Source: Amycolatopsis mongoliensis
GTDB taxonomy: Bacteria > Actinomycetota > Actinomycetes > Mycobacteriales > Pseudonocardiaceae
Assembly: GCF_030285665.1 (NCBI RefSeq)
Contig: NZ_CP127295.1
Coordinates: 6,138,001-6,202,000, forward strand
DNA: 64,000 nucleotides
Reading direction: 5' to 3'
Shown here: positions 1-64,000 of the stretch, one piece after another
Layout of the letters: each line of letters starts with the position of its first letter
How positions within the stretch are numbered: the stretch's first letter is position 1
Notes under the pieces: generated by a model
The model's database searches: none
Seen by the model: only the letters and a program-made list of their open reading frames with translations
What the model was told of the DNA's origin: nothing
Made by a program: the position numbers and the translations under genes

Positions 1-747
1 GCAGACGGCGATGCGCAGATCGCCGGGGGCGTGCGCGGTCGAGAGCTGGGCGAGGATCGCCCGGGTGAGACCCAGCACCGCCTCGTCGTCGCCGCTGAAC
101 TGGATCTGGCCGAAGCCCCGCAGGTAGACCGCGATCGGCGCGTCCGGCAGCGTGCTGTACGCGCGCATGAAGCGGCGCAGAGCATGCGCGGTGAGGGGCT
201 CGAGGTCTTCGATCGGCTTGCTGTCCGGCGGGACCAGCTGGAAGGTCGAGCGCTGGGTGCCCAGCCCCAGCCGGACCTCGCCGAAGTCGTCGTGGGCGGG
301 GCGTCGCTCCCACAGCCGGTAGCCGAGGGCCATCGACCACAGCGCGTGCGGATCCGGGTGGATCCAGCGCGCCGCCTTCTGCTGAGCCCCCAGCGCGCTC
401 CGCGCCTGCTTCCGGAGCTGGGCGAGATAGCGGATGTAGTCACGCCGGTGGCCGTTCAGCTTCTGCTTGTGGGTCACCGAGCTGCGCAACATCTGGGTGA
501 TGAGCATGCCGACCGCCGACACCACCATGAGGCCGCCGCCGACGTAGGCGAAGGCACCGGCGCCGGGGCGGACGAACATCATGACCATGGCGAGCGAGCC
601 GAGACCCATGGGGGCGTACATCAGCACTGAGCTGATCCCACCGCCCGTGTTCTCGGGGACGCCGGGTGGCGGCTGGAGCTCGATCTGGGTGTCGGGCGCG
701 GGAGGTTTCGGTCGTCGCGGCCGCCGGGCGAACAAGGTGGTGCTCAC
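1..747 (-). CDS. eccC: Type VII secretion ATPase EccC, N-terminal part (runs off window)
   Basis: This is the amino-terminal 249 residues of an EccC-type protein, the membrane-anchored FtsK/SpoIIIE ATPase that drives substrates through the ESX secretion pore. The chosen GTG at 747 has a GGGGAGAG ribosome site just upstream. The protein opens with a basic segment (TLFARRPRRPKPP), then has two hydrophobic helices at roughly residues 38-80, the usual EccC membrane anchor. A soluble region with HPDPHALW and RLGLGTQ motifs, seen in EccC proteins before the first ATPase domain, follows. The three ATPase domains lie beyond the left edge. The gene is divergent from eccD-eccB, with about 130 bp of shared promoter region. 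Family assignment rests on the anchor, the motifs and the adjacent eccD/eccB. Confidence 0.88.
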   Translation of the reverse strand, partial: MSTTLFARRPRRPKPPAPDTQIELQPPPGVPENTGGGISSVLMYAPMGLGSLAMVMMFVRPGAGAFAYVGGGLMVVSAVGMLITQMLRSSVTHKQKLNGHRRDYIRYLAQLRKQARSALGAQQKAARWIHPDPHALWSMALGYRLWERRPAHDDFGEVRLGLGTQRSTFQLVPPDSKPIEDLEPLTAHALRRFMRAYSTLPDAPIAVYLRGFGQIQFSGDDEAVLGLTRAILAQLSTAHAPGDLRIAVC

Positions 748-880
748 AGGCTCTCCCCTTGGTGAGTGGTCTTCCCCTATTTCGGACCGGCGGTGGCGAG
801 GGAGCGCCGCGTGGGCGGACGCGTCACTACCGTCGGAGCCGGTCTCGGGGCTGGACCTGGCAGGAAGGGCCTGATGCTTG

Positions 881-2275
881 ATGGAAGAGCAAACACAGCA
901 TCGCACAACAAGCTCGGCGAGGCTACGGTTCGTTCTGGGCGACCGCGCAAGGGATCTCGCACTGCCGGCGGAAGTGTCGCTGGCCGAGCTGCTGCCGGCG
1001 ATCCTCTCCCAGTTCGGGGCGGAGACGATCGAGCAGGGAGCGGAGCACGAAGGCTGGGTGGTGCAGCGGATCGGCGAGCCCGCATTCGACGAAGACCGCA
1101 CATTGGTCGAGCTGAGCGTGGTTGACGGAGAGAGTCTCCACCTGCTTCCCCGCGCGGAGCAGCTCGCCGCGATCGATTACGACGACCTGGTCGACGGCGT
1201 CGCCGAACAGGTGCGTGAGCACCCCGGTGCGTTGACCCCCGCCCGGGTCCGGTGGATGTTCCGATCCGGTGCCGTGGCGGCCTTGCTGCTCGGCTGCTGG
1301 GTGCTGCTGGCCGGCGGTGCCGCCGGCACACAGGTGCTGCTCTCGGCCGGATTGGCGTTCGCGCTGCTGGTCGCCGGGGCGTTGGCGGCGAGGGGTGCGG
1401 CGAAGCCCGCGTCGGCCGTGGTGCTGGCCGGGGGCGGGGCCGGCTATGCCGCGCTCGCGGGCCTGTTCGTGGTGTTCGTGCTCGATCCGGCGGCCGGCCC
1501 GATGATGGGGCTGACCGGTGCGGCGGCGGGTGCCTTGCTCGCGCTGCTGGCCGGCGTCATCGTCGTCGCGGATGCCGCGCTGCTGTTCGCCGGTGCGGTC
1601 GTGTTCGCCGTAGTGCTGCTGATCACCGGGCTGATCGGATCCGTTGGCCCCGCCACCCCGGCCGAGGCCACTGCCATCGGGTTGGTGCTTTCCCTGATCC
1701 TCGGGCTGTTCATCCCGCCGGCGGCGTTCCGGTTGTCCGGGCTCAGCTTGCCGATGCTGCCGACCGGCGCCGAGGAGCTGCACGAGGACATCGACTCCGT
1801 GCCGCACAAGGTGGTCGTGGACCGTGGCGCGGCGACCTTCGGGTACTCGACGGCATTGCACGCCGGACTGGGTGCGGCGCAGGCGGTGCTGCTGCCGGTG
1901 CTGATCGTCGGCGGCGACGTGTGGCACGTGGTGCTCGCACTGGTCATCGCATTGCTCCTGGTGCTGCGCTCCCGCCACCCGAACGGGGTGGCACAGCGGT
2001 GGGCGGTCCTGACCCCCGCCGGCGTGGTGGTGCTGATGGTCGTCGCCTACCTGGGACTGGCCCAGCCGAGAGACGCGCGCTTCTCCGTCGTGGTCTCCCT
2101 CGCGCTGGCCGCAGGTCTCCTGTTGCTCGGCGGCGAACGGTTGCCGGGCCGGAGATTCCGGCCCTACTGGGGGCGGGCGGTGGAGATCTTCGAGCTGATC
2201 ACCGCCATCGCGGTCCTGCCGATTCTCCTGCAGGTTCTGCACGTGTACACCTTCATGCGGAACCTGGCCGGCTGA
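881..2275 (+). CDS. eccD: Type VII secretion integral membrane protein EccD
   Basis: EccD forms the bulk of the inner-membrane pore of ESX systems. The 464-aa protein has an N-terminal ubiquitin-like (YukD) domain at about residues 13-92, with the pattern RLRFVLGDRARDLALPAEVSLAELLP, followed by roughly eleven hydrophobic helices from residue 128 to the end. This is the standard EccD architecture and length. The ATG at 881 sits 11 nt after AGGAAGGG; a TTG one codon upstream is also possible. The stop codon overlaps the eccB start (TGATG), so the two are translationally coupled. The order eccD-eccB with divergent eccC differs from the mycobacterial eccB-eccC order. Confidence 0.93.
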   Translation: MEEQTQHRTTSSARLRFVLGDRARDLALPAEVSLAELLPAILSQFGAETIEQGAEHEGWVVQRIGEPAFDEDRTLVELSVVDGESLHLLPRAEQLAAIDYDDLVDGVAEQVREHPGALTPARVRWMFRSGAVAALLLGCWVLLAGGAAGTQVLLSAGLAFALLVAGALAARGAAKPASAVVLAGGGAGYAALAGLFVVFVLDPAAGPMMGLTGAAAGALLALLAGVIVVADAALLFAGAVVFAVVLLITGLIGSVGPATPAEATAIGLVLSLILGLFIPPAAFRLSGLSLPMLPTGAEELHEDIDSVPHKVVVDRGAATFGYSTALHAGLGAAQAVLLPVLIVGGDVWHVVLALVIALLLVLRSRHPNGVAQRWAVLTPAGVVVLMVVAYLGLAQPRDARFSVVVSLALAAGLLLLGGERLPGRRFRPYWGRAVEIFELITAIAVLPILLQVLHVYTFMRNLAG

Positions 2276-3705
2276 TGAAATCACGCAAAGACCAGGTCCA
2301 GGCGTACTTCTTCGTGGTTGGGCGGCTCGCTGCAGCCGTGACGCACGGCAAGCCGGACGTACTGGAAGCACCGACCAAGCGGATGACCACCGGTACCGTC
2401 CTCGGGTTCGTCCTCGCCGCGGTGATCATGGGTGTCTTCGGCATCTTCGGCATGTTCGTGCCTCCCAACGGAGATTCGTCCTGGCGGCAGGACGGCGCGA
2501 TCGTGATGGACAAGACCAGCGGTGCGCGTTACGTCTACCTCGGCGGCCAGCTGCGCCCGGTGCTCAACTACTCCTCCGCCCGGTTGGTGTCCGGCCAGTC
2601 CGGGGGCAAGCTGACGCCGGTCTCTCCCCAGGCGCTCGCCGGGACGCCGGTCGGCCAGCCGATCGGGATCGCCGGCGCACCGGACTCGCTGCCCGCGGCC
2701 GACAAGGTGAGCACCGTTCGGTGGACGGTGTGCGCGCGTTCCGCCGGCACCGCAGTGCCGTCCGAGGGTTCGGCGGTGACCCTGCTGCTGGGACAGCCGG
2801 ACGGCGCCGTTCTCACCGACGGCCAGGCGTTCCTCGTGTCCGCCCCGGGCGGGCGGCTCTACCTGGTGTCGCGCGGGAAGCGGTTCCGGGTACCGAGCCG
2901 TTCGGTCGCCGCCGCTCTCGGGTACGGCGCCACGCGTTCGGTCGACGTGCCCTCCGCCTGGCTGAACACGATCCCGCAGGGACCGGACCTCGCCGCGCCG
3001 GACATCCCCGGCATCGGCGGCCCCGGACCGGTGGTCGGCGGAAAGCAGAGCTTGATCGGCCAGATCTACCAGGTGCGGAACTCCGCGCTCGAGACCGAAC
3101 AGAACTACCTCGTGCGGCGGGACGGGTTGGCCGTCCTGAGCCGGACCGGGGCCGCACTGCTGCTGGCCGCGCCCAGCACCCGCCAAGCGTACCCGGACGG
3201 GCCGATCGAGCCGGTCCGGGTAGGGCCGGACGCGCTGACCGGACTGTCCATCACCGCCTACGCCGGCCTGTCGAGCGACCTGCCACCGGTCCCGCCGGAG
3301 GTCGTCTCGCCCCCGTCGGGCACCCAACCCTGCGTGAGACAGGACGTGCGACTCGACGGGGGGCAGGCCCCGGTGGCCGAACTGCTTCCCGACAACCAGG
3401 TCTTGCAGGCATCGGTGCCGTTGGGCACGCACCAGACCGGCACGACGGCTGATCGCGTCGCGATACCGGCGGGCGGCGGTGTGCTCGCCCGGGACCTGCC
3501 GGCTCCGGGTGCGTCCGGAGGCGTGCTGTACCTGGTGACCGAAGTCGGGAAAAAGTATCCGCTGGCCGACGCCGAAACCGTCTCCGCGCTCGGGTACACC
3601 GGGTCCACGGCGGTCCCGGTCTCCTCGCAGTTGCTCAACCTGCTGCCGACCGGGCCGGTGCTCAGCGTGAACGCCGCGAGGCAGACCCAAGCGGTGCGGT
3701 CGTGA
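2275..3705 (+). CDS. eccB: Type VII secretion protein EccB
   Basis: EccB is the periplasmic/cell-wall-facing subunit of the ESX core complex. The 476-aa product begins MKSRKDQVQAYFFVVGRL, a near-invariant EccB opening. One transmembrane helix lies at about residues 42-62 (VLGFVLAAVIMGVFGIFGMFV). A long extracytoplasmic region follows with EccB-type repeats such as YLVSRGKRFRVPS and YLVTEVGKKYPLADAETVSALGY. The start is fixed by the one-base overlap with the eccD stop. A longer open frame reaches upstream through eccD but is only its shadow. The length is typical for the family. The gene ends 165 bp before the first Esx-like gene. Confidence 0.95.
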   Translation: MKSRKDQVQAYFFVVGRLAAAVTHGKPDVLEAPTKRMTTGTVLGFVLAAVIMGVFGIFGMFVPPNGDSSWRQDGAIVMDKTSGARYVYLGGQLRPVLNYSSARLVSGQSGGKLTPVSPQALAGTPVGQPIGIAGAPDSLPAADKVSTVRWTVCARSAGTAVPSEGSAVTLLLGQPDGAVLTDGQAFLVSAPGGRLYLVSRGKRFRVPSRSVAAALGYGATRSVDVPSAWLNTIPQGPDLAAPDIPGIGGPGPVVGGKQSLIGQIYQVRNSALETEQNYLVRRDGLAVLSRTGAALLLAAPSTRQAYPDGPIEPVRVGPDALTGLSITAYAGLSSDLPPVPPEVVSPPSGTQPCVRQDVRLDGGQAPVAELLPDNQVLQASVPLGTHQTGTTADRVAIPAGGGVLARDLPAPGASGGVLYLVTEVGKKYPLADAETVSALGYTGSTAVPVSSQLLNLLPTGPVLSVNAARQTQAVRS

Positions 3706-3869
3706 CGCCCGCTCCGGTCGCTCGTAAGGGGAATCCCTACCTTGGGTTCACGGGGCAGCGCAAGGCCTTTCCGGGGGCCTTTCGGTATCTAATCTCGAAT
3801 TGTGGCCGCGCTACTAACCAAAGGTAGGGCTCGCCCGAGTCTCAGCACCCCTGCACAGGAGGACTTGAA

Positions 3870-4199
3870 GTGTCGCATTCCACTCAGCTCAATACCGAGA
3901 CGATCAATCAGCAGGCCGCCCGGCACGATGAAACCGCGGACAACATCAGCCAGCAGCTCGACCAGCTGAAGTCCCAGGTCGAGGCGACTCTCGCCGCGAG
4001 CACCAGCTCGGCCACCCGGGCGCTGAGCACGACGACCGACCGCTGGGTGGAGTCGGTCCGCAAGTCGGTTCTCGACCACTTGCACGCGATGGCGGAGAAC
4101 ATGCGCCGTGAGGCCAAGAACCAGGACGCGATGGACTCCGACAGCATGCAGTCGATTCTCAACGTGCCCATGGAGACCGGGAACTTCCTCGGCGTCTGA
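3870..4199 (+). CDS. Esx-like small helical protein without the WXG motif
   Basis: The 109-aa product is predicted to be almost entirely helical and has the size of WXG100 (ESAT-6-like) proteins. It starts with GTG at 3870, seven nucleotides after AGGAGGA. The Trp expected at the helical turn is present at residue 59, but the motif reads W-V-E instead of W-x-G. No Tyr is present, so the classical YxxxD/E export signal is absent. It directly precedes a canonical WXG100 gene, 39 bp away, so the two may form an unequal Esx pair or heterodimer. Secretion through this ESX machine is inferred from position and size only. It could instead be a chaperone-like partner. Confidence 0.72.
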   Translation: MSHSTQLNTETINQQAARHDETADNISQQLDQLKSQVEATLAASTSSATRALSTTTDRWVESVRKSVLDHLHAMAENMRREAKNQDAMDSDSMQSILNVPMETGNFLGV

Positions 4200-4238
4200 T
4201 CCTGATACGCCAACCATTGAACCTCGAAGGAGTCTTGC

Positions 4239-4532
4239 ATGTCCGACGGTACGATCACATACGACTACGGTGTCATCGAGGAGTGCGTCTCGATGATGCT
4301 CAACAAGGCCAACGAAATCGAGAACCAGTCCGGTGAGCTCGAATCCGACGTGAAGCGGATCATGGTCGACTGGAAGGGATCCACGGCCGACGCGTACAAC
4401 CAGCTCGCCAACGACCTCCGCTCTGACATCGAAGCGAACAAGAGCAACCTGGACAACCTTCGGAAGTCGTTGGAGGAGGCGGCCGAGCGGATGCAGCACG
4501 CCGACGCCAGTGGAGCCAAGGGCATGCATTAA
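4239..4532 (+). CDS. WXG100 family type VII secretion target
   Basis: A 97-aa WXG100 protein with two predicted helices around the diagnostic W45-K-G47 turn (VDWKGSTADAYNQL). Such proteins are exported through ESX machines as helical-hairpin dimers. GAAGGAG lies at the right distance before the ATG. The protein has no tail after the second helix beyond a short Ala/Gly/His end (ADASGAKGMH), and a clear C-terminal YxxxD/E signal is not seen. Its partner is probably the non-WXG protein encoded just upstream. A strong hairpin follows the stop codon, so expression of the pair can be uncoupled from the larger downstream genes. Confidence 0.9.
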   Translation: MSDGTITYDYGVIEECVSMMLNKANEIENQSGELESDVKRIMVDWKGSTADAYNQLANDLRSDIEANKSNLDNLRKSLEEAAERMQHADASGAKGMH

Positions 4533-4536
4533 CTCG

Positions 4537-4571
4537 CACGGTGTGCCGGGCTGTGCGTCCGGCACACCGTG
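4537..4571 (+). terminator. Perfect 13-bp hairpin after the Esx pair
   Basis: CACGGTGTGCCGG at 4537-4549 is the exact inverse of 4559-4571, with a 9-nt loop. It begins four bases after the WXG100 stop codon. There is no T-run, which is common for actinobacterial terminators. It could act as a terminator, or as an attenuator or mRNA stabiliser separating the Esx pair from 4621 onward. Confidence 0.75.
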
Positions 4572-4620
4572 GGTCAACCGGCCGCCTCGGCGGTCATCTT
4601 CGTGAAGTGCGGGAGTTGTC

Positions 4621-5070
4621 ATGGGAACGAAATTCGACGCCGAGGCAATCAAGAAGTCCGCTGAGAACATCGGCAAGATCATGGATGACATGAGTGCTTT
4701 CGAGGCGCTGAAGAACCACTGGCCCAATGCCGGTAAGTTCGAGCTCGCCGTGTGGCTCGAGCGCGTTGCCGATGATCGGCGGAACGCGATCGTCGCACAC
4801 GCGGAACATCTGAAGCTCGCCTTTGAGGAAATGGAAAAGAAGCTGACCTCCATTGCCACCGAATTCGAGAACGCCGACGGCGACAATGCCGACAAGATCA
4901 AGTCGAGCATGTCCGAGCTTGAAGGCGACGTGATCGAGGCGGTCAACTCGTTCGACACCACGACCGAGAACGAGCAGCACAACTACTCGCAGGACAAGGA
5001 GCACAACACCAACGACCCGCACGACGGTGACGGCTACAACGACAATCTGAACGACGAAGTCACGGCCTGA
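4621..5070 (+). CDS. ESX-associated small helical protein, acidic tail
   Basis: The 149-aa protein has about 100 residues of predicted helices (MGTKFDAEAIKKSAENIGKI..., LKLAFEEMEKKLTSIATEF) followed by a polar, Asn/Asp/Glu/His-rich disordered tail. The layout recalls the EspC/WXG100-like secreted ESX proteins, but there is no W-x-G turn: the two Trp residues read W34-P-N and W45-L-E. GGGAGTTGTC precedes the ATG. It lies between the Esx hairpin terminator and the 822-aa repeat protein and reads in the same direction. A role as a secreted substrate or a dedicated partner of the next gene is inferred from location. No catalytic motif is visible. Confidence 0.7.
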   Translation: MGTKFDAEAIKKSAENIGKIMDDMSAFEALKNHWPNAGKFELAVWLERVADDRRNAIVAHAEHLKLAFEEMEKKLTSIATEFENADGDNADKIKSSMSELEGDVIEAVNSFDTTTENEQHNYSQDKEHNTNDPHDGDGYNDNLNDEVTA

Positions 5071-5162
5071 GCCGACTCGCCGGGGTAGGAACAGGTCGGT
5101 TCATGTACGAATTCTGCGTCTGTCGGCCTCGGTGCTGGCTGTCAAGATAAGGATCTATCCTC

Positions 5163-7631
5163 ATGTCCGATTCTGAAGGTACGCCGACACTGGTCGGGCA
5201 GTACTCGGCGCCCGCGCCTTCGTTTGACCCGTCCTCCTACTCCACGTTCGAAACGCTCGATGCCGTCGTCAGCGACCTGGTCTACAACTCGGACGGTTCG
5301 AAGGCGACCCTGTCCAAGGACACCACTGCCGAGGCGTGGTACCGACTCGAAACCGACCTCAAGGCAGCGGAGACCGCACTCGCCGGCGTCAATGACAAGT
5401 TCGCGAAAGAGATCAAGGCGGTGAAGGATGCCTTGGAGGGCGATGCCGGCGACGCCTTCAGCAAATACGCCACGGCTATCCTGAATATCAGTGAAGAAGT
5501 CTACTCGACGCTGATGAAGAAACAGTTCGGTACGAATTCGGGAAATATCGGTCACTCGGAGCAGGCCTTCGCGGACAGTTGGTGGCAGATTCATCAGACG
5601 GCGGACGACGCGCTGGCCAATATGGTATCTGCGCTCGAAGACTCGGCTAATTCCCAGATTCAAGCCGCTACTGACGTCAACCAGCTCATCCAGATCAGTA
5701 CGCAATTGAGCACCGAAATATCCAATGCGCGGACCGGTGTCAACAATGCACTCCTGAAGGACCTGCAGAACGCGCTGAGCAAGCTCGGGCAGAACTACTA
5801 CGATCGCGGAGCGGATTTCGTCCCGCTCTACATCTCCGACGGCAACACGGCGACCGGGGCCCCCGCGGGGAGCTTCCAGCAGCAGGTCAACCAGCCCAAG
5901 CAGATCCACGCTGCTGACCCGGCGCCAACGGGGATCCAGAACGCCGAGCTCAACACCAACAAACCCCAGCAGAACACGCTGGCTTCGGCCCAGCCGCTCG
6001 CCCCGGGGGAAACGACGCCGGGGCAGCCGACCGAGCTGCCGGCGGCCCAGACCGCGATGCCGAAGCCTGCCTTGACCGGCGCTCCGGCCGAAGGGACACC
6101 TGCTTCGCAGGGCGGCGTGAACCCGGCGGAGCAACAGGCGCTGAACGACGCAAAGAACGCTGCGGGTGAGGCGATCGACGGCCTGACCGCCCAGACGAAC
6201 GATCCGAAGCGGAAGCAGGCGCTGGAGGCCGCGAAGCAGGCCGCGCAGGGAGCCATCGACGGCCTCACGAACCCGGCGGCGCAGGGTCTCGCGGGTGGTC
6301 CCGGCAGCCCGGGAGACGTGCAGCAGCCGGTGACGGGCGGGGGAGCCGATCCCGCCGCGCAGCAGGCACTGGCGAACGCGAAGAACGCGGCCGGCCAGGC
6401 GATCGACGGGCTGATCGGACAGTCGAAGGATCCGAAGCGGAAGCAGGCGCTGGAGGACGCGAAGCAGGCCGCGGAGGACGCCATCGACGGCCTCACGAAC
6501 CCGGCCGGGCTCGCGGGACACCAACTCGCCGGCGGTCCGGCCGAGGGGAACCTGGAGGCGGCCAAGAACGCCGCGGGCAAGGCGATCGACGATCTGGCCA
6601 AGCCCGGCGACTCCGAGGCCCGGCAGCAGGCGCTCGACGACGCCAAGCAAGCGGCCATGAAGGCGGTCGGCGACCTCGGCGACCAGCCCGGCGGAGCCGA
6701 CGACAACGCCCCCGCCGGTCAGCAGGATCGCGGGCCCCTGATGGATGCCAAGCACGCGGCGGAAAAGGCGATCGACGACCTCATCGGCAAGACCGACGAT
6801 CCCGATCGCAAGCACGCGCTCGAAGACGCGAAGCACGCCATGTCCGACGCGATCGACAAGACCGCCGCCCCGGAGCACTTCAAGCAGGTGGAGGACGCGA
6901 AGCACGCCGCGGACAAGGCGATCGACGGGCTCGGCGAGCCGGGCGACGACCCGCAGCGGCAACACGCGCTGGATGCGGCCAAGGCCGCGGCCGAGAAGGC
7001 GATCGGTCGGATCAACGACGCGCCCGAGCTCAGCGGTCCCGGGCACGAACAGGCGCTCGAGCACGCGAAGGAAGAGGCCGACAAAGCGATCGACGCCCTG
7101 TGCAAGCCCGACGACACCCCCGCCGAACGGCAGGCGCTTGCGGATGCCAAGGAAGCGGTCAACAAGGCCATCGACGGGATCGGGGAGGAGAAGGGCAACG
7201 CCATGCACCAGTTCCTGACCTCGTCCGGGCCAAAGGAATTCGTGCCTCCGCGCGGCGGCTTGGACGGCGTCGGCGGGCACGGCCCGGTCGCGCACGAGGC
7301 CGCGGGCGGTCCGGTCGGCGGCGGTCCCGGCCCGGGCGGGAACCCGGCTACCGCGGGCGGGCCGCCGGCCGGCAAGTTCGACACCCAGCCGTACCAGGGC
7401 GGCCAGCCGGCGAACGCCCAGGGCGCCCCGGTGGCGGCCGCGCCCGGCCAGTCCGGCGCGGCCTCGGCCGGTGCGCCGATGGGGCCCATGGGTGGTGGCA
7501 TGGGCGGCGGGGCCGGCAACCAGGGCGAGAAGGAGCGGGAACCGCAGATCTGGATGCAGGCCGAACACGGCGCTTGGGGCAACGAGGAGGACTGCGACGA
7601 ACCGCGGAGCCACGTACTGGGCAGGGGCTGA
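5163..7631 (+). CDS. Large ESX-locus protein with twelve DAK-x-AA repeats
   Basis: An 822-aa protein with three regions. Residues 1-225 are a helical head with aromatic residues (AEAWYRLETDLKAAE, DSWWQIHQTADDAL) that could be the T7SS-recognised part. Residues about 327-673 hold twelve copies of a 15-residue helix of consensus L-x-D-A-K-x-A-A-x-x-A-I-D-G-L, often in pairs separated by a DPKRKQALE-type linker. Residues from about 690 on are Gly/Pro/Ala-rich and end in an acidic stretch (EREPQIWMQAEHGAWGNEEDCDEP). The repeats resemble amphipathic coiled-coil or lipid-associated helices, but no family is recognised. The next gene starts 3 bp after its stop. A secreted surface or filament role is speculative. 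Confidence 0.85.
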   Translation: MSDSEGTPTLVGQYSAPAPSFDPSSYSTFETLDAVVSDLVYNSDGSKATLSKDTTAEAWYRLETDLKAAETALAGVNDKFAKEIKAVKDALEGDAGDAFSKYATAILNISEEVYSTLMKKQFGTNSGNIGHSEQAFADSWWQIHQTADDALANMVSALEDSANSQIQAATDVNQLIQISTQLSTEISNARTGVNNALLKDLQNALSKLGQNYYDRGADFVPLYISDGNTATGAPAGSFQQQVNQPKQIHAADPAPTGIQNAELNTNKPQQNTLASAQPLAPGETTPGQPTELPAAQTAMPKPALTGAPAEGTPASQGGVNPAEQQALNDAKNAAGEAIDGLTAQTNDPKRKQALEAAKQAAQGAIDGLTNPAAQGLAGGPGSPGDVQQPVTGGGADPAAQQALANAKNAAGQAIDGLIGQSKDPKRKQALEDAKQAAEDAIDGLTNPAGLAGHQLAGGPAEGNLEAAKNAAGKAIDDLAKPGDSEARQQALDDAKQAAMKAVGDLGDQPGGADDNAPAGQQDRGPLMDAKHAAEKAIDDLIGKTDDPDRKHALEDAKHAMSDAIDKTAAPEHFKQVEDAKHAADKAIDGLGEPGDDPQRQHALDAAKAAAEKAIGRINDAPELSGPGHEQALEHAKEEADKAIDALCKPDDTPAERQALADAKEAVNKAIDGIGEEKGNAMHQFLTSSGPKEFVPPRGGLDGVGGHGPVAHEAAGGPVGGGPGPGGNPATAGGPPAGKFDTQPYQGGQPANAQGAPVAAAPGQSGAASAGAPMGPMGGGMGGGAGNQGEKEREPQIWMQAEHGAWGNEEDCDEPRSHVLGRG
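6141..7181 (+). repeat. Coding repeat array: twelve ~15-aa helical units
   Basis: Inside the 822-aa gene, the unit L-x-D/A-A-K-x-A-A-x-x-A-I-D-G/D-L occurs twelve times between residues 327 and 673. Units 1-4 are the most alike (LNDAKNAAGEAIDGL, LEAAKQAAQGAIDGL, LANAKNAAGQAIDGL, LEDAKQAAEDAIDGL). They include two near-copies of the linker DPKRKQALE, which suggests recent tandem duplication. Later units are more diverged. The array makes this segment prone to length change and to assembly error. Confidence 0.85.
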
Positions 7632-7634
7632 TCG

Positions 7635-9248
7635 GTGAGTGCGCTGGAACCGCCGCCGGTCGTCGATCCGGAGCTGCAGAACCTGACCTTCGACCAGCTC
7701 ACGCAGCTGGTCGACGAGGTGAGCCCGGACGTGTTCTACGAGCGCGCGCACGCTTTCGAGGTCGCCGCGGGCAGGTTCGAGCAGGTGCAGGACGACCTCG
7801 AGCGCGAAACCCGGAACATGGGGGAAGCGTGGTCGGGACGGATCGCGGAGTCGTTCGACGACCTGGTACGGCAGGTCTCCGGTCTCACGACCGCCGTGGT
7901 GCAGGCCATGCTGAACCCCGGCTACGGCGTGGCGATGCGCCGGGCGGGCGACGCACTGGCGCAAGCCCAGCAGCGGATGCGTGAACTCCAGGCGCAGAAC
8001 CGGCGAGGCGATCTCGAGGCCGCCCGGCAGGTGCTGTCCGACCTCGGGACCGCTTACCGGGACATCGGAGCCGCCATGGCTCCGATGCCCGACGCGGTGA
8101 CCGGCCTGCCGGCCGCGGCGGCCCCCCGGTTCCCTCTGGGGCACGGTCCGGTGGCCGGGCAACCGGTCATCGCGAGCGGGCAGCACGAGGGTGCGGAGGG
8201 GCCCGGGGGGCGGATCGGCGGCATCGCGCCGGCTTCCTCGGGCGCGCACCACCGAACCGGATCAGTGGCGCACGCGTGGCCGGCGGTCTCCCCGGGAGAT
8301 ATCCACCACGAGACCGATTGCGTGGTGCCGGCGGTGCTGGGGCGGGGCGTACCGGAAGCGTTGCCGAAAGCGAGCGAACAGCACGGCGAGCGGCGGCGCG
8401 CCGAGACCGCCGTCGTGCTGGGGCGGTCGTCGCGGACGACGAAGCCGGAGGTTCGCGTGGCCCCGCCGAGGAACCGCAAGCGCCCCACCGAACACCCGGC
8501 GACGAGTGCCGGGGAGCAGCACAGCAAGCCGGAGGTGGCCGCCGAAGAGACGGTGGTGACCTCCGCCGGCCCTTCGCACCACGAAGCGCGCGCGCAGGCA
8601 GCACCACGAGTGACGAGCGCCTCGGCGCCGGCGCACGCGGCTGCCGCCTTGGCGCCGCAGGCATCGGCGCACGTGGCCGCCGCTCCGGCGACGCAGTCAC
8701 CGGTGGAGCCGCCGGCACGGAATATCCCCGCGGCGCACATTCCGGCCTCCGGCCACGTCGCGCCGGCACCCCACGCGGGGCCGGCGTCGTTTCCGGGCGT
8801 CGCGGCGCCCGGAACCGTCACCCCGCCGGGGACGCCGTCCGCTGCGGGAGCGTTGCCGGCTTCCCCGGCGTTCCAGCCGGTGGCCGGTGGGCGGGAGGCC
8901 GAGCTCGCAGGAGCGCCGCCGGTGCTGCCGGCCGCGGCCGCGACCCCGCGGCTCGCCGGCGACCACGCGGCGACCGGGGGGTTCATGGGGGCGATGTTCC
9001 GGGGCACGCACGGGCAGGACGAGCACGCGCGGGAGCGCGATCCGGCGGGCTTCCTGGGAGGTGAGCCCGGAGCGTGGAATTCCGGCGGCAACGGGGCGCC
9101 GGCGCTCGGGCGGCCCGTGCACCCACCGCAGCCGAGTGGCGAAAGCGAGTCGGTGGCCACCGAGGAACTGGAAAAGATCAAGGAAGCCGAGCTACGGCGG
9201 CTCGAGTCGGGTCGCTTCAGGCGACGGCGGGAAGAGAGAGATTCCTGA
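7635..9248 (+). CDS. WXG-headed, Ala/Pro-rich ESX-associated protein
   Basis: The 537-aa product begins with a roughly 150-residue helical domain that has a W66-S-G68 turn (MGEAWSGRIAESFDDL), the signature of WXG100 and the related PPE-like folds. The rest is low-complexity, rich in Ala, Pro, His and Gly, ending in a basic RRLESGRFRRRREERDS. GTG at 7635 follows the upstream stop by 3 bp, so it is coupled to the 822-aa repeat protein. The organisation (Esx-like head plus long disordered tail) resembles PPE and EspB-type exported proteins of mycobacteria. Function and export are inferred. It is the last gene of the substrate block. Confidence 0.82.
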   Translation: MSALEPPPVVDPELQNLTFDQLTQLVDEVSPDVFYERAHAFEVAAGRFEQVQDDLERETRNMGEAWSGRIAESFDDLVRQVSGLTTAVVQAMLNPGYGVAMRRAGDALAQAQQRMRELQAQNRRGDLEAARQVLSDLGTAYRDIGAAMAPMPDAVTGLPAAAAPRFPLGHGPVAGQPVIASGQHEGAEGPGGRIGGIAPASSGAHHRTGSVAHAWPAVSPGDIHHETDCVVPAVLGRGVPEALPKASEQHGERRRAETAVVLGRSSRTTKPEVRVAPPRNRKRPTEHPATSAGEQHSKPEVAAEETVVTSAGPSHHEARAQAAPRVTSASAPAHAAAALAPQASAHVAAAPATQSPVEPPARNIPAAHIPASGHVAPAPHAGPASFPGVAAPGTVTPPGTPSAAGALPASPAFQPVAGGREAELAGAPPVLPAAAATPRLAGDHAATGGFMGAMFRGTHGQDEHARERDPAGFLGGEPGAWNSGGNGAPALGRPVHPPQPSGESESVATEELEKIKEAELRRLESGRFRRRREERDS

Positions 9249-9710
9249 GAGAACTGATTAGGACTTGCGGGTTCGTGCTGTCGACGGCGGGTTTCCCGTT
9301 GCGTTCGACGTCCACCCGGCCGGCGCCCCCCGGCGCCCCCCGGCGGACGCTGACGGCCTCGGCGCCGATTTCGCCGGTTCGGGCTCCTGACCGGCCCGAA
9401 GCGCCGGTACAGCGTGAGCGTGCCGAATTCCCCGCTTGGGTGAACCTACCGTTTTCGCGGCGGCCGAGCTGGCCGGGTGGCGCGGCGCACCGGTTAGGGT
9501 GGGTGTTCGTTTGCTCGGTCCGCCGGTGCCGGGATGGTGATGCATGAAGCCTCGTGGACTCGATGACGGGTCTCACCAGGGCCGTGATCGGTGCCGTCGG
9601 GCGGGTGAGCGGCGGCGCACCGTCGCGCCGTGAGCAGGGTGGACGACAGCGGCGACGGTGCGGGCCGTCTTGCCCTGGAACGGACGTCAGATCGGGTGGA
9701 TGGCGGAGCG
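9249..9710. other. Intergenic region without a supported gene
   Basis: No reading frame here shows family resemblance. The stretch separates the ESX block from the LuxR-type regulator and probably holds that regulator's promoter. Translation of the regulator could begin as early as GTG 9630. Confidence 0.5.
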
Positions 9711-11129
9711 ATGCGGGAATCAGAGGCTTCCGAAGATGTCGCCAAGGTCCTGCACACCTTGGAAGAAGCGCGCTCGGAACGGGCGCGGCTGGGCCGCCTC
9801 GGGCGGTGGAGCGAGGCCGACGAAGCGGTGCTGGTGACGCTGCGCGATGTGCTCTCGGCTGCTTCGCCCGAGATCACCGGGCCCGACCTGGGCGGCCTCG
9901 TCTACGTCGCGGGGAGCCCTCGGCCGGGACGTCGCCGGGTGACCGGGAACTGGGGGCCGGTTCCGCCGGAGCGGCTGACCGCGACGTGCGCGATGCTGCT
10001 GGTCAACCGAGGCAGTGAACCACAGGTCGTGGCCGAGATGGCGCGGCGGGCGCTCGAATCGTACGGCTGGCGTGATCTGGGTACGTTCTGGTACGCGGTG
10101 CTTTCGCTCGCGTATGCGGGAGAAAGCGATGCCGCGCAACACGAGCTCGGGCGGGCGTTGAAGCGCTCGGGCTGGGTCGGTTCGCATCCGCACACCCCGG
10201 CCCTGACGGTGCTCCGAGCGCGGGTCGCGGGGCTGAACGGCGAGCCGCGGACGGCTTGGCAGCTGCTCGACGGTGCCTTGGCACGAGGGGTGGTCGAACA
10301 GTTCAAAGAAGTCGCGGTGGCCTGGGCGATCGCCGCGCTGGTGGACCTCGGCGAGCTCGAACGCGCGGACGATCTCCTGCTCGCCTACGGGTTCGGCCAC
10401 ACCCTCGACGGTGTTGTCGACCGCGCCGAAGTGCTCGCGGCCAGGGGTGCCCTGCGCGAAGTCACGGGACGTCCGCAGCTCGCCTACGAGGACTTGACCG
10501 GCTGCGGGCGCGAACTGGCCGCCTGGGGGGTCACGAACCCCGCGGTGATCGCGTGGCGGTCGCAGGCGGCGTTGTGCGCCGCCGCGACCGACCGGCGCAG
10601 CCTCGCGTCGTCCTTGGCGGACGAAGAGCTGTTCCAGGCGCGGCGCTGGGGAACGCCTCAATCGATCGGCACCGCGCTCCGGGCGGTCGCGCTGGTGTCC
10701 GAAGAAGGCCGGGACATCAAGCTGCTCGAGGAGGCCGTCGGCCTGCTGGCGCGCGGCAACGTGCTGGGCACCCTGGTGCGGGCCCAGTACGAACTGGGGG
10801 TCAAGCTGAGCCTTCGCACCCGCGACGAGGACGGGAGGCCGGCGCTCGAGGCCGCCCGGAACACGGCGATGTCGATGAACAGCGATATCTGGGTGAGCCG
10901 AGTGGACGAAGCGCTGCGTCGATGGGGGACGGCCGACGCCGAAGGCAAACTGACCGCCCGGGAAATCAAGGTCCTCAACCTCGCGCGGGCCGGGTTGGGC
11001 AACAAGGGGATCGCCGGCCGGCTGCACCTGACCGGCAGTACCGTGGAGTTCCACCTCTCCAACATCTACCGCAAGCTGGGGATCTCCGGCCGGGCTGAAC
11101 TGCATTCGATCATGCTTCCCGTTTTGTGA
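9711..11129 (+). CDS. LuxR-family regulator with TPR-like middle, no ATPase
   Basis: The 472-aa protein ends in a LuxR/GerE helix-turn-helix (about residues 405-465: KLTAREIKVLNLARAGLGNKGIAGRLHLTGSTVEFH in part, then IYRKLGISGR). The preceding 350 residues are helical and repeat-like, as in the C-terminal half of LAL (MalT-type) regulators, but no Walker A motif is present. It therefore looks like a LAL regulator without its ATPase. The ATG at 9711 is preferred because GGTGGA lies 10 nt upstream; GTG 9630 would add 27 residues without a good ribosome site. Its neighbour is the ESX block, which it may regulate, but no binding site is evident. Confidence 0.85.
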   Translation: MRESEASEDVAKVLHTLEEARSERARLGRLGRWSEADEAVLVTLRDVLSAASPEITGPDLGGLVYVAGSPRPGRRRVTGNWGPVPPERLTATCAMLLVNRGSEPQVVAEMARRALESYGWRDLGTFWYAVLSLAYAGESDAAQHELGRALKRSGWVGSHPHTPALTVLRARVAGLNGEPRTAWQLLDGALARGVVEQFKEVAVAWAIAALVDLGELERADDLLLAYGFGHTLDGVVDRAEVLAARGALREVTGRPQLAYEDLTGCGRELAAWGVTNPAVIAWRSQAALCAAATDRRSLASSLADEELFQARRWGTPQSIGTALRAVALVSEEGRDIKLLEEAVGLLARGNVLGTLVRAQYELGVKLSLRTRDEDGRPALEAARNTAMSMNSDIWVSRVDEALRRWGTADAEGKLTAREIKVLNLARAGLGNKGIAGRLHLTGSTVEFHLSNIYRKLGISGRAELHSIMLPVL

Positions 11130-11249
11130 GCCGGCAGCGCCACCGTGACGGCCGCGCAATCGGCCGAGGCGAAGGAACGGTGCTCGGTGGAAGGCCGCCA
11201 CTGTTCTCGTCCGCACGACGGTGCTCCGATCCGGAGCTCGGGCTCGAGG

Positions 11250-14087
11250 TCACGGCGCTCGATCATCGGGTCCGAATCCGGTTTCGGCGTCCAATGCGGA
11301 CAGGAACTCCCGCGCGGTTTCCGCTTCTTCGCCGTCGAGGCTGACGAGAATGTCCAGCGCACGCTGAGCTTGCTCCCTGCTCTCGGGGTAACGGGACTTC
11401 CGCCGTTGCAGTTCGGCGAGGCCCAGCAGGGCCAGGGCTTCGTGATAGCGGTCACGGAGTTTCGTGCACAGCTTCAGAGCTTTTTCGTATTCGCGTGCCG
11501 CCGTCGTCACGTCACCGAGGTCGCGGTGGGCGTGGGCCACGTTCACGAGGAGGTTGGCCTCGATCAGGCCGATCTGGCCGGCTCGAGCCGCTTCCAGGCC
11601 GACCGCACCGCACTCGAGCGCTTGCGCCGGCCGCTTCGACTCGACATACAGTTCACAAAGAGTGTCGAGGGTTCCGGAAATCTCGTAGTGACCACCTATG
11701 TCGACCGCCAGTAGCCAGGCCTCCTGCGCGTGTGCGATCCCTTGTTCGTAGTTCTTCATCTCCCGCAGCGTCGAGGCGAGGTTTGTCAGCAGCCTCAGCA
11801 ACTGACCGGAGTGGCCCCGCTTCCGCGCGATGTCGATGCCGCGCTGGAGGTGCCGCACGGCGACGTCGTTGCGGCCGATCCGGGAATGCGCGATGCCGAG
11901 GCCGTTCAGCACCCGCGCCTGCGGCTCGGGATCCTCCAGCTTTTCGGCGGCCGAAAGCCCGATGCCCAGCAGCTCGAGCCACTCGGTGAGCTGCCCGGTC
12001 GAGTAGTAGTGGTCGTGCATGTACCAGGGGAGTTGCCATGCGATTTCGTATTCACCGAGCTCCGCCGCGCGGCGGGTCAGGGCCGCGATGTTCGGGGCTT
12101 CGGCTTCGTACCAGGCGTAAGCCGACTCGCGGGTGTCGAACTTCTGCCAACCGCGGCGAGGTTCCGGCACGCCGGCCGGGAAGAGCGGGTAATTCGGGAT
12201 GGCGCACAGGAATGCCGATCGCACGCTGTACACGTACCAGGTCAGTAGCCGGTGGATCGCCGCGGCGCGCTCCTCCGGACCTTCCTCCCTGATGGCCAGT
12301 TCGCCGGCGTGCAGCCTGACCAGGTCGTGGAAGCGGAAGCGGTGGTCCGCCGCGCCGTCGAGCAAGTGGCGGTCGCACAGCGTGTTCAGCATCTCCTCCG
12401 TCTCGCGGACCGGCCGGTCGAGCAGCGCGGCCGCGGCGGGAACGCCGATGTTCGTGGTGTTCAGCAAGCCGAGGTAGCGGAACGTGCGGGCGACGGGGCC
12501 GGGAAGTGACGTGTACGACCAGGAGAAGACCGTTCGGACCGAGGACATCTCGTCGTCGTCGATGTGGAGTGCGTCGAGGCGGTCTTGTTCCGCGGTCAGG
12601 TTCCGGACGAGCTCGCGGAGGCTCGACTCCGGCCCGGACGAGGCTTTTTCGGCGGCGATCCGCAGGGCGAGCGGAAGGTGGCCGCAAAGCCGGGCGAGCT
12701 CGGCCGCCTCCTGCGGCTCGGCGTCCACGCGCGGCCCGCCGACGACCCTGCGCAGCAGGTCCAGAGCTTCGGCCTCGGTCAGCAGGCCCAGGGACAGCCG
12801 GTGGGCCCCATCCCGCGCGCCCAGCCCGGTCAGCCGGTTCCGGCTCGTGACGAGCAGCAGGCTGTCCGAGGTACCGGGAAGCAGCTCGCGCACCTGCTGC
12901 GGCGAAACCGCGTTGTCCAGCAGGATGAGTACCCGCTTGTCGGACAGCAGCGCGCGGTAGGTCGCTTTCTGCGCGTCCGGATCCGGGTGGTGCCGGGTGC
13001 ATCCAAGTGACCACAGCAGCTGGCCGAGAGCTTCGGCTGTGCTCAGCGGCGGGCGTTTGGGGTCGTACCCGCGCAGATCCAGGTAGAGCTGGCCGTCGGG
13101 GAAGCTGTCCGCGAGCCGCCGGGCGAACCGCACGGCCAGAGAGGTCTTGCCGATGCCGCCCGCGCCTTCGATCGCGAAGATGACCGGTGGCCGGCCACCC
13201 GCCGCCGTGTGCCAAGTGCAAAGCTGCTCGAGTTCCTTGACCCGGCCCACGAAATCGGACACCGCGTGGGGCAGCTGGGCGGGAATCGGCGCGGGTACCC
13301 CGGGCCGGGGTGCGGCCGCCGGGTCGAGTCCGGGGTCCGAGCGCAGCATCCGCCGGTGGAGCTCGGCGAGCTCGGCGCCGGGGTCGAGTCCGAGCTCGCC
13401 GGTGAACCGACGGCGGGCCGCGTCGAACTCGGCCAAGGCCTCCGATCGCTGTCCGCTGCGGTACAACGCCAGCATGAGCTGCGCGCGCAGCCGTTCCCGG
13501 AACGGTTCCGCCTGCACCGCCTCTCCCAGGTCGGGGATCACCTCCCGGTGCCGGCCGGCCTCGAGCATCAGGTCGGCCCGCTCCTCGACGAGCTGGAACC
13601 GCCACTCGGTGAGGCGTCTCCGCTCGGCCGCCGCGAACGGACCCGGGAGCTCGCCCAGCGGACTGCCACGCCACAAGGCCAGGCACTCGGCGAGGAGGTC
13701 GGCGGCGGCTGACCGGTCACCCGAAGCGGCCACTCGCCGTGCTTCCTCGACCCGCGACTCGGCCACCGCCAGGTCGACCTCGCCGGGAGCGAGTACGAGT
13801 CGATAGCCCGCTCCCGTGCGGACCAGCACGTCCCCTCCCGCCGCCGACAGCGCCCGCCGCAGCCCATGGATGTAGGTGTGCACACTGCCCTCGACCGAAG
13901 CCGGGGCCGAGTCTCCCCACACTCCGTCGATCAGCTCGGCACGCGCTACCGTCTGGCCGGCCCGGATCGCCAGCATGGCCAGCACCGCCCGCTGTCGCGG
14001 AGCGCCCAAAGCCAGCTCCCGCCCCCCGGCGCGAGCCTGCACCTCGCCGAGCAGCGCGATCCACAACTTCCGGCCGGTACCGGACAT
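11250..14087 (-). CDS. AfsR/SARP-family regulator (SARP-BTAD-NB-ARC-TPR)
   Basis: A 945-aa transcriptional activator of the AfsR type. Residues 1-100 form an OmpR-like winged helix (RQRAVLAMLAIRAG, VHTYIHGLRRAL, TGAGYRL). Residues about 105-245 are the bacterial transcriptional activation domain. An NB-ARC ATPase follows with Walker A GAGGIGKTS at about 308-316 and LILLDNA as the Walker B region. The last 350 residues carry tetratricopeptide-like repeats. ATG 14087 is chosen because GAAGGG precedes it by 8 nt; GTG 14096 in the same frame is an alternative. Such proteins activate secondary metabolism or development in actinomycetes. No biosynthetic cluster is in the window, so the target is unknown. 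Confidence 0.93.
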   Translation of the reverse strand: MSGTGRKLWIALLGEVQARAGGRELALGAPRQRAVLAMLAIRAGQTVARAELIDGVWGDSAPASVEGSVHTYIHGLRRALSAAGGDVLVRTGAGYRLVLAPGEVDLAVAESRVEEARRVAASGDRSAAADLLAECLALWRGSPLGELPGPFAAAERRRLTEWRFQLVEERADLMLEAGRHREVIPDLGEAVQAEPFRERLRAQLMLALYRSGQRSEALAEFDAARRRFTGELGLDPGAELAELHRRMLRSDPGLDPAAAPRPGVPAPIPAQLPHAVSDFVGRVKELEQLCTWHTAAGGRPPVIFAIEGAGGIGKTSLAVRFARRLADSFPDGQLYLDLRGYDPKRPPLSTAEALGQLLWSLGCTRHHPDPDAQKATYRALLSDKRVLILLDNAVSPQQVRELLPGTSDSLLLVTSRNRLTGLGARDGAHRLSLGLLTEAEALDLLRRVVGGPRVDAEPQEAAELARLCGHLPLALRIAAEKASSGPESSLRELVRNLTAEQDRLDALHIDDDEMSSVRTVFSWSYTSLPGPVARTFRYLGLLNTTNIGVPAAAALLDRPVRETEEMLNTLCDRHLLDGAADHRFRFHDLVRLHAGELAIREEGPEERAAAIHRLLTWYVYSVRSAFLCAIPNYPLFPAGVPEPRRGWQKFDTRESAYAWYEAEAPNIAALTRRAAELGEYEIAWQLPWYMHDHYYSTGQLTEWLELLGIGLSAAEKLEDPEPQARVLNGLGIAHSRIGRNDVAVRHLQRGIDIARKRGHSGQLLRLLTNLASTLREMKNYEQGIAHAQEAWLLAVDIGGHYEISGTLDTLCELYVESKRPAQALECGAVGLEAARAGQIGLIEANLLVNVAHAHRDLGDVTTAAREYEKALKLCTKLRDRYHEALALLGLAELQRRKSRYPESREQAQRALDILVSLDGEEAETAREFLSALDAETGFGPDDRAP

Positions 14088-15405
14088 GCCGTTCACCCTT
14101 CTCCATGCTCGTATTCGTTCTATCCGCACACAACCCGAGGGTGGGGATGTTCGCCGGGCTCGACCGTGGTGCCGGCCGCCAGACCGGTTCGCGAGGTGCG
14201 GCGCAATGATGTCCGCACGACCGCCGCTTCCGGGGCGCGGTGGGGAGACGACCATGATCCGCCTCCGCTCATGCCGGGGCTTCGGAGCCGAGCACGAAGC
14301 CGGCGTCGCAGTCCGGCCGGTCGATCCTAGTTCCTGGCCTGCCTCCCGCTCGACCGCGAGCGTAGCGCCTTCATCGTGCTCGAACGCGGACGTGGCTGCG
14401 CACGTGCGCCGGCGGGAACGGCCGACATCTCGTTGCGCTCGCCCCAGGTGACCAGCTCCGGCAAGCCGGCCGGTTCGGTGTGCCGGTTCACCGCACGAGC
14501 GCTGTGACCGGCAAGGACCACGTCATTTCGGCGCGAGGCAGAGCTGGTCTGATCGGGCGAACTTCGCGGAGCCGGCCCCGGGCGGCGGGTGTTGAACTAC
14601 TCGATCGCCACATCGCTTTCGAGAGATCGGCCGACCGCTCGGTGACGACCGGCTCTCGCCGTAGGGCGCGGCGCAGCTGCGGCCGTCGGGACAGGCCGCG
14701 GGGCAGCCGATGGCGGTCATCGCGTCCTTCGGAAAGCGCCCGGCGATTCTTTAGTGCGTCGAGGGGACCTTTCATCGCGTACGGCGTGTGGCCGGCGTTG
14801 TGGGCGAGCGCGCCTTGGGTGGACGTTGCGGGCCGTGCCGGTGAGCTTGCTCCAGCAGGCGGCGGATCAGGCGGACGGCGGCGAGTCTGCGCGTCGACGG
14901 TGATCCGGTGTTCAACCTGGCCGCACGCCGGTGGAGTGACCAGCAGCCGGCCGCCGCGTGCCACCCCACCGAGCTGCCCCCTGAGCCGAGGGTCCACCTG
15001 CACACCGACCACGCCGTCCAGGACATCGGCACCGGCGCCGCGAGGCCCGGCGTGCTGCCACAGCATCGCCTCGAGGTGCGCCCGGCCGAGTTCGCCCTGA
15101 CGCTGACGCCGGTCTCAGGCCGGTTGGCCGGCAGGTTGCCAGGCCGAGCACGGACCTCCGGCCGCCGGTGAGCGACCAAGGGGCGCCGGTCAACGACGCC
15201 TCGGCGTCCACAGTGGCCCGAAGACGACATTCGCCCAGGTCAGCGTGATGCGTACTTGACTGGCCGGACAGCCGGCGGTGACGCTGCTCTCGCGTTCACC
15301 TCACCTCACCTCAGCAGGGCGGGCTCGGCGAAGCCGAGGTGGTTGCCTGTGACTCGGTGCGTCCGGGCGCTGTCGCCGGCGGTAGCCGGGGCGGGCAGGA
15401 CATCG
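14088..15405. other. 1.3-kb region with no convincing gene
   Basis: Several open frames exist on both strands between 14480 and 15230, but none shows a recognisable family. Their compositions are Arg/Pro/Ser-heavy, as expected for off-frame reading of GC-rich DNA. Reading direction appears to switch among frames, which would fit decayed coding sequence. The left end contains the promoter of the SARP regulator. Confidence 0.5.
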
Positions 15406-16242
15406 TCATCGCTTGATGCCGACACCGCCGAGGGCGAGCCGGTGTGCGGGCGGCGGCGTGCGCAGCAGCGGGCCGTCGGGCCACCAGTCCGTCAGCGGCA
15501 CCAGGCCGGGATCGAGCAGGTCGTAGCCGGCGAACAGGCGCCGGACGTCGGTTTCGGTGCGGCAGCGAACGGCTCGGTGGCAGCGGTGTTTCCACATCCG
15601 CTCGATGGCGCCGGTCAGTGAACTCGTCTCGGCGGGCTTGTCCAGGGATGACCAGCAGCTGAGGGCGAGCACCGATCCGGGCGCCATCAAGGCGCGGTAG
15701 GAGTCCAGCGCCGCGGTCAGCCGGTCGTCGTCGGGTTCGTGCTGCACGCCGGTGGTCAGCAGCAGTGCGACCGGCCGGGTGAGGTCGAGGGCCGAGCAGA
15801 CGGTCTCGTGGCTGAGCAGTCCCCCCGGATCGAGGTGGTCGGCACGCACCACCTCGGTGTAGTCGTTCTCGTCGAGCAGCGCGCGGCCGTAGCTGAGGAC
15901 GAGGTCGTCGGTCTCGGCGTAGATGACTTTCGCTTCGGGATTCCGGCGCTGGGCGGTCTGGTGCGTGTTGTCCTCGGCGGTGGGCAGTCCGGCGGCCAGG
16001 TCCAGGAACTGGTCGATGCCGCGGGCGGCGAGGTGACGGACGACGCGGACGTGCCACGCCCGGACGGCGCGCAGGAGGTCGGTGAATCCAGGCGCCGCGT
16101 CGTCGAGGTCGCGCAGAGCGGCGCGGTCGATGGCGTAGTTGTCGTGGCCGTTCAGCGCCGCGTCGCGGATCCGGGCCGGCGAGGCGACGTCGTGATCCCA
16201 CGAGTAATCCCACAGCGTCCCGGGGTCGGCTGCGAGTGTCAC
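15406..16242 (-). CDS. S-adenosyl methyltransferase (PF04672 / DUF574 type)
   Basis: The 278-aa protein matches the actinomycete SAM-dependent methyltransferase family Methyltransf_19. The opening PGTLWDYSWD with HDNYAIDR, the SAM-binding stretch FLDLAAGLPTAEDNTHQ, the acidic loop VIYAETDDLVLSYGRALL and the late motif LALSCWSS are as expected. Length is typical. The start is GTG 16242. The substrate is unknown for most members of this family. The gene stands alone, about 120 bp from a small degenerate ORF and well away from the glycan operon. It is probably cytosolic. Confidence 0.88.
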   Translation of the reverse strand: MTLAADPGTLWDYSWDHDVASPARIRDAALNGHDNYAIDRAALRDLDDAAPGFTDLLRAVRAWHVRVVRHLAARGIDQFLDLAAGLPTAEDNTHQTAQRRNPEAKVIYAETDDLVLSYGRALLDENDYTEVVRADHLDPGGLLSHETVCSALDLTRPVALLLTTGVQHEPDDDRLTAALDSYRALMAPGSVLALSCWSSLDKPAETSSLTGAIERMWKHRCHRAVRCRTETDVRRLFAGYDLLDPGLVPLTDWWPDGPLLRTPPPAHRLALGGVGIKR

Positions 16243-16362
16243 GCCACCTCCGGACTGGTCGAAAACGAGTGGGGCCGTTCGTGTGGGGCAGCTTAATCGC
16301 TGTGGTAACGCCGGTGACCAGACCGAGTGTTACACGAAAGCATGGTTTTTGATCCGGGTGAT

Positions 16363-16620
16363 CTACCGGCAGTGGTTCTGGGCGGTCAAGCTTGGTAGGC
16401 GAGCAGGGCAGGATGCCGGCGTGGTGTCGCGCAATCGGCCCATGACCGTGATCTCTCCGCCGAGCCGGAGTCCGGACAAGCCGGTGTGTGCCAGGTCGAG
16501 GCGGCCGGTGAGCAGGCCCACCGGATCGGCGCGGTCGACGGCGGTCAGCCGGTCGAGGGTGAAACCGGTGTCCCCGGTGACGTGGGGGATCATCGCGTCG
16601 GCGAAGGTGCGGTCGGTCAT
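16363..16620 (-). pseudogene. Probable alpha/beta-hydrolase remnant
   Basis: The 85-aa frame contains PVGLLTGRLDLAHTGLSGLRLGG. This resembles the stretch around the nucleophile elbow of platelet-activating-factor-acetylhydrolase-like enzymes (GRLD...G-x-S-x-GG). In this copy the nucleophile serine position reads Arg (GLRLGG) and the protein ends soon after, so the catalytic domain is missing. It is best read as a decayed fragment, though a short unrelated protein cannot be excluded. Confidence 0.4.
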
Positions 16621-16771
16621 GCGGGCCGGACGTGGAGCGGTCAGCTGGTGGGGCCCTGGTAGTCCATTCAGAAGTCGATGGCCTCCTTGCGCGGCCTGGG
16701 GATCATCCGGCTGTCCGCGTTGAGAGTTCGAACACGCTGCCGGGGTCGTTCGTCTTGACGAAGTGCGAGGC

Positions 16772-18004
16772 TCAGCCGACGACCACGCGATCGAGTCCGC
16801 GAATGCCCCGCGCCGCGAGCGCCGCGGGGGAGCCGGCCGTCGTGCTCGTGACGACCGTGACGTCGACGCCCCGCTCGCGCAACTCGTGCCAGCGCTCGAA
16901 AACCGCGCCGCCCGGGCCGAGTGCGGCGCGCGAAAGCGGCAGATCGTTTTCGTCGACGTCGGCGACCACGCCGACCGTGCGCGGCTGAGGCACGGGGTGG
17001 CGGGACTCCGCGATCAGCTCGGCGAAGCGGCGGCCGAGGGGTTTCACCCGGTTCTCGGTGTCGAGGAGGCCGAGCGAGTACTCGAGGTCCTTGTAGTCCG
17101 CGAGGGACCTGGAGACGTCGTGCGAGCACCACCAGGTGATCGCGAAGAGGTCGGTGGTGGTGAGCGCGGCCTCGATCGTGCGCGCGCAGAACTCGGGCAT
17201 CTCCGCTTCGGCGAGGTTCATCGACGGGGCACCGACTTCCTGCAGCCAGACCTTCCTCGCCGGGTCCGCCGCAAACGCTTTCGACAGCTCGATCATCCAC
17301 TCCGCGTGCCGCACCGACTGCGGCGAGAGCGCGCCGTAGCGCGCGGCCGTGCCGTTGAAGATCCACGAGTGTACGGTCGTCAGGTCCCCGAGCCGGGAGG
17401 CGTGTGCGGGCAGGAACGGGTGCTCGTCGCGGTACCAGAGGTGGTCGTTCTCGCTGTGGGTCACGACGTGCCGGGGGTCGCGGTCGCGGGGCGCGCCGAG
17501 CAGGGTGGTCAGCCAGTGCCGCACCTGGTCGCTCGACGCCGGCATCGCCGCGGGGTTGGGGAGCTGGAACTGGTTCAGCTCGTTGCCCAGGGTCAGCCCG
17601 AGGAAGTTCGGCCGGTCCCGGACCGCTTCGTAGACCGCCGCGACGAGCGCGGCCTGGGCCTCGACGGCGAGCGGGTCGGTGAACATGTTGCCGTCGTGCC
17701 AGTTGACGAGCCACGCGGGCACGAAGTCGAACCCGGACATGTGGCCCTGGATGACGTCGACGGCGATGTCGAGCTCGAACTCGGCGGCGATGTCGGCCAC
17801 GAGGGCGATGTCGTCGAGGGCGCGCCGCCGGATGAGGGTGCGGTTCGGCTGCAGCACGGGCCACAGGGGAAAGACGCGGACGTGGTCGACGCCGAGTGCG
17901 GCGATCGCGGCGAAGTCCGCGCGCACGACGTCGGGGTCGATCGCCATCCACTGGAACATCCAGTCCTGCGACGGGGTGTAGTTCACGCCAAACCTGGTGG
18001 TCAA
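16772..18004 (-). CDS. GH5-like glycoside hydrolase (clan GH-A)
   Basis: The 410-aa protein has the layout of clan GH-A TIM-barrel hydrolases, closest to GH5 / beta-mannanase-like enzymes. The motif LTLGNELNQF supplies the probable acid/base E142 (the N-E at the end of strand 4), and VWLQEVGAPS supplies the probable nucleophile E256. No signal peptide is visible, so it probably acts on imported oligosaccharides. The start is TTG 18004: it overlaps the lacI stop (TTGA) and has AAGGAAG just upstream, so it is translated in tandem with the regulator. With GH3 and GH125 in the same locus, it points to a mannose- or glucose-containing glycan. The exact GH family and substrate are inferred. Confidence 0.85.
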   Translation of the reverse strand: MTTRFGVNYTPSQDWMFQWMAIDPDVVRADFAAIAALGVDHVRVFPLWPVLQPNRTLIRRRALDDIALVADIAAEFELDIAVDVIQGHMSGFDFVPAWLVNWHDGNMFTDPLAVEAQAALVAAVYEAVRDRPNFLGLTLGNELNQFQLPNPAAMPASSDQVRHWLTTLLGAPRDRDPRHVVTHSENDHLWYRDEHPFLPAHASRLGDLTTVHSWIFNGTAARYGALSPQSVRHAEWMIELSKAFAADPARKVWLQEVGAPSMNLAEAEMPEFCARTIEAALTTTDLFAITWWCSHDVSRSLADYKDLEYSLGLLDTENRVKPLGRRFAELIAESRHPVPQPRTVGVVADVDENDLPLSRAALGPGGAVFERWHELRERGVDVTVVTSTTAGSPAALAARGIRGLDRVVVG

Positions 18005-19032
18005 GAGCTTCCTTCGCGGTTGTGCGGCGCGGCCGCCGTGGATTCGCGCACGATCAGGCGGCGGCCGGTGACGGTCCGGGATGCGACGTCTTCGCCGCGG
18101 ACGAGCTGTTCGAGCAGGGTGACGGCGGTGCGGGCGCTTTCCTCGACCGGCGCGTCGAACGCGGTGAGGCGGGGGCGCACGATCGACGACACCCACGAGT
18201 CTTCCCACGCGATCACCGACAGCTGCTCGGGCACCCGCACACCGACCTCGGGGGCGTGGGCGACGATCTCGGCGGCGATCGTCTCGCTGTCGACGATGAT
18301 CGCCGTCGCGCCCTTCAGCCGCCCGAGCAGATCGGCGACGGGGTCTTCGGCGTCCGGTTCCCAGGCAGCCACCCCGGCCACGACCCCGCGGTCCCGTGCG
18401 GCAGCGCGGAAGCGCTTGTCGCGGGCGCGGGTGTGCGCGAGGCCGGGGGCGTCGGTGACGCGCGTGATGCTGCGGTGGCCGAGTCCGGTCAGGTGCTCGA
18501 TCGCCTCGGCGAACGCGGTGCCGTCGCGTACGGTGACCGCGGCGACCCGGCCGGGTACGGGGGCGCCGAGCAGGGCCGCCGGCGCGCCGAGCTGCTCGAC
18601 CAGCGCCAGCCGCGGGTCGTCGTCGCGCACGTCGACGAGCAGGAACGCGTCGACGCGCTGCTCGCCCCACCACTGCCGGTAGACCTGTTCCTCCTCCTCG
18701 GCCCGCACGAGGGTCAGCGAGAGCGACCACCCGATCTCGGCGAGTGGCTCGGTCAGCCCGGCGAGCAGGCGCATGAAGAAGGGATCACGGCCGAACGTGC
18801 CCCGCGACCGGGCGACGACCAGCCCGAGGCTGCGGCCGCCCTGGCCGGAGACCTTGCGGCTGGCGAAGTTCGGCCGCCAGTGGAGCTCGTCGGCGGCGGC
18901 GCGGATCCGGGCCGCCGTCGCTTCGGAGACGTTCGGCCGCCCGTTGAACACGTGCGACACCGCGGAGGGCGAGACACCGGCGAGCCGGGCGACCGCGGCG
19001 ATCGTCACGCGCTTGGTGGTGGGTTCAGTCAT
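18001..19032 (-). CDS. LacI-family transcriptional repressor
   Basis: A 343-aa LacI/GalR repressor. The N-terminal helix-turn-helix reads VTIAAVARLAGVSPSAVSHVFNG, with the hinge helix ASRKVSGQGGRSLGLVV near residue 60, and a periplasmic-binding-like sensor domain follows. ATG 19032 is preferred because the HTH then starts at residue 9; an upstream in-frame extension would run through the operator. It is divergent from the ABC transporter operon and directly upstream of the GH5-like gene. Two near-palindromic sites of LacI type lie between 19067 and 19111, so it probably represses both directions and is released by an imported sugar. Confidence 0.94.
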   Translation of the reverse strand: MTEPTTKRVTIAAVARLAGVSPSAVSHVFNGRPNVSEATAARIRAAADELHWRPNFASRKVSGQGGRSLGLVVARSRGTFGRDPFFMRLLAGLTEPLAEIGWSLSLTLVRAEEEEQVYRQWWGEQRVDAFLLVDVRDDDPRLALVEQLGAPAALLGAPVPGRVAAVTVRDGTAFAEAIEHLTGLGHRSITRVTDAPGLAHTRARDKRFRAAARDRGVVAGVAAWEPDAEDPVADLLGRLKGATAIIVDSETIAAEIVAHAPEVGVRVPEQLSVIAWEDSWVSSIVRPRLTAFDAPVEESARTAVTLLEQLVRGEDVASRTVTGRRLIVRESTAAAPHNREGSS

Positions 19033-19066
19033 GACACCGTCGAGATTAGGGAATTGACCGTTCGAT

Positions 19067-19080
19067 GTAAAGCGGTATAC
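19067..19080. promoter_or_regulatory. LacI-type operator 1
   Basis: GTAAAGCGGTATAC is a near-palindrome around a central CG (GTAxAxCGxTxTAC), the classic shape of LacI/GalR operators. It lies 35 bp upstream of the lacI start. Its sequence is the reverse complement of operator 2 apart from one base. Confidence 0.8.
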
Positions 19081-19097
19081 CTTGCTCGCCACTTGAT

Positions 19098-19111
19098 GTG
19101 TACCGCTTTAC
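19098..19111. promoter_or_regulatory. LacI-type operator 2
   Basis: GTGTACCGCTTTAC repeats operator 1 in inverted orientation with one difference. The centres are 31 bp apart, about three helical turns, so two dimers would sit on the same face of DNA. It lies 44 bp upstream of the binding-protein start. Confidence 0.8.
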
Positions 19112-19154
19112 AAGCGGCGCACCCGGACGCACCCGAGCTTCCCGAGGAGGACTC

Positions 19155-20438
19155 GTGTCCCACACCGTCAGCAGGCGCGCCGTGCTGCGTGCCGCGATCG
19201 GGGGCGGGGTCGCCGCACCGCTGCTCGCGGGGTGCGGCGCGCTGATGCCCGCCTCGGCCAGGCCCGGCGCTCTCTCGGTGCACACCCAGCTCAGCGGCGC
19301 GGTCGCCGGCGCCCAGGTCTTCGCCGGCGCCGTCACCACCTACGAACGCCGCACCGGGCGGACGGTGGCGCTGCTGAAGAACGGCTCCGATCTGCCCATC
19401 GTGTTCGAGACCAGCTCACTCGCCGGCGAGGAGGCCGACGTCGCCCTGGTCAACCTGCAGGGCCGCACACTGTCGTGGACCGGTCTCGGGGCCACGATCC
19501 CGGTCACGCGGCTGCTCGACGAGTGGGGTCTGCGGGACCGGATCATCCCCGACGCCGTCGCGGAGTGGACCGATGAGAGCGGCCGCCTGCGCGCGTTCCC
19601 CTTCACCCGCACGAACTGGCCCGTCTCGTTCAACACGAGGTTGCTGGAGCAGGCCGGCGTCGGGATCCCGACGACGTCGGACGAGCTCATCGCCGCCGCC
19701 GACGCGTTGCGCGCCAAGGGCATCGGCCCGGTGACCGTCGGCGGGTCGGACTGGAGCGGCCAGAAGCTGTTCCTGCAGATCGTCCAGGGCTTCCTCACCG
19801 CCGAAGAGGCGAAAAAGGTCTTCAGGAGCGGCAAGCTCTCCGAAAGCCCCGCCGCGATCGCCGGGGTGCGGCACTTCGTCGAACTGCGGGACGCCGGCGT
19901 CTTCATCGACAACGTCCAGGGCTACACCTCCGACTCCGAGCTGACCCAGTTCAACACCGGCAAGGCCGCGATCGTGCCGGCGATGTCCTCGGCGTTGGCG
20001 AAGGTGCCTGCCGGGCGGGCGAAGGAGGTCACCGTCGGGGGCTGGCCCAAGCCGTCCCGCGGCGGCGCGCTGGAACACCCGAGCGTGATCCGCAGCTTCA
20101 ACGGCCACGGCATCTGGATCAGCGAGAACGGTGCGAAGAAGCTCGACCTGATCAAGCCGTTCGTGCAGTACCTCTACAGCGACGAGGTCACCGACGCGAT
20201 GATCCTCGGCTCCGGCCGGGACATGAGCCGGATCACCGGCACGCTCAGCACGAACTTCCCGCTCGTGGCGCAGGCATCGCGGCTCACGCCGCAGCAGGTC
20301 TCGCCCGTCATGCTGCCCGACCTGGTCATTCCGCAGTCCGCGTTCGAGCCGCTGGTCCAGGCCACCGCGACGGCCTACGGCCCGATCTCCGCCGAACGCA
20401 TCATCGACGTCTTCGAAAAGGCCTACGCCGCGGCCTGA
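19155..20438 (+). CDS. ABC transporter sugar-binding lipoprotein
   Basis: A 427-aa extracellular solute-binding protein (family 1). The N-terminus has a Tat-like RRA and the lipobox LLAGCG with Cys at about residue 24, so it is probably lipid-anchored outside the membrane. The body has binding-protein features (PFTRTNWPVSFNTRLLEQAG, GKAAIVPAMSS, SENGAKKLDLIKPFVQYLYS). GTG 19155 is preceded by GAGGAGG. It is the first gene of the LacI-controlled operon and feeds the two permeases downstream. The ligand is probably an oligosaccharide, given the GH3, GH5-like and GH125 genes, but cannot be specified. Confidence 0.93.
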   Translation: MSHTVSRRAVLRAAIGGGVAAPLLAGCGALMPASARPGALSVHTQLSGAVAGAQVFAGAVTTYERRTGRTVALLKNGSDLPIVFETSSLAGEEADVALVNLQGRTLSWTGLGATIPVTRLLDEWGLRDRIIPDAVAEWTDESGRLRAFPFTRTNWPVSFNTRLLEQAGVGIPTTSDELIAAADALRAKGIGPVTVGGSDWSGQKLFLQIVQGFLTAEEAKKVFRSGKLSESPAAIAGVRHFVELRDAGVFIDNVQGYTSDSELTQFNTGKAAIVPAMSSALAKVPAGRAKEVTVGGWPKPSRGGALEHPSVIRSFNGHGIWISENGAKKLDLIKPFVQYLYSDEVTDAMILGSGRDMSRITGTLSTNFPLVAQASRLTPQQVSPVMLPDLVIPQSAFEPLVQATATAYGPISAERIIDVFEKAYAAA

Positions 20439-20452
20439 GGAAGGACCCACCC

Positions 20453-21388
20453 GTGACAGCTCTGACCGATGTGGCCGCCGGCGCCACGACCACCCCCGAA
20501 ACGCCGGCCCCACCCGGCCGCGGCTCGCGCAAGTCCTTGCGAGAGCGCTTTCCCGGACTCGCCCTGCCCGCGCTGATCTGGTACGCGGTGTTCATGATCG
20601 GGCCGGTCGTGGCGATGATCGTCATCGGCTTCCTGTCCTGGCCGGGCATGCTCGTCAAGCCCGGCTTCGCGGGCCTGAAGAACTTCGGCCGGGTGTTCGC
20701 CGACGAGAACTTCTGGTCCGCGATCGGCAACTCCGCGATCCAGATCGTCGTCGGCCTGCCGGTCATGATGGTGCTCGCGTTCCTGCTCGCGTTCTACGTC
20801 GTGCAGAAACCCCGCGGCCACAAGGTGTTGCGCTACCTGCTGTTCATCCCCGCGCTGATCTCCGCGCCGGCGACCGCGATGGTCTTCTACGCGATGCTCA
20901 ACCCCGACGGCCTGCTCAACGGCGTGCTGCGCCCGCTCGGGTTCGACGGCACCGCCTGGCTCGCCGACCCCTCGACCGCGCTCGGCGCGGTCATCGCCGT
21001 CGAGCTGTGGAGCGGGATCGGCTACTCGGCGGTGCTCATCGCCTCCCGGCTCGACAGCGTCGACGCCGAGATCGTCCAGGCCGCGCGCATCGACGGCGCG
21101 GGGGACTGGCGCATCGCGTGGGGCATGTACTGGCCCATCGCCCGCGACTTCATCGGTGTCGTGACGATGCTGCAGTTCCTGTCGATGCTGTTCAACTCGG
21201 CCCAGACGGTGCTGCTGCTGACCCAGGGCGGCCCCGGCACGTCGACGACCACGCTGTCCTACCTCGTCTACCGCAAGGCCTTCGTCGAGACCGACCTCGG
21301 CTACAGCCAGGCGGTCGGCGTCATCCTCTTCCTGCTCGGCCTGCTGGGCATGGGCGCGATCCGCCGGGTGCTCCGCGCGACCCACTGA
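20453..21388 (+). CDS. Sugar ABC transporter permease (MalF/UgpA type)
   Basis: The 311-aa permease has six predicted membrane helices and the inner-membrane EAA loop (DAEIVQAARIDGAGDWRIAWGMYWPI) that docks the ATPase. GTG 20453 follows AGGAAGGA and lies 14 bp after the binding-protein stop. It pairs with the next permease. No ATPase gene is in the operon; actinomycete sugar importers commonly share one MsiK-type ATPase encoded elsewhere, and that is the likely arrangement here. Confidence 0.94.
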   Translation: MTALTDVAAGATTTPETPAPPGRGSRKSLRERFPGLALPALIWYAVFMIGPVVAMIVIGFLSWPGMLVKPGFAGLKNFGRVFADENFWSAIGNSAIQIVVGLPVMMVLAFLLAFYVVQKPRGHKVLRYLLFIPALISAPATAMVFYAMLNPDGLLNGVLRPLGFDGTAWLADPSTALGAVIAVELWSGIGYSAVLIASRLDSVDAEIVQAARIDGAGDWRIAWGMYWPIARDFIGVVTMLQFLSMLFNSAQTVLLLTQGGPGTSTTTLSYLVYRKAFVETDLGYSQAVGVILFLLGLLGMGAIRRVLRATH

Positions 21389-21408
21389 CCCGTCCCAAGG
21401 AGTCCACC

Positions 21409-22260
21409 ATGCCCCGGACCGCCCTCCGCCCGCTGCGCGACCGCGTCGGCTCGATCACCAGCGGCACGCTCGCCTGGATCTACGCCGCCCTGCTGATCGT
21501 GCCCTTCTACTACTTCATCGTCTCCTCGTTCAAGTCGAACGACGAGATCTTCGAGTCGCCGCTGGCGCTGCCGGGGACGTGGGACTTCGGCAACTTCGCC
21601 ACCGCGATCAGCCAGGCCGACCTGATCCTCGCGGTGGCGAACTCGGCGCTGACGACGGTCGGCGCGCTCGTTCTCACGCTGCTGCTCGCCCTGCCCGCGT
21701 CGTTCGCGCTCGCCCGCTCGACCGGCCGGCTGGGGAAGATCGTCGAGAGCGTCTTCGCGCTGGGTTTCCTCATCCCGTCGTTCGCCGCGTTGTTCCCGAC
21801 CTTCCTGCTCGCGGCCGCGCTCGGGCTCTTCCACAGCCGCACGTTCGTCGTGTTCCTGTTGCCGGCCACCGCGTTGCCGCTGTCGATCGTGATCCTCACG
21901 TCGTTCATGCGCACGATCCCGCGCGAGCTGGAAGAAGCGGCCTCGATGGACGGCGCGTCGACGCTGCAGGTGCTGCGGCAGGTCTACCTGCCCATCTGCG
22001 TGCCCGGCATCGCGACCGTGCTGCTGCTGAACTTCCTGTCGTTCTGGAACGCCTACCTCTACCCGCTCATCCTCACCGGACCGGACACCGCGCAGCGCAC
22101 GATCCAGGTCGCGCTGCCGACCCTCAAGGTCGACGCGGGCACCGACTACGGCGTCCTGATGGCGGGCACGCTGTTCACGTTGCTGCCGGTGTACCTCGTC
22201 TACACGATCCTGCAGAAGCAGATGCAGCGCGCGCTGGTTTCCGGAGCGCTCAAAGGATGA
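21409..22260 (+). CDS. Sugar ABC transporter permease (MalG/UgpE type)
   Basis: The 283-aa second permease of the importer. It has six predicted helices and the EAA motif (ELEEAASMDGASTLQVLRQVYLPI), and the region AYLYPLILTGPD is typical of CUT1-type MalG proteins. ATG 21409 has AAGGAG upstream. A longer open frame to the left overlaps the first permease and is not used. Its stop codon overlaps the GH3 start in ATGA, so import and intracellular hydrolysis are translationally linked. Confidence 0.94.
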   Translation: MPRTALRPLRDRVGSITSGTLAWIYAALLIVPFYYFIVSSFKSNDEIFESPLALPGTWDFGNFATAISQADLILAVANSALTTVGALVLTLLLALPASFALARSTGRLGKIVESVFALGFLIPSFAALFPTFLLAAALGLFHSRTFVVFLLPATALPLSIVILTSFMRTIPRELEEAASMDGASTLQVLRQVYLPICVPGIATVLLLNFLSFWNAYLYPLILTGPDTAQRTIQVALPTLKVDAGTDYGVLMAGTLFTLLPVYLVYTILQKQMQRALVSGALKG

Positions 22261-24464
22261 AGCTCTCCCTGCGAAGCCGGATCGGCCAGGTCAACCAGCG
22301 CCTCAAGGGCTGGGAGGCGCTGCGCTGGACCGACGGTGCCCCGCGCGTCACCGACGTCCTCCGACGCGAAGTCGACCGCTTCGGCGGCATCGGCGCGATC
22401 TACGGGGTACTGCGAGCCGATCCGTGGTCGGCCGTCCACTGGCACAACGGGATCCCGCCCGAGCGCAGCGCGGAAGCCTACGCGGCCGTGCAGGACTACG
22501 TCACGCGCAACGGCGACGGCATCCCCGTGCTGTTCGTCGAGGAGGCTCCGCACGGGCTCCAGGCGCTCGGCGGGACGACCTTGCCGGTCAACCTCGCGCT
22601 CGGCGCGGGGATGGACGCCGACCTCACCGAGGAGCTCGCGGCCGCGGTTGCCGCCGAAGCGCGCGCCCGGGGAACGCACGTCGCGCTCGTGTCGGGTCTC
22701 GACGTGCTACGCGACCCGCGCTGGGGCCGCGCGGAGGAGTGCTTCGGCGAAGACCCAGCGCTCGCCGCGCTGCTCGTGGCCGCGACCGTGCGCGGGATGC
22801 AGGGCGGTTCGACCGGCGCGGAGCCGATCGACGCGGGGCACGTCGCCGTCGTCGCCAAGCACTTCGCGGCCCAAGGCGCGGGGATCGGCGGCCGCAACGG
22901 CTCGGGCGCGCCGATCGGCTCCCGCGAGCTCGGCGAAATCCACTTGCGGCCCGCCTTCGCCGCGGCCCGCCTCGGCGTCGCCGGGTTCATGGCCGCGTAT
23001 AACGACATAGACGGCGTGCCGTGCAGTGCGAACCGGGCGCTGCTGACGGGCAAGCTCCGCGGGGAGTGGGGCTGGGACGGTGTCGTCATGGCCGACGGCA
23101 CCGCGATCGACCGCCTCCGCGACAGCGCGCCCGACCCGGCCGCCGCGGCTGCGCTGGCCCTGCGGGCGGGCGTCGACCTGAGCTTGTGGGACGAGGCGTT
23201 CACCCACCTCGAAGCGGCCCTCGACCGCGGGCTCGCCGACGAACGCGACCTCGATCGCGCCGTCGACCGGGTGCTCGCCCTCAAGCGCCGGGTGGGGTTG
23301 TTCGGCGAGCAGGCGCCGCCCTCGCCGCCCGCCCGGGACATCGCCACGCTCGTCGACCGGGCGGCGCGGCAGGCCGTGGTGCTCGTGCACGACCGCGGGG
23401 TGCTGCCGCTCGACCCCGATGTCACCATCGCGCTCATCGGCCCCAACGCCGACGACCTGGCTGCCCAGCTCGGTGACTACACCCCGCCGCGGCACGCCGA
23501 CGACCCCGGCGCGTCGACCGTGCGTTCGGCGCTCGGTGACCGCGCCCGGTACACGCCCGGCTCACGCGTGCGCACCGCCCTCGGCCAGGAGGCGCTCGCG
23601 GCGGTCGATGAGGTCATCGCGCGGGCCGGCGTCTGCGTGCTCGTGCTCGGCGGCACCAGCCGCCGGGGCTACGACGACGAGTTCGCCGACAACGGCGCGG
23701 TCGACGGCCCCGCGCCCGACACGACCAACGGCGAAGGCGTCGACCTCGCGTCGATCGCCTTGCCCGAACCGCAGCTCGACCTCGCGCGACGGGCCCGGGC
23801 GAGTGGCAAGCCGATCGTCACCGTCGTCATCGACGGGCGGCCGCGAGCGCTCACGGAACTGGCCGAGCTGTCGGATGCGCTGCTCGTCGTGCCGTTTCCC
23901 GGGCCGAGCGGTGGTGCGGCCATCGTGAGCGCGCTGTTCGACGGCACGGGTTCGGGGCGGCTGCCCGCGTCGTTCCCGGTAGCCGATGGCGTGTTCCCCG
24001 TCGCCCACGACGAGCGGATGGAGACCGCGCGCGGCTACCTCGATCACCCGCGACCGGTGGGAATTCCCTTCGGCAGCGGCGCATCGCTCCCGGCCGTGGT
24101 GCGCGCGGCTCCGGGCACCGTTCCGGCCGCCGATCTCGGCCGCGGGAGCGCGGTCCGCCTCACGGTGGACATCACCAACCCCGGCGCTGCTCCGGTCTCG
24201 GTCGCCGTGCCGCTCTACGGCCGCCGTCACGAACTCGGCGTACGGCCGCGCCGCCGGAGCCTGCTGACCGTGCGGCGCGTGACGTGCCCGCCGGGCGAGA
24301 CGACGATCGAATTCGAGTTGGGGCTCGACGAACTGGGTTCGTGGGCGACCGGGCGACCGGTCGCCGTCCCGGTGGAGGTCGACGTCTGGAGCACCGGCGA
24401 GACCGGGCACGCCGTGCGCGTGCGCGTCACCGACGAGGACGGAACGACGCCGTGGCAACGGTGA
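22257..24464 (+). CDS. Glycoside hydrolase family 3 (beta-glucosidase-like)
   Basis: A 735-aa GH3 enzyme with the usual two-domain body and C-terminal fibronectin-like part. Diagnostic motifs are GLDVLRDPRWGRAEECFGEDP, AKHFAAQG, and the nucleophile region VVMADG with D280. No signal peptide is present, so it should be cytosolic and act on imported oligosaccharides, releasing terminal sugars from beta-linked substrates. It overlaps the permease stop by 4 bp and the GH125 gene by 4 bp. The usual motif is V-x-S-D-W; the MADG variant occurs in GH3 subgroups with beta-xylosidase or beta-glucosidase activity, so the exact specificity is open. Confidence 0.93.
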   Translation: MKLSLRSRIGQVNQRLKGWEALRWTDGAPRVTDVLRREVDRFGGIGAIYGVLRADPWSAVHWHNGIPPERSAEAYAAVQDYVTRNGDGIPVLFVEEAPHGLQALGGTTLPVNLALGAGMDADLTEELAAAVAAEARARGTHVALVSGLDVLRDPRWGRAEECFGEDPALAALLVAATVRGMQGGSTGAEPIDAGHVAVVAKHFAAQGAGIGGRNGSGAPIGSRELGEIHLRPAFAAARLGVAGFMAAYNDIDGVPCSANRALLTGKLRGEWGWDGVVMADGTAIDRLRDSAPDPAAAAALALRAGVDLSLWDEAFTHLEAALDRGLADERDLDRAVDRVLALKRRVGLFGEQAPPSPPARDIATLVDRAARQAVVLVHDRGVLPLDPDVTIALIGPNADDLAAQLGDYTPPRHADDPGASTVRSALGDRARYTPGSRVRTALGQEALAAVDEVIARAGVCVLVLGGTSRRGYDDEFADNGAVDGPAPDTTNGEGVDLASIALPEPQLDLARRARASGKPIVTVVIDGRPRALTELAELSDALLVVPFPGPSGGAAIVSALFDGTGSGRLPASFPVADGVFPVAHDERMETARGYLDHPRPVGIPFGSGASLPAVVRAAPGTVPAADLGRGSAVRLTVDITNPGAAPVSVAVPLYGRRHELGVRPRRRSLLTVRRVTCPPGETTIEFELGLDELGSWATGRPVAVPVEVDVWSTGETGHAVRVRVTDEDGTTPWQR

Positions 24465-25699
24465 GCGAGACGATGGCTGCCGCCGCGGACCGCGTGCGGG
24501 CGGTGGCCGGCGAGCGGATCGGTGACCTCGTCGAGGCCGCGTTGCTGCGCACGCTGCGCGACACCGTCACGATCGGCGACGACGGCAGCGCGTTCGTCAT
24601 CACCGGTGACATCCCGGCGATGTGGCTGCGCGACTCCACCACGCAGCTCACGCCCTACCTGCGGTTCCTCGGCGAATGCCCGCCGCTGGCCGAGCTCGTC
24701 GCCGCCGTCGTGCGCCGCCAGTTCGCCTGCCTGGAGCACGACCCCTACGCCAACGCGTTCAACGACGGGCCGACCGGCGCTCACTACGAGCCCGGTGACC
24801 TGTGCGACGACCCGCACGTCTGGGAGCAGAAGTACGAGGTCGACAGCCTCGCCCACCCGGTCACCCTCGCGCACGCGCTGTGGCGGAAGACCGGCTCGGC
24901 CGGGGTGTTCGACGCTCGCGCCCACCGCGTGCTGCGGACGATCGTCGCACAACTGCGCCTGGAACAACGGCACGACGACTCCCCGTACCGCTTCGAGCGC
25001 CCCGGCGCGATCCCGACCGAGACGCTGGCCCGCGGCGGCCGCGGCACGCCCGTCGCCGTCACGGGCATGACGTGGAGCGGGTTCCGGCCTTCGGACGACG
25101 CCTGCACCTACGGGTACCACATCCCGGCCAACCTGTTCGCCGCGCAGGCGCTGCTGGCGATCGGCGAGATCGCGGACGAGGTCTACCGCGACGCCGCGCT
25201 CGCCACCGGCGCCCGCACCCTCTCCCGCGAACTCGTCGAGGGCGTCGAGTCACACGGAATCGTCGATGGCACCTACGCGTACGAGGTCGACGGCCTCGGC
25301 GGTGTGCTGCGCATGGACGACGCCAACACCCCGTCGCTGCTTTCGCTGCCCCTGATCGCGCCCGACGTGGTCGACGCCGACGTGTGGCGGGCGACCCGCG
25401 CGTTCGTCTTGAGCGACGCCAACCCGTACTACTTCCGCGGCCGGGTGGCGAGCGGGATCGGCAGCCCGCACACGAAACCTGGCCGCGTGTGGCCGATCGC
25501 CCTGGCCGTCGAAGGCCTGACGGGCACCCCTGCCGACCGGCGCCGGCTGCTGCACCTCATCGCCGGCACCGATGCGGGCACCGGGCGCGTGCACGAGAGC
25601 TTCGACGCCTCGGACCCGGCGACGTTTTCGCGGCCGTGGTTCTCGTGGGCGGACTCGATGTTCTGCGAGCTCGCCCTGGCGGTCGCCGACGACCGGTGA
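24461..25699 (+). CDS. GH125 exo-alpha-1,6-mannosidase
   Basis: The 412-aa protein matches the metal-independent alpha-mannosidase family GH125. Characteristic stretches are GDIPAMWLRDSTTQLTPYL near residue 50, the NDGPTG...KYEVDSLAHP region, MTWSGFRPSDDACTYGYHIPAN, and DANTPSLLSLPLIAPD. The family trims alpha-1,6-linked mannose without a metal ion. GTG 24461 overlaps the GH3 stop (GTGA). No signal peptide is visible, so action on imported glycan is likely. The last 205 bp of the gene, including its stop, are duplicated at 29658-29862, which marks a recombination or integration event at the 3' end. Confidence 0.93.
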   Translation: MSETMAAAADRVRAVAGERIGDLVEAALLRTLRDTVTIGDDGSAFVITGDIPAMWLRDSTTQLTPYLRFLGECPPLAELVAAVVRRQFACLEHDPYANAFNDGPTGAHYEPGDLCDDPHVWEQKYEVDSLAHPVTLAHALWRKTGSAGVFDARAHRVLRTIVAQLRLEQRHDDSPYRFERPGAIPTETLARGGRGTPVAVTGMTWSGFRPSDDACTYGYHIPANLFAAQALLAIGEIADEVYRDAALATGARTLSRELVEGVESHGIVDGTYAYEVDGLGGVLRMDDANTPSLLSLPLIAPDVVDADVWRATRAFVLSDANPYYFRGRVASGIGSPHTKPGRVWPIALAVEGLTGTPADRRRLLHLIAGTDAGTGRVHESFDASDPATFSRPWFSWADSMFCELALAVADDR

Positions 25700-25702
25700 A
25701 CG
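25498..25702 (+). repeat. 205-bp direct repeat, copy A (3' end of GH125 gene)
   Basis: This copy is the functional 3' end of the GH125 gene. It aligns without gaps to 29658-29862 at an offset of 4,160 bp with only six mismatches (about 97% identity). Homology stops abruptly on both sides: CGC-CCTGGCC at the left and TGAACG at the right. Confidence 0.97.
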
Positions 25703-25840
25703 CACGACCCGGTCATGGGCGCGGGAGCGTCGTCCGGTAACCGATCGCGACCGCTGGGGACTGTGGTCTTGACGGCGTCTACTCGGTCGACGGCCTTGGC
25801 CGGCGTGAGCGCGTTGAGTTCCTCGCCTCGGGCCGCGTGG

Positions 25841-26393
25841 TCAAAATGTCGCGGTCAGGCCGCCGTCGACCGCGATCGTCTGACCGGTGATGAAGGACGC
25901 GCCGGGGCCGGCCAGAAACGCCACCACTCCAGCGATCTCTTCGGGGCGTCCCCAACGACCCAGTGCGGTGCGGCTGCGCAGCCACTCCGTCCACTCAGGA
26001 TCATCGGCGAGATGCTGGTTGACTTCGGTGGCGAAAGTCCCGGGGGCGACCGAGTTGACGGTGATACCGCGCGCTCCGAGATCGGCCGCCAGTCCGCGAG
26101 CGAGGCCGTCCAGAGCCGCTTTCGCCGCGGCATAACCGATGTCGCCGCGGCGGCCGAGACTTCCGATCACCGAGGACACGTTGATCACCCGGCCACCTGG
26201 GCGCATCACGCTGGTCACTTCGCGAGTGAGGGCGAATGCCGCGGTGACGTGGACGTCGAGCAACCGCGTGAAGTCGTCCGGTGGCAGTTCGTCCACGCCG
26301 CGCCGATCGCGGGAGCCGACGTTGTTGACCAGAATGTCCAGTGGGCCGATCGCGCTCAGCGCTGCACGGACAGCGCACCGATCGGTGACGTAG
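25841..26393 (-). pseudogene. Short-chain dehydrogenase lacking its N-terminal cofactor motif
   Basis: About 184 residues of an SDR are readable: [21 protein letters not shown], the active-site Y-A-A-A-K, SVAPG and the C-terminal [10 protein letters not shown]. The first ~55 residues, including the TGxxxGIG nucleotide-binding loop, are missing. The frame instead continues upstream into an IS110-type transposase N-terminus, so a 251-aa in-frame chimera (start GTG 26596) could be made. Without the Rossmann loop it is unlikely to work as an oxidoreductase. Confidence 0.8.
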
Positions 26394-26596
26394 GCGACCT
26401 GGTGCCCGGCTGCGCGGGCGACCGTGGCCGGCTGGTCCACCACGACCAGCAGTGGTCCGTGCTGGGGGAGCCTGTCGAACAGCGCCCGCAGCTTGGGTTC
26501 GGTGTTGGGAAGCGGCCGATCGTGCAACCACTTGCCGTCCGGGTCGAGGCCGACTGCGTGATGGGCTTCCTTGCCGACGCCCAGGCCGAGGAACAC
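26394..26596 (-). mobile_element. IS110-family transposase N-terminal fragment
   Basis: The stretch [18 protein letters not shown], then [17 protein letters not shown] and [11 protein letters not shown], and GHQVAYV, is the DEDD-type N-terminal domain of IS110-family transposases. Here VGV-D-VGKE reads LGVGKE, so one catalytic Asp appears to be lost. The sequence stops at GHQVAYV, where SDR sequence begins in the same frame. The segment [14 protein letters not shown] also seems shortened relative to the family. This is the residue of an insertion or deletion event. About 110 bp upstream to the LysR stop may be the IS110 left end. Confidence 0.75.
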
Positions 26597-26705
26597 GTTG
26601 AGAGTGCTGCTCGTCCACCATGCCGTGCCCGGCCGTCGCACAGCCGTTCTCGGGACTTCGCCGATCTGGTCCGCAGCCACCCGGCTCTGAGGCTTCTCGT
26701 CCCGG

Positions 26706-27599
26706 TCAGCTGCGCATCGTGGCCGCGCTTTCGATGAGGGCCCGTACCACCGGCAGATTCGCGTCTTTCGTCCGCCAGGTGACCACATCGGACAAGGTGA
26801 GGTCGAGGTCGACGATCGGGCGCCACAGCACCGAACTCAGCGGAGCCACCACCTCCGCCGTTCTCTTCGGCAGGAACGTGACCGCGTCGCCGATCGCCAC
26901 CAGCGCCAGCAGCGCCTCCAGATCGGCCGCTTCCGCAAGTCCGCCCAGCGCGATCTCCTGTGCGTGCACCGCGGAAACGATGTCCGCGTGCAGCTCGGGC
27001 TGCGACTCGCCGGACTCGAGGATCACCCGTTCTCCTTCGAGGTCCGCCAGCCGGACTTCCGGGCGCGCCGCGAGCCGGTGGTCGAGCGCGAGCAGCAGCC
27101 CGAGCCGGTCGGTGGTCATCTCCATCGACGTCAGGGTGTCGTCGGTGGGGCGACGCGCACCGTAGCCGAAGGAGATCGTCCCGTCGTGCAGGGCGGTCCA
27201 CTGCGCGGTGCTGGTCATCGCGATGAGCTGGAGACCGATGCGCGGAGCTCGCCTCCGGAACGCCGCCATGAGGGAGGCCAGCGCGCCGGTGAACGTGGCC
27301 CCTTGCTCGAACCCGATGACCACCGTGCCCAGCCGGCCTTCGGCGATGCCCCTGGCTTCCTCGACGGCGGCGTCGACGTCCGCCAGGACACCCCGGGCCT
27401 TCTCCGCGAAGACCTTTCCGGCGGCGGTGAGCCTGATCCCGCGGCCGTCGGGCTCGAAGAGCTCGACATGCATCTCCTCTTCGAGGTCCTTCATCTGCCG
27501 GCTCAGCGGGGACTGCGAAACGTGGAGCCGACGGGCAGCTCGCCGGAAGTTCTGCTCTTCGGCGATCGTCACGAAGTAGCGCAGGTGTCGAAGTTCCAC
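26706..27599 (-). CDS. LysR-family transcriptional regulator
   Basis: A 297-aa LysR regulator. The winged HTH is at residues 1-60 ([39 protein letters not shown]), and the effector-binding domain fills the rest. GTG 27599 is the start. It is divergent from the FAD monooxygenase at 27676, with only 76 bp between, a standard LysR arrangement. It therefore probably controls the monooxygenase and the siderophore-interacting protein that follows it. The pair sits between the two GH125 repeats, so regulator and targets may have moved as one module. Confidence 0.93.
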
Positions 27600-27675
27600 G
27601 GTTCACCACCGTTGCCTTGGAGGCATCATAAGTCGTCATTCTATGTCTTGGACAACTCGGTAGTGAGTTCCTACC

Positions 27676-28875
27676 GTGAATCTCATGAACTCTGCAAGGC
27701 GGGCCCTCGTTTCCGGCGCCAGCGTTTCCGGCCTCACGACCGCGTATTGGCTCACGCGCTACGGCTTTGACGTCACCGTGGTGGAAGTCTCGTCACAGCT
27801 GCGTCCGGGTGGTCATGCGCTCGACGTGCGCGGGCCGGGCTTGGAGGTCGCGGAGCGGATGGGCATCGCCGAAACGCTTCGCGATCGAGCCACGAACCTG
27901 GCGGGGATCGCGATGGTCGACGCCTCCGGCCGGGAGACCTTCCGGAGCACGCAGAGCACCTTGACCGGCGGGCAGCTCGACAGCCCCGACATCGAGATCA
28001 TGCGTGACGACCTCTGCCGAGCGCTCCACGAAGCGGCGGGCGACTCGGTGGAATACATCTTCGGGGATCGCATCACCTCCCTGGTTCAGGACGAGTCGGG
28101 GGTGGACGTCACGTTCACCGAGGCCGGGTCTCGCCGCTTCGAGCTGGTGATCGGGGCCGATGGCGTGGGCTCGGGGGTGCGGCGGATCGCCTTCGGTCCT
28201 GACGAGCGGTTCCTGCGCGTTTTCGGCGACATGCACATCGCGGTGTTCAGCACGCCGAACTTCCTCGGTCTCGACCGCTGGGAAGTGATCTACCACCAGG
28301 ACGAACCGTATCTGGGCGCGTTGGTGATGGGACTGCGCGAGGACGCCCCTGCGAAGGTATACCTCGGCTTCAGCGATCCGGCGGGCACGGACTACGACCT
28401 GGGTGACGTCGACGGGCAGAAACGGCTGATGGCCGAGCGCGTGGCGGACGGCGGCTGGGTGATCCCGCAGCTCGTGAACCACATGATGGACGCCGGCGAT
28501 TTCCACTTCTACCGGCTGAGCCAGGTCCGCATGGACAGCTGGTCACGGGGGCGGGTCGTGCTGGTCGGCGACGCCGGCTACGCCGTTTCCGCGGGCACGG
28601 GGCAAGCCACCAGCGTCGCGATGCTCGGCGCGTACGTCCTGGCCGGCGAGCTCGCGACACATCGGGACGACGTGGTCGGAGGGATGAACGTCTACGAGAA
28701 CGAACTGCGCGACTACGTGACCCGCAACCAGGACATCGCGCTGGAATACGATTCGAAGCCGAGAACGCCGTCCGGCCGCGAATCGTCGGAAACCGATCCG
28801 GGCGGCCTGCCGGATTACGGCAGCCTCACTTTGCCGTTCAGCCTCAAGGACTACCCGGCCTTGGTCCGGCCGTGA
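27676..28875 (+). CDS. FAD-dependent monooxygenase (PHBH/TetX-like)
   Basis: A 399-aa class A flavin monooxygenase. The N-terminal FAD fingerprint is ALVSGASVSGLTTAYWL, the middle motif is LVIGADGVGSGVRRI, and the second FAD motif GDAGYAVSAGTGQATSVAMLGAYVLAGEL replaces the common GDAAH-x-x-x-P form. The family includes tetracycline- and rifampicin-inactivating enzymes and aromatic hydroxylases, and the substrate cannot be told from the sequence. GTG 27676 is used; ATG 27685 is equally plausible. Its stop overlaps the next start (GTGA), so it is coupled to a flavin reductase-like protein that could supply electrons or handle iron. Confidence 0.9.
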   Translation: MNLMNSARRALVSGASVSGLTTAYWLTRYGFDVTVVEVSSQLRPGGHALDVRGPGLEVAERMGIAETLRDRATNLAGIAMVDASGRETFRSTQSTLTGGQLDSPDIEIMRDDLCRALHEAAGDSVEYIFGDRITSLVQDESGVDVTFTEAGSRRFELVIGADGVGSGVRRIAFGPDERFLRVFGDMHIAVFSTPNFLGLDRWEVIYHQDEPYLGALVMGLREDAPAKVYLGFSDPAGTDYDLGDVDGQKRLMAERVADGGWVIPQLVNHMMDAGDFHFYRLSQVRMDSWSRGRVVLVGDAGYAVSAGTGQATSVAMLGAYVLAGELATHRDDVVGGMNVYENELRDYVTRNQDIALEYDSKPRTPSGRESSETDPGGLPDYGSLTLPFSLKDYPALVRP

Positions 28876-29651
28876 CGGCCTCGGCACCTTCGAACCGGCC
28901 CGATGCGCAGCGACCTGGCCGCCTGGTGTCGGTGCTGCTGGACGTCGCCACCCACCAGGCCGAGGTCCGCCACATCGAGGAGGTCGGTGCACGGTTCCGC
29001 CTGGTCTCGCTCACGGCCGAGGGGTTCCGCAACGCGTCGTGGACGCCGGGAGACATAGTGCAGATCATCGTGTCGGGGGTGGCGCTGCTCGGTACCTGGG
29101 AGATTCGCTCGTACACGCCACTTGCGTTCGATCCCGGCACCGGAACGGCCGACATCCTCTGGTATGTCCACGGCAACGGTCCCGGCTCCGGCTGGGGCGA
29201 CTCGGCAGAAGTGGGCACGCCCTGCCGCCTGCTTGGGCCCCGTCGCGCGCTCTCGCTGCGAAAGCCACAACGGCCCTTGGTCTTCTTCGGCGACGAGACG
29301 TCGTTCAGCACCGCTGTCGCGCTTCGCGAGACGTCATCGGGCCATCGGGATGTGCGCTTCGTCTTCGAGGTGGATTCCGTCGAAGGGGCGCGAACTGTGG
29401 TCGAGCGATTCGGCATTGGCGACTCCGCCGAACTCATCCCACGAGAAGAAGATGATCGTCACCTCGACGAGGTCGAACGTGAAGTACTGGACGCCTACCG
29501 CTCCACAGCGGCAGCCAACGGCGTGCTGACCGGCAAAGCTTCGTCGATCCAACGCCTCTACCGGGCGCTCCGCGTGGCCGGAGTACCGGGCCGCCAGGTC
29601 ACCAACGTCCCCTACTGGGCTCCGGGGAAGAAGGGGCTCAAAGGGCATTGA
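28872..29651 (+). CDS. Siderophore-interacting FAD-binding protein
   Basis: The 259-aa protein belongs to the siderophore-interacting/ViuB family of NAD(P)H-dependent ferric-siderophore reductases. It has the FAD-binding R-S-Y-T-P motif (WEIRSYTPLAFD), followed by WYVHGNGPGSGWGDSA and VFFGDETSFSTAVALRE, typical of the NAD-binding half. GTG 28872 overlaps the monooxygenase stop by 4 bp. The coupling to a monooxygenase is unusual for iron release, so a role as reductase partner of that enzyme is possible. The gene ends 6 bp before the second copy of the GH125 3' repeat. Confidence 0.88.
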   Translation: MTASAPSNRPDAQRPGRLVSVLLDVATHQAEVRHIEEVGARFRLVSLTAEGFRNASWTPGDIVQIIVSGVALLGTWEIRSYTPLAFDPGTGTADILWYVHGNGPGSGWGDSAEVGTPCRLLGPRRALSLRKPQRPLVFFGDETSFSTAVALRETSSGHRDVRFVFEVDSVEGARTVVERFGIGDSAELIPREEDDRHLDEVEREVLDAYRSTAAANGVLTGKASSIQRLYRALRVAGVPGRQVTNVPYWAPGKKGLKGH

Positions 29652-29657
29652 CCCCAC

Positions 29658-29862
29658 CGCCCTGGCCGTCGAAGGCCTGACGGGCACCCCTGCCGACCGG
29701 CGCCGGCTGGTGCACCTCGCCGCCGGCACCGATGCGGGCACCGGGCGCGTGCACGAGAGCTTCGACGCCTCGGACCCGGCGATGTTCTCGCGGGCGTGGT
29801 TCTCGTGGGCGGACTCGATGTTCTGCGAGCTCGCCCTGGCGGTCGCCGACGACCGGTGAACG
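29658..29862 (+). repeat. 205-bp direct repeat, copy B (GH125 3' end, no gene body)
   Basis: A gap-free duplicate of 25498-25702 with six substitutions. Five of the six change the encoded amino acids (two in one Ile-to-Ala codon, plus Leu-to-Val, Thr-to-Met and Pro-to-Ala), and the stop codon is kept. That pattern fits an allele from a related GH125 gene better than a decaying duplicate. It is the boundary between the LysR/monooxygenase module and the FtsK-like gene. Confidence 0.97.
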
Positions 29863-29925
29863 GGAAGTGGGCGTCGGCGGATCCGCTCACGGACGGGCTT
29901 CGAGGTCGCGGATGAAGGCCTGAGC

Positions 29926-31527
29926 GTGCGCGACTACCGAGAGGCGGCCGAGCAAGCCGAGAAGCTGGCGGACAAGTTCGCCGACATCCGTGCTCTGACG
30001 CTGTTCCGCTGGAAGGTGACCGGCGTGGTGCTGGGTGCGACCTCGATAGCGCTCGCTGTTCTCGATCTGCTTTACGGTGCTCTCGTCCTTTGGTCGGCCG
30101 GTGGTCTGGCCGCTGTGGTCCTCGCGCTTTTCGGGCGTCGGAAGGAGGGAAGTCCGGGCCGTGAAGCGGTGTTGTCCGGTTCGCGGACGGCGATCTGGAC
30201 GATGGACCCGGACGTGATGGTGGAAGCGTTCCGCGGGGCGAAGCTGATCGGCAAGGACGAGACGTTGCGCCTGGTCGAGCGTGCGACGCGGGTGAGTGGT
30301 GGGTGGGCTCTGACGGTCGACCTGCCGGGGACGCGCAAAGCCTCGGACGTGATCAAGAACCGGGACGCGCTGGCGTCGGCCCTCGCCGTCGACGAGATTC
30401 AGCTGATCGTGGACCGAGTTCGTGGCGAAGGCGGACACGCGGGTCGCGTCTCCCTCTGGATCGCGGACCGCGATCCGTACTCGACGCCCGCTGTCCGGAC
30501 GCCGTTGTTGAACGTCTCCCGGTGGGACGCCTGGCAGCCGCTGCCGTTCGGCCGGGACGCTCGTGGCCGGCGGGTCGATCTTCCACTCGTGGAGATGTCT
30601 CTGCTGGTGGCCGCCATTCCCCGACAGGGAAAGACGTTCGCCGCGCGGCTGGCCGCAGCGGGCTTGATCCTCGACCCGCACGTGCGGTTGTACGTCGCGG
30701 ATTTCAAGGCGGGAAAGGACTGGGCTGCGGCCGCGCAGGTCGCGCACAGGTTCGTGGCCGGTGACGAACCGGAGCACGTGCTCGCGCTGCTGGAGTGGCT
30801 GCGGGAGCTGATCGCCGAGGTCCGGGGACGGTACCGGCGGATGCGCGACCTGGACGACGTCGTGTGCCCGGAATCCAAGGTGACACCGGCGATCTCGCGG
30901 GATCCGTCGTTGGGAATGCCGATCACGGCGGTGTTCATCGACGAGGTCCAGGTCCCGCTGGAGGACCACTCACCGGTCAAGGACGGCGACCGGCGGCTGC
31001 CGGCGGGGGAGTGCATCGGGGAGGCGTTGACCTGGCTGGCGAAGAAGGGCCCGGCGGCGGGGATCGTGCTGGCGCTGGCGACTCAGCGACCGGATTCTCA
31101 GACGATCCCATCCGGACTGCGGGCGGTGCTGGGCTCGCGGTTCGCGTTGAGGGTGATGGATCTGCAGGTCGCCCTCGATGCGGGCGCCTGCGGCATGCTG
31201 GTGCGCCCGGTTGATCGTGGAATCCACGCTCACCTCCCAGGTGATCAGCCCAGCGGCGTCGGCCCGGGTCTGCAACGCCGCCAAGATCAGCGCCCACACA
31301 CCAGCGCGCTGCCAGCGCCGGAACAAGCCATAGACGGTTTGCCAGCAGCCATACACAGGCGGGACGTCACGCCACGGCGAACCGACACGAACCCGCCAGC
31401 GGATGCCGTCCAGGAGCCGGCGTTTACTCCACAGTGGCGGGCGGCCGGGCTTCTTGCCGACGGGCAACAGCGGTTCCAGGATTGCCCACTGCGCGTCGGT
31501 CAGATCGGCTCGCCCCGTCGCCGCTAG
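29926..31527 (+). CDS. FtsK/SpoIIIE-like DNA translocase, C-terminus replaced by IS sequence
   Basis: The first ~415 residues are an FtsK-like translocase of the kind found in actinomycete integrative conjugative elements and plasmids (Tra proteins). Two membrane helices lie at about 25-70. A Walker A motif PRQGKT (K236) and Walker B ITAVFIDEVQ (D339, E340) follow, then an LALATQRPDSQTIPSGLRAVLGSRFALRVMD segment. Near 31165-31180 the frame crosses into antisense IS5-type transposase DNA, so residues after about 420 are not native. The C-terminal DNA-binding part is lost. GTG 29926 is the start. Loss of transfer function is likely. Confidence 0.8.
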   Translation: MRDYREAAEQAEKLADKFADIRALTLFRWKVTGVVLGATSIALAVLDLLYGALVLWSAGGLAAVVLALFGRRKEGSPGREAVLSGSRTAIWTMDPDVMVEAFRGAKLIGKDETLRLVERATRVSGGWALTVDLPGTRKASDVIKNRDALASALAVDEIQLIVDRVRGEGGHAGRVSLWIADRDPYSTPAVRTPLLNVSRWDAWQPLPFGRDARGRRVDLPLVEMSLLVAAIPRQGKTFAARLAAAGLILDPHVRLYVADFKAGKDWAAAAQVAHRFVAGDEPEHVLALLEWLRELIAEVRGRYRRMRDLDDVVCPESKVTPAISRDPSLGMPITAVFIDEVQVPLEDHSPVKDGDRRLPAGECIGEALTWLAKKGPAAGIVLALATQRPDSQTIPSGLRAVLGSRFALRVMDLQVALDAGACGMLVRPVDRGIHAHLPGDQPSGVGPGLQRRQDQRPHTSALPAPEQAIDGLPAAIHRRDVTPRRTDTNPPADAVQEPAFTPQWRAAGLLADGQQRFQDCPLRVGQIGSPRRR

Positions 31528-31536
31528 GCTAGGCAC
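31180..31536 (-). pseudogene. IS5-family transposase, N-terminal fragment
   Basis: GTG 31536 opens VPSLAATGRADLTDAQWAILEPLLPV, then WRVRVGSPWRDVPPVYGCWQTVYG, RRWQRAGVW, and SVDSTINRAHQHAAGAR. These are the helix-turn-helix N-terminus and the first catalytic Asp (VDST) of actinobacterial IS5-type transposases. After AGAR at 31180 the frame enters FtsK-like antisense sequence, so the DDE domain after the first Asp is missing. The fragment truncates the translocase gene on the opposite strand. Confidence 0.88.
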
Positions 31537-31593
31537 GAGGTCTCCGGTGTTCTTGATCAGCTTGGTCGTTGATCGGTCTACCGGAGACCTCGT
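31535..31593. repeat. 14-bp inverted repeat at the transposase start
   Basis: ACGAGGTCTCCGGT at 31535-31548 is the exact inverse of 31580-31593. It overlaps the GTG start of the IS5-type fragment and extends upstream. It may be an IS terminal repeat, a translation-attenuating hairpin of the IS, or a nested copy of the IS end. Confidence 0.7.
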
Positions 31594-31796
31594 CCATTTG
31601 ATCCAAGACACGCCGCACCCACAACGCCGGCCAGAAGCTCCGCTGGTCAGCACATCGAAACAGGCTCTAGGCCCCCGGCGGCTGCTGCCGGCCGGTGAGT
31701 TGTGGTGACGACTGGAATTCACTGAGTCGAGGAGGAAATTCCGGGGGCCGTCCCCACATCGTCCATAGCGGACGCCGTCCCGAACTTGGGAGGCCC

Positions 31797-32408
31797 ATGA
31801 CCGACCACGAGCAGCTGCCGAAACCGGGTTTCGTTCTGGACACGAAGCTGGTCAAGAGGTTCGTCGCCGACGAGTCGGACGAGGACGGCCAGGCCGAGCT
31901 GGCCGACCAGGTGGCCATCATCGCCATGTTCCACGCGGAGCTGCCCAACGCGCTCGCCGCGCAGATGACCCGGATCGTGCAGCACCTTGGCGGCGAGGCC
32001 GAGCTGGTGCGGTGGCTGGACCGCTTCCCCGGCCGACCGAAGATCGTGGCCAGGCTGTTCGCGTTGATCGACCTGCTGGACACGTTCAGCGCCGAGCCCT
32101 CGGTGGTGACCGCGCTGTCCGAACTGCGCGCCGGCACCCGGGACCCGCCGGGACTGTCCGGCTACCTGTCCCCGGACACCGACGACGAGACGCTCGGCGG
32201 GCTGGCCTGGCACATCGAACAGCTGGCCGCGGACGACCGGATGGCCGGCGCGGTGCGGCTGGCACAGAACTCGGCGGCGCTGGTGGAGCGGCTCGCCGCC
32301 AGGGCCAGGGAGCTGAACCCGGACCTGCCCGACCTGGCCGACCTGGCCGCCAAAGCGGGCAAGGCAGTCGACGACGCTGCCAATGAGGCGGCGGGCCTGG
32401 CAGAGTGA
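31797..32408 (+). CDS. Hypothetical protein
   Basis: A 203-aa protein with no recognised family. ATG 31797 is preceded by GGGAGG. It is helical and rich in Ala, Leu, Asp and Glu (ELADQVAIIAMFHAELPNALAAQM, LAARARELNPDLPDLADLAAKAGKAVDDAANEAAGLAE), with no membrane segment or catalytic motif. It lies between the IS5-type scar and another unknown gene, in a zone with FtsK-like and DUF2637 remnants. An accessory function of a former mobile element is possible. The two unknown genes are 42 bp apart and probably co-transcribed. Confidence 0.65.
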   Translation: MTDHEQLPKPGFVLDTKLVKRFVADESDEDGQAELADQVAIIAMFHAELPNALAAQMTRIVQHLGGEAELVRWLDRFPGRPKIVARLFALIDLLDTFSAEPSVVTALSELRAGTRDPPGLSGYLSPDTDDETLGGLAWHIEQLAADDRMAGAVRLAQNSAALVERLAARARELNPDLPDLADLAAKAGKAVDDAANEAAGLAE

Positions 32409-32450
32409 AGGTTCTCCATCCGGGCATCGACCGCGGTAGGGGCGTCAACT

Positions 32451-33281
32451 GTGGATGCTGCGCTTTCACCCCAGGAGAAGGCAGCCGTCGAAGTGGCGGG
32501 ACGGGTGCTCGACGCGACGGCACAGCAGGACGAGGACCTGGAAGGAATCTCCCTGGTCCGTTCCGACGGCCGCAGGGTGGCTCTTGTCGAGTCGACAGTC
32601 GGGGAGCAGCGGGAGCTCGGACTTCCCCACCTGCGGCGTGAGTCGGATATGCGGTGGACGGCACCGGCCCGCTGGTGGTGGCTCGTGACTGTCAGCGACT
32701 TCCGGTGCCTGTCCCGGGTACGGGACGTGCTTCCTGTGGCGGCTAGGGCGTGCGAAGCGCACGGCGTGACCACTCCCGCCGAACTCCCGGTGCCGGTGAC
32801 GGCCGCGGTACCCGACCTGCACTGGCTGGTGCACATGGCGCCGGTCCATCTGGCGGGGCACCCGGAGAAGCTGGACGAGCCGGCGACGGTCAGCGTGAAG
32901 CCCGGCCACAGCCGGGCGCCCGCGGACATGGCCACCGTGGTGCCCGCGCTGGAACAGTGGGTGGTGACCGGGCAAGCCGCCCGTGCCCTGGCGAAACTGG
33001 CACGGCGCCGAGCCGACGAACGGCATCTGTACCTGACTGTGGACTACACCGGGCTGGCGCCCGACGCGTTCGATGCGCTCGTGCGAGCCGACGGCGTTCC
33101 GGAGGAGCCGCTGCGAGATCGCGGCGACATCTCGCATTTGTGGGTCGCCCCGGTGTTCGGCCGCCGAGTGCTGCTGTGGTCGCACCAGGACGGGTGGAGC
33201 CGGCACGAGCCGTATCCGACGGCAGTGGCGCTCGGCCGGCAGCAGTATCAGCTCGGTCAGCTCCAGAGGGGAATGCTGTAG
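32451..33281 (+). CDS. Hypothetical protein
   Basis: A 276-aa soluble-looking protein of unknown family, starting at GTG 32451. Visible features are a Trp cluster (ARWWWLVTVSDFRCLSRV) near residue 75, a His-containing LHWLVHMAPVHLAGHP stretch, and a C-terminal FGRRVLLWSHQDGWSRHEPYPTAV. No signal peptide or membrane helix is evident. It follows the 203-aa unknown gene and precedes a decayed DUF2637 gene. Base composition and codon use look like the neighbours. Function unknown. Confidence 0.65.
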   Translation: MDAALSPQEKAAVEVAGRVLDATAQQDEDLEGISLVRSDGRRVALVESTVGEQRELGLPHLRRESDMRWTAPARWWWLVTVSDFRCLSRVRDVLPVAARACEAHGVTTPAELPVPVTAAVPDLHWLVHMAPVHLAGHPEKLDEPATVSVKPGHSRAPADMATVVPALEQWVVTGQAARALAKLARRRADERHLYLTVDYTGLAPDAFDALVRADGVPEEPLRDRGDISHLWVAPVFGRRVLLWSHQDGWSRHEPYPTAVALGRQQYQLGQLQRGML

Positions 33282-33301
33282 TTCAGGCCGTCACCGTGAT
33301 C

Positions 33302-33640
33302 ATGGGTGTTGCCGTCGGCCTTGCCTTCCTGTTCGGCTTCGGCAACGTTCTCAATCCGGCGCTCCGGCTGAATGTTCCCGGTCTGGGTTGCGCCACGCGT
33401 CGCGCCTGCTGTCGGTCTGTCGTTCTGCTCGGCACGCGGCACCTGGCCCTCACAGGCGCGTCCAGCACGTGCGGTGGCGTGCTTGACTGCTGATCTTCGC
33501 GAGCGTGGTCACGCTCGCGCTGAACGTGGCAGAGCCTCTCGTCGCGTGGGCGAGTTCGGGTTTGGCTCCAGTCGAGCAGGGCCGAGCCGCTTGTGGGGTT
33601 CCTGAAGTCGGTCCACGCATCTGACCTGCGGCGCCGGGTT
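33302..33640 (+). pseudogene. DUF2637 (SpdA-like) membrane protein, multiply frameshifted
   Basis: Pieces of a DUF2637 protein appear in order but in different frames: GVAVGLAFLFGFGNVL and LRLNVPGL in one frame, VAPRVAPAVGLS in the next, VVLLGTRHLALTGAS back in the first, then LIFASVVTLALNVAEPLVA. Intact members of this family are membrane proteins carried by actinomycete plasmids and integrative elements, often near FtsK-like transfer genes. At least two frameshifts prevent a full product. Confidence 0.75.
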
Positions 33641-33669
33641 CGTCGACGGGCAGGGCATGATCGGCAGCC

Positions 33670-33732
33670 ATGGCGCTGCGTCTGCTCTACCTGATCTTCC
33701 TCCGGCTGGTGGGCCTGCTGGTGTTGCTGGTG
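33670..33732 (+). mobile_element. Transposase/integrase N-terminal scrap
   Basis: ATG 33670 opens MALRLLYLIFLRLVGLLVLL. This resembles the start of actinobacterial IS3/IS481-type integrase-core transposases, which continue with a SSASKDAELLVLRHEVAVLRR-like region. Here the resemblance ends after about 20 residues. Confidence 0.5.
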
Positions 33733-33823
33733 GCTCAAGTCATGGAACGTGGAGACGTAAGCCCCTGGGGCCGGAGCCGTGCCGCATGCCACCGTGGCCG
33801 GGTCAGTGTCCGAGGAGGTGGTG

Positions 33824-34381
33824 ATGGGAGCCGACAAGGTACGGGGTGGGGCTTGTCCTGATCCAACTTCGCCCGCCGGGACCACTGCGCGCAGGACCGT
33901 CGATCTCACCGACGGACGGCGCGTTTCGGTCGACCTGCTCACCGCGGCCGACGCCCCCGAGCTGGGAGCGGCTATCGAGCACGCCGACCCGGAGACCCTG
34001 TACCGCCGCTTTTGCGGGCCACCACCTCGCGTCACCCCGAAACTCCTTCGGCGCCTCACCGAACTGGACTACGAACGTCGCTACGCCCTCGTCGCCCGCG
34101 CGGCGGACGGACACGGGGTCGCCGTCGCGCGCTACGAAGCCACCGGTGAACCGGGGGTGGCGGATGTCGCTGTGGTCGTGGACCCCGCGTGGCGGCGCGC
34201 CGGTCTGGCCACCGCCCTCGTCCGCATGCTCGCCGAAGCTGCGGTGGCGCACGGTTTCACCCGGTTCACCGCCACGTACTTCGCCGACAACGTTCCCGTC
34301 AGTGAGTTGCTCGACGAAGCCGGTGGCAAGCGAGTGATCGCCCACGGAATCGCCGAAGCGGTCGTCCCGCTGGGCACATGA
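33824..34381 (+). CDS. GNAT-family N-acetyltransferase
   Basis: A 185-aa acetyltransferase of the GNAT fold. The acetyl-CoA binding loop reads RRAGLATALVRMLAE near residue 127, followed by HGFTRFTATYFADNVPVSELLDEAG. The N-terminal part (LTAADAPELGAAIEHADPETLYRRFCGPPPRVT) resembles GNAT domains found beside CBS and universal-stress proteins and in Pat-type protein acetyltransferases. ATG 33824 follows GAGGAGGTG. It is the first gene of the stress-gene island. The substrate, protein or small molecule, is not determined. Confidence 0.85.
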   Translation: MGADKVRGGACPDPTSPAGTTARRTVDLTDGRRVSVDLLTAADAPELGAAIEHADPETLYRRFCGPPPRVTPKLLRRLTELDYERRYALVARAADGHGVAVARYEATGEPGVADVAVVVDPAWRRAGLATALVRMLAEAAVAHGFTRFTATYFADNVPVSELLDEAGGKRVIAHGIAEAVVPLGT

Positions 34382-34559
34382 CGGTGCGGCCGCGACGTGA
34401 TGCCCGGGGTACGGACTGCGAACGCAGTCGAAGCGCTGATCAATGGCGGGATCGGCGACGGCTTCGCCAAAGGCCCCCTCCCAAGTGTGGGACCACGGGC
34501 CGAACCGAGCCGCCGCTTCGTGCGAACCACGGCGCCGGCTGCCCGCTCCCGTGATGGTT

Positions 34560-34934
34560 TCAGCGGACGATCATCGTCTTCCTGCGGAGGGTGATGTTCC
34601 TCAGCAGCACGGACCGGGAGAGCCGTCGTGTGCCGCATTCGCACCAGGCCGGGACCAGGTCGTCGCCGTTGCCGGCGAGTGCGTCGATGTATTCCTCCCC
34701 GCGGGTATGAGCACCGTGCGGGACGTCGACGAAGTCGCGCGAGCCGTGCGCGTGCGGTCCGGTCAGCGCCACATAGACGGGACCGCGTTCGGTGTCGTAC
34801 ACGGCGGCGACGTGGTGACTGGCCGAACAGCGCACTCGCAAGAGCAAGTGGTCGTCGCGGCGCGCGCCGAGTGCGGCGACGTCCCGCTCGGCCTGCTTCC
34901 GGCGATCCGCGGGCGCACGATCCATGTTGCTCAT
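34560..34934 (-). CDS. Hypothetical protein with C-x-C motif
   Basis: A 124-aa soluble protein. ATG 34934 has GGAGGAA just upstream, and a longer frame to the right overlaps the upstream gene. The sequence includes CSASHHVAAVYDTERGPVYVALTGPHAHGS and an AWCECGTRRLSRS segment near the C-terminus, so a metal- or redox-active site is possible. It lies 13 bp downstream of the membrane protein gene at 34948-35283 and is probably co-transcribed with it. No family recognised. Confidence 0.68.
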   Translation of the reverse strand: MSNMDRAPADRRKQAERDVAALGARRDDHLLLRVRCSASHHVAAVYDTERGPVYVALTGPHAHGSRDFVDVPHGAHTRGEEYIDALAGNGDDLVPAWCECGTRRLSRSVLLRNITLRRKTMIVR

Positions 34935-34947
34935 CGGTTCCTCCGCA

Positions 34948-35283
34948 TCACGCCACGCGGTGGAGGTTCTGGGCCTTCTCGAGGGTCCGGGCCTCATCGG
35001 TGTGCTTTCGGGACAGGCTTTCGAGGAACAACAGGACTTCACGCCAGAAATAACCCGCGCCGGCGACGGCGATACCGGTGAACACGATGCCGAGCGCATG
35101 GCTGCGTACGGCCAACGTCCAGGCTGAGAACAGGTCGAAATCCGCGATCCACGCGGTGGCGACGCCGAGTACCACCAGGGCGACCGCCCAGAACTCTCTG
35201 ACCAGGGTCAGCCACCGCGCGGCGATGCCGGACACCGCCACGATTCCCAGACCGAGCAGGACGAGCATTCCGAACGCGTGCAT
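34948..35283 (-). CDS. Small three-helix membrane protein
   Basis: A 111-aa protein with three predicted membrane helices (MHAFGMLVLLGLGIVAVSGIAA, FWAVALVVLGVATAWIA, ALGIVFTGIAVAGAGYFW) and a charged C-terminal tail (ESLSRKHTDEARTLEKAQNL). ATG 35283 has GGGAGG upstream. It heads a two-gene unit with the C-x-C protein. Two DosR-like boxes lie about 210-240 bp upstream, so it may belong to the stress regulon. Function unknown. Confidence 0.7.
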   Translation of the reverse strand: MHAFGMLVLLGLGIVAVSGIAARWLTLVREFWAVALVVLGVATAWIADFDLFSAWTLAVRSHALGIVFTGIAVAGAGYFWREVLLFLESLSRKHTDEARTLEKAQNLHRVA

Positions 35284-35489
35284 GGCACGCCTCCCATCTG
35301 CCGGATCATTCCGGAGAACCAGTGTCAGGCGTGGCTTCCGGGCGGACCAGGGGCCAGAATCGATTCGCCGAGACGCTCTTGCGGCGGTGAGGCATCTTCG
35401 CTCCGGAGCCGTCGGGTGCCGCCACCCCGGGCGGGTCACGGGTTGCCCCGGCCCTCTTCAGGGTTGCCTCGCCGACCTGATCTTCGGCA

Positions 35490-35525
35490 GGGCCAAAAGA
35501 CCTCCGCGGAAGGGACGTTCGTCGG
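35490..35525. promoter_or_regulatory. Two tandem DosR-like boxes
   Basis: GGGCCAAAAGACCT (35490-35503) and GGGACGTTCGTCGG (35512-35525) each fit most of the DosR core GGGxC-N4-GxCCC. Their centres are 22 bp apart, similar to paired boxes in mycobacterial DosR promoters. They lie in the 303-bp gap between the small membrane protein and the CBS gene. Confidence 0.5.
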
Positions 35526-35586
35526 TCGGGCGCGAGTCGGCCGTACGCGGCACGCATGGCCGGCCACCAGTTCGGGTTGATCCGGT

Positions 35587-36018
35587 TCACAGACGCCGCC
35601 GGGCGGTAGGTCGTAGGCGTTCATGCGCGCCGGTGAGCGCCGCCAGCACGTCGCGCAACGTCACCATGCCGACCACCAATCCCTCTTCCACCACGGGTAA
35701 CGAGCGTGTTCCCAGCTCGGCCATGCGGTTCGCCAGGTCGTGCACGCGGGTGCTCGCCGCGACGGCCGGCCCCGGCCCCATCGCCGAACCGGCTGTCCGG
35801 GTCCAGCCTTCGAGTGCCGAGCCGGAGTCGGGGGCGCCGGCCCGGCACAGTTCCCGGAGAACGTCTACATCGGACAGTACGCCCAGTAGCCTGCCGTCCG
35901 GATCGATCACCGGCAGGCTGGTGAACCCGCGGGCAAACATGACCGTGGCCGCTTCGCGGAGCGTCGCGGCGGGGGTGACGGCGATCGTCGGCGTGGACAT
36001 GATCTCGCGTGCGCGCAT
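35587..36018 (-). CDS. CBS-pair domain protein
   Basis: A 143-aa protein made of two CBS motifs: AREIMSTPTIAVTPAATLREAATVMFARG with SLPVIDPDGRLLGVLSDVDVLREL, and a second with RMAELGTRSLPVVEEGLVVGMVTLRDVLAAL. Stand-alone CBS pairs bind adenine nucleotides and act as energy or redox sensors. ATG 36018 has GGAAGGAG and CAGGAG upstream. A DosR-like box lies 62 bp upstream. It is divergent from the universal stress protein gene. Confidence 0.92.
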   Translation of the reverse strand: MRAREIMSTPTIAVTPAATLREAATVMFARGFTSLPVIDPDGRLLGVLSDVDVLRELCRAGAPDSGSALEGWTRTAGSAMGPGPAVAASTRVHDLANRMAELGTRSLPVVEEGLVVGMVTLRDVLAALTGAHERLRPTARRRL

Positions 36019-36079
36019 GGCTCCTGCTCCTTCCTTGCCGGCGTCACACGAACCTCTCTTCCGGCTCGGCGAGAACGAA

Positions 36080-36093
36080 GGGCACTAAGTCCT
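36080..36093. promoter_or_regulatory. DosR-like box between CBS and USP genes
   Basis: GGGCACTAAGTCCT matches the DosR consensus well in its right half (AGTCC) and has the GGG of the left half. It is 62 bp from the CBS start and 136 bp from the universal stress protein start, so it could serve both directions. Confidence 0.45.
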
Positions 36094-36229
36094 CGAGCCG
36101 CTGTCGAAGTGCCATGAGGATGTGGTGACCAACAAGCGTCCAAGGCCTCCTTGATGCGCGCGTCACTGCCGCGATCCTTGAAGGTGGGCCCGCTTGCCGC
36201 ATCGTGGCCACGGTAGGAGGCGAAGCGTC

Positions 36230-36739
36230 ATGGAAACGCCAGGACGTGACGACATCATCGTTGGTGTGGACCGTTCGACCACCGGCGAGGCGGCGCTTCA
36301 CTGGGCAGTCGCCGAGGCCGCCGCGAGCGGGCGCCGGGTCGTCGCACTGCGGGCCTGGACGTGCGAGCCGGAGTATGACCTCGGCGCCGGCGTCACCGGC
36401 TGGCCGGAAACCGCCGAGTTGCGGCAACGGCGTGAACTCGACGAAATCATCGAGCGGGTCCAGGCGGCCCATCCCGGCGTGCAGATCCGGCCCGAGGTGA
36501 TCGGGCATTCACCCGCGGTCGCGCTCGTCGAAGCTTCCCGGACGGCGGCGATGATGGTCCTCGGCGTCCACCGGCACGGCGCGTCGCCGCCGGTGGCTGT
36601 CGGCTCGGTCGCAGACCAGTGCTTGCAGGAGGCGACGTGCCCGGTGGTGATCATCCCCTGCGGCATCGACGCCGATGACCGGGCTGGTCCGTGGCGGCCG
36701 CAGGATCCCTCGAAGTCCAAGGAGTTCCACGGACCCTGA
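36230..36739 (+). CDS. Universal stress protein (UspA family)
   Basis: A single-domain 169-aa UspA-type protein. It opens with DDIIVGVDRSTTGEAALHWAVAEA and keeps the ATP-binding signature MMVLGVHRHG then VGSVADQCLQEATCPVVII (G-2x-G-9x-G-S form). Mycobacterial USPs of this type are strongly induced under hypoxia and nitric oxide. ATG 36230 follows TAGGAGG. The C-terminal tail (PSKSKEFHGP) is short and disordered. It sits among CBS, CapA and DUF2267 genes, consistent with a dormancy regulon. Confidence 0.93.
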   Translation: METPGRDDIIVGVDRSTTGEAALHWAVAEAAASGRRVVALRAWTCEPEYDLGAGVTGWPETAELRQRRELDEIIERVQAAHPGVQIRPEVIGHSPAVALVEASRTAAMMVLGVHRHGASPPVAVGSVADQCLQEATCPVVIIPCGIDADDRAGPWRPQDPSKSKEFHGP

Positions 36740-36888
36740 CCGCGCGTCGGCAACGAGGACCCGCCCGAGGAAGATCCGACGTTCAAAGGCCGCCGAATGT
36801 CCGCCCTGCGGGCGGGTCCCGGTCCCTCCCGCCGAAGAGGTTCGCGCATCCGATGCCCCTTTCGAAGGGGCGAAGGACTCGTGCCGGA

Positions 36889-36902
36889 GGGACTTTCGTT
36901 TC
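36889..36902. promoter_or_regulatory. DosR-like box upstream of capA-like gene
   Basis: GGGACTTTCGTTTC keeps the GGGAC half exactly and the TTTCG centre shared with the other boxes here. It is 114 bp before the start. Close by are CCCCTTTCGAAGGGG (36857-36870 region) and a CCCCT-CAAA-AGGGG hairpin at about 36903-36916. Confidence 0.45.
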
Positions 36903-37016
36903 CCCTCAAAAGGGGTGGTCGCTGTCCTGCCACGCGACAATCGGTTGCGTAGTTCGGTGAAGGCGGGGAACGTCGTGGTCAACGAGCATGCTGTGACCAC
37001 CCTGAAGGGAGGAGAG

Positions 37017-38135
37017 ATGAACCCGGTTACCGTGTTTTTGTGCGGTGACGTGATGCCGGCCCGCGGGGTCGATCAGATTCTCCCCTGTTCCGGAGATCCC
37101 GCGTTGCGGGAGCCCGTCGTCGACGATGCACGCACGTATGTCGCGCTGGCCGAGAAGGTGAGCGGACCCATCCCGCGCCCGGTCGATTTTTCCTGGCCGT
37201 GGGGCGTGGCCCTCCCGGTGCTCGAAGCGGAGGCGCCGGACGTCCGGCTGATCAACCTGGAGACCAGTGTCACCGCCGGCGGCGAGTTCGCGCTGGACAA
37301 GCAACTGCACTACCGGATGAGTCCCGGCAACCTGCCGGTGCTGACCGCGGTCCGTCCGGACGCCTGTGCGCTGGCGAACAACCACGTCCTGGACTTCGGC
37401 GTGGCCGGGCTCACCGACACCCTCGGCGTCCTGAACCAAGCAGGGCTTCGCGGGCTCGGCGCCGGGTACGACGTCATCGAGGCAACGGAGCCGGTCATCG
37501 TCCCCGTCGACGGGACCCGGCGTGTCGTGATCTTCGCGGCGGGCATGGCGAGCAGCGGTGTTCCCCGGCGCTGGGCCGCGACAGGGACTCAGCCCGGTGT
37601 CTCGTTCGTCCGCGACCTGTCCGGCCGCAGCGCCGCCGAGGTGAGCCGGCGGGTGCTGGAGCACAAGAGGCCCGGCGACGTCGGGATCGTGTCGCTGCAC
37701 TGGGGTACGAACTGGGGGTATCGGGTGGATCCGAGCCAGGTGCGTTTCGCGCATCGGCTGATCGATGCCGGTGTCGACGTCGTCTACGGGCACTCCTCGC
37801 ACCACCCCCGGCCGATCGAGGTGTACCGCAACAGGCTGATCCTCTACGGCTGTGGCGACGCCATCAACGACTACGAGGGAATACCCGGACACAGCAACTA
37901 CCGGGATGACCTTCGGCTGCTGTACTTCGCTTCGTTCAAATCAGGCAGCGGGGAACTGGCCTCGCTGCGCATGCTGCCTCTGCAGGCGCGGAAGATGCGG
38001 CTCGAGCACCCCGCAGACCGGGACGTCGAATGGCTGCGCTCGCGGCTCGACAGCGTGTGCCGCCCGTTCGGCGTCCGAGTCGGCCGAGAACCGTCCGGCA
38101 TGCTGCAGATCGGTCAGGCCCAGCTGCCGCATTGA
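37017..38135 (+). CDS. CapA/PgsA-like metallophosphatase-fold protein
   Basis: A 372-aa protein of the CapA family (calcineurin-like phosphoesterase fold, poly-gamma-glutamate biosynthesis CapA type). Motifs are VFLCGDVMPARGVD at the N-terminus, INLETSVT, LANNHVLDFG, LHWGTNWGYRVDP and GHSSHHPRPIEVYRNRLILYGCGD, supplying the Asp, Asn and His metal ligands. No signal peptide is visible. M. tuberculosis Rv0574c, a DosR-regulon gene, is a CapA-like protein of similar size. ATG 37017 follows GGGAGGAGAG; the longer frame to 36675 overlaps the USP gene. The biochemical role is uncertain. Confidence 0.9.
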   Translation: MNPVTVFLCGDVMPARGVDQILPCSGDPALREPVVDDARTYVALAEKVSGPIPRPVDFSWPWGVALPVLEAEAPDVRLINLETSVTAGGEFALDKQLHYRMSPGNLPVLTAVRPDACALANNHVLDFGVAGLTDTLGVLNQAGLRGLGAGYDVIEATEPVIVPVDGTRRVVIFAAGMASSGVPRRWAATGTQPGVSFVRDLSGRSAAEVSRRVLEHKRPGDVGIVSLHWGTNWGYRVDPSQVRFAHRLIDAGVDVVYGHSSHHPRPIEVYRNRLILYGCGDAINDYEGIPGHSNYRDDLRLLYFASFKSGSGELASLRMLPLQARKMRLEHPADRDVEWLRSRLDSVCRPFGVRVGREPSGMLQIGQAQLPH

Positions 38136-38148
38136 GGCCCTTGGTCCC
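38135..38148. promoter_or_regulatory. DosR-like box upstream of DUF2267 gene
   Basis: AGGCCCTTGGTCCC fits GGGxC-N4-GxCCC with one mismatch at the first base. It begins at the last base of the capA-like stop codon and lies 58 bp before the DUF2267 start. Confidence 0.55.
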
Positions 38149-38206
38149 TTTACCGTGCTCGGAAGAAGAGCGAGCCTGATGGTTCCCCACGATCAGGAGG
38201 TGTGTC

Positions 38207-38842
38207 ATGAGCCCTCATCGTGATCCGCTTGCCCATGCGCAGCAGCGAGCGCACGAGTGGCTGACCGCCGTCGCCGCGCAGCTGGGCACCGAGGACCGTC
38301 ATTTCGCCTATCGTGCGGTGCGTGCCTGGCTGCACCTGGTCCGCGATCGGCTGACCGTGGACAGCGCGGTGCACCTCGGCGCGCAGCTGCCGCAGTTCCT
38401 GCGCGGCGTCTACTACGAAGGATGGGCGCCGGCGAAGGTCCCGGTTCGCTACGACGCCGACCGGTTCAGCGCCTTGTTCGCCGGCGAGGCGCAGGTCGGC
38501 ATCGCCGAGGTGCCTGCCATCGCCGGTGCGGTGTCCGCCGCGATGAACGGATTGTTCTCACCCGGCCAGCTCGACCACGTCTTCACGGTGCTGCCCGCCG
38601 GGCTCCGGAGTGAGCTCGAAGGCCGGCCTCCGGTCGCATCCGCGCAACCGGCGAGCCACGGAACCGAACATTTGCGGCTCAACGCCCTGGAGGACACGGT
38701 GCTGCTGTTGACCGATGCAGTCTCGGCGTTGGTGCGCGGCCTGGAGGAACTCCCCACCGGCGAACCTGGCGGCGGCCGTGCCGCGAAAGCGGCGCAAGAG
38801 GCACACCGCATCCTGATGTCACGCGACGCCGTGCAGACGTAG
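38207..38842 (+). CDS. DUF2267 domain protein
   Basis: A 211-aa protein whose first ~130 residues match DUF2267 (AHEWLTAVAAQLGTEDRHFAYRAVRAWLHLVRDRL, AAQLPQFLRGVYYEGW). The rest is helical, with a VLLLTDAVSALVRGLEEL coiled-coil-like end. The biochemical function of DUF2267 is unknown; it occurs with stress and CBS proteins. ATG 38207 follows AGGAGGTGTG, an excellent ribosome site. A DosR-like box lies 58 bp upstream. Confidence 0.9.
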   Translation: MSPHRDPLAHAQQRAHEWLTAVAAQLGTEDRHFAYRAVRAWLHLVRDRLTVDSAVHLGAQLPQFLRGVYYEGWAPAKVPVRYDADRFSALFAGEAQVGIAEVPAIAGAVSAAMNGLFSPGQLDHVFTVLPAGLRSELEGRPPVASAQPASHGTEHLRLNALEDTVLLLTDAVSALVRGLEELPTGEPGGGRAAKAAQEAHRILMSRDAVQT

Positions 38843-38879
38843 CGGATGCGTCGGCTCCCGGTTGTCCCCGGGCAAGCCG

Positions 38880-38893
38880 AGGACTTTCGGCTC
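38880..38893. promoter_or_regulatory. DosR-like box upstream of small Cys-rich gene
   Basis: AGGACTTTCGGCTC differs from the best local sequence AGGACTTTCGGCCC by one base. It lies 94 bp before the start of the gene at 38988. Confidence 0.5.
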
Positions 38894-38987
38894 TTCTCGC
38901 TGCCGGAGCACCGGCGAGATCCTTCACGGGATCAGCGGGTCGCCACGACGTGGTGGCCTCTCGGGACGAGGAGAGGAGCAGTGGGTC

Positions 38988-39227
38988 ATGGCTGAATGCG
39001 AAGTCTGCGGCAACGACTACGACAAGGCGTTCCAGGTCATGACGTCGGACGGTACCGGTACGCACGTGTTCGACAGCTTTGAGTGCGCCATCCACCAGCT
39101 GGCGCCGGTGTGCGTGCGGTGCCACTGCCGGATCATCGGCCACGGCGTCGAAGCCGTCGACGCGATGTACTGCAGCGCCAGCTGCGCGGCGGCAGCGGGT
39201 GTCGTGGGCGTGCGGGACCGGATCTGA
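38988..39227 (+). CDS. Small cysteine-rich, zinc-finger-like protein
   Basis: A 79-aa protein with C4-x2-C7, then CVRCHC and a C-x3-C pair (MYCSASCAAAAG), the spacing of metallothionein/YHS-like zinc ribbons. It begins MAECEVCGNDYDKAFQV. ATG 38988 has GGAGAGGAG upstream. It probably binds zinc or another soft metal; a role in redox sensing or protein contact is inferred only. A DosR-like box lies 94 bp upstream. Confidence 0.85.
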   Translation: MAECEVCGNDYDKAFQVMTSDGTGTHVFDSFECAIHQLAPVCVRCHCRIIGHGVEAVDAMYCSASCAAAAGVVGVRDRI

Positions 39228-39418
39228 CGAGCCGGTGTCCTCGCCGATCGGGCGCGACTCGGCGAAGACGACAAGGCCCGCCCGAGGATCGAGCGGCTTT
39301 CGTCGGACGACGTGGGAATCCGAGCTCCGGAGTTCTCGAACTTCCGGCCATCTCCTCGAGCGGGTCACCGGGTTACCCCGGCTGCACCACGATCGCGCGG
39401 GCGGGCTGCGCACAGACA

Positions 39419-39432
39419 GGGCCGGAAGTCCC
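39419..39432. promoter_or_regulatory. Perfect DosR-core match with no clear target gene
   Basis: GGGCCGGAAGTCCC satisfies GGGxC-N4-GxCCC at every fixed position. It lies in the 321-bp space between the Cys-rich gene (ends 39227) and the convergent sigma-factor gene (ends 39549). The only ORF after it is a 38-codon frame at 39453-39569, with no recognisable product. The rest of this gap shows no gene. Confidence 0.45.
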
Positions 39433-39548
39433 ACGCCGGAGAGCTGTTCGTCATGGCCGTAGCATGCGTAGCAGCTCGGAGCGAGGAGAGCTGGACCCGG
39501 CTCGCCCAGGGCAAGCCTGCGCACAACCGATCAGCACCTCGCTGCCGA

Positions 39549-40490
39549 TCATCCCGCGGGAGCGAGTGAACGTCGGTGCTCGCCCAGCTCGCGCAGCCGG
39601 ACCAGCACCTGTTGTTCCAGCCTGCGGACGCGCTCGCGGGGAAGCCCGAGCCGGCCGGCCGTTTCCTGCACTGTGTGCGGACGCCCGTCGTGCAGCCCGT
39701 ATCGCATCGTGACGACCTGACGCTCGAGTGGCCGGAGCACCTCGAGGAGTTCGTGTGTGCGAGCGGTGTCGACGTCGTCGTCCGTCGGTGCTTCCGAGCT
39801 TTGCGCGATGAGGTCGCCGAGCACGGTCTTCCCGTCGTCGCTCACCGGCGCGTCCAGGCTCGCGGTGGTCCGGGCGACGGTGCACAACTCCACCGCCCGT
39901 TTCGCCGTGATCCCGGCTTCTTCGGCGATTTCCCTCGTGGTGGGCTCACGCTGAAGGGTTGCGCGCAACCGGCCGCGGATTCGGTCGAGTTCGGCGAGCT
40001 GTTCGGTGGCGTGCACGGGTACCCTGATCGTACGGCCGGTGAGGTCGGCGCCGCGGTGCATCGCCTGCCGGATCCACCACATCGCGTAAGTGGAGAACTT
40101 GTATCCCTTGGTGTAGTCGAACTTCTCGACCGCGTGGATCAGCCCCAGGTTGCCTTCCTGGATCGCGTCCAGCAGCGGTAGTTCCGGGGGGCGGAACCGC
40201 TTGGCGGCGGAGACGACGAGCCGCAGGTTCGCCCGGATCATGTGGTCCTTGGCGCGCTTGCCGTCTTCGGCAATCGCCTGGAGGTCGCCTACGGCTGCTG
40301 AAAGTTCCTGCTGACCGGTCTCGGTCCGGTGCAGGAGCTTCGCGGCGTAGACGCCTGCTTCGATGCGTTTCGCGAGGGCCACCTCGTCTGCCGCCGTGAG
40401 CAGCGGGGTGGAGCTGATTTCCGCGTAGTACCGGCCGACCGCGTCCACGTCGGTCTGGGGCCTGGTCACCTTGGTCGTGTTGTCAGTCAA
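39549..40490 (-). CDS. Group-2 sigma-70 factor (HrdB/SigB-like)
   Basis: A 313-aa principal-like sigma factor without region 1.1. Region 1.2 (DAVGRYYAEISSTPLLTAADEVALAKRIE), region 2 (HMIRANLRLVVSAAKRF, LDAIQEGNLGLIHAVEKFDYTKGYKFSTYAMWWIRQAM), region 3 (LREPTTREIAEEAG-like) and region 4 (LRPLERQVVTMRYGLHDG, VQETAGRLGLPRERVRRLE) are all visible. Because it has region 1.2, it belongs to group 2, not the ECF or FliA groups. The start is TTG 40490, supported by AGGAGGTGA upstream. Such factors govern stationary-phase or stress programmes, and this one could serve the surrounding genes. Confidence 0.94.
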   Translation of the reverse strand: MTDNTTKVTRPQTDVDAVGRYYAEISSTPLLTAADEVALAKRIEAGVYAAKLLHRTETGQQELSAAVGDLQAIAEDGKRAKDHMIRANLRLVVSAAKRFRPPELPLLDAIQEGNLGLIHAVEKFDYTKGYKFSTYAMWWIRQAMHRGADLTGRTIRVPVHATEQLAELDRIRGRLRATLQREPTTREIAEEAGITAKRAVELCTVARTTASLDAPVSDDGKTVLGDLIAQSSEAPTDDDVDTARTHELLEVLRPLERQVVTMRYGLHDGRPHTVQETAGRLGLPRERVRRLEQQVLVRLRELGEHRRSLAPAG

Positions 40491-40585
40491 TTCTTGGTCA
40501 CCTCCTGACCGGTCTACGGCTCAAAACGAGCCGAATCACCATTGAATTCCCCAAAAGGGTCGAAGCTCGTGGTTTGTCCATGCCG

Positions 40586-40599
40586 GTGACCAATGGCCC
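40586..40599. promoter_or_regulatory. DosR-like box upstream of phosphoribosyltransferase gene
   Basis: GTGACCAATGGCCC matches GGGxC-N4-GxCCC with one substitution. It lies 36 bp before ATG 40636 and 95 bp from the divergent sigma-factor start. Confidence 0.5.
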
Positions 40600-40635
40600 T
40601 TGTCACGCCGACCGGAGTGCGCCGACCATCGGTTC

Positions 40636-41958
40636 ATGCCGTTCGTCGATCGAACCGAAGCGGGACGGCGGCTCGCCGAGGCGCTCGAAGAGTTCCGCGG
40701 TCCGGATGTCGTGGTGCTCGGGCTTCCCCGTGGGGGCGTGCCGGTCGCGTTCGAAGTCGCCCGGGCGCTGGACGCTCCGCTGGACGTCCTCGTCGTGCGC
40801 AAGATCGGCATCCCGTTCCAGCCGGAATTGGCGATGGGTGCCATCGGTGAGGGCGGAGTCCGCGTGACGGATCCCGAGATGATGCAGGCGTGCGAGGTGA
40901 CCGAGGCCGAACTGAACTGTGCCGAGCGAGCCGAGCGCGCCGAACTCGGCCGCCGGGTCCGCCGGTTCCGCGGCGGCCGGGCACGGGAGCCGATCGACGG
41001 CCGCGTCGCCTTGATCGTCGACGACGGCGTCGCCACCGGTTCCACGGCACGTGCCGCCTGCCGTGTCGCCCGGGCCGAAGGGGCGGCTCGGGTGGTCTTG
41101 GCGGTTCCCGTGGGTGCCCCGGATTCGGTTGCCGCGTTGGAGGCCGATGCCGACCACGTCGTCTGCCTGGAGGCTCCGGCCTGGTTCGCCGCGGTCGGCC
41201 AGTGGTACGACCATTTCTCCCAGGTCCGCGACGAGGAGGTGCTCGACCTGCTGCATCGCGGCGCCAGGGAGGGACTGGAGCCGCAGCCGATCGCCGTCGA
41301 TGTGGACGATCCGCCGGCACGCGACGAACAGGTCGAGGTGTTCGCCGGGCCGACGCCGCTGGCCGGCCGGATCGTTCTGCCCGAAAAGCCCGGTGGGCTG
41401 GTGATCCAGGCGTACAGCAGTGCGAGTGGCCGGTACAGCCCCCGCCACCGCCGGATCGCCGACGTCTTCGGGGCGGCCGGGCTCGGGACGCTGATGATCG
41501 ACCTGCTCACCCGTGTGGAAGAGGCCGACCGGCAGCTGGTCTTCGACGGCGATCTGCTCGCCGAGCGGCTTGCCGGCGTGACGTCGTGGCTGCTTGCCGA
41601 GCCCGGGTGTGAAGGCCTTCCTGTCGGCTACCACGGCACAGGTCCCGGTGCGGAGGCGGTGTTGCTGGCGGCCGCCGATCCCGGCAGCCGGGCCGCGGCT
41701 GTGGTGTCGCACGGCGGTAGGCCGGATCGGATTGCCGATCGCTTGGGCCGGGTGCGCGCGCCGACATTGCTGATCGTCGGTGCCGCCGACTACACCGGAA
41801 TCGATCTCGGCTGGCGCGCCAGGAGTCACCTCACCTGTGTGAACGAGCTGGCTTTGGTTGCCGCCACCGGCACGCTTTTCGAGGAACCCGGGGCCCTCGA
41901 CAAGGCGGCAGGCCTGGCCCGGAACTGGTATCTCACCCATTTGACGGGCCACGCTTGA
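40636..41958 (+). CDS. Phosphoribosyltransferase fused to a degenerate alpha/beta hydrolase
   Basis: A 440-aa two-domain protein. Residues 1-210 are a type I phosphoribosyltransferase with the PRPP loop ALIVDDGVATGSTA. Residues 235-440 have the dienelactone-hydrolase fold (GLVIQAYSSASGRYSPRHRRIADVFGAAGLGTLMIDLL). This arrangement and length match M. tuberculosis Rv0571c, a DosR-regulon gene. The hydrolase catalytic residues look lost: the elbow usually G-x-S-x-G reads GTGPG, and the usual GATHLFEEPG reads ATGTLFEEPG, so both Ser and His are replaced. The Asp of the APTLLIVGAAD loop remains. ATG 40636 is chosen as it opens MPFVDRTEAGRRLAEAL; GTG 40600 would add 12 residues across the DosR-like box. 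Confidence 0.92.
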   Translation: MPFVDRTEAGRRLAEALEEFRGPDVVVLGLPRGGVPVAFEVARALDAPLDVLVVRKIGIPFQPELAMGAIGEGGVRVTDPEMMQACEVTEAELNCAERAERAELGRRVRRFRGGRAREPIDGRVALIVDDGVATGSTARAACRVARAEGAARVVLAVPVGAPDSVAALEADADHVVCLEAPAWFAAVGQWYDHFSQVRDEEVLDLLHRGAREGLEPQPIAVDVDDPPARDEQVEVFAGPTPLAGRIVLPEKPGGLVIQAYSSASGRYSPRHRRIADVFGAAGLGTLMIDLLTRVEEADRQLVFDGDLLAERLAGVTSWLLAEPGCEGLPVGYHGTGPGAEAVLLAAADPGSRAAAVVSHGGRPDRIADRLGRVRAPTLLIVGAADYTGIDLGWRARSHLTCVNELALVAATGTLFEEPGALDKAAGLARNWYLTHLTGHA

Positions 41959-42042
41959 TCCTGCGTCACCGACCGGTGCCGGGGAACTCATTCCGCGGGG
42001 GTGAGGAGGGCGAGTCGGAAGCCGGTGGGCCCGGCGCGGCAG

Positions 42043-42056
42043 TGGACTTTCGGCCC
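42043..42056. promoter_or_regulatory. DosR-like box
   Basis: TGGACTTTCGGCCC contains the central GGACTTTCGGCCC shared exactly with the Hrp1-like box at 42418. It lies 108 bp before the small gene at 42165. Confidence 0.55.
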
Positions 42057-42164
42057 TCCGCTCGTCCGTTCCGGGCCGCCGGCATCGAAACCGGACGCAC
42101 CGGAAGGCGACGATGGAGGTCGGTCGTGCCACCGGTACGCCCGACGCGGCAGGGAGGTCGAACC

Positions 42165-42437
42165 ATGACGATCTCGTTGCCGGCCGGGATCCTCGTGCTG
42201 GTCGTGCTCCTTTCCCGTTTCTCGCCCGGTCCGCGCCGTGGGTGGTGGCGGCGCTCCGGAGAAGCGCACGGCTCGGGCACGCACGTCGACAGCGGCGACG
42301 ACGTCGCCATGCTGTTGTGGCGGGCTCGGGTGGGCCGGCCGCATCCAGGCCCGCACCGTGATCGACGCGGTGACCACCCCCTGATGAGGGAGCCTCGCCG
42401 GGAACGCTTGGAGTCTGAGGACTTTCGGCCCTTCTGA
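42165..42437 (+). CDS. Small membrane-anchored hypothetical protein
   Basis: A 90-aa protein with one N-terminal hydrophobic helix (ISLPAGILVLVVLLSRF), then a basic, polar tail (SPGPRRGWWRRSGEAHG, ESEDFRPF). ATG 42165 follows GGGAGG. A DosR-like box is upstream, and the 3' end of the frame overlaps the DosR-like box of the next gene, which encodes its last residues. No family is recognised, and the frame may be partly fortuitous. It is included because start signal, membrane helix and promoter element agree. Confidence 0.55.
   Translation: MTISLPAGILVLVVLLSRFSPGPRRGWWRRSGEAHGSGTHVDSGDDVAMLLWRARVGRPHPGPHRDRRGDHPLMREPRRERLESEDFRPF
42418..42431. promoter_or_regulatory. DosR-like box upstream of hrp1-like gene
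   Basis: AGGACTTTCGGCCC fits the core with one mismatch at the first base. It lies 66 bp before ATG 42498. The M. tuberculosis hrp1 gene is DosR-regulated, so a box here is consistent with conserved control. Confidence 0.6.
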
Positions 42438-42497
42438 AGGTCCTCGGAGCGGGAGCACTCTGCGGGTGCGTTCGTCTGCGAAGTCGAGGAGGTTGTG

Positions 42498-42917
42498 ATG
42501 ACCACTGCTCGGGACATCATGCACGCCGGCGCTTCGTGCATCGGGGAGAACGAAACCCTGGAAGCGGCCGCCCGGCGCATGCGGGAACTCGATGTCGGTT
42601 CGCTGCCGATCTGCGGGGAGGACGACCGGCTGCACGGCATCCTCACCGACCGGGACATCGTGATCAAGTGTATCGCCGCCGGCGCGGATCCGCGGATGAT
42701 GCGGGCACGGGAGCTGGCCACCGGTGTCCCGCACATCGTGCGCGCGGACGCCGGCGTCGACACGGTGCTCGCGGTGATGGAGGAGCACCAGGTGCGCCGG
42801 CTGCCGGTGCTCGACCAGAACCGGCTGGTCGGCATGATCAGCGAGGCCGACCTGGCCCGGCACCTCCCGGAGCAGGCCGTCGGCCGGTTCGTCGAAGCGA
42901 TCTGCGCCGCGAGCTGA
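42498..42917 (+). CDS. hrp1: Hypoxic-response CBS protein, Hrp1-like
   Basis: A 139-aa CBS pair that closely resembles M. tuberculosis Hrp1 (Rv2626c) from end to end: MTTARDIMHAGASCIGE, LPICGEDDRLHGILTDRDIVIK, VMEEHQVRRLPVLDQNRLVG, ADLARHLPEQAV and FVEAIC. The two cysteines at residues 14 and 39 are kept; in Hrp1 these form a disulphide. ATG 42498 follows GAGGAGG; GTG one codon earlier is possible. Hrp1 is among the most strongly induced DosR genes in M. tuberculosis. Its ligand and role are not settled. PolX follows 25 bp later. Confidence 0.93.
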   Translation: MTTARDIMHAGASCIGENETLEAAARRMRELDVGSLPICGEDDRLHGILTDRDIVIKCIAAGADPRMMRARELATGVPHIVRADAGVDTVLAVMEEHQVRRLPVLDQNRLVGMISEADLARHLPEQAVGRFVEAICAAS

Positions 42918-42942
42918 CGACGGCCGCCGAGGCGAGGCCGAA

Positions 42943-44691
42943 GTGTCCCGGTCGAACGACGCCGTCGCGGGCATGCTGCGGGAATACTCCGAGCTGCTCG
43001 CGATTGCCGGCGGGCCGGCGTTCAAGGTGCGGGCCTACGAAAAGGCCGCCCGGGCGGTGGCCGGGCACCCGGACGACGTGACGGGGCTGTCCGGCAAGGA
43101 ACTGCGGGGGATCCCGAACGTGGGTGATCACCTCGCCCGCAAGATCCTCGAGTTCCTGGACACCGGATCGGTGACCGAGCTGGTGGAACTCCGGTCGCGG
43201 GTGCCGGAGGGGTTGCGCACGCTCCTCACGGTGCCCGGGCTGGGACCGAAGCGGGCGCACCAGGTCTACGAGCAGCTCGGCATCACGTCGATCGACGGCC
43301 TGCTGCAGGCGCTGCACGAGCACCGCTTGCAGGATCTCCGCGGCTGGGGCGCGAAGACCGAGGACAACCTCGCCGCGTCCCTCGGTGAGGCTCATTCGGC
43401 GGGCGAGCGCGTGCAGCTCGGTTTCGCGCTCGACCTCGCCGAGGAGCTGCTGACGCGGATTTCGGCCTGGCCGCAGGTGCGCAGAGCCGCGTACGCCGGT
43501 TCGCTGCGGCGGATGCGGGACACCATCGGGGACATCGACCTGCTGGTGGCAGCCGGCGAAGCCGAGCCTGTCATGTCCGGCGTGGTGGAGCTGCCGCACG
43601 TGGCCCGGGTGCTGGCCCACGGCCCGACGAAGACGTCAGTGGTGACGAGCACCGGGGTCCAGGTGGACGTCCGGGTGGTGCAGCCGGACGTGTGGGGCGC
43701 TGCCCTGTTGTACTTCACCGGTTCCAAGCAGCACAACATCGAGGTCCGCGAACTCGCCGTGCGGGCCGGGCTGAAGCTGTCGGAGTACGGGCTGTTCGAC
43801 GTCGAGACCGGGGTGCTGGTGGCGGCCGAGACCGAGGAGGAGGTCTACGCGCGGCTCGGTCTGCCGTGGATCCCGCCCACCCTGCGGGAGGGTGCCGGTG
43901 AGGTCGCGGCCGCGCTCGGCGGGCGGCTTCCGCAGCTGGTACGGATCGGGGACGTCCGCGGTGATCTGCACACTCACACCGACCTGACCGACGGGGTCGC
44001 CACCCTGGAGCAGATGGTGGCCGCGGCGAAGGCCCGCGGGTACGAGTACTACGCCGTCACCGACCACGCGCCGCTGTTGTACATGCAGCGGATGACCCGG
44101 GAAAAGGCGCTGGCGCAACGGAAGCGGATCCGGGAGCTGGAGCGGACGTCGGGGATGTCGCTGTTGCACGGTACCGAGCTGAACGTCCAGCCGGACGGCT
44201 CGCTCGACTGGGACGAGGAGTTCCTGTCGACCTTCGACATCGTGGTGGCCTCGGTGCATTCGCAGTTCCGGCAGCCGCGTGCGGAGATGACGGCCCGGGT
44301 GCTGCGCGCGATCGAGCATCCGTGCGTCCACGTCATCGGGCACCCCACCGCCCGGGTGATCGGTACCCGCCGGCCCGTGGACCTGGATTTCGACGCGGTG
44401 TTCCGGGCGGCCGCCCGGACCGGGACCGCGCTGGAGATCAATGCGTTCCCCGAACGCCTCGACCTCGACGGCGACCTGGTGAGGCGCGCCCGCCACCTCG
44501 GCGTCCGGTTCGCCGTGTCCACCGACGCGCACGCCGTACCGCATCTGGACTTCATGCGGTACGGCGTGGCGACAGCGCAACGCGGCTGGGCCGCGCCCGG
44601 CGACGTCGTCAACACCTACCCGCTGGACGAGCTGCGCCGGTTCCTCGCGAAACCTCTGGTGACGGCCGGGGAGAGGACCTTCACCCCTTGA
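42943..44691 (+). CDS. polX: DNA polymerase X / 3'-5' exonuclease (PolX)
   Basis: A 582-aa bacterial PolX. The N-terminal helix-hairpin-helix regions are visible ([42 protein letters not shown]). The nucleotidyltransferase core holds [16 protein letters not shown] with the G-S and D-x-D catalytic pattern. The C-terminal PHP exonuclease domain carries [32 protein letters not shown] and [13 protein letters not shown]. Such enzymes fill small gaps in base-excision repair. GTG 42943 starts it just after hrp1. The 3' end overlaps the convergent rtcB gene by 11 bp. Confidence 0.95.
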
Positions 44692-46099
44692 CCACCCCGA
44701 CGGGGACCAGGCGGGCGACCTTGCGGCACAGGCCCGCGCCTTCGGCAGCGTCGATGACGGCGTCGACGTCCTTGTAGGCCGCCGGCGCTTCTTCGGCGAG
44801 GCCTCGCCACGACGTTCCCCGCACCGCGATACCCCGGGATTCGAGGTCATCGCGGAGCCGGTGGCCGTCGACCTCTCGGGCCGCGGCGTGGCGGCTGCGA
44901 ACGCGCCCGGCACCGTGGCAGGTGGAGTGGAACGCGGGCGAGCCGGTCACCCCGGCGAGGACGTAGGAGGAGGTGCCCATCGTGCCGGGGATGAGCGTGG
45001 GCTGGCCGGTCGCGGCGAGGTCGGCGGGCAGGTCCGGGTGGTGCGGAGGCAGGGCCCGCGTCGCGCCCTTGCGGTGCACGCACAACCGCCGCCACCGGCC
45101 GTCGACCTCGTGGCTCTCGATCATGGCGAGGTTGTGGGAGACGTCGTAGACCAGCTCGAGCCCGGCGCCGGTGTGCCGCTCGAACGCGCGCCGGGCGGTC
45201 TCGGCGAGCAGCTGGCGGTTGGCGCGGGCGAAGTTCGTCGCGGCGGCCATGGCACCCAGATAGGCGTGTCCCTGGGCGGAATTCACCGGGACGCACGCGA
45301 GCTGCCGATCGGGCACCCGGATTCCGTAGCGGCTCATCGCTTCGTCCATCGTGCGGACGTAGTCGGTGCAGACCTGGTGCCCGAGTCCGCGGGAGCCGGT
45401 GTGGATCATCACGCAGACCTGGTGCCGGTGGAGGCCGAACACCGCGGCCGTGGCCTCGTCGAAGACCTCGTCGACCACCTGGACCTCGAGGAAGTGGTTG
45501 CCGGACCCCAGACTGCCGAGCTGGCCGAGACCCCGCTCGATCGCTCGGGCGCTGAGCCGGCCCGGGGCCGCGTCCGGGACCTGGCCGGCGTCCTCGCAGC
45601 GGGCCAGATCGCGGGGCACCCCGTGCCCGGCTTCGACGGCGTACCGGGCGCCGCCGAGCAGCACGTCGTACAGTTGTGCCCGGTCGGCGAGCTGCCAAGT
45701 ACCGCCCCGGCGCAGACCGCGGGGGACCGTGTGGCCGAGGGTGTCCATCAGCGGGCCGAGCGCGGTCGCGAGCTGGTCCTGGTCCAGCTGGGCGGCGAGC
45801 AGCCGGACGCCGCAGGAGATGTCGAACCCGACACCGCCGGGGGAGACCACGCCGCCGGCACTGACGTCGGTCGCGGCGACGCCGCCGATGGGGAAGCCGT
45901 AGCCCCAGTGGACGTCCGGCATGGCGTAGGAGGCGGTGACGATGCCGGGCAGGGTGGCGACGTTGGCGACCTGCTCCAGCGACTTGTCCCCGGTCGCTTC
46001 GGGCAGGAGCTCCCGGGTCGAGTAGACGATGCCCGGCACCCGCATGGGGCCGTGCCGGGGGATGCGGAAGCGATACCGGGTCTCGGGGATGACGTCCAT
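44681..46099 (-). CDS. rtcB: RNA-splicing ligase RtcB
   Basis: A 472-aa RtcB ligase, which joins 2',3'-cyclic phosphate or 3'-phosphate RNA ends to 5'-OH ends using GTP and Mn. Diagnostic motifs are [33 protein letters not shown] with the metal-binding Cys, [41 protein letters not shown] and [11 protein letters not shown] with the guanylylated His. ATG 46099 lies 7 bp after the archease stop on the same strand, so the two form an operon. RtcB could repair tRNA or rRNA cut by stress-induced nucleases. Confidence 0.96.
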
Positions 46100-46106
46100 C
46101 GTGTCC

Positions 46107-46532
46107 TCACACGTCGATGGTGACCGAGCACGACCAACCGTCCGGGCCGGGTGCGCAGCGCAGTTCGTGCAGCGACACCGCCTTCGGGACGGAACCGACG
46201 GGGGTCGCGGCCGCGGCGTCGATCATGGTGAACCGGGCGCGCAGCCTGCCGGGGGCCGCCTGGATGTCGGTGTGGACCGGGATCTCGCCGGCGGTGTCGA
46301 GCCGGTAGATGACGTCGTCGAGCACGGCGGCGAGGAGATCCGCGTCGCCGTCCGCGCGCACGTCTTGTTCGACGACACGGTGCGGCTCGGTGCCGGACGG
46401 TTCCGCGAAGCTTGCCACCATGCCGGCGACGGCCTCGGCGATGCAGCGCTCGCGGGTCGTTGCCCACGCCTCGACGCGCAAGTCGGCCGTGTGGGCCACG
46501 GCCCGGTGGCCGGACGGGCGTCTTTCGGTCAT
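46107..46532 (-). CDS. Archease (RtcB activator)
   Basis: A 141-aa archease. It opens [29 protein letters not shown] and contains [22 protein letters not shown] and a C-terminal [25 protein letters not shown]. Archease promotes guanylylation and turnover of RtcB in characterised systems. ATG 46532 has GGAGAACC upstream and rtcB follows 7 bp after its stop, supporting a functional pair. A GGGGCCAAAGTCGA element resembling the island's DosR-like boxes is about 80 bp upstream. Confidence 0.93.
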
Positions 46533-46612
46533 CTGGTTCTCCAGCCGTGCCCGGCGGTGAGCCGCGGGTGTCCGCCGGTGGCCAGTATTCGCGCGTGCGT
46601 GATGATCGGATA

Positions 46613-46626
46613 GGGGCCAAAGTCGA
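46613..46626. promoter_or_regulatory. Weak DosR-like element upstream of archease-rtcB
   Basis: GGGGCCAAAGTCGA on this strand reads TCGACTTTGGCCCC on the other. It resembles GGACTTTCGGCCC with one base missing in the centre. It lies 81 bp upstream of the archease start, at a distance like that of the other boxes. Confidence 0.35.
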
Positions 46627-46787
46627 TTCCCCGGGCACAAGTGTTGCCACCGAAGACTTCGTGCTCTCGTGGGGATCCCGGTGCCGCCCGGTGCGGGCTC
46701 CGGGGCCGTGGGGCTTCCGGAGCAGGATCGAGGAGATCGCTCACCTCGGCGACACCGGCGGCGGTCGAGCGGAACCGTCGGTCCGGC

Positions 46788-47006
46788 TCACGAGGCCGCC
46801 CGCGAGAGACGGTATCCGGGCACGAGGACCGGCCGGCCGGCCTCGAAGCGAACCCACACCGAGCCCGGTCGCAGGTCGGGATCCTGCACGATGACGACGC
46901 CACGAGCGCCGTGGTACCGACCGCCGGTCACCTTCACGCGAGCACCGTCCGGGAAGGCTTCCTCGCCGAGCGGACCGTCGGGAATCGGAAGCGGATGGCT
47001 CACCAT
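46788..47006 (-). CDS. Small KOW-like domain protein
   Basis: A 72-aa protein. ATG 47006 opens MVSHPLPIPDG, then ARVKVTGGRYHGARGVVIVQDPDLRPGSVWVRFEAGRPVLVPGYRL. The V-x-V-x-GG-x-Y-x-G-x-x-G-x-V pattern is like a KOW/SH3-like beta-barrel that binds RNA or protein. It stands alone between the archease operon and the acyltransferase-Hsp20 gene. The in-frame extension to 47123 is less likely. No family name can be given with certainty. Confidence 0.62.
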   Translation of the reverse strand: MVSHPLPIPDGPLGEEAFPDGARVKVTGGRYHGARGVVIVQDPDLRPGSVWVRFEAGRPVLVPGYRLSRAAS

Positions 47007-47215
47007 CGGCTGCGGCCCCCTTGTTCTCACCTGCGCCTGTGCTGGTATCGACACCAGTAGACCCGCATCGGTGCTCGCGGGCAGCGCGAGTGCCGTCAGG
47101 ACACTCCGGAACCACCCGCCCAAGGGATGCCCGAGCGCGGGTCGGTGCTTCGGGCCTCTGGACCGGGGGCGAAAGCCACTGGCCCGGCCGGACGCCGGAG
47201 CCGCACAGTGCCGGC

Positions 47216-49069
47216 ATGGCGGAGTCGTCCGGGTCGAACGACGCCGGGTTCCGGCGGCGGCCGGAGCCTCGGTGGGCGTTCCCGCGGCCCGGACGAGGGC
47301 GCCTGCCCGGGCCGTCGGCGCGCGAGCCGGCTGTCGATCTCTACCGGGTCGTCGCGGTGGTCGTGGTGGTGCTCGGGCACTGGCTGGCGGCGTCGGTGAC
47401 CTACACCGGCGGGCGGTTCGCCGACGAGAACGTGCTCGCCGCGCTGCCCTGGACGCGGTGGCTGACGTGGGTGTTCCAGGTGATCCCGGTGTTCTTCCTG
47501 GTCGCCGGGTACGGCGGTGCCGCGTCCTGGACGAGGTGGCCCGGCGGCTGGGCGGACTGGTTGCGGCACCGCCTGACCGGCGTGGCCGGGCCGGTGACCG
47601 CGTACGTCGTGGCGATGCTCGTGGCGGCCGAGATCCTTCGCTGGTGCGGAGCGAGCGGCGCGCAGCTGGCCTACGGTGCCTGGGCGGTCGCGTTGCACCT
47701 GTGGTTCCTGCCGGTGTACCTGGTGCTCGTGCTGCTCACGCCGGCGGCGGCGGCGCTGCAGCGACGCTGGGCAGCCGCGCCCGTCCTGCCCGCCGTGGCG
47801 GTGGTACTCGTCGACGCGCTTTCGCTGACCGGCCTGGTTCCCGTGCTCGGCTGGGCGAACTACCTCCTGGGCTGGGGCGCGGTGTTCCAGCTCGGCATCG
47901 CCTGGCACGCCGGGGTCTTCTCCGGCAGGCGGCCGCTCGTGCTGGCCGGGGGTGCACTGGGTGTCCTGGCGGTCCTGGTGTGGCTGGGTCCGTATCCGGT
48001 CAGCATGGTCGGGGTGCCGGGGGAGGCGGTGCGGAACACGTCGCCGCCGAATGCGGCTTTGCTGGCTTTTGCCGCGGTACAGGCCGGGTTGCTGGTGAGC
48101 GCCGCTCCGGCGGTGACCGCGCGGATCCGCCGTCGCTCGGCGCGGGCGAACGCGTCCGTACTGGCGGTGTACCTGTGGCACATGGTGCCGGTGGTCGTCG
48201 TCGCGCTCGTCGGCTACCCCCCAGGCCTGTTCCCGCAACCGCACGCCGGCTCGCCCGGCTGGTGGGCGTTCCGGGTGCCGTGGCTGCTGCTGCTCGCGGT
48301 CGTCATGGCCGCCGGCCTGGCGTTGCTCGCCGCCGCCCGGAGAGTGACCGCGCGGTGGTGGCCGGTTGTCGGCGTCCGGCGGTGGGCGGGGCCGGTTCTC
48401 CTCGTCGGCGTCGGCGTGATGGCGTTCGCGTTGTTCCGGTTCGCCGTGCACGGCTTCGCACCCGACGGCCGGTTCCCGGCAGGCACGGCCCTGCTCTACC
48501 TCGCCGGCGTCGGCCTGGTCGGAATCGGCTCGTTGCCGGCGCGGGGTGGAACGGCGGCAGAAAGGCCTTTGGTCACTTCGATCGGGGCAGAACGGCTGCG
48601 GCGGCTCCGGACGAGCGGCGGTTTCGTGGAGCGGAGCAGCGATCGAGGGAAGGAGAACGAGGTGGCCTCACTCATTCCACGGACCAAGGTGAAGCTCCCC
48701 GCCGTGAGCGACTGGTTCGACCTGGCCTGGCCGTTCGGCGAGCGCTACCCGGTCCGGATCGAGGAAACCGCGGCGGACGGGAAGTACACGGTCCGGGCGG
48801 AGTTGCCCGGGTTCGACCCGGAGAAGGGCGTCCACGTGTCGGCCGGGGCCGGGTCGTTGACCATTTCGGCCGAGCGGGAGGCGACGTCCGAGCGGAAGGG
48901 CCGCAGCGAGTTCCGCTACGGCTCGTTCAGCCGCACCGTGTCGCTGCCCGAAGGCGCGGAGACCGCGAAGATCGCCGCCACCTATGCCAACGGGATCCTC
49001 GAAGTGACGGTGCCGTACGAGGAGCGCGAGACGGGCGAGCAGGTCGAGGTCCCGATCACGAAGAACTGA
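47216..49069 (+). CDS. Membrane acyltransferase in frame with an Hsp20 domain
   Basis: One uninterrupted frame of 617 aa. Residues about 30-440 are an acyltransferase-3-like integral membrane protein with some ten hydrophobic helices. It opens with the AVDLYRVVAVVVVVLGHWLAA segment, which carries the conserved R and H, and has VIPVFFLVAGYGGA and LAVYLWHMVPVVVVAL. After a roughly 40-residue linker, residues about 480-617 are a small heat shock protein (alpha-crystallin) domain. There is no stop codon between them, so translation from ATG 47216 must produce a membrane-tethered chaperone unless it is terminated otherwise. A good internal start for Hsp20 exists at 48662. The gene could be a true fusion or an overlapping pair. 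Confidence 0.8.
   Translation: MAESSGSNDAGFRRRPEPRWAFPRPGRGRLPGPSAREPAVDLYRVVAVVVVVLGHWLAASVTYTGGRFADENVLAALPWTRWLTWVFQVIPVFFLVAGYGGAASWTRWPGGWADWLRHRLTGVAGPVTAYVVAMLVAAEILRWCGASGAQLAYGAWAVALHLWFLPVYLVLVLLTPAAAALQRRWAAAPVLPAVAVVLVDALSLTGLVPVLGWANYLLGWGAVFQLGIAWHAGVFSGRRPLVLAGGALGVLAVLVWLGPYPVSMVGVPGEAVRNTSPPNAALLAFAAVQAGLLVSAAPAVTARIRRRSARANASVLAVYLWHMVPVVVVALVGYPPGLFPQPHAGSPGWWAFRVPWLLLLAVVMAAGLALLAAARRVTARWWPVVGVRRWAGPVLLVGVGVMAFALFRFAVHGFAPDGRFPAGTALLYLAGVGLVGIGSLPARGGTAAERPLVTSIGAERLRRLRTSGGFVERSSDRGKENEVASLIPRTKVKLPAVSDWFDLAWPFGERYPVRIEETAADGKYTVRAELPGFDPEKGVHVSAGAGSLTISAEREATSERKGRSEFRYGSFSRTVSLPEGAETAKIAATYANGILEVTVPYEERETGEQVEVPITKN
48563..48576. promoter_or_regulatory. DosR-like box upstream of internal hsp20 start
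   Basis: AGGCCTTTGGTCAC fits GGGxC-N4-GxCCC with two mismatches. It lies inside the acyltransferase frame, 85 bp before GTG 48662, where a promoter for Hsp20 alone would be expected. Confidence 0.45.
48662..49069 (+). CDS. Hsp20 small heat shock protein, probable internal start
   Basis: A 135-aa Hsp20 readable from GTG 48662, which has GAAGGAG seven bases upstream. It opens VASLIPRTKVKLPAVSDWFDLAWPFGERYPVRIEE. The alpha-crystallin core is visible as GKYTVRAELPGFDPEKGVHVSAG, EFRYGSFSRTVSLPEGA and ATYANGILEVTVPYEE, with the G-x-L-type motif. The length is typical for bacterial Hsp20 and for M. tuberculosis HspX (Rv2031c), a hallmark DosR gene. It shares frame and stop with the acyltransferase and would be made separately if the internal promoter is used. 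Confidence 0.85.
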   Translation: MASLIPRTKVKLPAVSDWFDLAWPFGERYPVRIEETAADGKYTVRAELPGFDPEKGVHVSAGAGSLTISAEREATSERKGRSEFRYGSFSRTVSLPEGAETAKIAATYANGILEVTVPYEERETGEQVEVPITKN

Positions 49070-49112
49070 GCGGAGCAGGGCGCGATTCCGCCGCCGCTGC
49101 CGCGCCGGTTTC

Positions 49113-50105
49113 TCAGGTGATGGGGTGATGGTGGTACTTCGGCGGTGCTTCGAGCGGTTGCAGGACGTCACCCAGCCTGCGCCGCGGAGGTGCGGCCAGG
49201 GGCTCGGCGTTGGCGGCCGCCCATCCGATGCGCAGGACGACCTGGGGGACGGAACCGCCCGTGACGAGCTTCTTGACGGTCTGGCGGACGCCGGGGAGCT
49301 GCAGCGGTTCGGTGAGCGGGCAGGAGGACAGCCCGAACGCGGTCGCTTTCAGCAGTACTACGCTCGTCGCTTCGCCCGCGCGCAGGCGGGACAAGCGGTC
49401 GTCGCCGGCGGTGCTCAGCACCAGCAGCACCGTTTCCGTGTTTTCCCGGCGGTTACCGGGCCTCGCCGTGAGGTGGCCCATGGTCGCCGATCGGGTTCGC
49501 GCCGAGCCGCCGGCGCGAGCGGTGTCGCCCTTGGGGCGGAGCCGATATGCGGTTCTGAGGGCCGGCCCGGTGTAGACGGCGTGCGTACCGGGATGCCGCC
49601 GGGCGGCCTCGGCGATCGCAGCCGTGAGGTAGTGCCGGGCCGAGCCGGTGACCACGTGCAGCTCGGCGCCCTCCCTCACCGCTGCCCGCGCGAGCGATTG
49701 GACGTACTCGCCGGGAACGGGCCAAGCGCTGTGGCGTCGTCGGTCGGCGCGTCGGTGCGGGATCGCAGCCGCCAGGACGATGTCCACCTCGGACGGTTCG
49801 TTCCGGTGCAGGCTCACGACCGCGAGGTGATCGGGGTTTCCGGCCTCGGGTAGCCGGTCCACCTCGGCGGCCCATCCGAGCGTCGCGAAGCCCAGCCGTA
49901 GGTGGTGCAGCGCCGTCCCACAGCCCAATACCAGGTCACGCCCGTCGGGATCGACGCGCGGCAGCCAACGGTCCGGATCGGCGAAAAGGTGCAGCCGACT
50001 GTACCCGGTCCGCCAGCGCCAGGGCTGCGCATTGTGGGCCGAGGGAGCGCGGAGTGCGACGGTCACCGCCGTGTTGATCGTCGCGGCGTCAGGGATTTCC
50101 AGCAT
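49113..50105 (-). CDS. Acg-family nitroreductase-like protein
   Basis: A 330-aa protein of the nitroreductase superfamily, closest to the Acg family (M. tuberculosis Rv2032 and Rv3131, both DosR-regulated). Characteristic stretches are ALRAPSAHNAQPWRWRTG, LVLGCGTALHHLRLGFATLGW, LLVLSTAGDDRLSRLRAGEATSVVLLKATAFGLSSCPLTEPLQLPGVRQ and VLRIGWAAANAEPLAAPPRR. Acg proteins bind FMN yet appear to act in flavin storage rather than nitroreduction. ATG 50105 has AGGTGTG upstream; a longer frame reaches 50234. Two DosR-like elements lie 78 and 162 bp upstream. Confidence 0.9.
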   Translation of the reverse strand: MLEIPDAATINTAVTVALRAPSAHNAQPWRWRTGYSRLHLFADPDRWLPRVDPDGRDLVLGCGTALHHLRLGFATLGWAAEVDRLPEAGNPDHLAVVSLHRNEPSEVDIVLAAAIPHRRADRRRHSAWPVPGEYVQSLARAAVREGAELHVVTGSARHYLTAAIAEAARRHPGTHAVYTGPALRTAYRLRPKGDTARAGGSARTRSATMGHLTARPGNRRENTETVLLVLSTAGDDRLSRLRAGEATSVVLLKATAFGLSSCPLTEPLQLPGVRQTVKKLVTGGSVPQVVLRIGWAAANAEPLAAPPRRRLGDVLQPLEAPPKYHHHPIT

Positions 50106-50183
50106 GGCACACCTGGCTTCCCGTTTTCTACAGTCAACAACCGACGCGGGCAAACTCGGAAGAGCCGGAAGGCCCCGGCTGCG

Positions 50184-50197
50184 AGGACTTCCGCCGC
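50184..50197. promoter_or_regulatory. DosR-like element upstream of Acg-like gene
   Basis: AGGACTTCCGCCGC keeps GGACTT and a degenerate right half. It is 79 bp upstream of ATG 50105 on the minus strand. Confidence 0.35.
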
Positions 50198-50266
50198 TGC
50201 CGAGCGAGCCGACGTATCCCGCCCCACCGATCACGTGCGTCTTCGGGTCTGAAAGAGGCCCGGGTA

Positions 50267-50280
50267 GGGACTTCTTCCTC
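50267..50280. promoter_or_regulatory. DosR-like element upstream of Acg-like gene
   Basis: GGGACTTCTTCCTC keeps the GGGAC half of the DosR box. It is 162 bp from the Acg-like start and together with 50184 would form a spaced pair. Confidence 0.35.
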
Positions 50281-50750
50281 TATCCGGTGCACGCGCCCGT
50301 GAGAACGACGGTGGGCCAGGTCCATGATCGAAAGCAGTCGTTCCGGACGTGGCTGTCAGGGCGCGGCGAGGAAATGTGCGTCCGACCGAACAACGGGTTG
50401 TCAAAATTCTCACCTTGCCGAGTTGCAGCCGCGGTGGTCGGGTTACCGATGCATCGCCGGACTCCTGGGCTGGCAGGACGACAGATTGCCGCACAGTGAT
50501 GTGCTCCCGTGTCCGGCGCGTCGTGCTTGAACTGGGGAGGACCTGAGGCCCGGGCGGCGTCCAAGGCGCGCTGGTAGCGGATTCGTCCGCGATCGAGCCG
50601 GTGGCCCCTCGCTGAACGGCCGGAGCATCGCCGCAACCCCCTTGAGCTCGTTCGGAACCCGCTCAGCACACCGGGTGCTGCCACCGCTCGTCCACTGACA
50701 GATCGTCAACCTCGGGAAGTCCTGCGCGGCCACCTGCGCTGCTACGGTCT
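50281..50750. other. Intergenic region without a supported gene
   Basis: Frames on both strands (for example 50443-50733 minus) show no family resemblance, and composition looks like off-frame GC-rich DNA. It separates the dormancy-like island from the accessory block at the right. Confidence 0.5.
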
Positions 50751-51206
50751 GTGACGCAACGTGTCAGTCGGGCAGGGGAGCTGGTGCTGGTGGCGGAGTC
50801 CGCGTATCCCGTGTCGATCAAGGGCGTGCTGATCCGGGAAGACCGGGTGTTGCTGGTGCACAACGAGCGCGACGAATGGGAGCTGCCGGGCGGCCGGATC
50901 GAGGTTGGCGAGACTCCCGAACAGTGCGTCGCGCGGGAAATCGCCGAGGAAACCGGCTTGCCGGTCGAGGTGGCCGAGATCCTCGACGCCTGGGTGTACC
51001 ACATCGTCGTGGCCCGCAAGGACGTGTTCATCGTGACGTACGGCTGCACCACCACCTCGACCGCGGTTCCGGTCCTCAGCCACGAGCACAGCCGGGTCGC
51101 CGAGTTCGCCGAGCACGAGATCCCCGGGCTGCGCATGCCGGACGGGTACAAGCGCTCGATCGCCACCTGGTTCGACCGGCTCCGTGCTTCGGTGACGGCG
51201 GGGTAA
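50751..51206 (+). CDS. NUDIX hydrolase
   Basis: A 151-aa NUDIX protein. The Nudix box is complete: GGRIEVGETPEQCVAREIAEETGL, with the R-E-x-x-E-E metal-binding core. Family members hydrolyse nucleoside diphosphates linked to another group (NDP-sugars, oxidised nucleotides, ADP-ribose); the substrate here is unknown. GTG 50751 is the start. The stop overlaps the next ATG (TAATG) at 51206, so it was translationally linked to a regulator gene that is now frameshifted. Confidence 0.93.
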   Translation: MTQRVSRAGELVLVAESAYPVSIKGVLIREDRVLLVHNERDEWELPGGRIEVGETPEQCVAREIAEETGLPVEVAEILDAWVYHIVVARKDVFIVTYGCTTTSTAVPVLSHEHSRVAEFAEHEIPGLRMPDGYKRSIATWFDRLRASVTAG

Positions 51207-51712
51207 TGGCCACGGCCGGGCGCGAGCGCTGCGGAGCAGTGCTGAGCCGCTTCGACTTCACGCCGGTCTGCCCGACCTGCCAGGCCGGTGCCAGTGCGCT
51301 CGTAGCGCGGCGCCCCGGCTCGCGCCCGGAGTGTGGATGTGGTCCGACCCGGCCGCCGTGGCCGCCCTGACCTCCCGCGACCTCGCGACCCTTCTGCGTG
51401 CCTACCGGGCGGCGAACGGCCTCAGCCAGGAAGCGCTGGCCGCGCTGCTCGGCTACGACAAGTCCTGCGTCGCGATGACGAAACCCGCAAACGCACCCCC
51501 GGCGACATCGCCGGGCGCCGGCACATCGCCCGCGCCCTCGGGCTGCCGTTCCACCTGCTCGGCGTCACCGACCCCGACGACGCCGACTTCGTCGCGCTGG
51601 TGCAGTTCGGCGACAGTGTCGTCCGGCTGGCCGAGATCGCCCGCCAGTCCGGCCGGGGCGTCGAAGCCGTCGACGAGCTGTGGCCGCTGGTCATCCGGCT
51701 CGAAGTTACTGT
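51206..51712 (+). pseudogene. XRE-family regulator, two frameshifts, 3' end lost
   Basis: Three consecutive pieces in three frames read as one HTH regulator. MATAGRERCGAVLSRFDFTPVCPTCQA (a Cys-pair head) runs from 51206 to about 51327. VWMWSDPAAVAALTSRDLATLLRAYRAANGLSQEALAALLGYDKS (the HTH) runs to about 51475. ETRKRTPGDIAGRRHIARALGLPFHLLGVTDPDDADFVALVQFGDSVVRLAEIAR runs to about 51712. A usual AAG-YVS-MIET junction is replaced by CVAMTK at the second shift. Past 51712, antisense NB-ARC sequence begins. Confidence 0.82.
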
Positions 51713-52290
51713 TGCGACAAGATTTCCGCATTCAAGGTCGATCCCGTTCAGTGCATCCTGTCGATCGTCGAAGCGATTTGAGTGGTCTAGTGGCGGAAGT
51801 CGACGATCGAGATGCCGCTCGGCTTCTTGTGTTGCCGTCGAATAGAAGTCGAGAAGCCTGATCAGCGCGGGTTCGCGATCCGGGTCGTCGTCGACTTTGC
51901 CGGTGGCGTAGAGGCGCAGGGGGTCGTGCATGCGCCACCTGTGCCGTCGGGTACCCGGCATGAGCAGGTGGGCGCGACGCAATTGTCCCGGCAAACGCCG
52001 CCCGTTACCGATGCTCACTCCGGCAAGAGCCACTGCGGCGTCAGTGTCAATCTCGGTGCCAGGGTTCAGTGTCAATAGGCGGAACATTCTCGCCTGGTCG
52101 TTTGTCAAGTGGTGGTACGACAAGTCGAAAGCACTTCGGATTGCCAGGCTGGCGTCATGGTCCGGTTCTTCCAATCTGCGCTTCTCGTCCGCCAAGAACT
52201 TGGCCAATTCGGCAAATGGCTGTGCTGCCAGTTTCCTGACCGCGTCAGGAGCGGATCCGATGCGCTCATCGTCAGGGCTGGTATCAGTGC
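51706..52290 (-). pseudogene. NB-ARC/TPR regulator fragment
   Basis: On the minus strand a middle portion of an AfsR-like NB-ARC protein is readable: VRKLAAQPFAELAKFLADEKRRLEE, then FDLSYHHLTNDQARMFRLLTLNPGTEIDTDAAVALAGVS, then LRRAHLLMPGTRRHRWRMHDPLRLYA and LNGIDLECGNLVATV. The P-loop is missing on the right, and the TPR region is cut at about 51708. It meets the broken XRE gene tail to tail. Confidence 0.8.
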
Positions 52291-52330
52291 GGTGGGCCGC
52301 ATGGGGCGTTGTGCAGTCGAGGTGGCGCCG

Positions 52331-52846
52331 TCAGGCGACGGGATCCCGCAGGATGGTTCGGAAGTTCTCCTGTGACGTGCTCCGGTCGAAGTAGTCGAAG
52401 TAGATCTCGTGGTGCGGCCCGTTGCGGCGCAGGCCCTGGGAGTCGGCGAAGGCACCGAGCCGGGCCATCGTCTCGTCTTCGCCGGCGAACGGGCCGTGGT
52501 GGGTGACCTGGACGACTTTGCCTTCGGCGTAAGGGAAGAGGGACAGTCCCGGCGCAGCGAGGTCGGCGGGAAGCTCGGTGTCGTCAGGTACGCGGACGAT
52601 CAGCCGCCAGCGCAGGTGCTCCAGCGGCACGGTCCAGTAGAACCCGGCGATGCCGACGTCGCCGTGTCCGGGGTCGAACCAGTAGAGGCCTTCGACCAGG
52701 CCGTCGTGGCCGAGCCGCTCGGCCGCCGCGACGAGTGTCGCTTTGCGGGCGTAGAACTCGTCGGTGCCGGGCAGCCCGGCACCGGTCACCGACAGGAAGG
52801 TCGCGGCGCCGATGGTCGCGATCTCGGGCTCGGCGGGGAAGGTCAT
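52331..52846 (-). CDS. GyrI-like small-molecule-binding protein
   Basis: A 171-aa single-domain protein of the GyrI-like / AraC effector-binding fold. It opens MTFPAEPEIATIGAATFLSVTGAGLPG, has YWFDPGHGDVGIAGFYWTVPLEHLRWRLIVRV, and ends with GRLGAFADSQGLRRNGPHHEIYFDYFDR-like sequence, in which the conserved Glu of the pocket (HEIY) is visible. Such stand-alone domains bind small molecules or hydrolyse cyclopropanes; the ligand is unknown. It starts 20 bp after the stop of the saccharopine-dehydrogenase-like gene on the same strand, so the two are probably one transcript. Confidence 0.85.
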   Translation of the reverse strand: MTFPAEPEIATIGAATFLSVTGAGLPGTDEFYARKATLVAAAERLGHDGLVEGLYWFDPGHGDVGIAGFYWTVPLEHLRWRLIVRVPDDTELPADLAAPGLSLFPYAEGKVVQVTHHGPFAGEDETMARLGAFADSQGLRRNGPHHEIYFDYFDRSTSQENFRTILRDPVA

Positions 52847-52865
52847 CAGGTTCTCCTCGGGCGGG

Positions 52866-53828
52866 TCAGAGGTCGGTGAAGGTGGTGCCGGCGATGGCGG
52901 TTGCCAGCTCGGGCCCGTAGGCCGACGCCGGGGTCTGGTAGCCGGCGGTGAACCGGCCGTCGAGGACCCGGCGGGCGATTTCGACCGAGCTGTGCTGGGT
53001 GAACGTGTAGCCGGTGGGGGTGGTGACCAGCGAGCGGGCGACGCGGCCGTCGTGGCCGGTCACTTCGGCCAGTGCGAAGTAGCGGCCCTGTGCGCGCTCC
53101 TCGGCGGTGGGTCCGTCGCCGGTGGTGGCGGGAAATCCGTCGTCGGTGCCGAGGTAGACCTCGACGTCGCCGAGACCGGTGGAGTGCGGGGCGGTGATCA
53201 GGTCGCCCATCGGCACCGGAACGCACTTCTCCGGGCCGTTGCCGAAGTCGAAGGTCCGGGGTGCGGTCGTCTCGAGGCGGACGAGCTCGCCGGAGCGGCG
53301 GACGAGGATGCCGAGGTCCTCGATGCCGGCCGAGCTGGCGAGCGAACCGCGGGAGAAGCCGCCGGTCACGCGCAGCGCGATCGTGAGCTTCTCGGGCTCA
53401 GCAGTCCTGCGGGCGGTGTGCAGGGCGAGGCAGTCGCTGGGCACCACGTCCCAGCCGGTGCCGGACATCAGCATGACCCCGGCCTGAGTGGCCCGGGAGT
53501 CCAGCGACTCGGCGAGGGTGAAGGTGTCGAACTCCGCGGTGGTGTCGAGGTAGTGGGCGCCGGCCGCGAGGCAGGCTTCCAGCAGCGGGCGGGCGGTGTG
53601 CCGGAACGGGCCGGCGACGTTCAGGACGCAGTCGATGTCCTCGAGCGCGTCACGGGCGTCGCTGGCCTCGAACGTGCGGGCTTCGACGCCGAGTTCGGCC
53701 GCGAGTTCGGTGACGCGGCGCGGATCGCGGCCGGCCACGACGACGTCGAGGCCGGTTTCGACGGCTCGCCGGGCGACGAGCTGTCCGGTGTAGCCGGTGG
53801 CGCCGTAGACGAGAAGACGTCCGTGCAC
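52866..53828 (-). CDS. Saccharopine-dehydrogenase-like oxidoreductase
   Basis: A 320-aa NAD(P)-binding protein of the saccharopine dehydrogenase / trans-acting enoyl reductase type. The Rossmann motif is at the N-terminus (VHGRLLVYGATGYTGQLVARRA), followed by VVVAGRDPRRV, CVLNVAGPFRHTARPLLEACLAAGAHYLDTTAE and SGTGWDVVPSDCLA. GTG 53828 is chosen because AAAGGAAA precedes it; the frame could extend five codons upstream. Family members act on lipids or amino-acid derivatives; the substrate is unknown. It is divergent from the MazG-like gene. Confidence 0.88.
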   Translation of the reverse strand: MHGRLLVYGATGYTGQLVARRAVETGLDVVVAGRDPRRVTELAAELGVEARTFEASDARDALEDIDCVLNVAGPFRHTARPLLEACLAAGAHYLDTTAEFDTFTLAESLDSRATQAGVMLMSGTGWDVVPSDCLALHTARRTAEPEKLTIALRVTGGFSRGSLASSAGIEDLGILVRRSGELVRLETTAPRTFDFGNGPEKCVPVPMGDLITAPHSTGLGDVEVYLGTDDGFPATTGDGPTAEERAQGRYFALAEVTGHDGRVARSLVTTPTGYTFTQHSSVEIARRVLDGRFTAGYQTPASAYGPELATAIAGTTFTDL

Positions 53829-53998
53829 GGGATTTCCTTTCACTGGGCGGGTTCGATGACGACGCTAGGGCGGTACCCGGACAGGTCGGGTCCGGGAAGG
53901 CCGCCCGATCGTGTGATCCGGCGGACACCGTTTCCCGGACCCGGCCTGTCCGGGTTCTCGGTTACCGTCGCGCCTCACCATCGACGACAGGGAGAGCC

Positions 53999-54337
53999 AT
54001 GAGTCTCGAAGAAGCCGACGCACGCGCGCTGCAGGTGCGCGCGCTGTACGAACAGCTCGAGAACCGGCTGCTGGGCCGCACCTGGACCCTGCCCGAGCTG
54101 GCGCTCGGGTTCACCAACGACGCCGCCTACGTCGGCCGCCTGGTGCTCGCGGCCGAGCGCACGTGGGACATCGACGGCGACGTCGACGCCGAGCTGCGGC
54201 ACAAGCTCGCCGAATGCCTGTGGTGGGTGTTCGTCCTCGGCGACCGCCTCGGCGTGGACGTCCCGGCGGCCTATGAGTCCACGATGGACAAAATCGGCGG
54301 CGGCCTCGAACGCGCGGTGCGTGGCAAGTCGTCCTAG
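53999..54337 (+). CDS. MazG-like nucleotide pyrophosphohydrolase family protein
   Basis: A 112-aa helical protein resembling short MazG-like proteins. It contains LALGFTNDAAYVGRLVLAAERTWDIDGDVDAELRHKLAECLWWVFVLGDRLGVDVPAAYESTMDKI, with acidic residues spaced as in all-alpha NTP pyrophosphatases. ATG 53999 has AGGGAGAG upstream. It may clean up non-canonical nucleoside triphosphates, but the catalytic set is not fully certain. Confidence 0.7.
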   Translation: MSLEEADARALQVRALYEQLENRLLGRTWTLPELALGFTNDAAYVGRLVLAAERTWDIDGDVDAELRHKLAECLWWVFVLGDRLGVDVPAAYESTMDKIGGGLERAVRGKSS

Positions 54338-54525
54338 GAGCGCCACACCCCGGAAGCCGTGACCTTCCGGTTTCCGGGCCGCCGAGTGATGCTCGAGGAA
54401 CGACTTCCGCCACGATCCGAGGGACCACGATGCTCGCATCCACGCACCTGCCCGGCAGCTCGATGCTCCGCGTCACGACTCGTGCCGTCAGGCCCGAAAG
54501 GCGGCCGGGCGGTAGCCTCGACGCC

Positions 54526-55356
54526 ATGGCCGCTGCCTCCTCCACACCGCTGGGCGAGTTCCTGCGCGCCGGCCGAGCCCGGCTCGACCCCGCCGACGCG
54601 GGGCTGGCCGGCGCGGGCGGCAACCGGCGGGTGGCCGGGTTGCGCCGGGAAGAGGTCGCGGTGCTGGCCGGGGTCAGCGCCGACTACTACGCCCGCCTGG
54701 AACAAGGCCGCGAACGCAACCCCTCGGCCCAGGTCCTCGCCGCGATCGGCCGGGCGCTGCGGCTGACCGCGGACGGCAAGGAGCACCTCTACCGCCTGGC
54801 CGGGCTCAACCCGCGCCTCGGCGGCGCGAGCGACCGGGACGCCGTGCACCCGTCGCTGCTGCAGCTGCTCGAGGCCTTCCCGGCGTCGGCGGCCTACGTG
54901 CTGAGCCCGAGCTTCGACATCCTGGCCACCAACACCCTCGCCTCGGCGCTGCTGGCGCCGTTCGAGGGCATGCGCAACATGGTCCGCGTCCAGTTCACCC
55001 ACCCCGCGGCGAAAACGGTGTTCGTCCAGTGGCCGACCGTCGTCCGCGACACCGTGTACGCGCTGCGGCTCAACGCCGGGCGCTTCCCGGACGACCCGGA
55101 GATCGCCGGCCTGGTCGAGGAGATGCTGGAGATCTCCGAGGACTTCCGGAAGCTGTGGTCCGACCAGCTCGTCGGCGCGCTCACGCGGGCGTTCAAGGTG
55201 TTCGTGCACCCGGAGGCGGGCCGGGTCGAGCTGACCTACCAGACCTTCGACGTCCACGACGCGCCCGGCCAGCAGCTGCTGGCCGGCACGGCCGAGCCGG
55301 GCAGCCGCAGCGCCGAGGCCTTGGCCTTCCTCGCCTCCCTCCACGCCGGGCACTGA
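54526..55356 (+). CDS. XRE-family regulator (MmyB-like)
   Basis: A 276-aa regulator with an N-terminal XRE helix-turn-helix (EFLRAGRARLDP, VAGLRREEVAVLAGVSADYYARLEQGRERNPSAQVLAAIGRAL). The MmyB-like ligand-binding domain follows (LLQLLEAFPASAAYVLSPSFDILATNTLASALL), with the F-x-H-P-x-x-G-R-V-E-L-T-Y-Q-T-F motif near the C-terminus. ATG 54526 is preferred. Such regulators commonly control an adjacent oxidoreductase; the nearest candidates are the genes to the left. It ends 10 bp before the AlkD-like gene. Confidence 0.93.
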   Translation: MAAASSTPLGEFLRAGRARLDPADAGLAGAGGNRRVAGLRREEVAVLAGVSADYYARLEQGRERNPSAQVLAAIGRALRLTADGKEHLYRLAGLNPRLGGASDRDAVHPSLLQLLEAFPASAAYVLSPSFDILATNTLASALLAPFEGMRNMVRVQFTHPAAKTVFVQWPTVVRDTVYALRLNAGRFPDDPEIAGLVEEMLEISEDFRKLWSDQLVGALTRAFKVFVHPEAGRVELTYQTFDVHDAPGQQLLAGTAEPGSRSAEALAFLASLHAGH

Positions 55357-55366
55357 CCCCGGAGCC

Positions 55367-56122
55367 ATGCGCTTCGCCGACGAGCTGGTCGGCCCGGCCG
55401 TCGTGTCCGCGCTCGTCGCCGCGGTCCGCCCAGCCGCGCCCCAGCCGCACGCCCTCCTCGCCGCGGCCGACGCCCTACCGCCGCTCACCCTGCGCCGGCG
55501 GGGACGGCTGGTCCGCGACGCCCTGCTGACCGACCTGCCCGGCTCTTACGCTTCCTTCGCCGCCACCATGCGGACGGCGCGCGAGCGGTCGCCGTCCTTC
55601 CGCGGGTGGCTGATCTGGCCGGTCACCAGCGCGGTCGCGGTCAAGGCGATCGAGGACGGCACGACCGCGGCCTTCGACGACGCCCTGGCCCTGCTGGCCG
55701 AGTTCACCCCGCTGCTGACCTCGGAGTTCGCGCTGCGCGCACTGCTGCGCCACGACCTCGAGCGCGCCCTCGCCGTCGCGAGGACGTGGACCACGCACGA
55801 CAGCGAGGACATCCGTCACCTCGCTGCCGAGGGGACCCGCCCGCTGCTGCCGTGGGCCGACCGGGTCCCGGGATTGCGCGCGGAGCCCCGGCGCACCCGG
55901 CCGATCCTCGACGCGCTGCACCGGGACCCGAGCGAATACGTGCGGCGTTCGGTCGCCGCGCATCTGCGGGACGTGAGCCGGCTCGACCCCGACCTGGCCG
56001 TGGCGACCGCGACGGTGTGGAGCGTCCAGCCGACCGAGGACGTCGCCCGGCTTGTGGCGCACGGCCTGCACGGCCTGGTCCGGCGGGGGCATCCCGGCGC
56101 TGCCGGGCTGCTCGGCGGCTGA
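55367..56122 (+). CDS. DNA alkylation repair (AlkD-like HEAT) protein
   Basis: A 251-aa all-helical protein of the AlkC/AlkD-type HEAT-repeat family. It has WPVTSAVAVKAIED, LLAEFTPLLTSEFALRALLRHDLERALAVARTW, DSEDIRHLAAEGTRPLLPWADRVPGL and DPSEYVRRSVAAHLRDVSRLDPDLAVATATVW. These glycosylases remove alkylated bases without base flipping. The ATG at 55367 is 10 bp after the XRE stop, so co-transcription is likely. Close to AlkC-like proteins, but the exact subfamily is uncertain. Confidence 0.85.
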   Translation: MRFADELVGPAVVSALVAAVRPAAPQPHALLAAADALPPLTLRRRGRLVRDALLTDLPGSYASFAATMRTARERSPSFRGWLIWPVTSAVAVKAIEDGTTAAFDDALALLAEFTPLLTSEFALRALLRHDLERALAVARTWTTHDSEDIRHLAAEGTRPLLPWADRVPGLRAEPRRTRPILDALHRDPSEYVRRSVAAHLRDVSRLDPDLAVATATVWSVQPTEDVARLVAHGLHGLVRRGHPGAAGLLGG

Positions 56123-56129
56123 GCCCGGT

Positions 56130-57077
56130 TCAGCTGTTGTGCTCCGCCAGTGCGAGGGCGCGGCGGCGGACCGCGTCCCGGACTTCGGCGGGAGAGACGA
56201 CGGTCAGCGGCAGGCCCAGCCGGACCAGGCGATCGGCGAGGGACTCGACGTCGGTGCCGCCGAGCTCCACGATCGTGGCGTCCGGGCCGTCGGGCCGGTG
56301 GACGCCCTGGGGCGGCGGGACCGCGCGCATCGCCTGATCCAGGGGGACGTGCAGGCGCACGACAGCGTAGAGCGGGTAGCCACTGGTGAGGGTTTCGGCG
56401 ACGAACTTCGCGGCGTCCGGTGGGTCGTCGACGCGCACGACCTGACCGGTCGGTTCGGCGCGGACGACGCGGTCGGCCCGGAAGGTGCGCCACGCGCCGC
56501 GGTCGGCGTCGCGCGCCACCAGGTACCAGCGGTTCCCGGTGAACACCAGCCGGTGCGGGTCCACCATGCGCGTGCTGCCGGTTCCGTGCGCGTCCCGGTA
56601 GGACAGTCGCAAGCGCTCGCTGCGGCGGCACGCCGTGGCCAGGCCGGCGAGCAGGCCGGGCGACAGCGGCAGCCCGCCGGCGCGGGTGGTGTGTTCGAAC
56701 ACGTCGTCCATCGCCCCGAGCTGGGTGGCCACCCGGGCGGGCAGCAGCTGCCGCAGCTTGAGCAAGGCCGACAGCACGGCCTGGTCGTCACCGAGCAAGC
56801 CGGTCTGGGCCGCTTCCCGCAGGGCGACGGTGACGGCGAGCGACTCCTCGTCGTCGAGCACGAGCGGGATCTGGTGGTGCCCGGGCCGCATCCGGTAGCC
56901 ACCCCACCGGCCCGGGTCGGACTCGACGTCGTAGCCGAGTTCGCGCAGGCGCGCGATGTCGCGGCGCACGGTGCGGTCGGTGACCTCCATCCGCCGGGCG
57001 AGCTCGTCGGCGGTCCAGCTCGGCCGGGACGAGAGCAGCGACAGCAGGCGCAACAGGCGTGAGGAGGTACCGATCAC
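56130..57077 (-). CDS. WYL-domain DeoR-like regulator
   Basis: A 315-aa regulator. An N-terminal winged HTH (SSRLLRLLSLLSSRPSWTADELARRMEVTDRTVRRDIARLRELGYDVES) is followed by the WYL domain (RMVDPHRLVFTGNRWYLVARDADRGAWRTFRADRVVRAEPTG) and a C-terminal extension ending in LALAEHNS. GTG 57077 is the start. WYL proteins sense nucleotides or DNA ends and usually regulate a neighbouring gene. The SnoaL-like gene at 57110 lies just upstream on the same strand. Confidence 0.93.
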   Translation of the reverse strand: MIGTSSRLLRLLSLLSSRPSWTADELARRMEVTDRTVRRDIARLRELGYDVESDPGRWGGYRMRPGHHQIPLVLDDEESLAVTVALREAAQTGLLGDDQAVLSALLKLRQLLPARVATQLGAMDDVFEHTTRAGGLPLSPGLLAGLATACRRSERLRLSYRDAHGTGSTRMVDPHRLVFTGNRWYLVARDADRGAWRTFRADRVVRAEPTGQVVRVDDPPDAAKFVAETLTSGYPLYAVVRLHVPLDQAMRAVPPPQGVHRPDGPDATIVELGGTDVESLADRLVRLGLPLTVVSPAEVRDAVRRRALALAEHNS

Positions 57078-57109
57078 ACGGTTCGACGCTACCGGACCAC
57101 AGTGGACGT

Positions 57110-57472
57110 TCACTCCTCGGCGGCGTTGTTCCACATCCGGAAGGTGCCGACGCGGCCGTTCGACGCGAAGGTCAGCGTCCAGAGGTTGTCGAACGCGCCG
57201 AACTCGGCGTAGGTGCCGCGCCCGCGCACCGCGGCGGTGTCGCCGGTGATCATCAGGATCTCCCAGTCGAAGGTCCAGCCGTTCTTCTGCCATTCGTCGC
57301 GGCCTTGCCAGCCTTCGACGATCTCGTCGCGACCGATCCAGTCGGTTTCGTACGGCCGTTCGTGGTACTCGGCTGTTTTGGTGAAGAGCGCTTCGATGTC
57401 TTTGCGCGCGCTGGTGGTCCAGGCGTGCACGTACTTCTCGATCCACTTCTCGACCACGTCCCGGTTCGGCAT
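57110..57472 (-). CDS. SnoaL-like (NTF2-fold) protein
   Basis: A 120-aa NTF2-fold protein: VVEKWIEKYVHAWTTSARKDIEALFTKTAEYHERPYETDWIGRDEIVEGWQGRDEWQKNGWTFDWEILMITGDTAAVRGRGTY. The fold binds or converts small hydrophobic molecules (SnoaL-type cyclase, ketosteroid isomerase). No certain catalytic residue can be named. ATG 57472 is the start. The stop lies 32 bp before the WYL regulator, so the two may be co-transcribed. It is the first of three such folds in this block. Confidence 0.85.
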   Translation of the reverse strand: MPNRDVVEKWIEKYVHAWTTSARKDIEALFTKTAEYHERPYETDWIGRDEIVEGWQGRDEWQKNGWTFDWEILMITGDTAAVRGRGTYAEFGAFDNLWTLTFASNGRVGTFRMWNNAAEE

Positions 57473-57633
57473 GGTGCTCCCTTCGCTCACCCTCGATCTT
57501 CGGACCGGAACGTCCGCCCGGGAAGGCACGGGCTTCCTGGGTGTGGCACACCCAGGAGCACGCGGCCTTCCCGCCGGGCTCGCGGCCGGGCATCGTCGGC
57601 CGGGTACCCACCACATCGGACACGGAGAACCGG

Positions 57634-58688
57634 ATGCCTCTCACCGACTACCGCACCCTCGGCCGTTCGGGGTTGCGCGTCAGCCCGCTCGCGCTGGGCG
57701 CCATGAACTTCGACGACGGAAGCTGGGGCTCGGCCCCGGAGACGTCGTTCGAGATCCTCGACCGCTACCTCGACACCGGCGGGAACTTCGTCGACACCGC
57801 CAACATGTACAACGCCGGGGCCTCGGAAGAAACCCTCGGCCGGTACTTCGCCGCCCGGCCAGGCCGCCGGGACCGGATCGTGCTGGCGACCAAGTTCACC
57901 GGCAGCATGGACGCGAGCGACCCCAACTCCGGCGGCGCGGGCCGGAAGGCGATCCGCGCGCAGCTCGACGCCTCCTGCGCCGGCTGAACACCGACCACGT
58001 CGACCTCTACTGGATGCACCAGTGGGACCGGCACACCCCGATCGAAGAAACGCTGTCCACACTGGACGACCTCGTCCGCGCGGGCAAGGTGCACGCCATC
58101 GGCCTGTCCAACACCCCGGCCTGGTGGGTCGCCGAAGCGGCCACGATCGCCCGCCTCCGCGGCTCGGTGCCGGTCGCCGCACTGCAGGTGGAGTACTCGC
58201 TGCTCGCCCGCACCGTCGAAGGCGAGACGTTCGGCGCCGCCCGGCACTTCGGCCTCGGCGTCACCCCGTGGAGCCCGCTGGCCAGCGGGGCCCTGTCCGG
58301 CAAGTACTCCCGGGCCAAGACCACGGCCGAAGGGTCCGGCCGCTCCGCCTACGCGGGCACGCACCTCACCGAATCGACCTTCGTGCTGCTGGACGCGCTG
58401 GAGAAGATCGCCGCCGAGCTCGGCACGACCGTCGCCGCGACCGCGCTCGCGTGGGTCCGGCAGCGGTCCGAGGTCACCGCGACGCTGATCGGCGCCCGCA
58501 CCGTGGCCCAGCTCGAGAGCAACCTCGCCTCGATCGACGTCACCCTCACCGCCGAGCACCTCGCCGAGCTCGACGGTCTCACCACGCCGTCCCTGAACTA
58601 CCCGCACGCCGTGAGCGAGTCCATGGTCGGGTTCCAGCAGGGCGACACCACCATCAACGGCCTGTCCGCGCAGGCTTTCGTCCGCTGA
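57634..58688 (+). pseudogene. Aldo/keto reductase, single-base frameshift
   Basis: ATG 57634 opens MPLTDYRTLGRSGLRVSPLALGAMNF and reads DTANMYNAGASEETLG (catalytic D and Y) and LATKFTG (K). In GRKAIRAQLDAS the frame shifts at about 57974: TCC-TGCGCC appears where TCC-CTGCGCC is expected, and a stop follows at 57987. The other frame continues RRLNTDHVDLYWMHQWDR (H) through LGVTPWSPLASGALSGKY to 58688. All four tetrad residues would be present if one C were restored. Either recent inactivation or a sequencing error. Confidence 0.9.
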
Positions 58689-58699
58689 AAGGCTTTTCC

Positions 58700-59398
58700 G
58701 TGACCATCACCTTCATCACCGGCGCCAACCGCGGCATCGGCTACGAAGCCGTCCGGCGGTTGGCCGGCCTCGGCCACCAGGTCCTGCTGGGCGTCCGTGA
58801 CCCCGAACGCGGCGCGAAGGCCGCAGCCGAGCTGGGGGCCCGGTTCGTCGCCATCGACGTCACCGACCAGGCTTCGGTCGAGGCCGCGGCCGCCGACGTC
58901 CTCGCGCACGAAGGCCGGATCGACGTCCTGGTCAACAACGCCGGTATCGCCGGCCCGGTCATCACCGACATCCACGACCTCACGGCCGCGGACGCCGAGC
59001 GCGTCATGCGGACCAACTACCTCGGCACCCTCCGCACCACCCGCGCCTTTCTCCCGTTGCTGGAAAAGTCGGCCGCGCCGCGCATCGTCAACGTGTCCAG
59101 CAGCATGGGGTCGTTCGCCCGGTCGCTGGACCCGGCCACGCTGGAGCACGCGAACCCGCTGCCCTTCTACCAGCCGAGCAAGTCGGCGATCAACATGCTC
59201 ACGCTGAAGTACGCCGAGGCGCTCCCGCGGTTCCGGGTCAACATCGCCGACCCGGGCCCGACCGCCACCGAGATCAACGGGTACCTGGGCACCCAGACCG
59301 TCACCGAAGGCTCCGACGCGATCATCGAGCTCGCCACGGTCGCCCCGGACGGACCGACCGGCAGCTACCGCGACCGCGACGGCGTCGTCCCGTGGTGA
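58700..59398 (+). CDS. Short-chain dehydrogenase/reductase
   Basis: A 232-aa classical SDR. The N-terminal TGANRGIGYEAVRRLAGLGHQV is the NAD(P) loop, with DVLVNNAGIAGPVI and the catalytic S and Y-x-x-x-K pair (NVSSSMGSF, FYQPSKSAINM). GTG 58700 starts 11 bp after the aldo/keto reductase stop, and the stop overlaps the SnoaL-like gene start (GTGA), so all three are one operon. Substrate unknown. It is the only intact reading frame of the three. Confidence 0.93.
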   Translation: MTITFITGANRGIGYEAVRRLAGLGHQVLLGVRDPERGAKAAAELGARFVAIDVTDQASVEAAAADVLAHEGRIDVLVNNAGIAGPVITDIHDLTAADAERVMRTNYLGTLRTTRAFLPLLEKSAAPRIVNVSSSMGSFARSLDPATLEHANPLPFYQPSKSAINMLTLKYAEALPRFRVNIADPGPTATEINGYLGTQTVTEGSDAIIELATVAPDGPTGSYRDRDGVVPW

Positions 59399-59759
59399 CC
59401 GCCGAGGACCGCGCGGAGATCACCGAGCTGATCCGCGCCCGCGCCCGCGCGGTCGACGGCGGCGATCGCGCGGCCTTCACCGGACTGCTGGGAGGAGCCA
59501 CGGTGGTCGTCGCGGGCCGCGAGACCACCGGCCCCGCTCTCGGCGACCTCATCGCCGAGGGCACGCAGCCCACCCGGCACCTGGTGACCGACGTCCGCTC
59601 AGCCCGGCCGGAACCGGTGCGCACGCCGAGAGCTGCTTCACGCTCGTCGGGTCGCTCCGGCTGGTCGCCTCCGGTCGTCATCGCGATCAGCCGGCCCGGC
59701 GCGACGGCCGGTGGACGTTCACCCGGCACGAGGTGCTGGTGGACCGGAGCCTTGCCTAG
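59395..59759 (+). pseudogene. SnoaL-like gene with a frameshift
   Basis: GTG 59395 opens VTAEDRAEITELIRARARAVDGGDRAAFTGLLGG and continues to HLVTDVRSA, an NTF2-fold start. The remainder appears one frame over: GAHAESCFTLVGSLRLVASGRHRDQPARRDGRWTFTRHEVLVDRSLA, ending at TAG 59757-59759. The frame is lost between about 59600 and 59625. With the aldo/keto reductase, two of three genes in this operon are broken by short indels. Confidence 0.75.
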
Positions 59760-60214
59760 ATGCCGGCCAGGACGCGGGGGTCACCCTCGGTCCAGGCGTT
59801 GTCGACCGTGACGCGCTGGATGACCCACACCTCGCCACGGCGGACCAGGTCGACGTCGTAGCGGTTGGTCATGAGGACGTGGCGGGAGTGGTCTTCGCGG
59901 GGAAGGTGCTGGCAGGCCATGATGCCTTCGAGGTGTGCCTGGTCGCCGTCGAGGCTCACCCGGGGGTTGCTCAGGGAGTGCGTGGTGTCCAGGTGGCTCA
60001 ACGACGCCGACAGGGCCGCGGCGATCGTCTCCCGGCCTTCCACCGGCGGGTACTCCTGGCCGGCTTTCTTCGTGGCCGGACCGAAATCGGCCACCGCGTC
60101 CTCGGCGAACGCCGAGGCGAGCAGGTCCTGGTCCCGCAGGTCGAGGCCTGCGGCGTAGCGGTAGAGGGTCTCGACGACGGCGAGCTTGTCCGCGGTGGCC
60201 GTGGGGTGCGACAT
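59756..60214 (-). CDS. SnoaL-like nuclear-transport-factor-2 domain protein
   Basis: A 152-aa NTF2-fold protein (SnoaL_4 type): VVETLYRYAAGLDLRDQDLLASAFAEDAVADFGPATKKAGQEYPPVEGRETIAAAL, then HLDTTHSLSNPRVSLDGDQAHLEGIMACQHLPREDHSRHVLMTNRYDVDLVRRGEVWVIQRVTVDNAWTEGDPRVL. The Tyr/Asp and His residues of scytalone-dehydratase- or isomerase-like active sites are plausible but not certain. ATG 60214 has GAGGA upstream. It is divergent from the TetR regulator, a probable control of this gene. Confidence 0.88.
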   Translation of the reverse strand: MSHPTATADKLAVVETLYRYAAGLDLRDQDLLASAFAEDAVADFGPATKKAGQEYPPVEGRETIAAALSASLSHLDTTHSLSNPRVSLDGDQAHLEGIMACQHLPREDHSRHVLMTNRYDVDLVRRGEVWVIQRVTVDNAWTEGDPRVLAGI

Positions 60215-60263
60215 GGGCGTCCTCAAGTGGTGGGATGGGGCTCTTCCGACCGTAGACCTCTAA

Positions 60264-60277
60264 TCGACACCTGTCGA
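60264..60277. promoter_or_regulatory. Probable TetR operator palindrome
   Basis: TCGACA-CC-TGTCGA is a perfect 6-bp inverted repeat with a 2-bp spacer. It lies in the 83-bp gap between the divergent SnoaL_4-like and TetR genes, where an autoregulatory operator would be expected. Confidence 0.65.
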
Positions 60278-60297
60278 ATAGTGGTACTGTCCGAAGC

Positions 60298-60906
60298 ATG
60301 CCCGAAGTGGATCCGCGGTTCACCCGCTCGCGTCGCGCGATCGCGGACGCACTGGCCGGACTCATGGAGCGGACGCAGTCCTGCCCGTCGGTCTCGGCCC
60401 TCGCCGAAGCCGCGGGCATCCACCGGGCCACCTTCTACAACCACTTCGACTCGGTCGAAGAGGCCGCGGTGTACGTGATCGCGGACGAGTTCCGCGTTCT
60501 CCACGACCTGAACATCAGCGACCGGCGGAGGGGCGCGGACCCCGCGACGGTGGCCGTGGCGACGCTGAACGCCATGCTCGACGCCCTCCGCCGGCGCAAA
60601 AGCCTCTTCCTGGTGGCATCGACGTGGCGGTCGCCGAGCGGGCTGATGGGAATCGGCGATCTGCTCCTGGACCGGCTCCGCGCTCTCCGGCACGACCTGG
60701 GTGCCGAGGGCCGGCAGTCCGGCCCGCACAATGCGATCGAGGACGTCTACGCGGCCTCCGGCGTACACGGAGTTTTCTCGGCCGCAATCGGGGGAACCGC
60801 CGACTGCGACCAGGGGGAGATCGCCGTCCGGTTGTACGCCCTGCTGCCCGAGTGGGTTCGTCAGCCGCCGCAGCCCGGGCCTGCGCCACCACTTGAAGGG
60901 CCTTGA
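60298..60906 (+). CDS. TetR-family transcriptional regulator
   Basis: A 202-aa TetR protein. The N-terminal HTH is complete (AIADALAGLMERTQSCPSVSALAEAAGIHRATFYNHFDSVEEAAVYV), followed by a helical ligand-binding domain with LDALRRRKSLFLVASTWRSP. ATG 60298 is the start. It is divergent from the SnoaL_4-like gene and has a palindrome in the shared promoter. IS110-type sequence begins shortly after its stop. Confidence 0.92.
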   Translation: MPEVDPRFTRSRRAIADALAGLMERTQSCPSVSALAEAAGIHRATFYNHFDSVEEAAVYVIADEFRVLHDLNISDRRRGADPATVAVATLNAMLDALRRRKSLFLVASTWRSPSGLMGIGDLLLDRLRALRHDLGAEGRQSGPHNAIEDVYAASGVHGVFSAAIGGTADCDQGEIAVRLYALLPEWVRQPPQPGPAPPLEGP

Positions 60907-61216
60907 GTGCCTGCGCCTGCTTTCTGGGGCCGACCTGGGCGAAGTCTCGGGCTGTGTGCCCGGATCTCGGCTGAGCTGCGCGCTCTCATCGGCTACTTGT
61001 TGAATAGCGGTACGACCGATGCCGGGCCAGGCTTGGTCGAGGTGTTCGACGGGTGGCTCTCTCATCGGCTGCCCACCACGCTGTCGGGTGTGGCTCTCAC
61101 ATGGCGTGCCGCCTGTCGAGCACCGTGGCGGGGTGTGGCTCAAGAGGGGTCTGCTGAGCTCGAAGTAGCGCTGCCCACCTCGCCTGATACCCATGAGGGA
61201 CGGCGAGGAGAACAGC
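60907..61216. other. Probable noncoding left end of an IS110 element
   Basis: No gene is supported. The segment lies directly upstream of an IS110 transposase start. It contains the repeated motif GGGTGTGGCTC at about 61087 and 61132 and a related GGGTGGCTCTC at about 61048. IS110-family left ends encode the noncoding bridge RNA, so this part may be the remnant of such an RNA. Confidence 0.35.
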
Positions 61217-61302
61217 GTGACACCAATGATCATCGGCGTGGATCCGCACAAGCGGTCCGCCACCGTCGAGGTCATCGACGAGCGCGAGCACGTGCTGCAC
61301 AC
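61217..61302 (+). mobile_element. IS110-family transposase start, truncated
   Basis: GTG 61217, with GGCGAGGAG upstream, opens VTPMIIGVDPHKRSATVEVIDEREHVL, the RuvC-like (DEDD) beginning of IS110-type transposases. After about 28 codons the resemblance stops and different coding sequence begins in another frame. Confidence 0.75.
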
Positions 61303-62427
61303 CGGACTACTCCACAGGACGCGGGGGACCTCTGGCAGCTGGCGGAAACCGCCGCCGCAGGTATCCAGGTGTTCGTGACCTGGGACGAGGGGCTGCGCAA
61401 CGTCATCGCTCCGATCCTGCTGCAACTGGAGGACGTGCCTGAAGCCGCGCAGCTGCGTGTGCTCGACCCGAACCGGCTGTATGTCCTGCTGGACGAGTTG
61501 GCGCACGCGGCCGCTTACCGACCCGACAGCCTCGAGGGCACGGAGTTCCGCTCAGGCCGAGCCGGTGCAGGCGAGGAAACAGTCCTCATGGCGTTTCTCG
61601 ATATCGAGCGAGGTGAACGCCGCACCGACTTGCGCGACCGGCTCGGGGAGTTCGCCCGTACGAGGAAACATCACCTGATCGTGCGGGCACCCGATGGGAC
61701 TCCCGTTGCGTGCTATGCGACCGAGTTGGACGGTGGTGTTCTTCGAGTTCCGCTGCTCCGTCTGGCAGATCACGCGACGGCCGGTACGGTTGGTCGCCAG
61801 CTTCTCTGGCTGCTGCGCAAGCAGGCTCGGACGTCCGGGGCGCAGGTGGTCGAGATCGGAGATCCTTACCTGTGCGTGTCCTTCGAACGGATTATCGGGT
61901 ACGAGTCCTACCAGCGTGTCGGCCAGAACTGGTACTCCTGCGTCGTCGATGTGCTCGGTACTGCGGCGCAGGTCGGGCGGCCCGAGCTGCTGCTGTCGCG
62001 TCGCGCGGACATCGCGCTCGGTCGCGAGCAGGTCCACTACCGCAGCGGCCGCGGCAGCGCGCTGCGAGAACCAAGCCGCGTGGTCTGGTACGTGAGCCAA
62101 AGTTCGACGACCGGCTCCGGTCGGTTCATCGGCACATCTCTGCTCGACGGCATCGACAAGGGTCGCGCGGAAACACTGTTCGCGACTTGCAGCCACTACG
62201 GCGTCTTCCGGCTCTCCGACATCCGCGCCGCGGCGAAGGACGGGTACGCGCAGGCCCTTCGCCTTTCCGACACCGAGCTGTTCGCATCGGACGTTCCTCG
62301 TCATGCCGATGACCGGCTGCGGAAGCCGCTCGGTGGTCCACAAGTGCCGCTGTCACCGACCCGCATCGCCAACCAGCTGTTTGCCGAGCTGTATGCGCTG
62401 GGACAGCGGCGGGAGGATGGGAAGTGA
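61303..62427 (+). pseudogene. N-terminally truncated PIN/GNAT-like protein
   Basis: From about 61320 the frame reads DLWQLAETAAAGIQVFVTWDEGLRNVI, then LDPNRLYVLLDELAHAAAYRP, resembling the end of a PIN-like domain. About 300 further residues carry a GNAT-like segment (HHLIVRAPDGTPVACYATELDGG, GRQLLWLLRKQARTSGAQVVEIGDP, IIGYESYQRVGQNWYSCVVD) and end LYALGQRREDGK. No good start exists; the true N-terminus is replaced by IS110 sequence. GTG 61369 could give a shortened protein. The ASCH gene follows. The domain names are inferred from pattern only. Confidence 0.55.
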
Positions 62428-62581
62428 TCCGACGTAGACCCGTCCGCCTAGCACAGAGTCATGTTCCAACACGGACGGCGTTGACGTCGTTTTGTCGGTG
62501 CACTCGGATAGTCTCCGCCTGTGAGCGAACGCAGGACGACTCCGACGACGGCTTCGGAAGACTGCGAACCGCGGCCATTGG

Positions 62582-62989
62582 TTGTCGTTACGACCGCGAT
62601 TCGCTGAAGCCATTCTGGACGGCTCGAAGACAGTCGAGCTTCGCCGCACGCGACTGCAGGCACCCGCCGGAACCCGTCTGGTGCTTTACGCTGCATCTCC
62701 GGTCATGGCGGTCGTCGGAGTGGCAACGTTGGAGGCGGTGGAGTCGGCATCGCCGAGTCGGATCTGGCGGCGGCATCGTCTTGTGGTCGGTCTTGACCGG
62801 CGCGAGTTCGACGCGTACTTCGCGGACGCGCGGCGCGCAACGGCGCTGATCATCAGCTCGCCCCAGCGGCTTGCCGAACCCCCGGACCTCGCCACCAGGC
62901 GAGCTGAAACCGGTTTTCGGCCGCCGCAGAGCTCGCGGTACTTGACTGCGGTTGATCCTCAGGTGCTGCACCTGGTCGCCGCGGGCTGA
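62582..62989 (+). CDS. ASCH-domain protein
   Basis: A 135-aa protein beginning LSLRPRFAEAILDGSKTVELRRTRL, the conserved G-x-K-x-x-E-L-R motif of ASCH domains (RNA/nucleotide-binding PUA-like fold). It continues RLVLYAASPVMAVVGVATLEAVE and ends RYLTAVDPQVLHLVAAG. The start is TTG 62582. A better one may be GTG 62521 (SERRTTPTTASEDCEPRPLVV), which reads in a different frame, so a one-base indel near 62582 is possible. It follows the truncated gene at 61303 and may have formed a functional pair. Confidence 0.75.
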   Translation: MSLRPRFAEAILDGSKTVELRRTRLQAPAGTRLVLYAASPVMAVVGVATLEAVESASPSRIWRRHRLVVGLDRREFDAYFADARRATALIISSPQRLAEPPDLATRRAETGFRPPQSSRYLTAVDPQVLHLVAAG

Positions 62990-63033
62990 ACGTCAAGCAG
63001 TCGACGGCAGGCATAAGGGTTCGTCTGCTCGCC

Positions 63034-63447
63034 TCAGCAGCGCTTGTTTCGCTCTTCGTCCGACAACGCCGCGGGCCGGTCCGCGAGCGGGCCGCCTTCG
63101 CGAAGCAGGGAACCGAGGGATCCGAGAGGCTCGGGGACCAGGCTGTACCAGCTCCAGGTGCCGCGGCGCTCACGCGTGAGGATGCCGGCGGTGACGAGGA
63201 CCCGCAGGTGGTGGCTCAGGGACGGCTGGGGCATGTCGAAGTCCTCGGCCAGGTCGCAGAAGCACGCTTCGCCGCCGGGTGAGTGCCGAATGAGGGAGAC
63301 GAGCCGGATCCGGACCGGGTCGGACAGCGCCTTGAACAGCTTCGCGGCCGTCTCGGCCTCGGTGTCGGTGACGACGGCTGCGGGCTCGGCCAGCAGGAGG
63401 GTCACCGCGACCGGCTTCTGCCGGACGTGACCGTTGGGCGCGGCCAT
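63034..63447 (-). CDS. arsR: ArsR-family arsenic-responsive repressor
   Basis: A 137-aa ArsR/SmtB repressor. The winged HTH holds AAKLFKALSDPVRIRLVSLIRHSPGGEACFCDLAEDFDMPQPSLSHHLRVLVTAGILTRERRGTWSWYSL. The CFC pair in EACFCDL is the As(III)-binding motif of the ELCVCDL type. ATG 63447 has GAGGAGGAG upstream; an in-frame extension to 63531 lacks a ribosome site. It is divergent from the arsenate reductase gene, with a palindrome in the shared promoter. Confidence 0.93.
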   Translation of the reverse strand: MAAPNGHVRQKPVAVTLLLAEPAAVVTDTEAETAAKLFKALSDPVRIRLVSLIRHSPGGEACFCDLAEDFDMPQPSLSHHLRVLVTAGILTRERRGTWSWYSLVPEPLGSLGSLLREGGPLADRPAALSDEERNKRC

Positions 63448-63526
63448 GGCTCCTCCTCGGCGGCTCGGTGACCTCGGCGTTGTCGATCGTACCTCAGCTG
63501 GATTGACAAGAGTCGATCCAAGCGTC

Positions 63527-63536
63527 TTCAATTGAA
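63527..63536. promoter_or_regulatory. Palindrome in the arsR-arsC promoter
   Basis: TTCAATTGAA is a 10-bp perfect palindrome, 80 bp from arsR and 43 bp from arsC starts. ArsR-type operators are A/T-rich imperfect palindromes with TTGA/TCAA halves, so it is a plausible operator core. Confidence 0.55.
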
Positions 63537-63578
63537 TCGGCAGACTTCGATCCAGGCCGGTTCGCTCGAGGAGAGCTC

Positions 63579-64000
63579 ATGACGCACGCCACGGACGGCT
63601 TGCCCGCACGCGCGGTCGGGCTGCAGCTGGACCGCATCGCCGACGAGCTGGCCGACCGCTTCCACGGCGTGTTCGGTCGCGAAACCGTCGAGCTGTTCGT
63701 CCGCGAGACCTACGACTTGTTGGCCGAGCACGCGACGGTCACCGTCCACCTGCCTGCGCTGACCGCCCGGTTCGCCCGCGAGCGGCTGCTCGACCTCGGC
63801 CGGGCCGAAGGGCTGACGCAGGTGACCGTGCCGCAGGTGTTGTTCCTCTGCGTCCACAACGTCGGCCGCTCGCAGATGGCCGCGGCCCTGCTGGACCACC
63901 ACGCCTTCGGCCGGGTCACCGTGCGCTCGGCCGGCTCGCAACCGCAGGGCGAGATCCCGGAGATCATCACCGCTGCGCTGCGGGAGCTGCACGTCCCGCT
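63579..64000 (+). CDS. arsC: Arsenate reductase / LMW-phosphatase-like with helical N-domain (partial)
   Basis: The first 140 residues are visible. Residues 1-70 form an all-helical domain (GLQLDRIADELADRFHGVFGRETVELFVRETYDLLAE, VTVHLPALTARFARERLLDLGR) common in actinobacterial arsenate reductases. The low-molecular-weight phosphatase fold follows with the catalytic loop VLFLCVHNVGRSQMAAAL (C-x5-R) and then SAGSQPQGEI. These enzymes reduce arsenate to arsenite. ATG 63579 has GAGGAGAG upstream. The C-terminus lies outside the window. The divergent arsR supports the assignment. Confidence 0.92.
   Translation, partial: MTHATDGLPARAVGLQLDRIADELADRFHGVFGRETVELFVRETYDLLAEHATVTVHLPALTARFARERLLDLGRAEGLTQVTVPQVLFLCVHNVGRSQMAAALLDHHAFGRVTVRSAGSQPQGEIPEIITAALRELHVP

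Follow-up and report, generated by a model that had tools for sequence, protein, structure and literature searches.

A likely accessory block of a DosR/OsdR-type regulon in Amycolatopsis mongoliensis

Introduction

Does a run of stress-related genes in a large, non-mycobacterial actinomycete answer to the dormancy switch known from Mycobacterium tuberculosis? The question is raised by a 64,000-nucleotide stretch of the Amycolatopsis mongoliensis genome (contig NZ_CP127295.1, positions 6,138,001 to 6,202,000), hereafter the window, in whose own numbering all gene and box coordinates of the island are given. A sequence-only reading had described a dormancy island here, with repeated promoter elements of the DosR shape and genes of M. 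tuberculosis DosR-regulon families. The observation is confirmed, and comparison at the sequence level supports the interpretation as largely right, with the corrections given below: the segment from 33.75 to 50.18 kb is very probably an accessory block of a DosR/OsdR-type regulon. Systems of this kind are not new, the closely similar OsdR system of Streptomyces coelicolor having been published. Its appearance here would mean that a large non-mycobacterial actinomycete has kept the way in which the tuberculosis dormancy switch is wired, from the regulator and sensor to the box, its distance from the -10 element and the pairing of boxes, and might be used as a test organism for it. The locus also bears on whether the RNA ligase RtcB is a direct DosR target.

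Enrichment of the box

All four 14-bp elements quoted in the sequence-only reading are present, at 42418, 38135, 39419 and 40586. Three are strong boxes (scores 15.9, 16.7 and 12.8 for the first, second and fourth), while the one at 39419 scores 9.8 and has no called gene downstream. The box matrix, symmetric by construction, was begun from S. coelicolor sites, and the genome's own version was built from 40 training sites outside the window, in two distant regions (8.57-8.73 and 0.74-0.80 Mb). The island promoters carry a 16-bp box of the approximate form RGGGACCWWNGGCCCY, the same as in promoters around the DosR orthologue.

Scanned with this matrix, 33601-50684 contains 10 sites scoring at least 11, whereas 400 kb of background from this genome predicts 0.47 (Poisson P 9e-11). 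Sixty dinucleotide shuffles gave a mean of 0.9 and a maximum of 2 such sites, which agrees with the expectation that box frequency should exceed that of shuffled DNA, and none of 20 background regions had more than 2. These regions were drawn at random while avoiding known box clusters; one (3890001-3910000) was substituted by hand because the original overlapped a stretch already sampled. Counted by upstream region, with gene starts from a simple gene finder, a box of at least 11 occurs in 10 of 14 island regions, 0 of 17 in the left flank, 0 of 11 in the right and 2 of 255 in the 400 kb of background. The claim of at least ten box-bearing promoters thus holds. After refinement from the DosR matrix, 10 of the 14 likewise exceeded the 98th percentile of the background. 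Of 30 scrambled motif starts, 26 brought no region above it, 3 brought one and one brought three.

Cruder models gave a weaker signal. The M. tuberculosis core GGGACTWWAGTCCC, with up to three mismatches, occurs 4 times in the island, and 30 shuffled versions of it have 0.9 on average and 3 at most. The S. coelicolor OsdR-site matrix shows mild enrichment at a score of at least 8 (6 sites in the island, 5 in the left flank, which is twice longer, and 0 in the right). A simple consensus with at most one mismatch gave 98 matches genome-wide against 160 for the reversed control, although clusters were seen; the total falls below the control, so the signal is local and the full matrix is needed. 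This lack of genome-wide enrichment is what speaks for a chance origin of the boxes as GC-rich palindromes, the genome being 70% GC. Such an origin is very improbable, with the held-out statistics, the scrambled controls, the spacing to the -10 element and the conservation all against it.

Sixty boxes scoring at least 12 fall in the island plus seven other stretches (the 8.57-8.73 Mb training region and L017-L021 among them; about 277 kb), which were chosen for clustering of consensus matches and of which the training region alone gives 31 of the 60. Elsewhere there are 4 in nine other stretches (176 kb) and 8 in the 400 kb of background. The main DosR neighbourhood, itself a training region, is box-dense, with 38 boxes of at least 11 in 160 kb.

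Promoter architecture and conservation

For many boxes the spacing to a -10-like hexamer is constant, and it puts the proximal box over the -35 position. Outside the window, 61 box-gene pairs, some with a box in common, yield 25 NANNNT hexamers beginning at offset 38 or 39, and other offsets, apart from 60/61, have about one each. When pairs 55-115 bp from a gene are taken, the window included, 31 of 68 have the hexamer at 38 or 39, against a shuffle maximum of 7 at any offset. The looser NANNNT was tried only after the stricter TANNNT had given no peak at 38/39 downstream of the box in 101 box-gene pairs. In the island, 9 of 14 pairs have a -10-like hexamer at this spacing and 5, including the strongest box, before hsp20, do not; this is a hand count of boxes of at least 9.5 with a gene within 250 bp, the overlapping register 36071 being excluded and the hsp20 start added by hand. 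A spacing of exactly 22 bp occurs in 12 of 54 close box pairs outside the window at threshold 7, in 4 of 37 at 8 and in 2 of 22 at 9. Both the fixed distance and the 22-bp pairs agree with reports on M. tuberculosis DosR promoters, in which the proximal site overlaps the -35 element (PMC3029386) and one lying 34 bp before the start is termed canonical (PMC5360333).

In the closest relative (G037), boxes are on average 91% identical and their flanks 81% (means over 9 boxes); 7 of 16 boxes lie in stretches that did not align. Insertion of the island was checked through two flanking proteins: in 10 relatives the matches of one are no more than 44-49% identical, and the other has no match at E 1e-60.

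Genes of the island

Leftmost in the block is a box at 33751..33766 (score 13.2; unaligned in G037), 65 bp before a GNAT acetyltransferase gene (33824..34381, plus strand; Pfam Acetyltransf_1, 4.9e-9) and with a -10-like CACCGT at the common spacing. On the minus strand follow an uncharacterised gene (34560..34934; no Pfam family), probably second in an operon with 34948-35283, and that gene itself, encoding a small hydrophobic protein (34948..35283; no Pfam family); a homologue at locus L158 carries a 12.0 box at -76. A pair of boxes with a 22-bp spacing (35489..35526; 11.2 and 8.7) lies 213-235 bp before 35283, the first with a -10-like AACCCT, in a stretch unaligned in G037. Divergent genes for a protein of Hrp1-like architecture with two CBS domains (35587..36018, minus; Pfam CBS in two stretches) and a universal stress protein (USP; 36230..36739, plus; the longer ORF 36194-36739 matches Pfam Usp) flank a box at 36079..36094 (14.8) whose -10-like hexamer, GAGGTT, faces the CBS gene only. 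This box is 14/16 identical in G037 and scores only 6.4 there.

A further pair of boxes 22 bp apart (36866..36903; 9.5 and 12.0) precedes the gene for a CapA/PGA_cap-like protein of the Rv0574c type (36957..38135, plus; the longer ORF 36675-38135 matches Pfam PGA_cap at 7.8e-72). In these boxes 15/16 and 16/16 bases are the same in G037, and no -10-like hexamer lies at 38/39. The DUF2267 gene (38207..38842, plus; Pfam DUF2267, 4e-30) has at -65 a box (38134..38149; 16.7) that is identical in G037, with a -10-like GAGCCT. Next comes a small Cys-rich protein, zinc-ribbon-like by eye (38988..39227, plus; no Pfam or NCBIfam family), which is 95% identical to its G037 homologue and has a box at -101 (38879..38894; 14.3; -10-like GATCCT) that aligns in G037 with a 6-base gap and 8/16 identities.

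The group 2 (SigB-like) sigma factor gene (39549..40490, minus; Pfam Sigma70 r1.2-r4; NCBIfam PRK07921 SigB at E 4.9e-93, below its cutoff) diverges from a phosphoribosyltransferase gene of the Rv0571c type (40636..41958, plus; a phosphoribosyltransferase domain and a C-terminal part, with Pfam Pribosyltran matching the N-terminal part only). Between them a box at 40585..40600 (12.8) has -10-like hexamers on both strands and is 16/16 identical in G037, where its flanks are 64% identical. Another box (42042..42057; 13.7; 16/16 identical in G037) precedes an uncertain small ORF (42165-42437). The box at 42417..42432 (15.9; -10-like CACTCT; unaligned in G037) lies at -73 of a likely operon of an Hrp1 (Rv2626c) homologue with two CBS domains (42498..42917, plus; PDB 1y5h/1xkf Rv2626c, E 1.5e-49) and, 25 bp further on, DNA polymerase X (PolX; 42943..44691, plus; NCBIfam PRK08609 above cutoff).

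DUF2267, the sigma factor and PolX had been put forward as additions to the regulon. The first two are well supported as box genes, whereas PolX probably joins only as the second gene of the CBS-polX operon.

To the right of the repair genes discussed below, an acyltransferase-3 membrane protein (47216..48541, plus; Pfam Acyl_transf_3) is preceded by a box at 47165..47180 (10.0; -10-like CACAGT), 16/16 identical in G037, but with flanks also 95% identical. The strongest island box (48562..48577; 17.2) lies about 92 bp before the GTG start of hsp20 (48662..49069, plus; Pfam HSP20, 2.9e-19) and lacks a -10-like hexamer at 38/39; G037 has a 16.9 box at the end of its acyltransferase gene. The acyltransferase ORF continues in frame through hsp20 to 49069. 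Further right, one gene encodes an Acg-family nitroreductase-like protein of the Rv2032/Rv3131 type (49113..50105, minus; NCBIfam NF047509 above cutoff; PDB 2ymv Acg, 1.2e-36), with a box at -63 (50161..50176; 9.8) that lacks a -10-like hexamer at 38/39 and is unaligned in G037.

Profile and PDB matches thus place Hrp1, USP, Acg, CapA-like, Rv0571c-type and RtcB families in the island, USP, CapA-like, Rv0571c-type and RtcB being assigned at family level only. Of the families named in the sequence-only reading, the HspX-like Hsp20 is the less clear case: its gene has the strongest box, but the protein resembles generic small heat-shock proteins (PDB best match HspA) and not HspX specifically. 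Scans of the window for tRNAs and Rfam families found nothing.

The weak box at 39418..39433 is probably a chance match. A role in starting a small RNA or an antisense transcript was considered and rejected: its sole -10-like hexamer at the common spacing faces the minus strand, which has no called gene there, and this part is unaligned in G037.

The archease-rtcB genes and the extent of the regulon

RtcB (44681..46099, minus; Pfam RtcB, 1.8e-163) and archease (46107..46532, minus; the longer ORF 46107-46640 matches Pfam Archease at 3e-22) are probably encoded in one operon. Their box (46612..46627), at -87 of archease, scores only 8.2, with a -10-like AATACT at the common spacing. Together with the boxes of the nitroreductase and the acyltransferase it is at or near background level, and this raises the possibility that only promoters with boxes of at least 11 are DosR-controlled, the archease-rtcB, acyltransferase and nitroreductase genes being neighbours with chance boxes. 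Archease homologues in the examined loci have a box of at least 9.5 in only 8 of 79 cases, two of these inside the gene, and the M. tuberculosis gene Rv2631 is described in one report as having no obvious box and no induction in chemostat culture (PMC2275270). Other evidence favours control of these genes as well. The archease site is retained in G037 at 11.9, and the -10 in the window is suitable. Amycolatopsis rhizosphaerae has a 13.1 archease box with a -10 element (L063), and genome G034 has two strong boxes (15.1 and 14.3) before archease, but about 200 bp away and, for the 15.1 box, with no -10-like hexamer at 38/39. The archease-rtcB promoter has a box in this genome and in two relatives from the genus, weak here, moderate in one and strong in the other. 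Elsewhere in this genome, Acg-type homologues carry boxes scoring 10.5-17.0, within training regions. Restriction of DosR control to part of the island is unlikely, though it keeps an appreciable share of the probability.

RtcB-archease had been proposed as an extension of the regulon. RtcB is already in the M. tuberculosis DosR regulon table, as Rv2631 (PMC5309233); the archease-rtcB pair is moderately supported as box genes, with a weak box. A literature search combining archease with DosR, DevR or OsdR gave no paper that mentions archease among the matches listed.

Candidate regulator and sensor

Both dosR and dosS, whose presence in the genome was a point to be checked, have counterparts 2.4 Mb from the island. 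The DosR orthologue (genome positions 8606663-8607301) matches DevR (PDB 3c3w, E 1e-94), with 150 of 209 aligned residues identical (72%). It is of the NarL type and has the phospho-Asp and DNA-contact residues D54, K179, K182, N183 and T198, of which K179, N183 and T198 presumably act as in DosR. The roles of D54 and K182 are described in PMC3029386 and PMC5999986. The DosS/DosT-type kinase has the domains GAF-GAF-HisKA_3-HATPase, and its GAF domain matches DosT (2vzw, E 1.1e-64) and also DevS. The kinase also has the segment HHPPM, with the His expected as haem ligand, and its GAF domain is of the putative haem-binding type.

A second DosR-like regulator, at 0.78 Mb, complicates the assignment. 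Its response regulator gene (780540), 69% identical in product to the main DosR, lies near a kinase gene (777670), and the region around it has the same box. The island's boxes, though real, might accordingly be read mainly by this protein or by both paralogues, and the island may answer a different signal. This is rather improbable: the main DosR strongly matches DevR and lies in the box-dense training region, the DevR comparison covering the main DosR only. The two paralogues are likely to have the box in common and cannot be told apart by sequence.

Proposed function and comparison with known systems

Control by a DosR/OsdR-type regulator remains the preferred reading, and the regulator, the sensor, the boxes with their promoter geometry and the gene families are all consistent with it. 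Under low oxygen or NO, the DosS/DosT-like kinase would phosphorylate DosR, which would then bind the boxes, cooperatively where they are paired, and recruit RNA polymerase. The stress proteins (USP, Hrp1-like CBS, Hsp20, Acg-family, CapA-like, phosphoribosyltransferase and DUF2267 proteins) would be turned on, as might RNA repair by archease-RtcB, DNA repair through the CBS-PolX operon, and the SigB-like sigma factor, which could relay the signal onward. A DosR match (E 1e-60 or better) occurs in 79 of 80 genomes of the genus. With slightly less than an even chance of being right, the DosR regulon of the genus may be a large multi-island network, in which one regulator conserved in nearly all species serves patchily distributed blocks and oxygen sensing is linked directly, through the present block, to a SigB-like sigma factor, archease-RtcB RNA repair and PolX DNA repair.

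The M. tuberculosis DosR (DevR) regulon has in common with this system a regulator 72% identical over 209 residues, a haem-type GAF kinase, the Hrp1, Acg, CapA-like, Rv0571c-type and RtcB families, a proximal box over -35 and multiple boxes. The island additionally has DUF2267, PolX and a sigma factor, none of which is known from the M. tuberculosis regulon. That regulon is dispersed over nine blocks (PMC5309233), whereas here the families lie in one 16-kb block.

The OsdR/OsdK regulon of S. coelicolor (SCO0167-SCO0219; PMC5069765) likewise has a DosR-type regulator and a palindromic box, AGGGCCGATCGGCCCT. Unlike that system, the island here is 2.4 Mb from its regulator and its boxes favour A/T at the centre; it also contains RtcB-archease, PolX, CapA-like and Rv0571c-type genes, none of which is named as such in Table 1 of the OsdR paper (PMC5069765). 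Nevertheless, some published OsdR sites (AGGGACCTTCGGCCCC) closely match the box form of the window, USP and nitroreductase genes occur in the clustered OsdR island, and the predicted OsdR targets include a sigma factor gene, SCO0038 (PMC5069765).

Box enrichment in the island

The sequence-only reading of a DosR-like dormancy island was correct: box enrichment, a DosR orthologue, promoter geometry and conservation agree, and the sequence makes a convincing case that 33601-50684 is a DosR/OsdR-type island. Islands of this kind are already known; the new detail is the organism, the gene packing and the added members. The host genome is a single contig of 10.81 Mb with a GC content of about 70%, of which the window is bases 6138001-6202000.

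Putative 16-bp DosR sites (boxes) were scored with a matrix that started from the Streptomyces coelicolor OsdR sites published in Table 1 of PMC5069765. Refinement drew on 40 sites from upstream regions in two stretches of this genome outside the window, 8.57-8.73 Mb and 0.74-0.80 Mb; the resulting matrix, approximately RGGGACCWWNGGCCCY, was then used to scan the window. The island holds 10 sites scoring at least 11, against 0.47 expected from a 400 kb background. The proposed ten or more box promoters are borne out, with such a box in 10 of 14 island upstream regions compared with 0/17 to the left, 0/11 to the right and 2/255 in the background (Fisher P 1.4e-13). Thirty scrambled starting matrices, refined identically, reached at most 3 of the 14. 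Outside the training set, G000:C1:8945001-8985000 of the source contig (L018, L019) carries 11 boxes scoring at least 12 in 40 kb, versus 8 per 400 kb of background. The box at 39418-39433 is weak, and its sole -10-like hexamer at the common spacing faces the minus strand, which has no called gene there; this box is probably a chance match, or may belong to an unannotated RNA.

Gene content

Genes were listed with a codon-based gene finder and Pfam, NCBIfam and PDB sequence searches. Among the DosR-regulon families claimed, two have direct matches: the CBS protein encoded at 42498-42917 is clearly homologous to Hrp1 (top PDB matches Rv2626c, E 1.5e-49), and the protein at 49113-50105 exceeds the NCBIfam Acg-family cutoff, with Acg its sole PDB match at E 0.001. 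USP, CapA-like and phosphoribosyltransferase stand at family level, as do DUF2267, sigma, PolX, RtcB and archease. The Hsp20 was called HspX-like, but PDB comparison shows a generic likeness. Lacking a stop ahead of hsp20, the acyltransferase-3 ORF (47216-49069) continues in frame across both the box and the coding sequence of hsp20; in the relative G034 the two genes lie in different frames. Directly left of the island, 29926-33281 holds an FtsK/SpoIIIE-type gene and two genes without a Pfam family, possibly the remnant of an integrative element. FtsK-like fragments also occur in the region fetched from the closest relative, G037, about 20 kb from its island.

Promoter geometry

Outside the window, 61 box-gene pairs (some with a box in common) were surveyed for NANNNT hexamers. 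Hexamer starts fall 14 times at offset 38 and 11 times at offset 39, counted from the start of the box. The remaining offsets from 20 to 69 have 0-5 each, except 60 and 61 with 10 each, peaks 22 bp further on that arise from box pairs. Close pairs are exactly 22 bp apart in 12/54, 4/37 and 2/22 cases at thresholds 7, 8 and 9, and the island has two (35489/35511 and 36866/36888). By hand count, 9 of 14 island box-gene pairs have a -10-like hexamer at the common spacing; the stricter TANNNT gave no peak. The hexamer position predicts a transcription start about 35 bases past the box end, similar to Mycobacterium tuberculosis: a DosR site termed canonical there lies 34 bp ahead of the start (PMC5360333), and the proximal site is described as overlapping the -35 (PMC3029386). 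The phosphoribosyltransferase and acyltransferase start codons lie at about the predicted start, which suggests leaderless transcripts.

Conservation

In G037 (RtcB 89% identical) the island is mostly collinear, in reverse orientation. Within the 60 kb fetched, the two CBS genes are present only as fragments, and PolX and Hsp20 were not found. Eight of 16 island boxes align without gaps, and the alignment of a ninth, 38879, has a gap of 6 bases; these nine average 91% identity, versus 81% in non-coding flanks. The sigma/phosphoribosyltransferase box is identical although its flanks are 64% identical. Against conservation, box 36079 falls to 6.4, and seven boxes (33751, 35489, 35511, 39418, 42417, 48562 and 50161) lie in unaligned stretches. 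G037 has a 16.9 box at the acyltransferase end, the expected place of 48562.

Proposed additional members

Among the proposed additions, DUF2267 and sigma hold up through conserved boxes. The DUF2267 box (38134) is strong; of ten homologs scored, three have a box of at least 9.5, in G037 and twice in the 8.6 Mb cluster, a training region (13.3 and 11.2, each with a -10). The sigma gene shares its box with a divergent gene, and there is a -10-like hexamer on the sigma side. PolX is linked to a box only by way of a probable CBS-polX operon; of three homologs scored, none carries a box of at least 9.5. In 4 of 80 loci, all four from Streptomyces (L069, L075, L081, L086), a PolX homolog is located no more than 10 kb from archease-rtcB, which suggests a recurrent PolX-RtcB neighborhood. 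The archease-rtcB box is weak here and scores 11.9 in G037; in G034 two boxes lie some 200 bp upstream, both strong, and Amycolatopsis rhizosphaerae (L063) has a single box accompanied by a -10. Only 8 of 79 archease homologs across the fetched loci have a box of at least 9.5, so most sampled actinobacterial rtcB genes bear no sign of such control. Nor does rtcB extend the regulon, since a published M. tuberculosis DosR list already includes it (PMC5309233).

Regulator and distribution

The search for dosR/dosS located a DosR ortholog and a GAF-GAF-HisKA_3 kinase in the box-dense 8.57-8.73 Mb stretch. A second regulator at 0.78 Mb, 69% identical, has its own kinase; G000:C1:748762-781157 (L057-L059) contains this DosR-like regulator, DosS-like kinases and their own boxes. 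DosR finds a match of E 1e-60 or stronger in 79/80 genus genomes, a threshold that paralogs also pass, whereas the island phosphoribosyltransferase is matched at E 1e-60 in 5/80, and RtcB (E 1e-100) in 4/80 genomes searched (3/48 of the genus, 1/32 others of the order), host counted in both. A core regulator is thus paired with, and so would act with, an accessory island. The host is likely an Amycolatopsis-like member of the Pseudonocardiaceae, judging from the closest named relatives of the island RtcB, which are in Longimycelium tulufanense and A. rhizosphaerae (74%).
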